Notes under the pieces: generated by a model
The model's input: the letters and a program-made list of their open reading frames with translations, nothing else
Told to the model about the DNA's origin: nothing
Databases searched by the model: none
Part shown: positions 1-33,333 of the stretch, one piece after another
Layout: every line of letters begins with the position of its first letter
How positions within the stretch are numbered: position 1 is the stretch's first letter
Program-made: the position numbers and the translations under genes
Origin: an uncultured Thermoanaerobaculum sp.
GTDB lineage: Bacteria > Acidobacteriota > Thermoanaerobaculia > Thermoanaerobaculales > Thermoanaerobaculaceae
Reading direction: 5' to 3'
Assembly (NCBI GenBank): GCA_937934115.1
Contig: CALHAH010000036.1
Span: forward strand, 1-33,333
Length of the DNA: 33,333 bases

Positions 1-128
1 CGGCGAATGCGAATTAGCAGAGCAACCCCAGGAAACCACCACGGCGTACGAATGTTCACCCGTAGTCGAGGAAAAAAGGCAGCCCGCAAACTGTAGAACG
101 CTACCATTTGCACGCGTGGGAAGACGCT
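1..128. other. Non-coding edge with weak terminator-like stem
   Basis: No gene is seen before the stop codon of the minus-strand gene at 129. Around 64-89 to 113 there is an imperfect inverted repeat (GCAAA and TTTGC arms plus an inner TGTAG/CTAC pairing with an internal loop). On the minus strand it is followed about nine bases later by a run of six T. It could be a weak intrinsic terminator for the gene ending at 129; the distance to the T run makes this uncertain. Confidence 0.3.
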
Positions 129-1181
129 TTACTGTTCCTCAATTCTGGCCAAAAACTCCTCAAGCGCAGCCCAGCGAATGAGGCCCAAGGGCGTTCGAAA
201 CCAAAGTCCCTCACCAGTCACTGCCACGTCCGCCCCACGCAAGGGCTGCGGAAGACGGAAAAACCAAGGCTTTTCGGGCTCCTGTGGCAGCACAGCAATT
301 AAGCCATCTGGCGTTGTGTTTTTCAACACCACCACGAGACGCGAACCCCAAAGGCCAAGAGATTGAACTACTCGACGCTGGGTGGGAGCAGATAGGTTTA
401 CCGCAGCGGGGGGTCTTTGCGTCGCGTCTGCGGGTACGAGGGCTTGCAGTTCGGCTTTCATGCGTTCCTGGTCACCCGCAGTGAGCTGCCCCTGGGAAAT
501 GGGCAGCTGCGTGCGCCGAACAACCTTTCCCGCTCGATTGAAACGTCTCACCTCCCCGCTATAAACGCCCACAGTCCACAATTCCCCCGAGGTAGTGGCC
601 ACACCGTCCACCGTCGCGTAAATACTTGCTGGATCCGCTGGGGCACGTCGCTGGGGGGCCCGCAGCAAAACGTCCTCTTGGCCGTTGCTCAGCTCCCGCA
701 GGACGACCAGGGGTTCCTCCCCTCCCGTGCCTGGAAAGGGCGGCGCGTTCAGGAAAAAAACCATGGCACCGTCCACCAACTCGGCACCCACTGGTGGCCT
801 ACGAAAAACAATGGTTTCTACAAACTTCCCATCTCTGAAAAGGCAGAGATCACCACCGTTCCGTAGGAGGGCCAGGTCCCCACGTTTGGCTTCCAGCCTC
901 GGTTCGACCAAGTTTGCACCACCAGGAGGCTCCAGGGCGGTAGTCTTCAACACCTCGAACGCGCGAAAGTTCACTAGAAAGTATTTGCCTTCCTCGTTTT
1001 GTGTCAAGGCAACAGCTTGTGAGCCTTCGGAACCAACAGAAACGATGTTCCCCAACCGGGAAAACAGGGAACGAGGCGCCGGTTCAAAAAGATCAAACGG
1101 TACTGACACCCAGCCCGGCTCCTCCGCCCAACCCAGCACCGAAAGGCTCAAAAAGGCAGCTGTTGTAAAAAAACGCGGCAT
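129..1181 (-). CDS. Exported protein of unknown function, propeller-like repeats
   Basis: A 350-residue protein, not recognised as a named family. The start chosen is the second in-frame ATG (MPRFFTTAAF), which has an AGGGGTG Shine-Dalgarno-like stretch six bases upstream; the ATG nine bases earlier lacks one. The N-terminus is a typical Sec signal (hydrophobic AAFLSLSVLG, likely cleavage after GWA). The rest is rich in short beta-strand-like segments such as GDLALLRNGGDLCLFRDG and GELWTVGVYSGEVRRFNRAG, which resemble blades of a beta-propeller. That fold is an inference. It starts 24 bases after the stop of the Cys-rich peptide at 1206-1406 and is probably co-transcribed with it. It is the second gene of a two-gene module that recurs at 14140-16504, 16864-19399 and 19881-21226. 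Confidence 0.8.
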   Translation of the reverse strand: MPRFFTTAAFLSLSVLGWAEEPGWVSVPFDLFEPAPRSLFSRLGNIVSVGSEGSQAVALTQNEEGKYFLVNFRAFEVLKTTALEPPGGANLVEPRLEAKRGDLALLRNGGDLCLFRDGKFVETIVFRRPPVGAELVDGAMVFFLNAPPFPGTGGEEPLVVLRELSNGQEDVLLRAPQRRAPADPASIYATVDGVATTSGELWTVGVYSGEVRRFNRAGKVVRRTQLPISQGQLTAGDQERMKAELQALVPADATQRPPAAVNLSAPTQRRVVQSLGLWGSRLVVVLKNTTPDGLIAVLPQEPEKPWFFRLPQPLRGADVAVTGEGLWFRTPLGLIRWAALEEFLARIEEQ

Positions 1182-1205
1182 CAATAGCACCCCTTTCGGC
1201 AGATT

Positions 1206-1406
1206 TTAGCAATACGTGATGGTTACGCTTCCGCTGTATTCACCGTCGCACGTGTAATGCTCGTGAATTTGCACTTCGCAGCCATTAGGGTCAGTGTACG
1301 TGGTGATGCACTGTTTTTTGCAGCCTGCCTGGACCGGTAGTACACCGCCCACCGCGCTGAAGAGAAGCACAACAACCAAGCTTAACCCAGCCACTGCTCG
1401 CAACAT
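1206..1406 (-). CDS. Small Cys-rich exported peptide (module A)
   Basis: A 66-residue peptide. The start is the ATG at 1406 (MLRAVAGLSL), nine bases after GGAGG; an in-frame ATG at 1415 sits too close to that site. Residues 1-27 form a clear Sec signal ending VLPVQA, cleaved before Gly-Cys. The mature part is about 39 residues with five cysteines (GCKKQC, NGC, YTC and a C-terminal YC), so one Cys may be unpaired, or disulfides may form between chains. No family was recognised. The gene sits behind the promoter-leader cassette at 1407-1491 and directly before the exported protein at 129-1181. The same layout is seen in modules B, C and D. Confidence 0.75.
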   Translation of the reverse strand: MLRAVAGLSLVVVLLFSAVGGVLPVQAGCKKQCITTYTDPNGCEVQIHEHYTCDGEYSGSVTITYC

Positions 1407-1491
1407 CGAACCCATCCTCCTTTGCCTTTGTGCCCCGCTCCCGGGCGCGGGGCTTCTTGTTGCGGGGATGAGACCATGCTTTTTTTGTCAA
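1407..1491 (-). promoter_or_regulatory. Promoter-leader cassette, copy A
   Basis: Read on the minus strand: TTGACA (1486-1491), an A tract of seven, a conserved block GCATGGTCTCATCC, then a hairpin with arms GCCCCGC/GCGGGGC (1432-1438 and 1447-1453) around an eight-base loop, then GGAGG and the start of the Cys-rich peptide. Copies B, C and D keep the same order; E keeps the block and the hairpin. The TTGACA is a likely -35 box. A matching -10 is not clear, because the distance to any candidate hexamer changes with the A tract. Upstream of the TTGACA this copy diverges from B, C and D and lacks the CCAAA-N3-TTTGG dyad. Confidence 0.65.
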
Positions 1492-1679
1492 GCCCTCGTT
1501 TCCAAAGGAGGTGGGGCGAGGCGGAGAAAACCGGGGATACCCGTTCCTGGCGCCGCTCGTGGCACCCCCGTGCCAGGGGATCACCAACGGCACAAAGCAT
1601 CCACTCCGCTTGCGGTCGAAGATTTGCTTGTGCTCAAGCGCAACCTGACGGTATGGTCGTTTTCACCCCCAAAACCCCC

Positions 1680-1708
1680 TTGCATTTTCGTCAAAAAAGG
1701 GTCATATT
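1680..1708 (+). promoter_or_regulatory. Possible promoter of the moa-mod operon
   Basis: TTGCAT at 1680-1685 and CATATT at 1703-1708 are separated by 17 bases. This would place transcription start near 1715, just before the candidate Moco riboswitch. The match to the vegetative consensus is only moderate (three and four of six), so this is a suggestion based on spacing and position. Confidence 0.35.
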
Positions 1709-1711
1709 GAG

Positions 1712-1840
1712 GGTGTCTCCGACCCGGGCCGCCTAAAGGCGTGCGCCCAAGGCGGACGGGCGGTGGGCACCGGCGGGTTGCCGGTGGACCCCAAGGGCCG
1801 TCCTGGAAACGGGGCGACCTCCCGGCTTTGGAAAGGAGGC
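1712..1840 (+). ncRNA. Candidate molybdenum cofactor (Moco) riboswitch leader
   Basis: The 130 bases before moaA are packed with paired elements. CTCC (1717-1720) and CCCGGG (1723-1728) can pair with CCCGG (1821-1825) and with GGAG of the ribosome binding site (1835-1838). Inside are a CACCGGC/GCCGGTG hairpin (about 1769-1787) and other GC-rich stems. Position before moaA, multi-stem build, the GGAAAC...CCTCCCGGCTTTGG tract and an outer helix covering the Shine-Dalgarno all fit the Moco RNA motif known upstream of Moco biosynthesis and molybdate transport genes. If so, Moco sufficiency would block translation of moaA and perhaps the whole operon. I could not run a covariance model; the call rests on context and visible pairing. 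Confidence 0.55.
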
Positions 1841-1843
1841 CAT

Positions 1844-2812
1844 GTGACCGTCCAGCCCCCACCTCCCGTAAAACCACAAACGCTTAGGCTTTCCCTCACC
1901 GACCGCTGCAATTTGCGCTGTCGTTACTGTATGCCTGCCGAAGGCGTGGCCTTCATCCCACACCACCAGCTTCCCAGCTTGGAGGAGCTGGCCCACGCCG
2001 TGGCTTTTTTGGTGCAACACTTGCATGTGAACCGCGTAAAGCTCACCGGTGGTGAGCCGTTGGTGCGTAAGGGGGTGGTGGAGCTGGTGGGCCTTCTGAG
2101 GGCCATCCCAGGCATCGAGGAAATTTCCATGACCACCAACGGCACCCGCCTGTCGGCGCTGGCAGCAGAGCTTCGACAAGCGGGGCTTGCCCGCGTGAAC
2201 GTTTCCCTGGATACCTTAAACCGCGAGCGCTTCCGGGAGCTCACCCGCGGGGGTGAGGTCAGTGAGGTACTGGCAGGCATTGCTGCTGCGCAGCGGGAAG
2301 GGCTTGTGCCGGTGAAGCTCAACGCGGTGCTGCGGGCCTCCACCTTCCGGGATGACGTTCCCCAGTTGGTGACGTATGCCGCGCGGGAAAAGCTGGAGCT
2401 GCGCTTCATCGAGCTCATGCGCACCGGCACTGAAGCCGCATGGGCGGAGCGGGAATACGTAAGCGCCCGCGAGGTGCAGGCGTTCCTTGCCCAACAAGGC
2501 GAGCTCGTCCCGCTCGTGGGGCACGCAAACACTCCTGCCCGCCGCACGCTGTTCCGCTACTCCGGTGGAGAGGTGCTGCTGGGTTGGATCACCCCCGTTT
2601 CCCATAGCTTTTGTGATGCCTGTAACCGCTTACGCCTGGATGCTCAGGGGCAGCTGCGGCGCTGCCTTATGGATCCCCTGACCGTGCCGCTGGTGGCCAT
2701 GCTCCGAGAAGGGGAGGCCAAGGCCTTGGCAGCCCTCGGCCCGTACCTTGCGGGCAAAAGACCGCCAGCGGCTATGGACTCGCAGCTGCCCATGAGCGCT
2801 GTGGGAGGCTAG
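1844..2812 (+). CDS. moaA: GTP 3',8-cyclase MoaA
   Basis: Radical SAM enzyme that converts GTP to 3',8-cyclo-GTP, the first step of molybdopterin synthesis, in the cytoplasm. The start is GTG at 1844, four bases after GGAGG (1835-1839); the open frame runs further upstream, but only through the structured leader. At 322 residues the length is normal. The N-terminal [4Fe-4S] motif CNLRCRYC uses Cys22, Cys26 and Cys29. The second cluster motif SHSFCDACNRLRLD with a further Cys 13 residues on (RRC) is present. The protein ends in Gly-Gly, the conserved C-terminal tail that MoaA needs for activity. Its stop is two bases before the moaC start, and it leads the operon moaA-moaC-MOSC/mogA-modABC. 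Confidence 0.95.
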   Translation: MTVQPPPPVKPQTLRLSLTDRCNLRCRYCMPAEGVAFIPHHQLPSLEELAHAVAFLVQHLHVNRVKLTGGEPLVRKGVVELVGLLRAIPGIEEISMTTNGTRLSALAAELRQAGLARVNVSLDTLNRERFRELTRGGEVSEVLAGIAAAQREGLVPVKLNAVLRASTFRDDVPQLVTYAAREKLELRFIELMRTGTEAAWAEREYVSAREVQAFLAQQGELVPLVGHANTPARRTLFRYSGGEVLLGWITPVSHSFCDACNRLRLDAQGQLRRCLMDPLTVPLVAMLREGEAKALAALGPYLAGKRPPAAMDSQLPMSAVGG

Positions 2813-2813
2813 G

Positions 2814-3299
2814 ATGAGCGAGCTGACGCATCTGGATGCGCAGGGCCGCACGCGGATGGTGGACGTGGGGGAAAAGGCCCCCACCCAGCGTCGGGCGGTG
2901 GCCGCCGCTACCTTGATGGTTGGCGAGGCCATTGCCCAGGCCGTTCGCCAAGGGAAAACCCCCAAGGGTAACGTTTTTGAAGCTGCGCGCCTGGCTGGCA
3001 TTGCCGCTGCCAAACGCACGTGGGAACTCATACCCCTTTGCCACCAGCTCCCCCTGGACTGGGTGCAGGTGGATTTTACCTTGGAGGCTGACCGGATCCA
3101 CATCCGCGCTGAGGCCAAGGCCTTGGCCAAAACCGGCGTGGAAATGGAGGCTCTTACGGCAGCAGCGGTGGCGGGCCTTACCCTTTACGACATGCTCAAG
3201 GCCTTGGGCAAGGGGATGGTTTTAGAAAACCTGAAGCTTTTGGAAAAGGAAGGCGGCACGTCCGGCCTTTGGCGACGGGAGGAAAGCCATGCAAGGTGA
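2814..3299 (+). CDS. moaC: Cyclic pyranopterin monophosphate synthase MoaC
   Basis: Converts 3',8-cyclo-GTP to cyclic pyranopterin monophosphate together with MoaA. At 161 residues it has the normal length for MoaC. Recognisable family motifs include MVDVGEK near residue 15, KGNVFEAARLAGIAAAK, the LIPLCHQLPL stretch around residues 73-82 and KTGVEMEALTAAAVAGLTLYDM near residues 105-125. The GVEMEALT segment and the LCH segment carry the catalytic Lys/His/Glu surroundings. The start ATG is two bases after the moaA stop, and the reading frame overlaps the next gene by 11 bases, so translational coupling is likely. Confidence 0.95.
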   Translation: MSELTHLDAQGRTRMVDVGEKAPTQRRAVAAATLMVGEAIAQAVRQGKTPKGNVFEAARLAGIAAAKRTWELIPLCHQLPLDWVQVDFTLEADRIHIRAEAKALAKTGVEMEALTAAAVAGLTLYDMLKALGKGMVLENLKLLEKEGGTSGLWRREESHAR

Positions 3300-4251
3300 A
3301 GTGGCCTTTGTCTGTATATCGGAAAAGAAAGGCACACCGAAGCACGCCGTTCCCAGCGGAGAGCTCATCGCCGGCTTCGGTGTCGCCGGGGATGCCCACG
3401 GCGGCGATTGGCATCGGCAGGTAAGTCTTTTGGATGAAGCGGACATTGAGTTCATGCGCAGCAAGGGCTTGCACCTCAAGCCCGGGGCTTTTGGGGAAAA
3501 CCTGGTGGTACGGGGCTTGCCTTTGGATTCGTTGGGAATTGGTACTCAGCTGGCCATCGGTCAAGCCCAGCTGGAAATTACGCAAGTGGGGAAGGAGTGC
3601 CACACCCGCTGCGCCATTTACTACAAGACCGGGGATTGCATCATGCCGCGGGCGGGTCTTTTTGCGCGGGTCATCCGGGGTGGTGCCGTGGCACCAGGGA
3701 ACGTCATTTCGGTGGCACGACTGGTGCCCCGCGACGCGGTGGTAGCCGCGGTGATCACGGTTTCCGATACCGCCAGTCGCGGGGAAGCGGCAGATACGGC
3801 GGGACCCGCGGTTCAGGCTTTGCTCTCCCAACACCTCGGTGCCTTTGTGGTGGAAGCCGCGGTGGTCCCCGATGAACTACCGGTGATCCAAAAAACCCTC
3901 CGCGACCTGGCCAGCCGAGGACTGGATTTGATCCTGACCGTCGGCGGCACCGGCCTGGGACCACGCGATGTGACCCCGGAAGCCACCCTTGGGGTAATAC
4001 AGCGCCCAGTGCCGGGAATTGCCGAGGCCATGCGCGCCGCTTCCGCGCAAAAAACCCCTAAGGCTTGGTTGCAGCGCGGCCTCGCCGGGGTTTTGGGGCG
4101 CACGCTCATCGTCAACTTGCCTGGGTCGCGACGAGCTGCCAGCGAAAATCTGGAAGTGGTGTTACCGCTCTTGCCCCACGCCATACGTCTCCTGCGTGGA
4201 CACACGGCCCACCCGGAAACCGACCGCGAAAGGCAGGTAGCTTCAGCATGA
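3289..4251 (+). CDS. MOSC domain fused to molybdopterin adenylyltransferase (MogA/MoaB-like)
   Basis: A 320-residue two-domain protein. Residues 1-145 form a MOSC domain, with GVAGDAHGGDWHRQVSLL near the start, KPGAFGENLVVRG in the middle and the conserved Cys in GKECHTRCAIYYKTGDCIMP. Residues 150-320 form a MogA/MoaB domain with ITVSDTASRGEAADTAGP, the TVGGTGLGPRDVTPEA nucleotide-binding loop and NLPGSRRAASENLE. MogA adenylylates molybdopterin before metal insertion; MOSC domains bind or transfer the cofactor or its sulfur. The fusion would join late cofactor synthesis with handling of the finished cofactor, which is an inference. It overlaps moaC by 11 bases and shares an ATGA overlap with the downstream modA. 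Confidence 0.92.
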   Translation: MQGEVAFVCISEKKGTPKHAVPSGELIAGFGVAGDAHGGDWHRQVSLLDEADIEFMRSKGLHLKPGAFGENLVVRGLPLDSLGIGTQLAIGQAQLEITQVGKECHTRCAIYYKTGDCIMPRAGLFARVIRGGAVAPGNVISVARLVPRDAVVAAVITVSDTASRGEAADTAGPAVQALLSQHLGAFVVEAAVVPDELPVIQKTLRDLASRGLDLILTVGGTGLGPRDVTPEATLGVIQRPVPGIAEAMRAASAQKTPKAWLQRGLAGVLGRTLIVNLPGSRRAASENLEVVLPLLPHAIRLLRGHTAHPETDRERQVASA

Positions 4252-4976
4252 CAGCGCTGCTCCTTTTGGCCTTGGCTTCCCCACCACCGGAGCTTTTGGT
4301 GTTTGCCGGAGCTGCCAGCAAGCCGGTTTTGGACGAGGCGGCAGTGGCCGTGCAAAAGGAACTGGGCGTAAAGCTGGTTTTCTCCTACGGTGGCTCGGGA
4401 ACGGTGCTCTCGCAAATGGAGCTCGCTCGCCAAGGGGATCTCTACATCCCCGGGAGCCATGATTGGTTGGAACGGGCCATCCAAAGGCAGTTGGTGGATC
4501 CCAAAACCCGGGTGGACTTCGCTTTTTTGCGTCCGGCATTGTTGGTGCTCAAGGGCAACCCGAAAAACATTGGCACGCTGGCGGACTTGGCGCGAGAGGA
4601 TATCCGGGCAGCGCTGGCCGATCCCCGCACCGTGTGCGTGGGGGAGTACGGGGAAAAGGTGCTCAAGCGCGCCGGCCAATGGGAAAAGGTCATGCCCAAG
4701 CTGGGCCGCGCCCATTCCTGTGAGGCGGTGGCTAACCTCTTGGCTACCAAAACCGTGGACGCCGTGCTGGGGTGGGACGTGTTTGTTCACTGGTTTCCCG
4801 CAGAGGTGGAGGAGGTGCCGCTGCCAAAAGACCTTACTCCGGAGCAAGCCACCGTGCCGGGCGCGGTTTCGGTTTTTTCCACACATCCTAAGGAAGCTCT
4901 AGACGTGCTTCGTTGGCTGGCAGGACCCAAGGGGAAGGCCATTTGGCGCCAGTACGGCTACCGCACCGAGCCGTGA
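4248..4976 (+). CDS. modA: Molybdate (or tungstate) ABC transporter substrate-binding protein
   Basis: A periplasmic binding protein that captures molybdate or tungstate. The start is the ATG at 4248, whose first four bases overlap the previous stop (ATGA); this gives 242 residues. A short hydrophobic signal (MTALLLLALASPPPE) precedes the mature sequence. Family features are LLVFAGAASKPVLDEAA, the oxyanion-binding YGGSGTVLSQ stretch and GDLYIPGSHDWLERA. The end overlaps the modB start by three bases (GTGA). The place after Moco genes and before modB and modC makes the assignment firm; preference for Mo or W cannot be read from the sequence. Confidence 0.88.
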   Translation: MTALLLLALASPPPELLVFAGAASKPVLDEAAVAVQKELGVKLVFSYGGSGTVLSQMELARQGDLYIPGSHDWLERAIQRQLVDPKTRVDFAFLRPALLVLKGNPKNIGTLADLAREDIRAALADPRTVCVGEYGEKVLKRAGQWEKVMPKLGRAHSCEAVANLLATKTVDAVLGWDVFVHWFPAEVEEVPLPKDLTPEQATVPGAVSVFSTHPKEALDVLRWLAGPKGKAIWRQYGYRTEP

Positions 4977-5737
4977 GGCAGTCTCCTTTTGGTTTGGCCG
5001 CCACCACCTCCGCCGTGGTTCTGGCCTTGTTTGTGCTGTGGCTTTTGGCCAGTCTCGCGCGCCTGGCGGTGCTAGGACCTGGCCGAAAGCCGCCCACCGC
5101 CATCCTGGTGCCCTTGGGCTTGAGCTTAGCTTCCGCCAGCATGGCCACGCTATTCGCCCTGATGCTGGGAGTCCCCGCCGCCTGGTGGCTCGCCCGCAGC
5201 CGGTGGGGGGGACGTACGTGGGTGGCTTTGCTTTTGGACCTGCCGTTGGTGCTTTCCCCGGTAGCCTTGGGCACAGCGCTCTTGCTTTTCTTGCAGTTCC
5301 CCCCCGGCTCAACTTTGGAGAGGCTCATCGGCGTGACCTTCCGCTTTCCCGGAGTGGTGCTGGCTCAGTTTACGGTGGTTTTGGCCTTGGTGGTGCGTGC
5401 TGCCACCGCGGCTTTTGCCCAAGCAAGCCTTGAGCTGGAAAAACACGCCGTCACGTACGGCGCCACCAGGTGGTTCATCCTTACTCAGGTTACGCTGCCC
5501 GCCAGCAAACCTGGCCTTTTGGCGGCGGCGGTATTGGCCTTCGGCCGGGCCTTGGGAGAGTTTGGTGCCACCGTGACCGTGGCTGGCACCATTCCTGGGC
5601 GAACGGAAACCCTAGCCACTGGGGTTTACATGGCGCTCGCCGCCGGTGAGCTGCGGTTAGCTGCACAACTGGCCTTGGTCTTGGTGTTGGCGGCGGCTTT
5701 GGCCTTGGCTGCGGTGCGGTACTGGGAGAAAAGGTGA
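4973..5737 (+). CDS. modB: Molybdate ABC transporter permease ModB
   Basis: Integral membrane permease of 254 residues. The start is taken as GTG at 4973, which overlaps the modA stop; longer in-frame starts lie inside modA and would add a polar tail. About five to six hydrophobic segments are visible (for example TTSAVVLALFVLWLLASLA near residue 10 and the AAQLALVLVLAAALALAAV segment at the C-terminus). The cytoplasmic EAA-type loop that contacts the ATPase is seen as SLELEKHAVTYGATRWFILTQVTLP, followed by FGRALGEFGATVTVAG, a ModB hallmark. It ends in a GTGA overlap with modC. Confidence 0.92.
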   Translation: MRQSPFGLAATTSAVVLALFVLWLLASLARLAVLGPGRKPPTAILVPLGLSLASASMATLFALMLGVPAAWWLARSRWGGRTWVALLLDLPLVLSPVALGTALLLFLQFPPGSTLERLIGVTFRFPGVVLAQFTVVLALVVRAATAAFAQASLELEKHAVTYGATRWFILTQVTLPASKPGLLAAAVLAFGRALGEFGATVTVAGTIPGRTETLATGVYMALAAGELRLAAQLALVLVLAAALALAAVRYWEKR

Positions 5738-6825
5738 GCTCGGCCCTAGAACTGCAAAAGGTAGTGGTTCGAAGAGGCCAATTTCAGCTGGGGCCCATCG
5801 ACCTTGCGGTGGCTGACGGGGAGTACCTGGTGGTCCTGGGCCCTTCCGGAGCCGGGAAAACCGTGCTTTTGGAAACCATGGCCGGCTGGCACTTCTGGGA
5901 CGAAGGCGAGGTCTTTTGCCACGGCCAACCGCTTTTCGCGGTTCCCCCCCGCCGCCGGCGCATGGCTTACCTTTCCCAGCATTTGCCCCTGCTTCCTCAC
6001 GCTTCCGTCCAACACAACATCACCTTTGGCGTGCGCTGCCGAAATGAAAAAGCCGACCCCAAACTCTTGCAACGCCTCGTGGCGATGTTGGGCCTGGAAG
6101 CAGTTTGGAAGCGAAGCGATGTACGCACTTTGTCGCGGGGGGAACAGCAAAGGGTGGCTTTGGCGCAAGCGCTGCTCACGCAACCGCAGATCTTGCTTTT
6201 GGACGAGCCCTCCACCGCCCTGGACCCCCACCGCAAACCCGAGCTTTGGCAGCTTTTACGCACCGTGCATCGGGAGTTTGGCTGCACCGTGGTGCACATC
6301 ACCCACGACCGCAACGAGGCTTTCTTCCTCGGGCAAAGGATTGCCGTGGTGCTGGCGGGAAAGCTGCAGCAGTTGGCTAGCCCCCAGGAACTCTACCACC
6401 AGCCCGCCACCTGGGCTGTGGCTCGGTTTTTAAGCCCCGAAAATCTCTGGCCGGTGGCCAACGCGGAAGGGACACGCAACGGTCTTAAGGTACGCCTCGC
6501 CACCGTGCCGGTTACCCTTGAGGTTTGGCGGCGGGGAAAAGCTGCCTTTGTGGGTATCCGCCCCGAAGAGGTTGCCATCATTGACCCCCACCGTCCCTTG
6601 GGGCCCCAGGTGCAGCGCAACGTTTTCGCAGCGAGCGTTGCGGATTTAATGTTCCTGGACGGACAAGCTCAGGTGCACATGGAAACCAAAGAAGGGCTTC
6701 TGGTCACGGCCCGAGTGCCGTTGTGCACGGCGTTGGATCGGGGGCTCTCCGTGGGGCAGGAGGTAAAACTTTGCCTGAAGCCTCGCGCCTTGTACCTGCT
6801 GCCAGAAGCCGACGGCGGCTCATGA
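5734..6825 (+). CDS. modC: Molybdate ABC transporter ATP-binding protein ModC
   Basis: ATPase that drives molybdate import, 363 residues from a GTG start at 5734 overlapping the modB stop. The Walker A motif GPSGAGKT lies near residues 37-44. The signature is LSRGEQQR rather than the usual LSGGQ, Walker B is ILLLDEPSTALD, and the switch histidine lies in VVHITHDRNEAFF. Residues after about 230 form the regulatory TOBE/MOP-type part, with GIRPEEVAI marking its start. The last six bases overlap the 3' end of the convergent enoyl-CoA hydratase gene, leaving no room for a terminator between the two. Confidence 0.92.
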   Translation: MSSALELQKVVVRRGQFQLGPIDLAVADGEYLVVLGPSGAGKTVLLETMAGWHFWDEGEVFCHGQPLFAVPPRRRRMAYLSQHLPLLPHASVQHNITFGVRCRNEKADPKLLQRLVAMLGLEAVWKRSDVRTLSRGEQQRVALAQALLTQPQILLLDEPSTALDPHRKPELWQLLRTVHREFGCTVVHITHDRNEAFFLGQRIAVVLAGKLQQLASPQELYHQPATWAVARFLSPENLWPVANAEGTRNGLKVRLATVPVTLEVWRRGKAAFVGIRPEEVAIIDPHRPLGPQVQRNVFAASVADLMFLDGQAQVHMETKEGLLVTARVPLCTALDRGLSVGQEVKLCLKPRALYLLPEADGGS

Positions 6826-7593
6826 AGCCAGCCAATCGCGAAAGCGTTTGTGGGTCAAAAAATGCTCCACACCCACGCGGAAGTCCCCCTGTTCGCGCTG
6901 GGCGGCGTTCACCTGGGCAGCGCGAGCCAATTGCTGATCCAGCTGCGGATGGGAAAGTTCCAGGAGCAACCGCTTGCAAGCAGTGACCGCCGAGGGTGCG
7001 GTTTTGGCGGCCACCTCCAAAGCCAGCTCCTGGGCCCGGGCCAAAGGATCAGGAACCACCTCGTCCACCAAACCCAAATCGTGGGCCTGAGCCGCGGAAA
7101 GCGGTTTGGGGTTCAAAAAAAGCTGCGCCAAGCGGCTAGTTACCACCCGCCGGTTCAAAAACACGCTAATGAGTGCCGGCACAAACCCCAAGCGCAGCTC
7201 GGAAAACTGCAGCACCGCTTGCGGGGAAGCCACCACAAAATCGCAAGCACAGGCCAACCCCGCCCCCCCACCAAAGGCCGAGCCTTCCACCGCTGCCACC
7301 GTCAGGTGCGGAAAGTGCAAAAGCGCAGAGTAAAGGGCCGCCAAGCGGCTCGCTTCCTTCTGCCCTGCCCCCGGCTGGTCAAGGCTTTCCGCAAGCTCCC
7401 CCAAATGTGCTCCGGCACAAAAGTGACCACCTTGGCCGGTGAGGATAAGCGCCCGTAACGGCTCGGACCGTAAACGGGAAAGGTGCGAGGTGAGAAGGTC
7501 CACGGTTTCTCGGGACAGGGCGTTGCGCGCTTCCGGCCTGGCCAACTCTAAGATGGCAAAGGCTCCGTTCATCGTCAGGCGTACCGACTCCAT
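6820..7593 (-). CDS. Enoyl-CoA hydratase/isomerase family protein
   Basis: Crotonase-fold enzyme of 257 residues, usual family length. The oxyanion-hole region is GGHFCAGAHLGEL, and EGSAFGGGAGLACACDFVVAS matches the second active-site segment. In standard enoyl-CoA hydratase a Glu follows the GGG block (GGGCEL); here that position is Gly (GGGAGL). The second catalytic Glu is kept in FSELRLGFVPALIS. This combination resembles methylglutaconyl-CoA hydratase-type members of leucine degradation and other one-Glu members of the family, so substrate and exact reaction are open. ATG at 7593 follows a GGAGG that is rather far away (about 15 bases). It is the only gene in this part on the minus strand. 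Confidence 0.85.
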   Translation of the reverse strand: MESVRLTMNGAFAILELARPEARNALSRETVDLLTSHLSRLRSEPLRALILTGQGGHFCAGAHLGELAESLDQPGAGQKEASRLAALYSALLHFPHLTVAAVEGSAFGGGAGLACACDFVVASPQAVLQFSELRLGFVPALISVFLNRRVVTSRLAQLFLNPKPLSAAQAHDLGLVDEVVPDPLARAQELALEVAAKTAPSAVTACKRLLLELSHPQLDQQLARAAQVNAAQREQGDFRVGVEHFLTHKRFRDWLAS

Positions 7594-7637
7594 AAATTGA
7601 TGCTATCACCTCCCGGTTTCGTGTACGCTGTGCAACC

Positions 7638-8927
7638 GTGTGGCGGTGGCGCGTGACCTTAGGCTTTTGGGCGCACCTGGCCCGGGATGTGGTGGGTACC
7701 TTTTTTTCCCGCTGGCGGCGGTTTTACAGGCGCGTGGTCAAGGGGGAGGCAGAGCTCGTGGTGGGGGTGGACATTTTCCCCTTTTTCGAGCGCATGACCG
7801 GGGTGGGGTGGTACGCGTGGAACGTGTTGTCCCAGCTCCCCAAGGCTGACCCCCATCTTCGGCTTAACCTTTACGCCCACGCCTTCGCCGCCCCCGACGA
7901 GCCCTCGCCTCCACCTCTGCCCCTTTCTCCCCGCACTCGCTTTCGCTTCCACCACATCCCTGCGGGGTTCCTGCTGCCCGTCAAGCCCACGTTGCGCTTC
8001 TTGCGCACGGTAATGGAGCCGCTGCTCATGTTTTTAGATGGCAACGACCTTTACTTTGCCCCCAACTTTTTTCCTCCCCGCCGCCACCAAGCTGCCATCC
8101 GCCAGTTGGTGGTTACCGTGCACGATGTGGCGTTCTTGCGTTTACCCCACACCGTGCAGCAGGAAACCCTGGATAACCTCCGCGCCCGCTTGCCCGAAAC
8201 TTTGGCCAAGGCTTCAGCCATCATTGCCGTGTCCCAGGCCACAGCACAGGACGTGCGGGAGCTTTTGGGGGTAAGCCCGCACCGCGTGCACGTCATTCAC
8301 GAAGGGGTGGACCCCACTCTCCTGGTGACGTCCGATGCGATGCCCCATGGGCTGCCGGAACGGTACCTGCTCTTTGTTTCCACGTTGGAACCCCGTAAGA
8401 ACCTTGTGGGGCTCTTTCGTGGTTTTCAGTACGCGGTGGCAGGGGGATATTCGGGCCATTTGGTGCTGGTGGGTCGCTGGGGGTGGCGCACGGAAGAGGC
8501 ACAACAAGAGCTGGCCACCTCGCCGGTCCGCGACCGCATCCGCCACCTGGATTACCTGCCCCGTGAGACCCTCAGGGCGGTGCTGCAGCACGCGGAAGCC
8601 CTGCTGATGCCTTCCTGGCTTGAAGGGTTCGGGCTCCCCGTGGTGGAAGCCATGGCGTGCGGTGTGCCCGTCATTGTCGCCAGAACCTCCTCCTTGCCGG
8701 AAGTGGTGGGGGATGCGGGGATCCTGGTGGATCCGGCAGAGCCCAAGACCCTCGCCGCAGCCATCCTCAAGCTGGCCTCCGACCCCACGCTCAAAGCGCA
8801 ACTGGGAGCCAAGGCCAGGCAAAGGGCCAAGCTTTTCCAGTGGGAAGAAGCTGCCCGTGCCACCGCCGGGGTATTTCACCGCGTAGTAGGGAAAGAAACG
8901 GAACTTCCCGATGCGTATTGCGTTTGA
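7638..8927 (+). CDS. Glycosyltransferase family 4, first of cluster
   Basis: A 429-residue retaining GT-B glycosyltransferase. The N-terminal nucleotide-fold strand VVGVDIFPFFERMTGVGWY (about residues 41-60) is the acceptor-domain start seen in GT4 enzymes, so the frame must begin upstream of it. GTG at 7638 is the best candidate, with an amphipathic, Arg/Trp-rich first 35 residues that could touch the membrane. The sugar-nucleotide half carries LLFVSTLEPRKNLVGL and the E-x7-E motif in EGFGLPVVEAMACGVPVI. It overlaps the next glycosyltransferase gene by 17 bases. Donor and acceptor sugars cannot be deduced. The start lies only 44 bases from the divergent hydratase gene. Confidence 0.88.
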   Translation: MWRWRVTLGFWAHLARDVVGTFFSRWRRFYRRVVKGEAELVVGVDIFPFFERMTGVGWYAWNVLSQLPKADPHLRLNLYAHAFAAPDEPSPPPLPLSPRTRFRFHHIPAGFLLPVKPTLRFLRTVMEPLLMFLDGNDLYFAPNFFPPRRHQAAIRQLVVTVHDVAFLRLPHTVQQETLDNLRARLPETLAKASAIIAVSQATAQDVRELLGVSPHRVHVIHEGVDPTLLVTSDAMPHGLPERYLLFVSTLEPRKNLVGLFRGFQYAVAGGYSGHLVLVGRWGWRTEEAQQELATSPVRDRIRHLDYLPRETLRAVLQHAEALLMPSWLEGFGLPVVEAMACGVPVIVARTSSLPEVVGDAGILVDPAEPKTLAAAILKLASDPTLKAQLGAKARQRAKLFQWEEAARATAGVFHRVVGKETELPDAYCV

Positions 8928-10017
8928 CGCCCGGCCCTTGCTAGGGCCCCGCACCGGCGTAGGCGTTTGGTTGGAGGGCTTGTTACGGCAACTGGCCGCT
9001 GCCACGCCGTGGGAGCTGGAGCTGCACCTGCCACGCCGGGCAGACCCCGTGGTAGGAAGCCTACCCCGCGAGGTGCGCGTCTTTTCGCCTTCCTGGCCGC
9101 TTCCGGGCACCCTCTGGCTCCTCACAGCCGCTGCCCACCAGGTGCAAAGCGCCGATGTTTACGTTGGCACCCTGGGGATCTTGCCCCGCCGGCTACGGAC
9201 ACCTTCGGTCCTGGTGCTCCACGACGTGACCCCCCGCACCCGCCCGCACCATCACCGCGTGGCCAACCGTTTTTGCTTCAACGCGTACGTGGAGGAATCC
9301 TTGACCAACGCCGACGTGGTGGTGTGCGCCAGCCACGCCACCCAGCACCGGCTGGCCTCAGTGTTCCCCGGCCGCGCTAAAGATGTGAGGGTCATTCCCT
9401 TGGCTGTGGATACTTTCTTTGCCCCCGGGAAGGAAGATACCCGCGCCGTGCAGGCGCGTTTTGCCGCCGGTCGGCCCTTCATTCTCCAGCTCAGCACCTT
9501 GGAGCCGCGGAAAGGGGTAGACACCCTCATCCTGGCCCACGACTTGCTTCTCGTGGAACACCCCCAAGCCCCGGACTTGGTGCTGGCCGGGGGCCGCGGT
9601 TGGGGCGGGAACTTCCTGGAGCGGGCCTTGGCCCGCCACCGACAGCCGGAAAGGGTGCACGTTCCCGGTTACGTGACCCGGGAGGAAGCGCGAGCGCTTT
9701 TGCGTACCGCCGAGGTGGTGGTTTTGGCTTCCGAAGAGGAAGGTTTTGGCTTGCCCTTGGCTGAAGCCCTGTGCTGCGGAGCCGCGTGCGTGACGTCGGA
9801 TGAAGAGGCGCTGGTGGAGGTGGCAGGGGGTGCGGCCCTGCACGTCCCCAAGCGGAACCCCCGGGCCCTGGCAGAAGCGCTGGCCACGGCCCTTCAACCC
9901 AAGCTACAGGAAGACCTGCGGCGTAGGGCAGAAGTTCGGGCGCATGGCCTTCGTTGGGACAAGGTTTGGCCCCAGTGGGTCTCGCTCCTTTCAGAAGTTG
10001 CGGGAGGCCAAGGTTAG
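8911..10017 (+). CDS. Glycosyltransferase family 4, second of cluster
   Basis: A 368-residue GT-B enzyme. The start IAFDARPLLGPRTGVGVW is the canonical first strand and glycine loop of GT4 enzymes acting on polysaccharide repeat units. The donor-binding half has FILQLSTLEPRKGVDTLI and the E-x7-E motif SEEEGFGLPLAEALCCGAACV. Its beginning overlaps the previous gene by 17 bases and its stop is 11 bases before the next start. It likely adds one sugar to the lipid-linked repeat started by the phosphotransferase at 12229-13629; that order is inferred from gene context. Confidence 0.9.
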   Translation: MRIAFDARPLLGPRTGVGVWLEGLLRQLAAATPWELELHLPRRADPVVGSLPREVRVFSPSWPLPGTLWLLTAAAHQVQSADVYVGTLGILPRRLRTPSVLVLHDVTPRTRPHHHRVANRFCFNAYVEESLTNADVVVCASHATQHRLASVFPGRAKDVRVIPLAVDTFFAPGKEDTRAVQARFAAGRPFILQLSTLEPRKGVDTLILAHDLLLVEHPQAPDLVLAGGRGWGGNFLERALARHRQPERVHVPGYVTREEARALLRTAEVVVLASEEEGFGLPLAEALCCGAACVTSDEEALVEVAGGAALHVPKRNPRALAEALATALQPKLQEDLRRRAEVRAHGLRWDKVWPQWVSLLSEVAGGQG

Positions 10018-10028
10018 AATGCCACCGG

Positions 10029-11150
10029 ATGGTGACAGTTGCCTTGGACGCCCGTAAGTTGCCCGATTTTGGTATCGGCAGCTACGTAGCGGCGCTCTTG
10101 CATCATCTGCCGTTTATGACCCCGGCGTGGACCTGGGCCGTCCTGGTCACGGCTGAAGGCCGGGAAATGCTCCCCCCATTGCCAGCCAACGTGCGAGTGC
10201 TCCACGTGGAAGCCAAGGGCTACTCCGTTCGGGAACAGCTGCTCTTGCCGTGGAGGCTTTGGGCTCTTCGCCCCCGCCTGGTGCACATACCCCATTACGT
10301 CATTCCCTTGGGGTTCCCGGGGAAAATGGTGGTCACGATCCACGACATCATTCATGTGCTGTTTCCGCAGTTTCTCCCCAAACCCGCGGGGTACACCTAT
10401 GCCACATTCATGATCCGCGCCGCTGTGACGCGGGCACGGCGGGTCATTGCGGTTTCTCAAACCACTGCCCAGGATTTGGCCACGCTCTTTGGAGCCGAGG
10501 CCCACAAAGTAGAGGTCATTCCCAACGGCGTGGAAGGTGAGTTTTTTGCCGAAGCACAAGGCGCCGAAGACGACGCGCGCCGCCAGCGGCTGGGGCTTTC
10601 TCGCCCCTACTTCTTGTTCGTAGGCAACCACAAGCCGCATAAGAACGTGGAAGCCGTACTCAAAGCGTACCAGCTCTTCACCAACGAAGCCGCAGGCGAA
10701 GTGCCCCAGCTGGCACTGGCCGGCGGTTTCACTGCCAACGGACCCTTAGCTGCTCGCGTGGAGGCCATGGGCCTTACCAATCAGGTGCGTTTCTTGGGGT
10801 TTTTGCCCCGGCAGGAACTTCGAGCTGTGTACCGCGGAGCGTTGGCTTTCCTCTACCCATCCCTTTACGAGGGCTTTGGCTTGCCAGTGTTAGAGGCGGC
10901 TGCCTGTGGCTTGCCGATCATGGCCTCAGACATCCCCGCAGTGAGGGAGGTGTTGGCGGATGCGGTCTGGAAGGTCAACCCCAGGGACGTGGTGGAGCAA
11001 GCGCACGCCATGCGCCGGCTTTGGCACGAACCGGAAACTCGCCGAAAGCTGGCGTCGGCTGCCAAGCGCAGGGCGAGCCGTTTCCGCTGGGAACAGACAG
11101 CACGCGAGACCATAGCCGTTTACCGCCAAGTGCTGAGGGAAGGAACATGA
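10029..11150 (+). CDS. Glycosyltransferase family 4, third of cluster
   Basis: A 373-residue GT-B enzyme. The start is taken at ATG 10029 (MVTVALDARKLPDFGIGSY), where the conserved first strand begins; the open frame continues upstream into the preceding gene but without a sensible N-terminus. GTG at 10032 is an alternative. Motifs: VTIHDIIHVLFP in the acceptor domain, YFLFVGNHKPHKNVEAVL at the start of the donor domain, and the E-x7-E motif in YEGFGLPVLEAAACGLPIM. It ends with an ATGA overlap with the next gene. Confidence 0.9.
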   Translation: MVTVALDARKLPDFGIGSYVAALLHHLPFMTPAWTWAVLVTAEGREMLPPLPANVRVLHVEAKGYSVREQLLLPWRLWALRPRLVHIPHYVIPLGFPGKMVVTIHDIIHVLFPQFLPKPAGYTYATFMIRAAVTRARRVIAVSQTTAQDLATLFGAEAHKVEVIPNGVEGEFFAEAQGAEDDARRQRLGLSRPYFLFVGNHKPHKNVEAVLKAYQLFTNEAAGEVPQLALAGGFTANGPLAARVEAMGLTNQVRFLGFLPRQELRAVYRGALAFLYPSLYEGFGLPVLEAAACGLPIMASDIPAVREVLADAVWKVNPRDVVEQAHAMRRLWHEPETRRKLASAAKRRASRFRWEQTARETIAVYRQVLREGT

Positions 11151-12232
11151 AGGTTGCCTTTGTTCACGATTGGCTCACGGGCATGAGAGGCGGTGAAAAG
11201 GTACTGGCAGAAATGGCGAGTTTCTTCCCGGAGGCCCCAATTTTCACCTTGCTTTACCGCCACGGCAGTATCTACGGGGAGCTGGCGCGGCACCCCATCC
11301 ACGTAAGCTGGTTGCAGCCATGGACCCTGGGGGGTCGTTTTTACCGCCCGCTTTTGCCGCTCATGCCGCGAGCTGCGGAAGAACTGGATCTTGGCGGCTT
11401 TGATCTGGTCATTTCTTCCAGTCACTGTGTGGCCAAGGGCGTGATACCGCCACCGGGGGCGGTGCACGTTTGTTACTGCCATACCCCCATGCGCTACGCG
11501 TGGGATCAAAGCGAAGCGTACCTCGCGCGCGTCCCCTGGATTTTGCGCGGCTATCTTAGGCGGCGCTTGGCTCACCTGCGCCTTTGGGACGTGGTTTCCG
11601 CGGCGCGCGTGGATCACTTTGTGGCCAACTCGCAGCTGGTGGCCCGCCGCATTCGCCATTACTTTCGCCGGGAAGCGGAAGTGATACCTCCCCCTGTGGA
11701 CACGGAGTTCTTCACGCCAGGAGGGGCCAAGGGCAAGCACCTCCTAATGGTGGCGGCCTTGGTTCCGTATAAGCGGGTGGAGGTAGGCATCGAGGTGGCG
11801 AAAAGACTGGGGGTGGAGCTGCGTATCGTGGGAGAAGGGCATTTGCGGCGTAGGCTCACCCGCCACTCCCCCCGCAACGTGAAATTCCTGGGGAGGGTGA
11901 GCGACGAACGGCTGCGGGACGAATACCGGCAAGCGGCGCTGCTTTTAGTCCCTAACGTGGAAGACTTTGGCATGGCCACGGTGGAGGCATTGGCCTGTGG
12001 CACGCCGGTGGTGGGGCTTGCGGGCTCTGGTACTGCGGACATCGTGGTCCACGGCGAACACGGGTTTCTGGTACGGGAGCTTACGGTGGAGGCTCTGGCT
12101 TCCGCGTGCAGCCAGGCGCTTTCCCGTTCCTTTTCGCCTTCTGCCTGCCGCCAGCGCGCGGAAAGCTTCTCCCGGGCCCGTTTCCGCCGCCGTTTCCGGT
12201 ACCTTTTGCAGCGGGTGGGCGTGAGCGTATGA
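11147..12232 (+). CDS. Glycosyltransferase family 4, fourth of cluster
   Basis: A 361-residue GT4 enzyme starting at ATG 11147 in a four-base ATGA overlap. The N-terminus VAFVHDWLTGMRGGEKVL is typical of a mannosyltransferase-like branch of GT4, often found in exopolysaccharide clusters. CYCHTPMRYAWD follows near residue 105. The donor motif is EDFGMATVEALACGTPVVGLAGSG, an E-x7-E variant with Asp-Phe-Gly. The end overlaps the phosphotransferase gene by four bases. Sugar specificity is not readable. Confidence 0.9.
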   Translation: MKVAFVHDWLTGMRGGEKVLAEMASFFPEAPIFTLLYRHGSIYGELARHPIHVSWLQPWTLGGRFYRPLLPLMPRAAEELDLGGFDLVISSSHCVAKGVIPPPGAVHVCYCHTPMRYAWDQSEAYLARVPWILRGYLRRRLAHLRLWDVVSAARVDHFVANSQLVARRIRHYFRREAEVIPPPVDTEFFTPGGAKGKHLLMVAALVPYKRVEVGIEVAKRLGVELRIVGEGHLRRRLTRHSPRNVKFLGRVSDERLRDEYRQAALLLVPNVEDFGMATVEALACGTPVVGLAGSGTADIVVHGEHGFLVRELTVEALASACSQALSRSFSPSACRQRAESFSRARFRRRFRYLLQRVGVSV

Positions 12233-13629
12233 TTTACCAAAAGCTGCGGATGCAACGCACGTTGGTCTTGGCCGTGGATTTGGCCCTAACCTACGCGGCG
12301 TTGGTGCTGGCGTACCACGTGCGCTTTACCTGGGAAATCCTGCCGGTCACCAAGGGCGTGCCACCCTTTGGACCTTACCTGGCATTGATCCCCATCATCA
12401 CCCTCATTTGGCCCGTGGTCTTTTACTTCCGCGGGCTGCTCACGGGCCGCCCGCGACGCTCGAGGATTGATGAGATCCTGGCCGTTTTCACCGCCGTGGC
12501 TCTGGCCATGGTGGTGCTCAACGCCGGCCTCGCTTTTTACCGCGACTTCACGTACTCCCGTTTGGCCCTCGCCCTCTTTGCCGGGCTCGACGCGGTTTTC
12601 GTGGCCTTGGGTCGGCTCTGCTTTTGGTACGCCATGGGCAAGGTGTGGGCCGCCCCGCACCGCCGGCAGCGGGCAGTGATCGTTGGCACCGGCGAGCTGG
12701 CCAAGGCCGTAGCGGAAAAGCTTTCGCAACATCGGGAGCTGGGGCTGGACGTGGTGGGCTTTGTTCACGAAAACGGTGGCGGCGCCGGAAAGATTGGCCT
12801 CTGGCCCGTACTTGGTGGCATTGGCGATTTGGAAAACATCGTCAAGACCCAGCGGGTGGAGCTCTTGTATATCGCCCTCCCCATGCGCAGCCAGCACAAG
12901 GTGGTCAAGATCCTGCGCATCGCTGAGCCGCTGCTGTTGGACGTGCGGGTGGTGCCGGACCTTCTCCAGTACTACGCCTTGCGTGCCGGAGTTGAGGATT
13001 TGGACGGGATCCCGGTGGTCAACCTCACCGCCATTCCCTTGGCCGGTTGGAATTCCTTCGTAAAGCGGTTGGTGGACGTTACCTTTTCGTTTCTCGGCTT
13101 GGTGCTCTTGTCCCCGTTGTTGGGTGTGATTGCCTTGGCCGTGTACCTGCAGGATCGCGGCCCGGTTTTCTTTCGTCAACGGCGCATGGGGCTGGACGGC
13201 CGACCCTTTTGGATCCTCAAGTTTCGCACCATGGTGGTGGATGCCGAAAAAATCACGGGCCCAAAGTTTGCACAACCCAACGATCCGCGCGTCACAAGGG
13301 TGGGAGCTTTCCTTCGCCGTTACTCCTTGGATGAGCTGCCCCAGCTTTGGAACGTCCTTAAGGGCGAAATGTCGTTGGTGGGTCCCAGGCCAGAACGGCC
13401 CGAATTTGTGGCGCGCTTTCGTGCCCGCTACCCCGAGTACATGGCCCGCCACCGGGTCAAGGCCGGGATTACCGGCTGGGCACAAGTGCACGACTTGCGT
13501 GGACAATCCTCGCTGCGCAAGCGCATTGCCTACGACCTTTACTACATCGACAACTGGTCCTTGGCCCTGGATTTTAAGATTTTGGTCCTCACCCTCTTGC
13601 GCTTTTGGCGCCACCGACACGCGTACTGA
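12229..13629 (+). CDS. Undecaprenyl-phosphate sugar phosphotransferase (initiating glycosyltransferase)
   Basis: A 466-residue polytopic membrane enzyme that moves a sugar-1-phosphate from a nucleotide sugar to undecaprenyl phosphate, starting a polysaccharide repeat unit. Start ATG 12229 overlaps the previous stop (ATGA). The N-terminal 140 residues hold about four membrane segments. Residues around 145-175 (RQRAVIVGTGELAKAVAEKL) are the CoA-binding-like Rossmann domain. A fifth membrane segment (LVDVTFSFLGLVLLSPLLGV) leads into the catalytic bacterial sugar transferase domain with GPVFFRQRRMG, ILKFRTMV, the SLDELPQLWNVLKGEMSLVGP block and the PRPERPEF motif. The full-length domain order matches WbaP/EpsE-like enzymes. 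It closes the exopolysaccharide cluster; polymerase and export genes are not in this window. Confidence 0.92.
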   Translation: MIYQKLRMQRTLVLAVDLALTYAALVLAYHVRFTWEILPVTKGVPPFGPYLALIPIITLIWPVVFYFRGLLTGRPRRSRIDEILAVFTAVALAMVVLNAGLAFYRDFTYSRLALALFAGLDAVFVALGRLCFWYAMGKVWAAPHRRQRAVIVGTGELAKAVAEKLSQHRELGLDVVGFVHENGGGAGKIGLWPVLGGIGDLENIVKTQRVELLYIALPMRSQHKVVKILRIAEPLLLDVRVVPDLLQYYALRAGVEDLDGIPVVNLTAIPLAGWNSFVKRLVDVTFSFLGLVLLSPLLGVIALAVYLQDRGPVFFRQRRMGLDGRPFWILKFRTMVVDAEKITGPKFAQPNDPRVTRVGAFLRRYSLDELPQLWNVLKGEMSLVGPRPERPEFVARFRARYPEYMARHRVKAGITGWAQVHDLRGQSSLRKRIAYDLYYIDNWSLALDFKILVLTLLRFWRHRHAY

Positions 13630-13904
13630 AAGCCCAGTACCCGGAGGAAGCGTCCCTCACCACAAGGCTGCAAGGGCGATCCTCATGCTTTCCCAACCCC
13701 TTACTCGGCCGTTGCCGCCTTGTCCCTTGCATGCTCCAGGCGGCGAAACACCACCGGATGATGCCAGCCTGCCGCAGCAGCCTCTTCTGTCAAGACCTTT
13801 CCCGCGGCATCGCCCATGGGCTTGCTGGGGAACACCTTTGCCCGTACCTTCGGAAAGCTTTTTTTGCCACGCCGTACACGGCAAGCTCCACCGTGCCGCG
13901 CCCG
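13630..13904. other. Intergenic stretch without a supported gene
   Basis: Between the sugar phosphotransferase stop and the decayed promoter cassette. A stem with arms GCCGCCT/AGGCGGC (about 13712-13747) and a long loop is visible but has no T run, so it is not a clear terminator. Open frames here are short and without homology that I recognise. Confidence 0.4.
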
Positions 13905-13965
13905 AAACTTTACAAGGTTTTAGCGTGGATCGGTCCAAAACCTTTGGCAGGGTTGGTGGACTCAT
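13905..13965 (-). promoter_or_regulatory. Decayed promoter cassette, copy R6
   Basis: On the minus strand, the dyad CCAAA-N3-TTTGG (13935-13947) and flanking bases GATCC/GGAC match the upstream part of cassettes B, C and D. TTGTAA at 13910-13915 stands where those copies have TTGACA, and the A tract is broken. No Cys-rich peptide or exported protein follows; the sequence runs into the convergent phosphotransferase gene. It is best read as an orphan relic of a former module. Confidence 0.45.
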
Positions 13966-14139
13966 AAAAAGTACAGTTTTTTCGGCGTGGTCCTTAGCGC
14001 AGGTAATTGGAAACGAAAAAAGCACCAGCGGCTATGCTCGAATGGGTCCTGCGCCTCCCTAGAGGCATGGGGCCACGAGAGGAACTTTTTGGCCGTCTTT
14101 GCCAGCAGCACGCGGAGGCAGGGCCAAGCGACCGTGAAT

Positions 14140-16155
14140 TCAAGGCCTCTTTCCCTCCGCCTCCGGCAGCACCAGCGGCGGCACGGGCATAAAAGTTTCT
14201 TGCGGTGGCAAAGGGCTGGGGACAGCCCATTGCGCACAAACTCGCCCGTCCCAGTCCACCGCTTCCAGCGTCAAAGGTTGCCCCACCGGGGCCCGCCACA
14301 CCACTAGGGGTTGCTCTGGTGCCGGCGGAAAATTCGTGAAAAAGGAAAAGCCCTCCGGCAGCGGGAACCGTCCCGCTCGTCCCCAGTTCCACACGTAACG
14401 ACCGGGGTTACAGGTGGCGGCCAAGCGTTGGGAAATGCCGCCAGGAAGCACCGCCACCCCTGCCGCCGCCAAGCGAACGGAAACCGTGGCGTCTGCCCCT
14501 TCGGGAACGGTGGCAAAACCCAAAGCCACGTGAGGGTTGTTGCTAATAACGGTGAGAAAACCCGCACAACGCGGCACATCCGAAAGCACGGCTACACCCG
14601 AAGTTGCAATTCGCGTGCTCGCCACCAAAAGCCCGGGGGCATCGAAACACGTAAACGAAGCCATGTAAAAGCTTTCCCCATGACCTGTAGCCGTTTTTCC
14701 CTCTGCAGGCTCTTCAGTTTCCTGGTTCACCACCACGCTCACATCACGTCCAGGCCGCAGCTCCACGGTCACGTTCCGGCTCACCTCCGCTGGGCCGAAA
14801 AAACCTTCCGCTCCTTGCACCAACACCATGGCCTTTTCCGCCGCAATGCCCGGGCAGGAGAAAACACCCTGGCTATCCGTCGTTCCTTCGCAAACGGTCC
14901 CTCCCGGTCCGGCAATCCAGGTAGCCCTGGAAGCCACCGCCACCCGAACGTGTGGGGCAGCCCTGCCCTGGCGATCTTTGACAGTGATGGCAAACTTCCC
15001 CTGCGGGAGACGCAGCTCCAGCTCGGACTTGCGGCTTCCCGGTGCCACCAAAGCCTCATCGAAGACATGCAGGAACTGCCGTTGTTGGCACTCCAGGGAA
15101 AGGCGTACCGGCTCCTGGCGCCGCAACCGTAGGGAAAAGACAGCTGGCTCCTTCGCAACAGTGGTTGCTTCCCACAAGCCACCGTACCCAGTGGCCACCA
15201 CCCGGCAAGGCCAAAGCGCCTCGTCCACACCCGCAACCCGCCCCCGCAAGGTCCACGGCGCCAGCGGAACCGCAAGTGACACGTTGTCTTTCGGGGCAAT
15301 TTCCACGGCGCTGCGCCACAGGTAGTCACCAGCAGTTGTTCCAAGGCCCACTTGGGCAAGGTACCAGCCAACGGGAAGCTTGTCCCATACCACTTCACGA
15401 CCCGCCTCCAAAGCCACCTCCGCCACCGCCTGGGCACCGCTTTGGGCGGATTGCGTCCACAGGCTCCAAAGCGGGCGCAAAGAGAAGCGCAAGCTTCCCA
15501 GCGCCGCGGCTTCCTCCGGCATGCGGACCGAAAGCCCACCACCGGGTGGCAGAGACAGGCGCCCCAAATCGCCACCGTCGGGGGGCACCGTGACGTTCCA
15601 CACTACCCGGGCGGTTCCTTCCCCTTCAGCTGCCAAACTAACTCGGCTTTTTGCGGGAAGAAAAAGGGAAAACTTCCCATTTTCGTCGCTTATTGCTCCC
15701 AACTTCTCCAGCAAAAAGGCGCGCCCCTGCGGGGTGAGGCGAGGATCCCGGGCCAGCCCGGCGTAGTACACCCGAGCCCCCGCAAGCGGCTTGCCGAAAG
15801 CCTCCGCCACCACCGTACCGGAAACTTTCACTGCCGCACCCACAGGACAGGAAAAGGCCCCAGCCTTGGCCGCCGTGACCTCCACCGCCATGGGCGTATC
15901 GCCAAAGCCCCGCGGCGTGAACCCTGGGGCGGCACAGGAGAGCTCGTACGATCCAGGCGGAAGATGGGCGCCAATGGTGCCTGCCGCCGGCACCACCGCC
16001 TCGAAGACCACCTCATTGCTTTTTGGGTTGCGAAGCACAACGTACGCAGGTCCCGGGGGTGTGGCACCCCCAGGGCCCACCACATGAATCTCCACCGGCA
16101 CCAAGTCTCCCGTAAGGGCGGCCGATGCCAGTGATACCAAAAGGGCAAAGCTCAT
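14140..16155 (-). CDS. Large exported protein with carboxypeptidase-regulatory-like repeats (module B)
   Basis: A 671-residue protein starting MSFALLVSLASAALTGDLVPVEI, with a signal peptide cleaved near residue 14. It contains several repeats of the kind seen in CarboxypepD_reg-like/prealbumin-like beta-sandwich domains: LPPGSYELSCAAPGF near residue 70, then VKVSGTVVAEAFGKPLAGARVYYAG, and FAITVKDRQGRAAPHVRVAV with a following GVFSCPG. No enzyme motif is seen. It probably sits in the periplasm, at the outer membrane or outside the cell; no barrel or anchor is apparent. It follows the interrupted Cys-rich peptide gene at 16223-16504 by 67 bases, with a GGGTGGGGGT stretch before the ATG. It is similar in size and build to the protein at 16864-18903, suggesting paralogues. 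Confidence 0.8.
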   Translation of the reverse strand: MSFALLVSLASAALTGDLVPVEIHVVGPGGATPPGPAYVVLRNPKSNEVVFEAVVPAAGTIGAHLPPGSYELSCAAPGFTPRGFGDTPMAVEVTAAKAGAFSCPVGAAVKVSGTVVAEAFGKPLAGARVYYAGLARDPRLTPQGRAFLLEKLGAISDENGKFSLFLPAKSRVSLAAEGEGTARVVWNVTVPPDGGDLGRLSLPPGGGLSVRMPEEAAALGSLRFSLRPLWSLWTQSAQSGAQAVAEVALEAGREVVWDKLPVGWYLAQVGLGTTAGDYLWRSAVEIAPKDNVSLAVPLAPWTLRGRVAGVDEALWPCRVVATGYGGLWEATTVAKEPAVFSLRLRRQEPVRLSLECQQRQFLHVFDEALVAPGSRKSELELRLPQGKFAITVKDRQGRAAPHVRVAVASRATWIAGPGGTVCEGTTDSQGVFSCPGIAAEKAMVLVQGAEGFFGPAEVSRNVTVELRPGRDVSVVVNQETEEPAEGKTATGHGESFYMASFTCFDAPGLLVASTRIATSGVAVLSDVPRCAGFLTVISNNPHVALGFATVPEGADATVSVRLAAAGVAVLPGGISQRLAATCNPGRYVWNWGRAGRFPLPEGFSFFTNFPPAPEQPLVVWRAPVGQPLTLEAVDWDGRVCAQWAVPSPLPPQETFMPVPPLVLPEAEGKRP

Positions 16156-16222
16156 AGGCGACCCCCACCCTTGCTAGCATGGTGCCATCAATGACATACC
16201 TGGGCTAGAGCACAGTAAAGTC

Positions 16223-16504
16223 TTAAGGCCATGGCGCCCACCACCAATCCTGGTAGTCAATATCATCACTGCCACCGCCACCTCCTGGCGCTGGACACCT
16301 ACAGGATTCTTGGCAATCCTCACAAAAGCCGTACGGGCCACAATAGCAATCATAGTAACCACTTTGCGCACTGGCGCAGTAGCACAAGCGCGGCCCCTGC
16401 ACCGCCCTTTGGCATTGAGCCATAGCTCCTTAGGGAAAGGTACACAGCACAGTGAAGATAGCCGCGATCCATGCGTGCGTAAAAACGGCCACTGCTTTTC
16501 TCAT
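16223..16504 (-). pseudogene. Cys-rich exported peptide with in-frame TAA in its signal peptide (module B)
   Basis: Read from the ATG at 16504, behind GGAGG and cassette B, the frame encodes a signal-like start (MRKAVAVFTHAWIAAIF, then TVLCTFP). A TAA follows at 16430-16432, and the same frame then continues with GAMA-QCQ and a Cys-rich mature part down to 16223. GAMA before Gln-Cys is a good signal peptidase site, and the paralogue in module C has LPGKAVAQVC at the same place, so the stop replaces one codon of the signal peptide. The mature part has about 12 Cys, a run of five Gly and an aromatic tail (YQDWWWAPWP). An internal ATG at 16423 could restart translation but without an export signal. 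Either a nonsense mutation, read-through or a base error explains this. Confidence 0.7.
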
Positions 16505-16755
16505 TTCTTCCTCCCTTCCTGCCTCCGCGCTTCCCGGCGCGGGGCTGTTGGTTTGGAGGATAAGACCATGCTTTTTTTTGTCAAGACCCCTGGATTCGTC
16601 CAAAACGTTTGGCACGCCTTGGTGGATTCGGAGAAAACCTGGATAGGGGTTTGGAGCTTCCCGGCGTGGTGGGGGACGGGGGTGGCTCCTTACGAACATG
16701 TCCTGAAGGCTGCGGCTTGCCCGCTCCACGAAGGGATCTTCCTTGAGCAAACCTC
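16505..16755 (-). promoter_or_regulatory. Promoter-leader cassette, copy B
   Basis: On the minus strand: a long conserved upstream region (to about 16755), the dyad CCAAA-N3-TTTGG at 16600-16612, TTGACA at 16579-16584, an A tract of eight, GCATGGTCTTATCC, a hairpin CCGCGC/GCGCGG (16525-16530 and 16537-16542), GGAGG and the start codon at 16504. Over roughly 250 bases it is nearly identical to copy D (21227-21475), including stretches well upstream of any core promoter. Open frames crossing it differ in amino acids between copies, which argues against it being coding. Confidence 0.7.
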
Positions 16756-16863
16756 AACCTATAAGGTTGCCCCATGGCTCGGAAACGACGGGTAAGTTCC
16801 CCAGAGTCCGCCAAAACGGGCATCCTCCGGCCGTAACCTAGCATCGGGAAAAAAGTGGTCCGC

Positions 16864-18903
16864 TCATGGGGAAACGGGCTTTTCCCGGAGTTCTCGGGTT
16901 TCCCCAGGGCCCACCACAAACCATTTTCCCCGCCACACCGGTTTGCAAGCTTCGTCCGTGACCACCGGCCGGAAACGGCCTGGCGCGACCCGCTCCCATC
17001 GCTTGGAGATACGCCCCGCAGTAGTGGCATCGGCACCAAACGTCAGGACCTCAAAGGGATCCGTGCCCAGAAGTGCTCCATTTTCGGTTTCCAATGTGCA
17101 AAAAACGCCGCCCTCTGGCAGGCGCTCCGGTGACCAGGCCACTGTAGCCGCACTGGAAGCCTGAAATACCCCCAAAAAGCCTCGTTTTTCCCCTGGCAAA
17201 AAGATCTTGAAATGGCCCAGCGACTTTGCGTGGGCCTCTGAGGTTAGCAGTGCCACCAATAGCGAGCCGTCCACGTCAGGCATATTGGGGATCACCGCCT
17301 CACCCTTTTCATCCAGTACTCCAACCGTAAGTCCCTCAGCGCCCTTAGGGGAAAACTGCAGCTGAGCGCCCACCGGGTTGCCTTCCTCATCCACCACCCG
17401 AAGGCTAACCTTTTTGCCCGGAGAAAGGCGCAAAATGAGCGACGAATCCACCACCTGCTCTTCTATAGCCCAGCCCAAATCCAAACGATAAGCCCAGGCA
17501 ACGAGCGGCCCTTCCGGGGCGGCAGGGCAGGAAAAACGCCCGTTCGCATCGGTCTTGCCACGCCAACTGAACCCGCTGCCGCTGCAAGATTGCGAATTAC
17601 TTAGGCGGACTTCCGCAAAAAACACGGGGTTGCCGTTAACATCCACAACCTGCCCATTCACCGGGCGCACAGCCGCTGCAAGTTGGATGTCCTTTTTACC
17701 GGCACCCTCTGGCATGTGCACGGTTTTTAGTGGAACTAGGCTTTCACCCGCACCCTCCCGCCGCCGCAAGCCCAGAACCCAGGGCCCCGAAGCCTCAAGC
17801 AGAACTGCAAACTCGCAAGCGCTTGCGCTTTGCCAAGTCCCAGCCACGCGGTAGTGAAACCGTGAAGAGAAAGCCCAAGGCTCAAAGTCCGAGCAGCGAG
17901 CCTTATCAAGACCGGAAACCTTTACCGTAACCTCCCACCGGGTGGGCGTAAGCACGACTTCCTGAAAACTGGAAGGTGCCACAATAAAGGGAGGCGTGCT
18001 GTGGGAAGGGCGGTAGGTCATCCCTTGGGGGATGCGACCCCGGCTGCGACGGAGCACGCTTTCCGGCAACGTGCTCAAAAGCGCCCAATACGTTCCTGAT
18101 GGTACCGACGCAAACAAAACAGTACCATCCTCCCCCAGAGGCTTTGAAAGCAAAGCCATGCTTACACTTTTAGGGTCGAGAAGGCGCGGGGTGTCTTCTC
18201 TTGGCTCGCCAGGAGGAACTAACTCCACCCACCATTTCTCTTGAGTAAGCTCTTTGCCCCAAGGCTCCACCCGCACCCTGACGCTTGCTCCGCCCTCAAG
18301 TGCCACGTCTCCAAGCTCAATTCCCTCAGAGCTCACCACCAGGGGTCCAATCACTTCCATAGCGTGCTCCGGCGCCCTGGCCACCAGAGTAACCCTGTCG
18401 CCCGGAAGAAGCCCCAAGGCAAAATGGCCCTCCGTACCGCTCACGCCTTGGTGTTTCAACCGCAAATGCCTCTCCAGCATCTCACTTTCGAAGGGTAGCT
18501 CCCGGAGGGCAAGAAAAGACGGTTCCACCTTGCCGCCAACCAGGGGTTTCCCATCTCGCTTGGACAACAGTCGACCCTTCACCGCCACCAAAGGGAGCAA
18601 GTCACAGCGCACTCTCTGCGGTTTGCCATCCTGCAAAATCAAACTCATGCTCTTGTTGGCGTGCTTCTCAGCGCCGCAGACAACGGTGTACTCACCCGGG
18701 TTGAGGGAAAGCTTCCAGGCGGGGAGGGAAGAAGGCAATTCCGTTTCCGCAACTAGACTCTTGCCTTGAAGAATTGCTGCGTAACGAAGAGTGGCAGAAA
18801 TGTCGGCACCTAGGCTGGAAAAGGTAATCTCCACATCCACAGGCGCTCCCGCTGCCTTCCCGCCGCAAAGCGCTACCGCCAACACTAACAACCTCAGCCT
18901 CAT
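16864..18903 (-). CDS. Large exported protein with carboxypeptidase-regulatory-like repeats (module C)
   Basis: A 679-residue protein. The start is ATG 18903 (MRLRLLVLAVALC), five bases after GGAGG; an in-frame ATG at 18915 would overlap that site. The signal peptide ends near GGKAAGA. Repeated beta-sandwich motifs are visible: LPAWKLSLNPGEYTVVC near residue 65, VKGRLLSKRDGKPLVGGKVE near 110, VNGQVVDVNGNPVFFAEVRL and VSLRVVDEEGNPVGAQL further on, each typical of CarboxypepD_reg-like domains. No catalytic motif was seen. It is similar in length and build to the protein of module B. A GC-rich hairpin at 18921-18944 lies between it and the Cys-rich peptide gene before it, so expression may be tuned inside the operon. 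Confidence 0.82.
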   Translation of the reverse strand: MRLRLLVLAVALCGGKAAGAPVDVEITFSSLGADISATLRYAAILQGKSLVAETELPSSLPAWKLSLNPGEYTVVCGAEKHANKSMSLILQDGKPQRVRCDLLPLVAVKGRLLSKRDGKPLVGGKVEPSFLALRELPFESEMLERHLRLKHQGVSGTEGHFALGLLPGDRVTLVARAPEHAMEVIGPLVVSSEGIELGDVALEGGASVRVRVEPWGKELTQEKWWVELVPPGEPREDTPRLLDPKSVSMALLSKPLGEDGTVLFASVPSGTYWALLSTLPESVLRRSRGRIPQGMTYRPSHSTPPFIVAPSSFQEVVLTPTRWEVTVKVSGLDKARCSDFEPWAFSSRFHYRVAGTWQSASACEFAVLLEASGPWVLGLRRREGAGESLVPLKTVHMPEGAGKKDIQLAAAVRPVNGQVVDVNGNPVFFAEVRLSNSQSCSGSGFSWRGKTDANGRFSCPAAPEGPLVAWAYRLDLGWAIEEQVVDSSLILRLSPGKKVSLRVVDEEGNPVGAQLQFSPKGAEGLTVGVLDEKGEAVIPNMPDVDGSLLVALLTSEAHAKSLGHFKIFLPGEKRGFLGVFQASSAATVAWSPERLPEGGVFCTLETENGALLGTDPFEVLTFGADATTAGRISKRWERVAPGRFRPVVTDEACKPVWRGKWFVVGPGETRELREKPVSP

Positions 18904-18920
18904 GAGGGCCTCCAAAGGAG

Positions 18921-18944
18921 AGCCCCCTCACGCGGGAGGGGGCT
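18921..18944 (-). terminator. Hairpin inside module C operon (attenuator-like)
   Basis: Perfect nine-base arms AGCCCCCTC and GAGGGGGCT around a six-base loop. It stands between the stop of the Cys-rich peptide (18965) and the ribosome binding site of the next gene. There is no T run after it on the minus strand, so full termination is unlikely; partial attenuation, mRNA protection or a processing point are possible. Confidence 0.45.
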
Positions 18945-18964
18945 TTCAGGTGCTGCTATCCAAA

Positions 18965-19399
18965 CTATGTGCCACACTCCCAGGCCGCATACTCGGCGGA
19001 ACAAAACCAAAAATTTCCGTCCCAAAGGTTAACAAACCGCGCCGGCGTTCCACCACCACCCCCAGCCCCGCCGCATAGTCCTTCTACCTTACAATAGGGA
19101 CTGCACTCCCTGATCTTGCTTATCTCTGTGATCTTGTTACTCGGGTTAGCTGGATCAGGCTTTTCAGTCACCTCTATTTTTTCTGTGCAGCGTTCTCCAG
19201 CATCACACTGCGCGTAGCCAGAAAAGGCTTGCTCACAAATGCCTCGCGCTCCCACCGTAGGACCACCGGGTACATACCATTCCTGCCCACACGTGGAGCA
19301 CACTTGTGCCACCGCTTTACCCGGCAGCATTAGCAAGCTTCCCAGTACCACATAGCTTACCGAGAGGCCACTGAAGAAATTTACCAATGTTTTTCTCAT
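18965..19399 (-). CDS. Cys-rich exported peptide (module C)
   Basis: A 144-residue protein starting at ATG 19399 (MRKTLVNFFSGLSVSY), behind GGAGG and cassette C. An open frame exists further upstream but only through the leader hairpin. The signal peptide ends LPGKAVA, cleaved before QVCSTC. The mature part carries about ten Cys in an N-terminal domain (CSTCGQ, GICEQAFSGYAQC, AGERC, ECSPYC, GLCGG), a polar middle with Lys/Glu, then a Gly run (AGGGGG) and an aromatic tail with FWFC and WEC. The Gly run followed by an aromatic tail is shared with the interrupted module B peptide. No named family was recognised. It likely forms disulfides after export. Confidence 0.75.
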   Translation of the reverse strand: MRKTLVNFFSGLSVSYVVLGSLLMLPGKAVAQVCSTCGQEWYVPGGPTVGARGICEQAFSGYAQCDAGERCTEKIEVTEKPDPANPSNKITEISKIRECSPYCKVEGLCGGAGGGGGTPARFVNLWDGNFWFCSAEYAAWECGT

Positions 19400-19540
19400 C
19401 TCTTCCTCCCTTCCTGCCTCCGCGCTTCCCGGCGCGGGGCTGTTGGTTGCGGGGATGAGACCATGCTTTTTTTTTGTCAAGACCCCTGTATTCGTCCAAA
19501 ACGTTTGGCACGCCTTGGTGGACGCGAAAGGGGGGGGAGA
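19400..19540 (-). promoter_or_regulatory. Promoter-leader cassette, copy C
   Basis: On the minus strand: dyad CCAAA-N3-TTTGG at 19496-19508, TTGACA at 19475-19480, an A tract of nine, GCATGGTCTCATCC, a hairpin CCGCGC/GCGCGG (19420-19425 and 19432-19437) and GGAGG before the start at 19399. Similarity to copies B and D fades upstream of about 19525, so this copy has only the core plus dyad. The 19540-19880 stretch beyond it holds no supported gene. Confidence 0.68.
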
Positions 19541-19880
19541 GCTGTTTTAAGGTTTTCTTGGCGTGGTGGAAAAGCTGAAAAGCACCTTGGGTGTGACAAA
19601 CCATCCGGTGGGGGCTGCCAGGGCAAGAGGTGAGGGGCGAAGGTCGCGTTCGCGGGAAGATAGGTCAGCTAGTTCCGCAAGCAGCAAAAAAAGTCGGAAA
19701 CGTTTGGACGGGCACATCCACCGGCGCGTTCTTGCATGGATAAAAGCAAAACCCACTCGTATGCCTAAAGCTTGCACAGCAAGGCCTCCTAAGCAAAGCG
19801 CTCAACAAGCCCGTTACAGATACCGTTTAAACGCCTCTGGCTACCGGGCACGAGAAGAAACAACTGCCCCGAGGGAAAAC

Positions 19881-20891
19881 TTAGAGGACGCTTTTTCTCA
19901 TTGTTTTGATAATGGCTGCCAGGTTTCCGTCGAATTCCGGAAGCAGAGCTTTCTTTCCACCCCAGAGCTCTTCCACAAATTCGCGCGAAGGCGGCGCGAA
20001 CGTTACCAGCTCTTTGTGGGCACGTTTAAGCTCCAATCTGCTCCCTAACCATGGGTTTTTACCCAACTCGTCAGGCCAGGTTTCTAAGACGGCCGAGATG
20101 CGACCGCCTTTCACATCCCCTTCTGCCGTTTTAACCCTGAGAGCATCGTACATTGCAAGAAAAGCGGTGAAGGCGTTATGCGCCTCTTGCGGAAGCTGAT
20201 GTAAGGCGTACCGAATCATCCCTTGCGGACAAGAGCCCGGGCAGGAGGGGAGGAGCATGCCGTTCACATCCCAGAAAAGCACGCGCTTCGTCTCCTTCGC
20301 CTCAAATTGTCTTTGCAAGGCTACGTAGTCTTTTTTAATTTCCGCGGGCAGGCTTTCCGGGCTCTCCGCCTGCTCCAGTTCGGCTTTGTACTGATTTAAA
20401 AACTGCCCTAAAAGTCGCCTTTCCTCCTCCGCTTGCGGTTGGTATTCGCCAACTACCAAATAGCTGCCGCTGGCGGGATGGCCAAGAACCAAGATGCCGC
20501 CTTCCAAAAAAGAAAATAAAGCCTGTACACCTCGTACCTTATCTGAACCGCAAGTCAAAGTAAAAACTTGATATGTGACATCGCGGTCAGGCTCAAACAT
20601 ACCGCGGCGCGCAGGGGATACAAACTCAAGATAGGGCTTCATGAGCCGCGCTTTGCTTGGCCAATCCAGAGCCCGATCCCAGTTGTCTTCAATTTCCTTC
20701 AAAATGCCCTGCAGTTGCCGCCGTTCGTTTTGGTCCAAAGCTGAAAGCTTAGGGGCCATCCCCTCCCAAAGCCACACATGACAGGCCGCACGTTCTTCTC
20801 GTATTACTGAACCGGTATACGCAGCCCCGGGGAAGGGCATGATCCCTGAGCTGACAGCAAAAAGCAAAGCTGCATTGAAGAAAACCCCCAT
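19881..20891 (-). CDS. Exported protein of unknown function (module D)
   Basis: A 336-residue protein. The start is ATG 20891 (MGVFFNAALLFAVSSG), preceded by GGAGGAGG at four bases; the upstream in-frame ATG lacks a site. A signal peptide runs to about residue 24 (PFPGAAYT). The mature protein is mixed alpha/beta with long polar helices (ALDQNERRQLQGILKEIEDN, QAEEERRLLGQFLNQYKAEL) and a Cys pair in SCPGSCPQG. I do not recognise the family and see no catalytic motif. It begins 23 bases after the Cys-rich peptide of module D, the same close spacing as in module A. Confidence 0.78.
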   Translation of the reverse strand: MGVFFNAALLFAVSSGIMPFPGAAYTGSVIREERAACHVWLWEGMAPKLSALDQNERRQLQGILKEIEDNWDRALDWPSKARLMKPYLEFVSPARRGMFEPDRDVTYQVFTLTCGSDKVRGVQALFSFLEGGILVLGHPASGSYLVVGEYQPQAEEERRLLGQFLNQYKAELEQAESPESLPAEIKKDYVALQRQFEAKETKRVLFWDVNGMLLPSCPGSCPQGMIRYALHQLPQEAHNAFTAFLAMYDALRVKTAEGDVKGGRISAVLETWPDELGKNPWLGSRLELKRAHKELVTFAPPSREFVEELWGGKKALLPEFDGNLAAIIKTMRKSVL

Positions 20892-20914
20892 AGCGCCTCC
20901 TCCATTGCTACATT

Positions 20915-21226
20915 TTAAGCTTCGCACTCATCAATAAACTCTGGGTAGTCAATGGCACATTGCAGGGCACACCGCTCGTACCTGCGTTGTGCTTCTTCCA
21001 CGCACCAGGCGCAACACAATCGGCACCAACGAAGCAAGCGGCACAGCGCCAAATCATTCTGCAGCTCATAACAACAAGCATTACAGCACGCATCACCGGG
21101 ATCATCGCCCCAGACCAGACGGCAACCACCAGCCCACGCTGGAGACGGCAGCCACAACCCGCATAAGCTGAGGGTTATGAGGGCAAGTGCCAACAAAGCC
21201 TTATGTTTCCCCTTTGTATGCAGCAT
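20915..21226 (-). CDS. Cys-rich exported peptide (module D)
   Basis: A 103-residue protein starting at ATG 21226 (MLHTKGKHKALLALALITLS), with AAGGAGGAAAGGA just before it. The signal peptide ends PSPAWA, cleaved before GGCRLVWG. The mature part of about 70 residues has 13 Cys, many in pairs (ACCNACCYEL, RLCCAWCVEE), and an acidic C-terminus (DECEA). The CC and CxxC density could suit a metal-binding or multiply disulfide-bonded helical peptide; that is inference. It shares no obvious sequence with the peptides of modules A, B and C beyond signal and Cys content. Confidence 0.78.
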   Translation of the reverse strand: MLHTKGKHKALLALALITLSLCGLWLPSPAWAGGCRLVWGDDPGDACCNACCYELQNDLALCRLLRWCRLCCAWCVEEAQRRYERCALQCAIDYPEFIDECEA

Positions 21227-21475
21227 TCCTTTCCTCCTTTCCCCCGCTCCCGGGTGCGGGGTTTTTGTCCAAGGGATGAGACCATGCTTTTTTTTTTGTC
21301 AAGACCCCTGGATTCGTCCAAAACGTTTGGCACGCTTTCGTGGCTTTGGAGAAAACCTGGATAGGGGTTTGGAGCTTCCCGGCGTGATGGGGGAGTGGGG
21401 TGGCTCCTTACGAACATGTCCTGAAGGCTGCCGCTTGCCCACACTACGAAGGGCTCTTCCTTGGGCAAGCCGAAA
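21227..21475 (-). promoter_or_regulatory. Promoter-leader cassette, copy D
   Basis: On the minus strand: long upstream homology to copy B, dyad CCAAA-N3-TTTGG at 21318-21330, TTGACA at 21297-21302, an A tract of ten, GCATGGTCTCATCC, a hairpin CCCCGC/GCGGGG (21242-21247 and 21256-21261) and a purine-rich ribosome binding site before 21226. The hairpin arms differ from copies B and C but still pair, that is, both sides changed together. Confidence 0.7.
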
Positions 21476-21566
21476 GTGCGTCCAGAAGTGTTCAAGACAG
21501 AAGGATGGCAGGGCTTTTGGCGCGTGCCGGCGAACTCGGAAACGCTACGGTCCTCGCTCCTGTGAG

Positions 21567-21627
21567 GCCGCCGCGAAGAAACGTGGCGCCGCCGCGAAGA
21601 AACGTGGGGCCGCCGCTCCGCGGCGGC
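21567..21627. repeat. Tandem 21-base repeat running into a perfect inverted repeat
   Basis: The 20-base unit GCCGCCGCGAAGAAACGTGG occurs at 21567-21586 and 21588-21607, and its first eight bases again at 21609-21616. That third, partial unit forms one arm of a perfect inverted repeat GCCGCCGC-TCC-GCGGCGGC (21609-21627). Further short GC-rich palindromes follow up to about 21830. No gene covers the region. Confidence 0.7.
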
Positions 21628-22430
21628 TATGAACACATTCCCGCAAAACCCGCGCGGAGCGCGGGTCCCACGTGTTTTGAGTTTTTTCTCTGTGGAGCCG
21701 GCGCTCCTGCGCTGGCGAGCAGAAAAAACCCTCGCCAAGCGCGCGGCCCTTCGCGCCGTGCTGAGCTGGCCACGGGTGCCTGGTGAAGGTTGGCCGTGCG
21801 GCCCGCACCTACGGCCCCAGCCGCTGCGCGGCTTTTTCACAGCCGACCCAGGACTCACAAGACGGTACGAAACGTCTTCACCTCACACCTGTCACCGCCC
21901 CTCCCCTCCGTGCCAGGTTTTTAGGGACGTAGGCGGCACTGGGTCCTCAGTTGCGGAATCCCAGCGGTTTGGGCGCCGCCGGGGCCCCAACAACGACCTC
22001 TGCAGTGGTTTCGTTTTTGCGCCAAAAAACCGCATAAAGCAACCTTCTGTGCGTGGAAACACAGCCACGGATCGAGTGGTTGCATTGCACCTGGCTCATA
22101 AAAAAGGCACCCGCAGTTAGCAACCGCCTGGATTTCCGCTGCCCACCACGGGGCGACAGCCGCTGAACGAAGCCTAAAGTTCATCGGGGGCGTAAAGCAC
22201 TGTGCCACCATGGCCGCCAAAGCCGCGTACATTGTCAAAAAATCGGCAAGGCAACCCCACCATCTGAAAGCCACTTCAGGAACCTGGCCCCCAGAGTCTT
22301 CGCGAAAAAAAGCGGAGATAGCCCAGATAGGCCTGCCCTCTGCCCCGTAATGAGCTCTTCAAAAAGGGCTTGGGTTCGCCGCCTTTGCGCCACGGAAAAG
22401 CGAAAAGCAGTAAGAGAGCTGGATGCGCTG
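21628..22430. other. Gene-poor stretch, probably decayed
   Basis: All six frames are broken or lack family features. One minus-strand frame (22274 to 21921) has a weakly signal-like start and a few Cys, but no ribosome binding site and no cassette; it is not called as a gene. I see no RNA gene here. Confidence 0.35.
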
Positions 22431-22439
22431 GTGCTTTGG

Positions 22440-22890
22440 GACCTCCTCCTGTCCCTAGGGGAAAGGCGGCGGCTTTTGCGGCCGGGAAAGCCCCTGGGTG
22501 CGCGAAAGGCGTTTAAAGGTGAGAGGCAGCGTGGCACCACCTGGGCGCCACAGCCCCTGGATTTCCCCGGTTCTTTCGCGCCACTGGCCGCGAAATTCGG
22601 CCCCTATGGCCCGCAGCTCCAGGCGAAGCTGGTTGCCGTAAACCATTCCTCGTCACCTGGGAGCCCCATAGGCCCCTGGTCCACGCTGTCCAACGTGGCC
22701 TTCCAAACACCGCTTTCCCTGCGCTGCAGGTGGAGCACCAGCCGCAGCTGTTACCCAGCCACGCTCGCAACCCTAACCAATCCCCTGAAAGTGTTTCCTG
22801 AGGCAACGCCGGTTGTGCCGTGCAAAAGGCGAAAATGCAAAGCAAGCGATTAACAAGGCCTTTTTTTGTATCTTTACCCCCAGTAACCTC
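22440..22890 (-). pseudogene. Remnant of exported alpha/beta hydrolase with N-terminal beta domain
   Basis: Pieces in different frames join into one recognisable protein start: a hydrophobic signal (KKALLIACFAFSPFA), then PALPQETLSGDWLG, then QLRLVLHLQRRESGVW with KATLDSVDQGP, then GNQLRLELRAIGAEFRGQW and GLWRPGGATLPLTFKR, ending RPQKPPPFP. This order matches the small beta domain that precedes the serine hydrolase domain in a family of exported alpha/beta hydrolases. At least two frame changes, one TAA inside the beta domain and a TAG right after PPPFP break it. The catalytic domain that should follow is not found downstream. It is a clear decayed gene; the family name is from memory of the motif, not from a search. 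Confidence 0.65.
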
Positions 22891-23961
22891 ACTTCCGACC
22901 CGAAAAAAAATTTCAAATGTTTCGCCATAGGCGGAAAGGCTACCCACCGAAAAAAAGCTTCCTGCGGAAGGCTTCTACCCACCTGCGGCTTGAAAAGACT
23001 TCCAGATAGATTTCGTAAAGCCGCGATTTATGTGCTTCAAAGCTGGGGGCCTCTCGGCACGCCAAAGAGGGATGAACGTACTGAGGGTTTTTGGCCGCTG
23101 CTTGCGGCGCCAGTTTTTCCAACACGCTGAACGGGCCTCGAAGGCGGAGCCAAAGGGTCGGAATTGAGCTCTTGCCAAAGCGGAAGGAGCTTTCCAAAGT
23201 CTTTAAAGGACCGTTTCAGCAGTGGGAGCTCGCTAAAAGGAAGCCCGCAGCACCCCCGTAGGGTTCGGTGGGGACCCACGATGAGGTCGCCTCCGCTGCT
23301 GTTGCAACCCCGGGCCTGATCCTTTAAAGCTTCCCCCCTGCATTCGGCGAATATGAGAATTCGCGGCCACTCCGACGGGAAAGCCCAAAACCTTCTGTAA
23401 CCATCAAGAAATGGCGGTTGCGGTGGTGGCGCAAGAAAGAGCGTATGCGAGGCGCAATGTCCCCGATCAAGGCCCCAAAAGCGCTAGGAAAACCCAAGGC
23501 CCAGTGGCCAAAAGGCAGCCACCTAAGGCAAACCACCACGCCGGGCGGCAGGCCCACCCATCGGCCCGGCCCTTCCGGACACCAAGCCCGGCGAGAACAA
23601 AAGACACGCTGGCAGGGAGAGCGGCCCCAACCACCGCCCGATGGACCTGTCGCCAAATTTTTGGATGTGCCATTTTTGGCCCACGCGAATGCCCATGAAA
23701 GCGTTGCGCCCCATTTCCGCTACCAGCGGAAAAGAAAAAACCCTACGAAAAAAACGCGAATAATATGGGTACAAGGGCGCGAATGGGCTTTTCGTTGACA
23801 AGCTCGCCCAGGATGCCCTGTGCAGCTCCAGCACCCCTGCTGCAGAACTGAAGGTCGGAACAAAACAAACGCTGCAAATAAAGGGAAAAACCCATGCCCG
23901 CGCATCCAGGAAAGGTTTCCACGCGGAAGGCGAACCCCAGAACGGGCGAGATGGGCAAAAA
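22891..23961. other. Long stretch without an intact gene
   Basis: Hydrophobic runs occur in two overlapping minus-strand frames around 23750-24100 (for example LLSLPAIVYFHRVGWLLCGLL), which may be the debris of a membrane protein broken by frameshifts. No frame gives a convincing complete protein, and no family was recognised. Base composition is more AT-rich in patches than in the flanking genes. Confidence 0.35.
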
Positions 23962-24369
23962 CTACAAGAGAGCAAACCACAAAGAAGCCACCCGACACGA
24001 TGGAAATATACGATGGCCGGAAGCGACAACAACAATGTCCCCCAAACGGTTGGCCAAGCAAGCCCGCCCGGGAATGCCATAAAAACTGTGGACCAGCACA
24101 CGTTTTTTGAGATGGGCCCGCGAAAACCCCCATACAACACTGCCATTGATTGAGCCACCTTTTTTGTGACGTAGCAAAAATTCCCAATGCCGTTTTCCTG
24201 CCGTTTGCCTATAGAAGGCGGAATCTCTGACGTTCAGCCTGAGCAAAGGTATTTTCTTCGCCGCTTCTTGCGTATTTGCTATTGCCGGTGGCGCAGCCGA
24301 TCCGCGCAACAAAGCACCAATGCCGGCGCTGGCACCGTATTTCCGCAGTTTGCGTCTGGAGTTTTTCAT
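23962..24369 (-). CDS. Doubtful 135-residue ORF behind cassette E
   Basis: Starts at ATG 24369 (MKNSRRKLRKYGASAG) exactly where the other cassettes place their peptide start, with a purine-rich AAGGGGAAAAAAG before it. The start is basic and then Ala/Gly-rich, ending APPAIA-NTQ, which looks like a secretion signal; a twin-Arg is present but no full Tat motif. Unlike the other module peptides it has almost no Cys, and its C-terminal half looks random, with hydrophobic runs in the other frames. It is either a decayed gene or a different cargo. Confidence 0.3.
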   Translation of the reverse strand: MKNSRRKLRKYGASAGIGALLRGSAAPPAIANTQEAAKKIPLLRLNVRDSAFYRQTAGKRHWEFLLRHKKGGSINGSVVWGFSRAHLKKRVLVHSFYGIPGRACLANRLGDIVVVASGHRIFPSCRVASLWFALL

Positions 24370-24450
24370 CTTTTTTCCCCTTGTTTCTTCTCCCGTCCCC
24401 GGGCGCGGGCTTGTGGTCGGCGGGATGAAAACATCCTTTACCAGGATCGC
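24370..24450 (-). promoter_or_regulatory. Promoter-leader cassette, copy E (diverged)
   Basis: On the minus strand the block GGATGTTTTCATCC aligns with GCATGGTCTCATCC of the other copies, followed by a shortened hairpin CCCG/CGGG (24392-24409) around the same CCCGGGG-type loop. The TTGACA and A tract are lost; GGTAAA stands in their place. It is probably inactive. Confidence 0.5.
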
Positions 24451-24752
24451 TGCCGAGGGGTCGCACTTACTGGTGAACAAAAGCTCGCGCCGGAATTGCA
24501 AGTTGCCACCTAGGTGCAGCGGCTCCTAGAAAGCAAGATGGTGCGGGCTTTACGCGTTCTGCAAGCACACGGCGCTCGTGAACGAAGACCAAACCCAGCA
24601 GCAAAGGGGCGAGGTCTGGCCTCCATACAGGACAAAAGACGAAAAAATGCTCCTGTCCAACGTTGGCACCCAAGGCCACACCACAAAATGCTCACATCAG
24701 TCCACGGTTGACAAAAGAAGGTGCTCATTGAGGGCTATGAGAGCTGTCAGAG
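24451..24752. other. Intergenic stretch, nothing recognised
   Basis: Lies between cassette E and the terminator of the frameshifted gene. Short open frames on both strands lack start sites, composition or motifs that would support a gene. Confidence 0.4.
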
Positions 24753-24787
24753 GAAAAAAGAAACGGGGCAAGCCACAAGCTTGCCCC
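24753..24787 (-). terminator. Intrinsic terminator
   Basis: Perfect nine-base arms GGGGCAAGC and GCTTGCCCC (24765-24773 and 24779-24787) around a five-base loop, followed on the minus strand by GTTTCTTTTTT. It lies 23 bases after the stop codon at 24810 and is the clearest rho-independent terminator in the window. It shows the frameshifted gene upstream was once, or still is, a normal transcription unit end. Confidence 0.85.
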
Positions 24788-24809
24788 AAATTCGCCCATC
24801 CGGGACTGA

Positions 24810-26211
24810 TCAATCTTTAAGTTCCACCAACGCCATGCACGGCAGCCTGCTCGTCTCTCCCGCCTGTTTCTTTTTGCAGATGGCGCGGAAAGCGAATCGG
24901 TTGGGCATTACCATGGCTTCCAGGCTTACAGGACGCACAGAAATCTCACGGCTACTCAAAGCTTCTGCAACGGAAGCCAGAACTTCCCCATCCAAGTCAT
25001 GAACCTGGACCAGGCCATTACCGGAAAACGTAGCAAAGTACTTGGCCAAGTCCCACACACGAGGATCGAAAGACCCATCGGGGAGGGGAGTCTTGTAGGC
25101 GGACTCAAGATAGATACCCATCCTGTTCCCCCGAAGTTGAAAGGCTCTAAGCTTGTTATTTTTTGCAAAAGCCGGCAAGCGCAGCACACCACGCTTCACG
25201 TCCAGCACTGGAGCCCCCCGCTTTTCCTGTGCCACCCAAAAGGAAGCTGTTTTACCGTCCCCAAGCCCGTGTGCATTATGCTAGCTCGGAAAAACAAGCG
25301 AAAGCCCTCAAACTTCACGTAGCTTTCATAATCTGGAGCTACCACAGCTTCCACCAGCACTGCCAATGAGTCACGGGGATTCCACGTTGCAATCGGAATC
25401 ACGCCAAGGCTCGCCTTCTGAATACTGACCTTTCTGCCTTCGGGGTCGCGCGCCAATGTTGCAACTGCTTGAAAGAGCTCCTCTCCACTAAAAGGCAAGG
25501 GCTGAGCTTCCTTGTCTCCGACACGCCAAAGATACCCTAGGGTTTGGGGCACTTCGGGTTTGACCTGTGCAAGATCTCCAGGCCTTTGCAACCAGGGCGC
25601 GCGAGAAAACCGTCGGCCGAAGAAGAAAAGCCAGTAGCTTTGTCCCTCCAGCAGGACGCCGGGCCATCCAACCTCGTGTAAAGCGAGGTCAAGTTTTTTT
25701 GAAGGGCCAGCTGCAGGTCGTAACAGTAAAAACGAGCCCCCACCGCGTCCAAAAAGCCGTATGGGCAGGTAGGGGCTTGCTCCATCACCACAGCAGTGCT
25801 CCAACTGTTGGGAAAGATGCCCCCTTGGCCTGCGGCGTCCTCCGGCACCCCCCCTTCCGTCACGAGCTTGCCTCGTTGGTCGAACATCGCCAAAAGGAGG
25901 CGGGACTCCCGCTTTTTCAGGTGCTCTTGACCTAAGAAAAGGTTCTTCTGCTTTTCTTCTGCGAGCGCTTGTTCATTGCTCCACGGGGAGACTTGCATAC
26001 GCGTCGGTTGTAGAAGCAGCAAATAACGATGACTTCCCGCTGGCGCCAGAGCCAGAATCTTCCACTCCCAGCGCTCACCCGTTACTGGGCTGACGCGTTC
26101 TTTGAGGTCGGGAACAAAAACCTCGAACGCTTCCCAATTCCCCTGATCTCCAGCTGTTGCTGAAGCTGCTAGCAGCAACGCCAAAATACCTTTGTGAACA
26201 GAGGCATCCAT
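24810..26211 (-). pseudogene. Exported protein interrupted by two single-base frameshifts
   Basis: Three overlapping frames read as one protein of about 465 residues. It starts at ATG 26211 (MDASVHKGILALLLAAS, signal to ATA-GD) after GAGGG. The first break is at the A7 tract (T7 on the plus strand, 25694-25700): eight A would join LALQ to KKLDLALHEVGWPGVLLEG. The second is at a G4 run (25259-25262): five G would join HTGLGDGKTASF to WVAQEKRGAPVLDV. The last frame ends at 24810. Both breaks are one-base losses in homopolymers, so either assembly errors or recent decay explains them. The family is not recognised; the content is beta-rich with no catalytic motif. It follows a Cys-rich peptide fragment by 11 bases, so it is the second gene of another two-gene module. 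Confidence 0.7.
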
Positions 26212-26222
26212 CCCTCGACTCT

Positions 26223-26345
26223 CTACGCGCAATCCATGATACAACCACCGTCGCCACAGTTTATCTCCAAATAGCAGACAGAGTGTTCAGCGGCAAAACA
26301 AGTGCCACCGCCAAACCCACCACAGGAGGAGCTATCGAGGAGTTT
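26223..26345 (-). pseudogene. C-terminal remnant of a Cys-rich module peptide
   Basis: The minus-strand frame ending at 26223 encodes SSSCGGFGGGTCFAAEHSVC and a further ..NCGDGGCIMDCA tail: seven Cys with Gly-rich spacing, like the other module peptides. LFPGGKV before it vaguely resembles the end of the module C signal peptide, but no proper signal, ribosome binding site or cassette is found upstream. Instead the sequence runs into a sigma-54 activator fragment on the other strand near 26400. The front of this gene and its promoter were probably lost. It stands 11 bases before the frameshifted exported protein. Confidence 0.5.
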
Positions 26346-26399
26346 GGTAATGACCTTCCCCCCGGGGAACAGCCACCCTGTGGAACGCGTTCGTCGCCA

Positions 26400-26701
26400 T
26401 GGAGGCTTGTTTCGAGATTCTCGGCACAAGCCAAGTGGATTTGGGTACCATCCCCTCACCCCTCATCTACTCCAAGCTTTTTGGCTGCAAAAAAGGCGCC
26501 TTCACCGGCGCCGAAGAGCGCAAAGGCTTGGTGCGCACCGCCCACGGCGGCACGCTGTTTCTCGACGGAATTGGCGATGCGCCCCTCGAGGTGCAACCGT
26601 GCCTTTCGCAGATGGTGGAGGCAAAAGCTCTGGGGACCCGCTGGGAGAGCGGCTCGTCGCCGAGGTCCTTGCCGGCAACGTTCCCCTCCCCGTGCTTTTA
26701 G
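26400..26701 (+). pseudogene. Fragment of a sigma-54 activator AAA+ domain
   Basis: The frame holds SKLFGCKKGAFTGAEERKG followed by GGTLFLDGIGDAPLEVQ, the central part of NtrC-type enhancer-binding proteins. The GAFTGA loop that contacts sigma-54 is intact. In Walker B the catalytic Glu of the usual FLDEIG is Gly here. There is no Walker A, no receiver domain and no DNA-binding helix-turn-helix in the neighbourhood, and similarity ends soon after PLEVQ. It is a dead fragment of about 90 codons. Confidence 0.75.
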
Positions 26702-26990
26702 AAACCATGGGCAACAAGGCCATTTCTTTTGCTGCGGAGAAACCGCAAGCTGGCGGGCTGCCGCGTGCCGGCGGCAGGTGCCTTTAGCAACGCTTGAAAG
26801 CAAGCGATAGAAGCTAGCTAAACGCTTTGGTGTCCCTGCGGACGCAGGGCAACACTTTGGCGCGGTAAGCCTCACGTTACGGCAGGTACAACGTGAGTCT
26901 TTACGCGTGGCAGGCAAGCTCCCGCAGGGTAAGGGCCGGGCGGGGCGTTTTCCCCCACCACCAAAGCAACAGCGCAGAGACCTCCAGCGG
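26702..26990. other. 3' flank of the RiPP operon with two hairpins
   Basis: Two perfect short inverted repeats lie after the exporter stop: CTCACGTT/AACGTGAG (26871-26878 and 26890-26897) and CCCTGCG/CGCAGGG (26833-26849). Neither is followed by a T run on the minus strand, so they are possible but unproven transcript ends. No gene is seen. Confidence 0.4.
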
Positions 26991-28667
26991 TCAACGTTGC
27001 ATACACTCCAGCGGAGGTCGGGCCTTTTGCTGTTGCATTTCTACCACCTCGTCCACAAAACCCAGGGGGGCGAGGCGATGGGTTACCCAAAGGATGGCCG
27101 GGTTCCAAGGCAGGCAGTGAAGCTGGTGCAAAAGGCGCTGCTCGGTGGCGCGGTCGAGGCCGGCGGTAATCTCATCCAGGAGCAGCACCTTGGGACGCAA
27201 GAGCAAGGCCCGAGCCAAGGCTAGCCTTTGCTTTTCACCTCCGGAAAGGGAAGCTCCTCCTTCCGCTAACGGCGTGTCCAAACCCTGGGGCAATCGGCGC
27301 AACGCCTCTTGCAGCACACAACGTGCAAGGACCTCCTCCAGCTCCCGTTCTCCGGCGTGCGGCGCAAACAGCACCAGGTTTTCGCGAATGCTCCCCGCAA
27401 AAAAACGAGGTTCTTGGGCCACTAGAACCACGCTTCGGCGAAGTTCCGAGAGGGAAAAACGGCACAGCGGCGTGCCATCAATGAGGATTTCGCCCCCCGC
27501 TACCTTCGCCATTCCCACCAAGGCGCGCAGAACGGAGCTTTTGCCCACACCGGTTTCGCCCACAAGCGCCACCCATGCGCCAGGTTGCAGCACAAAGGAA
27601 ACGGGGCCGACGGTGCGCCCTTGCCCCGGCTCCACCCGCAGGTCCCGAACCTCAACGGTGGGCTTTCGTGGCAAAAGGCCCGTCCCGAAGCTCACATTTT
27701 CCTGGGGCCAATCCATCACCTCCAGGAGGCGCTGTCCGGCAGCCAGTGCTCCAGCCACGTCAAAACTGGCACCCACAAGACTGCGCACGGGGCCAAAGAG
27801 GTACCCCAACGCCCCATGAAAGGCCAAAAAGGAACCCAGGGTAAACTGCCCGCGCATGATGGCCCAAGCACCGTACCACAGCACAAACAGCGGCAACACC
27901 GCACCGCCTGCAGCCGCCACTGTGGAGGCCTTTGCGGAAAGAAAGCCGTAACGGCGATCGCTGGTCAAAGCATGGTTGAGGCCTTCCCGGTACTTTCCCT
28001 GGGCTGGGCTTTCACCTCCGTGGGTTTTCACCGTGGCAAAAAGGGAAAGCAGTTCCACCAAAACCCCACGAAAGCGAGCCCACGCCTCCTGCCGCACCCC
28101 GCTTTCCCTTTCCAGGGCCCCCATGTACCGTTGGGAAGTCCAAAGGAAAAAAGGCACAGCCAAGAGGCTAACCACCGCCAGAAAGCTGTTGAGGTAAAAC
28201 AAAAGCCCCACGCCCACCAAAAGCGTCACCACCTGCAGGAGCACCTCCAGGAAGGTATCCAAAAACAAATCCCCAACCCGGTCCACATCCGCATCCAGGC
28301 GAGCCTGCAGGTAACCCTTGTGTTCTCCTTCGGTGAGGGAAACTGGGGCAAAGAGCGTTTTTTCCCAAAGCGCTTCCCGCAAGCTTTGCTCAACCCGCAC
28401 CCGGTTTTCCACCATGACTCTGTGGAAAAGGTAGGTCAACGCGTGGTAAGCGGCCACCACCGCCACCAAAACACCTGCCAAAAGGTGCAAGCGGGAAAAC
28501 TCCCCGGAAGGGATCACCTGATCAATGAGGTAACGGGTCACCAAAGGTGCCGGAAGTTGCAACGCGGCAGAAGCAAAAAGCAGCAAACCCGCAGTACAAG
28601 CCAAGGGCCACTGCTTTTTTTGATGCTGCCACAAAAGCTGGAAAACGCGCCGGTGCTCAGGCTTCAT
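26991..28667 (-). CDS. ABC exporter, fused membrane and ATPase domains (RiPP export)
   Basis: A 558-residue half-transporter of the exporter type. Residues 15-300 hold about six membrane helices (for example 20-40, 60-82, 140-175 and 250-290). The ATPase part has Walker A GETGVGKS (370-377), a Q-loop Gln near 418, signature LSGGE (474-478), Walker B VLLLDE with Glu499 and switch His530. There is no N-terminal C39 peptidase domain (no Cys/His protease motif before the first helix), so it does not cut leaders itself. Its start overlaps the radical SAM gene by 11 bases, which ties it to the operon. Likely cargo: the modified peptides encoded at 32219-33324. A lipid or drug exporter is the alternative if context misleads. 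Confidence 0.88.
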   Translation of the reverse strand: MKPEHRRVFQLLWQHQKKQWPLACTAGLLLFASAALQLPAPLVTRYLIDQVIPSGEFSRLHLLAGVLVAVVAAYHALTYLFHRVMVENRVRVEQSLREALWEKTLFAPVSLTEGEHKGYLQARLDADVDRVGDLFLDTFLEVLLQVVTLLVGVGLLFYLNSFLAVVSLLAVPFFLWTSQRYMGALERESGVRQEAWARFRGVLVELLSLFATVKTHGGESPAQGKYREGLNHALTSDRRYGFLSAKASTVAAAGGAVLPLFVLWYGAWAIMRGQFTLGSFLAFHGALGYLFGPVRSLVGASFDVAGALAAGQRLLEVMDWPQENVSFGTGLLPRKPTVEVRDLRVEPGQGRTVGPVSFVLQPGAWVALVGETGVGKSSVLRALVGMAKVAGGEILIDGTPLCRFSLSELRRSVVLVAQEPRFFAGSIRENLVLFAPHAGERELEEVLARCVLQEALRRLPQGLDTPLAEGGASLSGGEKQRLALARALLLRPKVLLLDEITAGLDRATEQRLLHQLHCLPWNPAILWVTHRLAPLGFVDEVVEMQQQKARPPLECMQR

Positions 28668-29985
28668 GGGGTGTTTCTCTTTGCTGCTCTTGCCACCACC
28701 AGCGGTAGTACGAGGCCAGTTGCCTTTCCAGGTAATACCGCCACCCGGAACAATCCTTGCTGGGTAAAAGCCCCTGGGAAGCCTTGACCCTCACATCCAC
28801 GCAGCCGCCAGCGCACAGGGGCAGGAAGCGGCACTGCAGGCATTCGGGGTCTTGGTCAAAGCCCGCCACCAAATACTGAACATACAGCGGATGGTTCACA
28901 GCCGCGTCAAACACCGTGCCCACCACAGCCTTCGCGTCCCCCACGTGGTTCCAACACCGGTACAACTCACCTTGAGGCCCCACCACAAAGGAGCACGCGG
29001 CGGTGGCTGTACACCCGGAGGCCAACTCCGGGTAAAGCGGCTGGGAAAGACCTCGCGCCACCAGCTTTTGGCCCAGTGCCTCCTGCATCTGCCAAAACGC
29101 CGAAGGCTTGAGCATCTCATCCAGGCCGCACCCACAGGACGGTGTGTACTTCCTTACGTAGCCGAAATGCACGCCAACGCACTGGGGGTCAAACCAAGGT
29201 TCGGCCATGAGAGTTTCCACGAAATCCAAGGCGTGCTCAGCGTTGTGCTGGTCCACGTTGACCCGTAAAGAGATGGGTAAGATTTTTGCCACACGCTCCA
29301 GGTTGGCCACGATGCGCGCGTAGGAGCCTTTGCCGGAGCGCAAAGGGCGGCGTTGATCGTGCACGTCGGGAGGACCATCCAAGGTCACTTGCGCAGAGGA
29401 GACCTTGGCAGCAAGCAATCGCTGCGCTACCTCTTCCGTGAGCAACGTGCCGTTGGTAATAATGCTAGCCTCATAACTGACGTGCTTTTCCTCCGTTACG
29501 CGCAAAAACCCTTGCGAAAGCGCCTCGATGGTATCCAAGGCCAAAAGCGGCTCACCCCCGTACCATGTGACGCTTAAGAGCTTGGCACCCCCTTGCATAA
29601 GCTCGCCGGCAAAACGCACCACGGCGTTTTTGGTTTCGTCGCTCATGAAGCCCGTAAAAGAACTCTCAAAGCAATAACGGCAGGCTAAGTTGCACGCCAA
29701 AGTTGGTGCAATGGTGAGGCCAATGTGGCTGGTGGCGTACTGCTGCATGCGGTAGCGCACCCGTACCACGTCGCGCTCGTCCAGCTCATCGGCAATGACG
29801 AAACCGCCCCTTTGCAGCTGGCATCGGGTTGCCTCCGGCAAGCTCCAGAACTTTTCTTCCGAAAAGTTTTCCAAGCAGTCGGCACACGCCTCATCCACCA
29901 AGGCTAAACCGTTAGTGAGGGCGTTGTAAGCCAGGCGCTTTTCGCCATCTACGGAAAACAAAAATGTGTAACGTGAAGCTTTCAT
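28657..29985 (-). CDS. Radical SAM/SPASM peptide maturase
   Basis: A 442-residue enzyme starting at ATG 29985 after GGGGGTGG; the in-frame ATG at 30006 lies inside the previous gene. Residues 1-85 look like a precursor-binding wing (YTFLFSVDGEKRLAYNALTN, then LDERDVVRVRYRM). The radical SAM motif CNLACRYC gives Cys98, Cys102 and Cys105; WYGGEP at 141-146 follows as the SAM-binding GGE. The SPASM domain holds Cys325, Cys331, Cys344 (GELYRC) and CLQCRFLPLCAGGC with Cys382, 385, 391, 395, then Cys412, enough for two auxiliary clusters. Cys284 and Cys286 (SCGCG) are extra. Such enzymes make thioether or carbon links in ribosomal peptides. Four Cys-bearing short peptides encoded upstream in the operon are the obvious substrates (inference). 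Confidence 0.9.
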   Translation of the reverse strand: MKASRYTFLFSVDGEKRLAYNALTNGLALVDEACADCLENFSEEKFWSLPEATRCQLQRGGFVIADELDERDVVRVRYRMQQYATSHIGLTIAPTLACNLACRYCFESSFTGFMSDETKNAVVRFAGELMQGGAKLLSVTWYGGEPLLALDTIEALSQGFLRVTEEKHVSYEASIITNGTLLTEEVAQRLLAAKVSSAQVTLDGPPDVHDQRRPLRSGKGSYARIVANLERVAKILPISLRVNVDQHNAEHALDFVETLMAEPWFDPQCVGVHFGYVRKYTPSCGCGLDEMLKPSAFWQMQEALGQKLVARGLSQPLYPELASGCTATAACSFVVGPQGELYRCWNHVGDAKAVVGTVFDAAVNHPLYVQYLVAGFDQDPECLQCRFLPLCAGGCVDVRVKASQGLLPSKDCSGWRYYLERQLASYYRWWWQEQQRETPHEA

Positions 29986-29993
29986 GCCACCCC

Positions 29994-32174
29994 CTAAAAA
30001 TACCAACTTACCTTTACAAAAACCTGTTGCCGTTCAACTCGATCCCAAAAAGGCTGCGGCAACTCCCCTTCCCTTTCCAAAGCCACGTTGGCGCCAACGT
30101 AAACCGCAGAAAAGGGGTTCACGCGATAGGTTAGCAAAGCGTTGATAAAGCGAGAACGAAAAGCCAAAGCGTAGTCAAAAAAGCGCAAGTCTTCGTCTAC
30201 CAAAAATACCTTGGCCGACCACTGCTCGTTCCACACATAGGTCAGCGAGCCTTGCCACGCCTTTTGCGTGCGGGCACCAGAGCCAAACGAAAAAGATTCG
30301 TAAACCAATACCCCAGTAAACCCGGCAAGACTGGAGCTCAAAGAGGTACCCCAGGCGCGACTGGCGCCTTGCCAAGGCGCCGGACCGTAAACCACCTCTC
30401 GGCCCAAGAGAGCCCAAGCCGCGGGTTGAAAGAGAGGCCTTTCCCCCCACATTACGCCAACGGTGGCCGAGCGCGTGCGGGGAAACTCCTGGCCGCTTAC
30501 GCCTTCGGTCCCCAAACGCCCGTTGAGGTACATGCGCACCTGATGCGGCAGCGTCACATCCGCGTAGCCCAGCAGTGTTTTCTCCACCAGGAGACCCTTC
30601 GTCGTGCGCTCGCTCCTCCAAGCGAGGTACGCGTTGCTGCCACGAACCAGACCCACGTCTTCTCTTGGTTTGTAGCTGTAATTCTGCTGAAGTTGAAATA
30701 TTTCCCTGTCGGTCCTTACCACAAACCCGGCATCGGCGCGAAAGGAAGGGGCTACCCGTTGCCAAGAGCCGGAAGTGCTCCAATACTGATCCCAACGGTA
30801 ACGAACTTCAAAAATGGCAGCGCTGCCAGAAGAAGATTTTTCGGGGCTGGAGGTGGAAGAAAAAGCCACCTGCCCATTCCAGGAAAGCCTTTCCCCGTTC
30901 CTTGCGGCGTCGAGGGAAAAAACGCCGTTACGGTGGTCAGCGCCAAAGCCGCGGTAGGTAGCTGTAGCACCCAAAAAAGAGCCCACTTCGTCCAAGGACC
31001 AGGTACTCCGAAGCACACCCCAGGTGGTGGTTTTGTCGCCCCCGCGTAACCCAAAACGCCCGGCGGGCACGTTTTCCTCTTGCGCCAGTAGGGCAAAAAC
31101 CCCCAGCTTGTCGCCACGGTGGGAAAGTTTTAAACCCCACTCGGGCTGTACGATCTTTCTGGAGTAGTACAGACGAATAGGCGTTGCAAAGGACTCAGCT
31201 CCCTCCAGGAAAAAAGGCCTTTTTTCACGAATGAAAACCGGGTAGCGGTTGTTGATCTTTTGGTACGTATCATCGGCCTCCACTTGCGAAAAATCAGGGC
31301 GGAAGGTGCCTTTGACTGACGTGTCCTGCCGCACCTGCCACTCAGCGGTGAGGCCCAAGGCACCCTCCGCTGAACGTGTACGCGTTGCCTGCTCTTCCAC
31401 GATATGAGAACCCACCCACGCGGGGATGAGATGCCAGCTGCGGGCCGGCTTGACGCCCTCGATATCTACCAACACGTACGCCATACCTTCCCGCGGGTCC
31501 TCGGAAGCGCGGTCCACGGGCAACAGGCTGTAAACTTCCGTGTCTTGCCGCGGCACGTAACGCTGCACACCCAGCAAAAAACGGGCCTGCTTTCCCGGCG
31601 CAAAGCTTAAGCTTGAAAACGGAATCACCAGCTCACACTCCCAACCGGTATCGGTAATACGCGCCCCGTGGCGAAATAGGAGATCGTAACTTAATTGACT
31701 GCTTCCCGCGGCAATGTCGTAAAGCCCATCGACGACGTCGTTCATGGGCGTCACGACAAAAAACACAAGCTGCTTCGCCTCACCAGTGGGATCGAGAAAA
31801 ACCTCCACGCGCTCCGAGTCAAAAGCCTCATCGCGACGGTACCTTTGCCTTTTTATCTCCTGGGGCCGGGGGTCGTGGGCACGGAACCCCACCACCAACC
31901 CCTCTGCGTTCGAAAAGAGGAAAAGCTCGGTTTTGCGGGCAGGCTGCGCGTTTTCTCGCGGGGCTGTTTCCACGAACCGTTCCCAGTGAAAGGCTTGAGC
32001 GTACTGCGGCTCATCCAGGGCGCCGTCTGCCTTCACTTCGCCTTCCACCTTGGGCAAGGAAAAGGTGGGAGGCTCGGCGGCGCCTGCGGCAGAAGAGCGT
32101 AAAAGCAAAGTCACCACAAGGACGGGGAAAACAGCACTTTGGCAAAAACCAAACCACACCTTGCCTAAAGCCAT
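29994..32174 (-). CDS. DUF5916-like outer membrane protein with CBM9-like N-terminal domain
   Basis: A 726-residue protein. The start is ATG 32174 (MALGKVWFGF), with GGAGCTGGAGG before it; the longer frame covers the preceding intergenic palindrome. The signal peptide ends near residue 33 (SAAGAA-EPP). Residues 38-235 look like a CBM9-like beta-sandwich (GALDEPQYAQAFHWERF, then ERVEVFLDPTGE). The stretch DFSQVEADDTYQ...YPVFIREKRPFFLEGAE (294-327) is the hallmark of the DUF5916 family. The remaining 400 residues are amphipathic strands of a barrel, ending VKVSWYF with the terminal Phe used by the barrel assembly machinery. Its role is unknown; placed between RiPP precursors and maturase it may be the outer-membrane exit or receptor for the peptide (inference). 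The stop is 8 bases before the maturase start. Confidence 0.85.
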   Translation of the reverse strand: MALGKVWFGFCQSAVFPVLVVTLLLRSSAAGAAEPPTFSLPKVEGEVKADGALDEPQYAQAFHWERFVETAPRENAQPARKTELFLFSNAEGLVVGFRAHDPRPQEIKRQRYRRDEAFDSERVEVFLDPTGEAKQLVFFVVTPMNDVVDGLYDIAAGSSQLSYDLLFRHGARITDTGWECELVIPFSSLSFAPGKQARFLLGVQRYVPRQDTEVYSLLPVDRASEDPREGMAYVLVDIEGVKPARSWHLIPAWVGSHIVEEQATRTRSAEGALGLTAEWQVRQDTSVKGTFRPDFSQVEADDTYQKINNRYPVFIREKRPFFLEGAESFATPIRLYYSRKIVQPEWGLKLSHRGDKLGVFALLAQEENVPAGRFGLRGGDKTTTWGVLRSTWSLDEVGSFLGATATYRGFGADHRNGVFSLDAARNGERLSWNGQVAFSSTSSPEKSSSGSAAIFEVRYRWDQYWSTSGSWQRVAPSFRADAGFVVRTDREIFQLQQNYSYKPREDVGLVRGSNAYLAWRSERTTKGLLVEKTLLGYADVTLPHQVRMYLNGRLGTEGVSGQEFPRTRSATVGVMWGERPLFQPAAWALLGREVVYGPAPWQGASRAWGTSLSSSLAGFTGVLVYESFSFGSGARTQKAWQGSLTYVWNEQWSAKVFLVDEDLRFFDYALAFRSRFINALLTYRVNPFSAVYVGANVALEREGELPQPFWDRVERQQVFVKVSWYF

Positions 32175-32218
32175 GGCACCTCCAGCTCCACAACCCCGGC
32201 ACGCCGGGCCCAGGTACC

Positions 32219-32383
32219 CTAACGCTTGGGTTTTTTCCCTTTTTTGTTGCTGTCCTTCCCCCGAGGAGGCGCGGATACCGCAGTGCACTGAAAACTAGCC
32301 TTGTGACACTGGCACACCTTGGAGCAAACCGGCGGATCGTTTGCGCCAAAAAGTGCAGCTGGCAGGACTATCCATCTGATCAT
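32219..32383 (-). CDS. RiPP precursor peptide 4 (diverged)
   Basis: A 54-residue peptide from ATG 32383 with AAAGGAGAGAGGCG upstream. The start MIRWIVLPAALFG is a shortened version of the leader motif of the other three precursors: Trp at residue 4 instead of 11 or 12. The core is CSKVCQCHKASFQC (Cys20, 24, 26, 33), pattern C-x3-C-x-C-x6-C. A long basic tail follows (GKDSNKKGKKPKR), unlike precursor 1. It lies 44 bases before the outer-membrane protein gene, with a GC palindrome (CCCGGC/GCCGGG) in the gap. The short leader may weaken or change maturase recognition. Confidence 0.75.
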   Translation of the reverse strand: MIRWIVLPAALFGANDPPVCSKVCQCHKASFQCTAVSAPPRGKDSNKKGKKPKR

Positions 32384-32534
32384 GTTCGCCTCTCTCCTTT
32401 CCTTAGTTTCATAAGTTACTCCTCAGGACACTTCATTGTACCCCCTTTTGGCCGCTAGGGGTAAATCCTCAAAGACCCACAAGCCTTCCGACCGCATCCA
32501 GGGCTTAAAACTTCTCAATTCTATCAGTACACTT

Positions 32535-32708
32535 TCATTGGTTTCTCCTCCCCCTCAAACCCTCAACGAATCCGGAAAACACATCGCATTTAAGACTTTG
32601 CTTGCGGCAATCACATTTTATAATGCAAACCCTCGCAGCCACAGGCAAAAGCCCACTTGATGGCTCCACAAGCCAACGAATTTGGTTGGCTACGTTTTGA
32701 AAAGGCAT
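32535..32708 (-). CDS. RiPP precursor peptide 3
   Basis: A 57-residue peptide starting at ATG 32708 (MPFQNVANQIRWLVEP), five bases after GGGAGGA. The leader motif is IRWLVEPSSGLLP at residues 10-22, aligned residue for residue with precursor 2. The core is CIIKCDCRKQSLKC (Cys28, 32, 34, 41), pattern C-x3-C-x-C-x6-C, followed by a basic tail ending RGRRNQ. No Sec signal is present, as expected for a peptide that is modified in the cytoplasm and exported by a dedicated transporter. Confidence 0.82.
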   Translation of the reverse strand: MPFQNVANQIRWLVEPSSGLLPVAARVCIIKCDCRKQSLKCDVFSGFVEGLRGRRNQ

Positions 32709-32851
32709 GCTTTCCTCCCGCAAAGCACGCATCTATGGGTGCGAGCTTCGACACTCACACCGCTTGCTATTCGTCGTTACGGATACAAGGTCTCACCTCT
32801 CGCCACAAAAGCCCGCCTTCACCATGGGCGCAGAAAATTCACTCCCGAGAA
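32709..32851. other. Gap between precursor 2 hairpin and precursor 3
   Basis: About 140 bases without a gene. A TTGACC lies within the neighbouring hairpin at about 32866-32872 on the minus strand, but no convincing -10 partner is seen, so an internal promoter is only a possibility. Confidence 0.3.
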
Positions 32852-32893
32852 CGGGAAGCACCGGCAGGTCAAGCCCCGCCGGCGCTGCCTCCC
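32852..32893 (-). terminator. Strong hairpin just after precursor 2
   Basis: Starting seven bases after the precursor 2 stop, the minus strand can fold into a long stem: CGGGA with TCCCG outside, GC-CCGGC with GCCGG-GC inside, and a loop of about a dozen bases. The following TTCTCGGGAGTGAATTTTC is only mildly T-rich. It fits a partial terminator or mRNA stabiliser that would keep precursor 1 and 2 transcripts more abundant than the downstream enzyme genes. Confidence 0.5.
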
Positions 32894-32899
32894 GTTATA

Positions 32900-33073
32900 C
32901 TAACGATTTCGTACCACACCCTTGTGAGAGCGTCCTACGAAGTTGTTACACTTAAAGCCGGCCTTGTTGCACTCGCAGTCTCCCCCACAGCCGCCTTTGA
33001 TCCGACCGGGAAAAAGCGCACCCACGGGCTCGGAAATCCAAACGAGTGGCCGGTTCCCGTTATTTCCTGTCAT
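32900..33073 (-). CDS. RiPP precursor peptide 2
   Basis: A 57-residue peptide starting at ATG 33073 (MTGNNGNRPLVWISEP) with GGGAGG six to seven bases upstream. The leader motif LVWISEPVGALFP spans residues 10-22. The core is CGGDCECNKAGFKC (Cys29, 33, 35, 42), pattern C-x3-C-x-C-x6-C, followed by NNFVGRSHKGVVRNR. The Phe two residues before the last Cys is shared with precursors 1 and 4 (Leu in 3). It is the second gene of the visible operon, 89 bases after precursor 1. Confidence 0.85.
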   Translation of the reverse strand: MTGNNGNRPLVWISEPVGALFPGRIKGGCGGDCECNKAGFKCNNFVGRSHKGVVRNR

Positions 33074-33162
33074 TAGACCACCTCCCTTTCAAAAGCCTAA
33101 TCTCCTGCGGTTTAAGGTTGCGTAGCGTCGCAGACCTTGCAGCCAACGATGAATTGACCGAG

Positions 33163-33324
33163 CTAGTTCTTGCCATTCTTTGGCGTGTACGTACCGCACT
33201 CAAACGTGCCGCCGTTGTGGCATCGGCATCTCACGATGCAGATTTCACTGCGTTTTGCAAGGGGCAAAACCTCAGCCACCGGGTCCTTAAGCCATACAAC
33301 GGGGTTGCTTGCCAAACCGTTCAT
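33163..33324 (-). CDS. RiPP precursor peptide 1
   Basis: A 53-residue peptide starting at ATG 33324 (MNGLASNPVVWLKDP); only AGGA is visible as a ribosome binding site because the window ends nine bases upstream. The leader motif VVWLKDPVAEVLP lies at residues 9-21. The core is CIVRCRCHNGGTFEC (Cys29, 33, 35, 43), pattern C-x3-C-x-C-x7-C, one residue longer than the others between the last two Cys. A short tail GTYTPKNGKN follows. The operon promoter and perhaps more precursors lie beyond the window edge. Confidence 0.83.
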   Translation of the reverse strand: MNGLASNPVVWLKDPVAEVLPLAKRSEICIVRCRCHNGGTFECGTYTPKNGKN

Positions 33325-33333
33325 TTTATTCCT

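Follow-up and report, generated by a model that had tools for sequence, protein, structure and literature searches.

A repeated cassette in a Thermoanaerobaculum genome joins promoter-leaders to right-end relics of an IS481-type element

Promoter-directed transposition in bacteria has been described for one transposase superfamily. According to two reports (PMC3942029, PMC4701971), the TnGBS ICEs together with ISLre2 (p-MULT 3) and some ISKra4 elements (p-MULT 4) insert in an oriented manner upstream of sigmaA promoters, with IR-right towards the promoter, by means of Mutator-superfamily transposases and at a distance of 15–17 bp (or 15–16) before the -35. The locus described here lies in a stretch of 33,333 nucleotides from an uncultured Thermoanaerobaculum sp., all of which is called the window, where a sequence-only reading had seen one promoter-leader cassette dispersed in front of unrelated exported peptides. 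This cassette is very probably a joint between a native promoter-leader and the right end of a decayed IS481 element, from a subgroup that docks on promoters.

The copies in the window and their leaders

The repeated blocks are real. On the minus strand, perfect matches to GCATGGTCTCATCC stand at 1466, 19453 and 21274; the match at 16558 has one mismatch and that at 24423 has three, and one 54-nt family joins all five copies (A–E). At three mismatches or fewer there are 8 matches versus 1.81 expected, a number reached in 0 of 100 shuffles. Along the leader, TTGACA is followed by an A-tract and GCATGGTCTCATCC, then by a GC-rich hairpin sequence and finally by a ribosome site. The features are as follows.

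1206..1415, minus strand: 69-aa exported peptide of copy A, with a same-ending counterpart at the syntenic place in the sister species (G001)
1407..1494, minus strand: promoter-leader of copy A (TTGACA 1491-1486, 7 A)
about 1522-1539: doubtful 18-nt element trace, upstream of the copy A promoter-leader
1705-1854: Moco riboswitch, the sole Rfam match in the window
13926..13963, minus strand: weak short relic of the end of the element, 39 nt at 82%, with the -35 absent from +6
14140..16155, minus strand: large secreted-type CarboxypepD_reg protein downstream of peptide B
16223..16423, minus strand: Cys-rich 66-aa frame of copy B, next in the same frame as the interrupted start, with AAGGAG before its ATG
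16430..16504, minus strand: signal-peptide-like start of copy B, interrupted by an in-frame TAA
16496..16587, minus strand: promoter-leader of copy B (TTGACA 16584-16579, 8 A, TATCCT, ribosome site)
16545-16521: hairpin sequence within the copy B promoter-leader
16585..16590, minus strand: GGGGTC, the 6 nt from the element end to the -35 TTG of copy B
16591..16753, minus strand: element right end of copy B, with an internal deletion common to D; terminates ..GACGAATCCA
16864..18915, minus strand: large secreted-type CarboxypepD_reg protein downstream of peptide C (G001 orthologue 70% identical)
18965..19399, minus strand: exported Cys-rich protein of copy C (orthologue: a 146-aa G001 protein, 68.5% over 127 aa)
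19391..19483, minus strand: promoter-leader of copy C (TTGACA 19480-19475, 9 A)
19487..19522, minus strand: final 36 nt of the element at copy C
20915..21226, minus strand: 103-aa exported Cys-rich protein of copy D
21215..21305, minus strand: promoter-leader of copy D (TTGACA 21302-21297, 10 A)
21309..21471, minus strand: element right end of copy D
24361..24447, minus strand: degenerate leader of copy E, -35 lost

Upstream of the block, 182 nt are 92% identical between B and D, and over a longer stretch of about 245 nt the identity is 86%; for B and C it is 98% over 55 nt, or 92% when 91 nt are compared. The near identity of B and D over some 250 bases, as originally proposed, is borne out at 86–92%, but most of it is contributed by a second element: a transposon relic, absent from A and E save for the doubtful trace at A, whose score was reached by 1 of 500 shuffles. 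A small protein with a signal-like N-terminus (signal peptides were assessed by eye) starts right after the leader in A, C and D, as had been supposed for every copy; in B the corresponding start is broken by the TAA, and E is degenerate. The first codons are common to B and C, and the proteins behind B, C and D have no BLAST matches to one another. The radical-SAM/ABC genes at 26991-30006 were unmatched in 30 kb of the syntenic G001 contig and showed no tie to the peptides.

A covariance search for the leader in 21 genomes gave 9 sites in this genome, 6 and 1 in two congeners, and a single weak site in another genus, that is, 8 sites in 3 of the 20 relatives. These further copies dispose of simple local duplication as the whole explanation. 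Each of the 9 sites that were not used in building the model has a small, exported-looking protein (frameshifted in one case) shortly downstream, in keeping with the early suggestion of one control element before varied exported proteins; these proteins are small, exported and mostly Cys-rich. No Rfam family matched the leader in the window above gathering score. The proposed hairpin exists as a GC-rich sequence; two-sided, compensatory changes numbered 0 in 8 sequences and 2 in 15, which 77 of 500 shuffles equalled, and of six sequences folded singly only B and C gave z < -3. Its conservation appears to be mainly at the sequence level. The downstream part of the cassette is a native sigma70-type promoter with the short leader of a small-exported-protein regulon in the genus. 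Since the leaders of the A, C and C19 peptides remain with orthologous peptides in G001 or G002, inheritance of the leader is, judged from these comparisons, vertical, except that B, C and D were recently duplicated locally. The leader marks the regulon of small exported proteins rich in Cys within this Acidobacteria-type lineage, and it yields a search model.

The decayed element and its distance to promoters

What, then, is the block that precedes the -35 in copies B to D? It derives from a non-autonomous member of the IS481 family, now decayed, and represents that element's right end, of which 25 copies can be counted genome-wide. A census pattern that contained no -35 found 24 sites, against 0 for the reversed control, and the 25th (L029) was found outside this census; not among the 25 are L030, whose contig stops short of the right end, the trace at A and the weak relic at 13926-13963. 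The element is also present at rplU, rimP, ribH, tRNA-Gly and other promoters unrelated to these peptides, so that the upstream half of the supposed single cassette has a genome-wide life of its own. It terminates sharply at ..GACGAATACA, with the right end facing the gene: mean pairwise identity is 0.86 in its last 15 nt versus 0.37 in the next 15, and conservation is 0.84–0.86 over the last 75 nt versus roughly 0.7–0.8 in most bins further in.

The remains of the transposase gene carry frameshifts that are common to the copies. PF13683 (rve_3) scores above its cut-off at one relic, and in the C-terminal 56 aa of a G001 copy NF033577 (IS481) matches at E 2e-6, far under its full-length cut-off, with an rve_3 match that is also below cut-off. 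The only models matched were rve_3 in Pfam and, in NCBIfam, IS481 and one unrelated weak model; no Mutator-type model of either collection matched. Only relics of the gene were found, with NF033577 unmatched in G000 at E 1e-20, and there was no autonomous copy in this genome or the sampled relatives, nor an intact parent in 147 genomes of the class (E 1e-8 cut) or in two scans of genome contigs. Among 30 IS481 loci of the phylum, 12 gave weak C-terminal matches and none had the ..ATACA end with a promoter at a fixed place, and viral contigs held 0 exact matches to the element end. IS481-style TG..CA terminal inverted repeats are present in six copies: the right end reads TGTATTCGTCC..TGGCACG in reverse complement, and left ends like TGCGTACGTTCC..TGGCACG are found in L016, L018, L021 and L028 and, diverged, in L013 and L027. 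Among the relics a candidate target duplication is seen only at L021 (GTCCCC/GGCCCC, 5/6 nt); the other five left ends do not match their right 6 nt well.

Counting from the right end, TTG lies at exactly +6 in 17 of the 25 relics and at +7 in 2; leaving aside B, C and D of the window, the figures are 14 and 2 of 22, and TTG is found at 1.87% of random positions (binomial for 14/22 about 2e-19). A -10 of at least 4/6 with a spacer of 16–18 follows in 18 of the 22, versus 2.6% at random. TTGACA is the commonest hexamer at the docking place, and both element copies in G001 lie 6 nt from a TTGACA. TTG is absent from +6/+7 in 6 of the 25, three of which (L028, L029 and L031) have no convincing promoter; counting the weak relic at 13926 would add a seventh miss. 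The poor -35 sequences of L013, L014, L016 and the intact copy L164 are nevertheless followed by a -10 at the right place, and the L014 locus in the sister species still carries TTTGACA.

The sister species also speaks to the order of events. Twelve loci were queried for empty sites; L017, L018 and L025 were unmatched in G001 and G002, L019 had a weak coding match in G002 only, and all eight loci with a G001 orthologue (L010, L012, L014, L015, L021, L023, L024 and L027) have the -35/-10 pair there, free of the element and with unrelated upstream DNA. Thus, the promoters preceded the element.

Probable docking and its alternatives

The closest intact transposases found are those of ISKpn28 and related IS481 elements (45.7% over the last 69 aa), the intact relatives being the ISKpn28 group of Enterobacteriaceae and one element in Nitrosophilus. 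In these, 29 records gave 19 distinct right flanks, of which 13 have TTG at +5. The set contains some near-duplicates (two variants of hok, and two sites each with TTGCAA and TTGTAA) and three rearranged flanks, and it leaves out L148; one of the counted hits, L156, is doubtful, since it lacks the right duplication. Any other offset up to 19 has at most 2 TTG. Of the 14 intact copies in which the left end was read, 10 have identical 5-nt duplications on both sides, and it is the duplication itself that adjoins the -35. The distance to TTG thus differs by one base, 5 in the intact relatives versus 6 in the relics.

How would an element come to lie at such a place? The transposase, or its complex with promoter-bound RNA polymerase/sigma, may select the DNA just upstream of the -35, and the right end would then be joined beside it; the gene would retain its promoter and the element would gain a site where it does no harm. 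Decay of the element followed in this genome, and relic, promoter and leader were later duplicated locally into B, C and D. In one reading, docking would involve contact of the transposase with RNA polymerase/sigma at the -35. That an IS481 subgroup spanning Acidobacteriota, Campylobacterota and Enterobacteriaceae evolved this independently of the Mutator-type elements, with the duplication flush to the hexamer, as a bacterial counterpart of Ty3 at tRNA-gene promoters, is a tentative proposal for which belief and doubt are nearly balanced, doubt slightly prevailing. A variant in which the transposase reads the TTG/-35 DNA directly, and not bound RNA polymerase, has a substantial chance of being correct, if rather less than an even one: no other single feature, in the relics or in the intact set, is as strong as TTG at the docking place. 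On the other hand, the poor -35 and well-placed -10 of L013, L014, L016 and L164 fit recognition of a whole promoter complex, although for L014 decay would explain the poor -35 equally well.

Other explanations dispense with docking. IS right ends with outward -35 boxes are well known, and with TTGACA as the commonest hexamer here the element might bear its own -35, copies that landed 17 nt before a -10 being kept as hybrid promoters. This is highly improbable, and an element-borne -35 was rejected: the end is 86% identical, while conservation is poor in the six bases that separate it from the -35, promoterless copies lack TTG although they retain GACGAATACA, unaltered or with one change, the same promoters stand element-free in the sister species at 8/8 loci, and in intact relatives the target duplication adjoins the end. 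Insertion could also have been random, with survival only upstream of promoters, where the relic perhaps acts as an upstream activating sequence at fixed spacing. The somewhat better conservation of the last 75 nt agrees with this, but constraint on the terminal repeat could also explain it; little-diverged intact copies in Enterobacteriaceae and Nitrosophilus are already at fixed spacing, before decay could select, and carry target duplications where both ends were read, which makes survival alone an unlikely account. We regard as similarly unlikely the cargo swapping first proposed, with a single promoter-leader cassette that is transferred to unrelated exported peptides. The upstream DNA of B, C and D is indeed 92–98% identical before proteins without mutual BLAST matches, and the leader is found before many exported proteins, but the A, C and C19 leaders have stayed with their orthologous peptides, and neither a recombinase nor a repeat border turned up, nor a second genome in which the same leader precedes a different peptide at the corresponding place. 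Swapping is thus not demonstrated, and a single mobile promoter-leader cassette was rejected, since relic and leader differ in genome-wide distribution.

Comparison with known systems

No report of promoter docking by an IS481 element was recognised among the papers listed from an open-access collection. If docking is true, flush and oriented docking would have arisen in a second, unrelated lineage as a convergent safe-haven strategy, and how the transposase finds the promoter would become directly testable with the common ISKpn28 in laboratory E. coli. The multi-copy ISKpn28 group occupies up to 38 places per E. coli genome, with 1578 places counted in E. coli and 2405 in plasmids. The relics have the same ..ATACA end and the same docking geometry as this group, but are decayed and spaced by 6 nt, whereas the ISKpn28 group is intact and spaced by 5. 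Many copies, shared frameshifted transposase remains and imperfect terminal repeats recall MITEs and non-autonomous IS derivatives; typical MITEs, however, are shorter than these relics, which measure 570–970 nt and have a left half of GC-rich palindromes. As in IS ends with an outward -35, an IS right end adjoins a -35, but here the -35 is the target's and not that of the IS. With TnGBS, ISLre2 and ISKra4 the element shares insertion in fixed orientation upstream of sigma70/A promoters; it differs in its IS481/rve transposase and in a TTG that lies 5 nt (intact relatives) or 6 nt (relics) from its end.

Two joined repeats

The five cassette copies that the sequence-only reading picked out on the minus strand (A to E) are real and more frequent than chance would give. 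The window makes up the entire contig C36 of a 52-contig, 2.42-Mb genome (G000). On that strand, the copies have in common TTGACA, an A-tract and GCATGGTCTCATCC or something close to it, in that order, and then a GC-rich hairpin sequence and, before the start codon, a purine-rich ribosome site. The A-tract is 7 bases long in A, 8 in B, 9 in C and 10 in D; copy E, a degraded one, no longer has a -35. Copy B, used as a query against G000, gave 45 matching pieces, the majority covering only DNA upstream of the -35, and the leader alone was clear at A, B, C, D and a fifth place, on contig C19. Thus, B, C, D and the C19 copy are each two repeats with different distributions, joined together.

The upstream repeat is a relic of IS481 type. 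In 23 stretches of G000 around the matches to copy B, it reaches several hundred nucleotides further, with a pairwise identity between copies of about 70–94%, and the similarity ends close to the -35. In the right third, the final part of a DDE transposase can be read, with frameshifts common to several copies; PF13683 (rve_3) scores over its cut-off at one relic, and in the sister species (G001) one copy retains an open frame with a match to the IS481 model NF033577 (E 2e-6). The right end is ..GGACGAATACA, and left ends like TGCGTACGTTCC.. lie 570–970 nt from it at loci L013, L016, L018, L021, L027 and L028 (two diverged), TGGCACG being common to both ends. Among 20 relatives the element was found in G001 only, and among 147 genomes of the class the transposase end (E 1e-8) occurs only in G000 and G001. 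GC-rich palindromes, CCGGCGCAGGAGCGCCGGCCCCACA and GGGACCCGCGCTCCGCGCGGG, recur in several orders in the left half (e.g., L018, L027, L029), a REP-like family perhaps having become part of the element there. Many contigs of G000 (C4, C5, C16, C21, C29, C31, C35, C37, C38, C48) have an element copy no more than about 500 nt from one of their ends, so that the true copy number may exceed our count.

Relics and the promoters beside them

The relics sit on promoters. There were 25 countable right ends, 24 from a pattern search with no -35 in the pattern, plus L029. TTG starts exactly 6 nt past the element end in 17 of the 25 and at 7 nt in two more, with at most two at any other offset from 0 to 24. 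Without window copies B, C and D, the counts are 14/22 and 2/22, against an expectation of 1.87% at random positions. A -10 (at least four of six matches, spacer 16–18) is present in 18 of 22, compared to 2.6% at random, including L013, L014 and L016, where the TTG is absent; at L028, L029 and L031, no promoter is convincing. Genes downstream include rplU, rimP, ribH, a kinase, an aroD-type gene and a tRNA-Gly (protein names read from sequence). Both element copies in G001 have 6 nt between their end and TTGACA.

Which came first? At the relic loci with a G001 orthologue, the promoters preceded the insertions. Twelve gene starts were searched in two congeners, and all eight with a G001 orthologue have a -35/-10 pair there without the element, in exact register at L015, L021 and L012 and within a few bases at the other five. 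At L014, the sister species has TTTGACA, which has been lost in G000. Upstream of the junction, the DNA of the two species is unrelated, or picks up again beyond the element (L021, L024). The sole visible target duplication among the relics is at L021, where the left flank GTCCCC is similar to the right 6 nt, GGCCCC.

The leader as a regulon mark

The leader is a regulon mark separate from the element. A covariance model built from eight leaders and searched against 21 genomes found nine sites in G000, six in G001, one in the congener G002, one weak site (E 0.08) in a genome of another genus and none in the other 17 at E 0.1. At all nine sites outside the model set, the leader stands before a small protein with a signal-like start. 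Most of these proteins contain Cys, though L105 and L109 show few or no Cys in the part read; the one on C46 is very short, and that on C39 is frameshifted. A larger protein, mostly with a signal-like start, follows the small peptide in all five cases examined (A, B, C, D, C19).

Peptide C has a 68.5% identical G001 orthologue with its own leader in a syntenic place, the C19 peptide has a 58% orthologue in G002, and the G001 counterpart of A is clearly similar in its last residues only. B and D are not present in the syntenic G001 stretch, and neither leader there has an element; the leader therefore predates the element. The element docked upstream of a leader promoter in G000, the joint being duplicated afterwards. 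B and D have an internal relic deletion in common.

The hairpin might shield the 5' end of the mRNA. The A-tract lies between the -35 and the -10, and its length differs between copies, from 7 bases up to about 15 (at L103). The -35/-10 spacers are about 15–18 in A–D, the promoter-leaders of which lie at:

1407-1494, minus strand, copy A
16496-16587, minus strand, copy B
19391-19483, minus strand, copy C
21215-21305, minus strand, copy D

Its length could tune or phase-vary the promoter, making a length-variable switch possible. In peptide gene B (16430-16504), an in-frame TAA stands close to where the signal-like part ends, with AAGGAG and an ATG after it in frame, and the G001 counterpart of A (L094, about 1220-1450) has an in-frame TAA at a comparable place, reflecting either decay or stop-restart translation. 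Two other features of the window were seen:

1705-1854, riboswitch for molybdenum cofactor (Moco; Rfam RF01055, 66.9 bits), followed by a moaA-like gene and a run of moa/mod genes
26991-30006, radical-SAM/SPASM peptide-maturase-like gene beside an ABC exporter (highest-scoring models Clo7bot and TIGR04463, neither reaching its cut-off), in the neighbourhood of Cys-rich peptides

Intact relatives and probable promoter docking

Intact relatives share the docking geometry of the relics, with target duplications. The nearest plasmid transposases are those of ISKpn28 and its kin (45.7% over 69 aa) and one of Nitrosophilus labii (46%). The 29 records reduce to 19 distinct right flanks, some of which represent variant forms of a promoter already in the set, so that independent targets are fewer than 19; TTG is at +5 in 13 of these (one hit, L156, is doubtful), with at most two at every other offset to 19, and a -10 is in place in 11. 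The misses include three rearranged right flanks. An exact 5-nt duplication is present in 10 of the 14 intact copies with both ends readable, and the right duplicate touches the -35. A left end was looked for in the Nitrosophilus copy and not found.

Target duplications and adjoining -35 sequences in intact relatives
TCTCC, TTGCCT, hok locus
CACTC, TTGACT, before a colicin V immunity gene
ACCGG, TTGACC, TATCAT at 17 nt
CCTCC, TTGCAA

The chromosome of E. coli strain IAL7255 (L161) carries an ISKpn28-like IS481 element at 37 places, a ready data set for the statistics of insertion sites.

The element end, its orientation and its distance to the promoter are all fixed. Presumably, what guides the transposase to the promoter is either the -35 DNA or the RNA polymerase holoenzyme bound there. 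The closest published case is that of the Mutator-type TnGBS, ISLre2 and ISKra4 elements, which likewise insert upstream of sigmaA promoters, at 15–17 bp and in a fixed orientation; their authors suggest, from the parallel with Ty3, that the initiation complex is contacted (PMC3942029, PMC4701971). The IS481-type lineage has another transposase and another distance, and thus works like these elements without being a member of their group.

Follow-up and report, generated by a model that had tools for sequence, protein, structure and literature searches.

Seven genes on one strand of an uncultured Thermoanaerobaculum contig very probably make small cross-linked Cys-rich peptides and export them, judging from sequence comparison and structure modelling. 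The window, the 33,333-nucleotide stretch that we analysed, covers contig C36 from end to end; the genome totals 2.42 Mb in 52 contigs. The ORF listing and the sequence place all seven genes on the minus strand at 26991-33324, encoding, from 5′ to 3′, four precursors (P1, P2, P3 and P4), a DUF5916 protein, a radical SAM/SPASM enzyme and an ABC exporter. This bore out the first-pass annotation, which had described seven one-strand genes with four peptides of 53-57 residues sharing a leader and a core. We consider it fairly likely that they constitute a Clo7bot/TIGR04463-group RiPP operon with an outer-membrane partner of its own, in which thioether links are installed, the product is exported and a barrel acts at the outer membrane. 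The broad kind of peptide-tailoring system is already known, and carrying its own outer-membrane protein is unusual. The outer-membrane-type DUF5916 protein is the most distinctive feature of the operon; what is new here is that such a protein appears to belong to a radical SAM peptide module.

P1 (MNGLASNPVVWLKDPVAEVLPLAKRSEICIVRCRCHNGGTFECGTYTPKNGKN, 53 aa, 33163-33324) matched the precursor profile at 84.5 bits, a score to be read with P1 itself in that profile, and is preceded by AGGAATAAAATG as a start signal at the contig edge. The contig stops 9 bases upstream of P1, and the precursor array may therefore be incomplete. P2 (MTGNNGNRPLVWISEPVGALFPGRIKGGCGGDCECNKAGFKCNNFVGRSHKGVVRNR, 57 aa, 32900-33073), P3 (MPFQNVANQIRWLVEPSSGLLPVAARVCIIKCDCRKQSLKCDVFSGFVEGLRGRRNQ, 57 aa, 32535-32708, from the ATG at 32708) and P4 (MIRWIVLPAALFGANDPPVCSKVCQCHKASFQCTAVSAPPRGKDSNKKGKKPKR, 54 aa, 32219-32383) are each identified by an ORF, a profile match and a start signal; Shine-Dalgarno-like sequences (GGGAGG, GGGAGG and GGAGAGAGG, respectively) lie a few bases 5′ of their ATGs. 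Read as its longest ORF, the DUF5916 gene would start at 32288 and overlap P4; the ATG at 32174, with GGAGGT before it, is the likelier start, giving 726 aa (29994-32174). The enzyme (442 aa, 28657-29985) follows after a gap of 8 bases (29986-29993), and its gene overlaps that of the exporter (558 aa, 26991-28667) by 11 bases (28657-28667), both values exactly as first annotated. The exporter has its ABC_membrane and ABC_tran domains, both above the Pfam cut-off, on one chain, with no match to a peptidase domain in the same search, and no protease gene for leader removal was found among the operon genes. A search for a sigma-54-like promoter before the precursors gave nothing convincing, the one match lying inside the P1 coding region. 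The flank at 21-27 kb holds few convincing ORFs, together with a remnant of a sigma-54 activator at 26399-26701 (plus strand).

All four precursors contain the core C-x3-C-x-C-x6/7-C, which follows a W-[LI]-x-x-P leader after about 12-18 residues. Chance ORFs were ruled out by 100 dinucleotide shuffles: the window has four ORFs no longer than 80 aa that combine leader and core, compared with none in the shuffles, where the core pattern alone appeared 0.07 times per shuffle (maximum 1). No Pfam domain scored above cut-off in P1-P4, P4 having a sub-threshold match to TILa (15.7 bits vs 27), and no NCBIfam model matched the window precursors. A profile search found no convincing further precursors elsewhere in the same genome.

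The leader M-x-W-[ILV]-x-x-P is common to 20 precursors from seven loci, and in their alignment the W is invariant and the P nearly so; one precursor at locus G111 reads MKWIVKDK, lacking the P. Small multi-Cys ORFs with the W leader number two at G017, one at G064a, four at G064b, two at G111, six at G407 and one at G253, and several precursors have Lys- or Pro-rich tails. More distant loci, including those of true Clo7bot peptides, have M-x-[YFW] variants of the leader. The cores vary: C-x6-C-x-C in G253 and one of the G017 peptides, C-x5-C-x-C-x4/5-C in most of those from G064b, and C-x6-C-x5-C-x6-C-x5-C in the G064a peptide. The four-Cys spacing was rejected as a family mark, as the G017 peptides have no fourth Cys; by sequence it is a local trait of the four window paralogues. 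Relatives keep the W-[ILV]-x-x-P leader, and most of them also the C-x-C centre.

The enzyme scores 64.6 bits against Pfam Radical_SAM, above the cut-off, and has the two marks of the radical SAM/SPASM peptide maturase superfamily: the CxxxCxxC motif (C98/C102/C105) and the full seven-Cys SPASM set (C325, C344, C382, C385, C391, C395 and C412), confirming the complete radical SAM motif and the SPASM Cys noted earlier. Its best NCBIfam models (TIGR04334 Clo7bot, TIGR04463, FlmE/OhkG, CefB and geopeptide) all aligned over the full length and below cut-off. An AlphaFold2 model built from 36 sequences reached a pLDDT of 92.5 and a pTM of 0.90. Its best structural matches were to CteB (Foldseek E 1.8e-21; VIA Z 29.2 over 390 residues, model positions 4-428), followed by anSME, ChlB and TigE, and a PDB search also placed CteB closest by sequence among solved structures (E 3.8e-17). 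Because CteB and TigE match the model from residues 4 and 1, respectively, the N-terminal domain of the model corresponds to the CteB RRE. CteB grips its leader with this domain and yields a thioether product (PMC8326336), and ranthipeptides are defined by Cys linked to a non-alpha carbon (PMC9413430). It is fold similarity to CteB that suggests a ranthipeptide-type link here.

The distribution of the enzyme and its operon is patchy, as far as the sampled sequences indicate. Among 60 related genomes, a close enzyme was found only in G017, a member of another family, and only G017 and the source genome pass E 1e-60 among 37 genomes of the order; across the phylum, E 1e-70 is reached in 14 of the 396 genomes sampled. 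A search of genome contigs with the window enzyme alone gave no match, one with a three-row profile gave 80 loci, and extending the search to the classes to which G064 and G111 belong brought in no further members. G017 has a complete operon in the same gene order, with two precursors bearing a WLxDP leader, and the identities to its enzyme (52%), barrel (39%) and exporter (42%) count in favour of the RiPP operon reading. An ABC exporter stands beside the enzyme in the window, G017, G064a, G064b and G111. The first-pass annotation had made its proposal of a biosynthetic RiPP system depend on maturase homologues standing next to such peptides, and they do: on the gene strand, 14 of 31 loci have leader peptides beside the homologous enzyme (39 peptides), compared with one locus (one peptide) on the opposite strand. 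With four conserved-leader precursors, this co-occurrence on the gene strand and an N-terminal domain that is RRE-like by predicted fold, the operon fits the general description of a RiPP cluster, precursors beside a leader-recognising modifying enzyme.

The protein encoded before the enzyme matches PF19313 (DUF5916) at 29.1 bits, above the Pfam gathering cut-off of 22.6, and thus belongs to the family to which it was first likened. Its N terminus (MALGKVWFGFCQSAVFPVLVVTLLLRSSAAGAAEPP) looks like a signal peptide by eye, and together with the family this points to an outer-membrane barrel. A single-sequence structure model gave no fold (pLDDT 29.2), and the protein had no match among PDB sequences at E 1. 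DUF5916 proteins occur in 53 of the 60 related genomes at E 1e-20 or better. One barrel relative has a CBM9-like domain just below cut-off (22.3 vs 23.4). No paper mentioning DUF5916 was found in a literature search.

At loci chosen by search with the enzyme alone, a barrel homologue adjoins the enzyme in the window, G017, G064b and G111, and at none of the others. In a tree of 37 enzymes (quick method), these four group with G064a (SH-aLRT 89), so that the barrel is adjacent at four of the five loci of this clade; G064a has none within 12 kb. The barrel gene precedes the enzyme gene in the window and G017 and follows the exporter gene in G064b and G111. A profile of operon-type barrels, partly circular in use as it was built from these same loci, matched in nine of the 396 genomes at E 1e-120. 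Among these nine, G306 has a relic with the gene order of the window: a leader-bearing precursor whose core is interrupted by a TGA in frame, a barrel, and an enzyme ORF with only the first ~85 residues. In G253, a precursor lies beside an exporter end at the contig edge; the barrel is 4 kb distant, and the search turned up no enzyme. An operon-type barrel is present with no enzyme match in G173, a single-contig genome, and without an enzyme in G398; in G019 it lies beside another DUF5916 gene. From these comparisons, the barrel genuinely belongs to the module, yet can be separated from it.

In the proposed pathway, the four precursors would bind through their short leader to the RRE-like domain of the enzyme, which would abstract hydrogen from residues near the core Cys and join sulfur to carbon in thioether links around the C-x-C centre. 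Carrying the product, or a leader-bearing form of it, over the inner membrane would fall to the ABC exporter; at the outer membrane, the DUF5916 barrel would serve it, as an exit port or as a surface receptor or means of self-protection. Cross-linking, its thioether type and export are what the named families lead us to expect; thioethers are preferred, and another radical reaction could serve. The exact role of the barrel is a guess. A receptor or protective role suits such a separable barrel no less than that of an exit port alone.

Counted against the RiPP operon reading are the four cores, which have no fixed acceptor residue (no Asp, Glu or Thr at one position), unlike the C-x3-D/E of PapB. 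Also counted against it are the commonness of DUF5916 proteins, the operon-type barrels of G173 (no enzyme match) and G019 (next to another DUF5916 gene), and the lack of a barrel in G064a. It is rather unlikely, but conceivable, that the enzyme modifies the peptides without making thioethers, by epimerisation or by carbon-carbon or other links, leaving the Cys free for metal or disulfides. The lack of a fixed acceptor and the basic tails would suit this, the fold group of the enzyme includes several chemistries, and a C-x-C flanked by further Cys recalls metal sites or modules rich in disulfides, as the weak TILa match of P4 illustrates; against it, the best full-length fold match is a thioether synthase, and the nearest named maturase group works on Cys-rich peptides. 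SPASM enzymes also produce peptide-derived cofactors, and the modified peptide might be a redox or metal cofactor precursor, as in PQQ or mycofactocin systems, rather than a secreted effector. We regard this as improbable, because divergent paralogues at most loci and the adjacent exporter fit a variable exported product better. Least probable is that the operon is in decay here and no longer active: the ORF-poor flank with its activator remnant and the comparable decay in G306 speak for it, but none of the seven genes is disrupted, start signals are present, the motifs are complete and the genes are closely spaced.

A further alternative concerns the barrel, which may only be co-transcribed and have nothing to do with the peptides, its own function lying elsewhere (e.g. 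in glycan or polymer handling). We consider this possible but on the unlikely side. DUF5916 is common, operon-type barrels occur without the enzyme (G173, G398 and G019), and the position of the barrel varies between loci. However, of the four clade loci at which it is adjacent, out of five, three are outside the order of the window, and it is kept beside precursor and enzyme relics in G306. Chance adjacency would also be small, at about 0.005 per locus by a rough estimate, as the source genome has only two DUF5916 genes. The more ambitious proposal, that the barrel is a dedicated exit port or receptor for the modified peptide and that the W-leader/C-x-C peptides form a new cross-linked RiPP subclass, is tentative, and we would sooner doubt it than assert it.

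If the barrel is such a port or receptor, this would be the first function for a widespread uncharacterised family. As it stands, the leader signature defines a new branch of a large peptide-maturase group, and an uncharacterised outer-membrane-type family would be tied to peptide export or reception, its function made testable through one small operon. The enzyme, with four natural, differing putative substrates, also offers material for studying and engineering cross-linked peptides.

Among known systems, PapB/freyrasin likewise pairs a radical SAM/SPASM enzyme with a Cys-containing precursor (its model gives the window enzyme 122.7 bits, against a cut-off of 340), but PapA has six C-x3-D/E motifs (PMC9413430), whereas no acidic acceptor is fixed among the cores of the window. 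CteB/SCIFF (PDB 5WHY, 5WGG) shares the N-terminal RRE, the radical SAM core and the two-cluster SPASM domain; identity is only about 20%, leader and core differ, and the window has several variable paralogues. The TIGR04463 (rSAM_vs_C_rich), CefB, FlmE/OhkG and geopeptide maturases belong to the same enzyme group, with full-length alignments at 210-265 bits, but the window enzyme lies below all curated cut-offs, scoring 264.6 bits against 525 for TIGR04463. Within the literature library searched, there was no paper naming Clo7bot, geopeptide, TIGR04463, TIGR04334 or TIGR04280, and none on the combination of peptide, enzyme and barrel seen here. For Clo7bot (TIGR04334/TIGR04333), the enzyme aligns over its whole length at 268.6 bits, outside the family as curated (600), and TIGR04333 did not match the window peptides at E 1, or P4 even at E 10; a positive control (L021, uncultured Clostridia) gave 775.5 bits for its TIGR04334 maturase and 40.8 and 47.9 bits (vs 31) for its TIGR04333 peptides. 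Clo7bot precursors are Cys-rich, with several per locus, and open with a leader of the same type, M-x-[YF]-[IV]-x-x-P, whereas the window peptides are longer, have a C-x-C core and are accompanied by the DUF5916 barrel. The first-pass annotation had held that the spacing and the outer-membrane protein fit no class that could be named; the spacing proved local and the enzyme falls in a recognisable group, while the outer-membrane-type protein does stand as an unusual partner. Because genuine Clo7bot clusters have the same kind of leader, the window is, on sequence grounds, best called a new branch of the Clo7bot/TIGR04463/CefB/geopeptide maturase group, not an unplaced class.

The relic precursor of genome G306 (MRNELFKITWIHDPITENIMTFMPEDLEICGIQ*SCHGAGGC; locus L183, 9912-10070, minus strand) contains a TGA codon at the position occupied by the second cysteine in the C-x3-C-x-C of the window peptides. 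Given the truncated enzyme that adjoins this precursor, the TGA most likely arose when a Cys codon simply decayed, with selenocysteine a less likely reading.

Precursor arrays were also observed beside related maturases. In a Wallbacteria record, six MxWIEKPE/Q precursors whose cores are rich in Cys lie in tandem (L024 3997-4932, plus strand), and an NCBIfam search with one of the six returned no match. In genome G407, six consecutive precursors with repeated C-x-C and GGLV motifs, such as CSCTGGLVVCKCKGGLVV, adjoin the maturase gene (L124 2530-4211, plus strand), and this locus has no barrel.

At the G064b locus (L120 2198-3691), an intact GAF/sigma-54 activator lies immediately upstream of the precursors. 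In the window, the exporter gene is followed after about 300 bases by a fragment of a sigma-54 activator AAA+ domain (26399-26701, plus strand; PF00158, 67.8 bits).

Elsewhere in the window, a protein of 103 aa that looks secreted and contains 14 cysteines (GGCRLVWGDDPGDACCNACCYELQNDLALCRLLRWCRLCCAWC...; 20915-21226, minus strand) gave no match in a Pfam search; its neighbours include large secreted-looking proteins with CarboxypepD_reg domains (14140-18915). A MoaA-like radical SAM ORF (1763-2812) is preceded by a Molybdenum cofactor riboswitch (RF01055, 66.9 bits; 1705-1854, plus strand).
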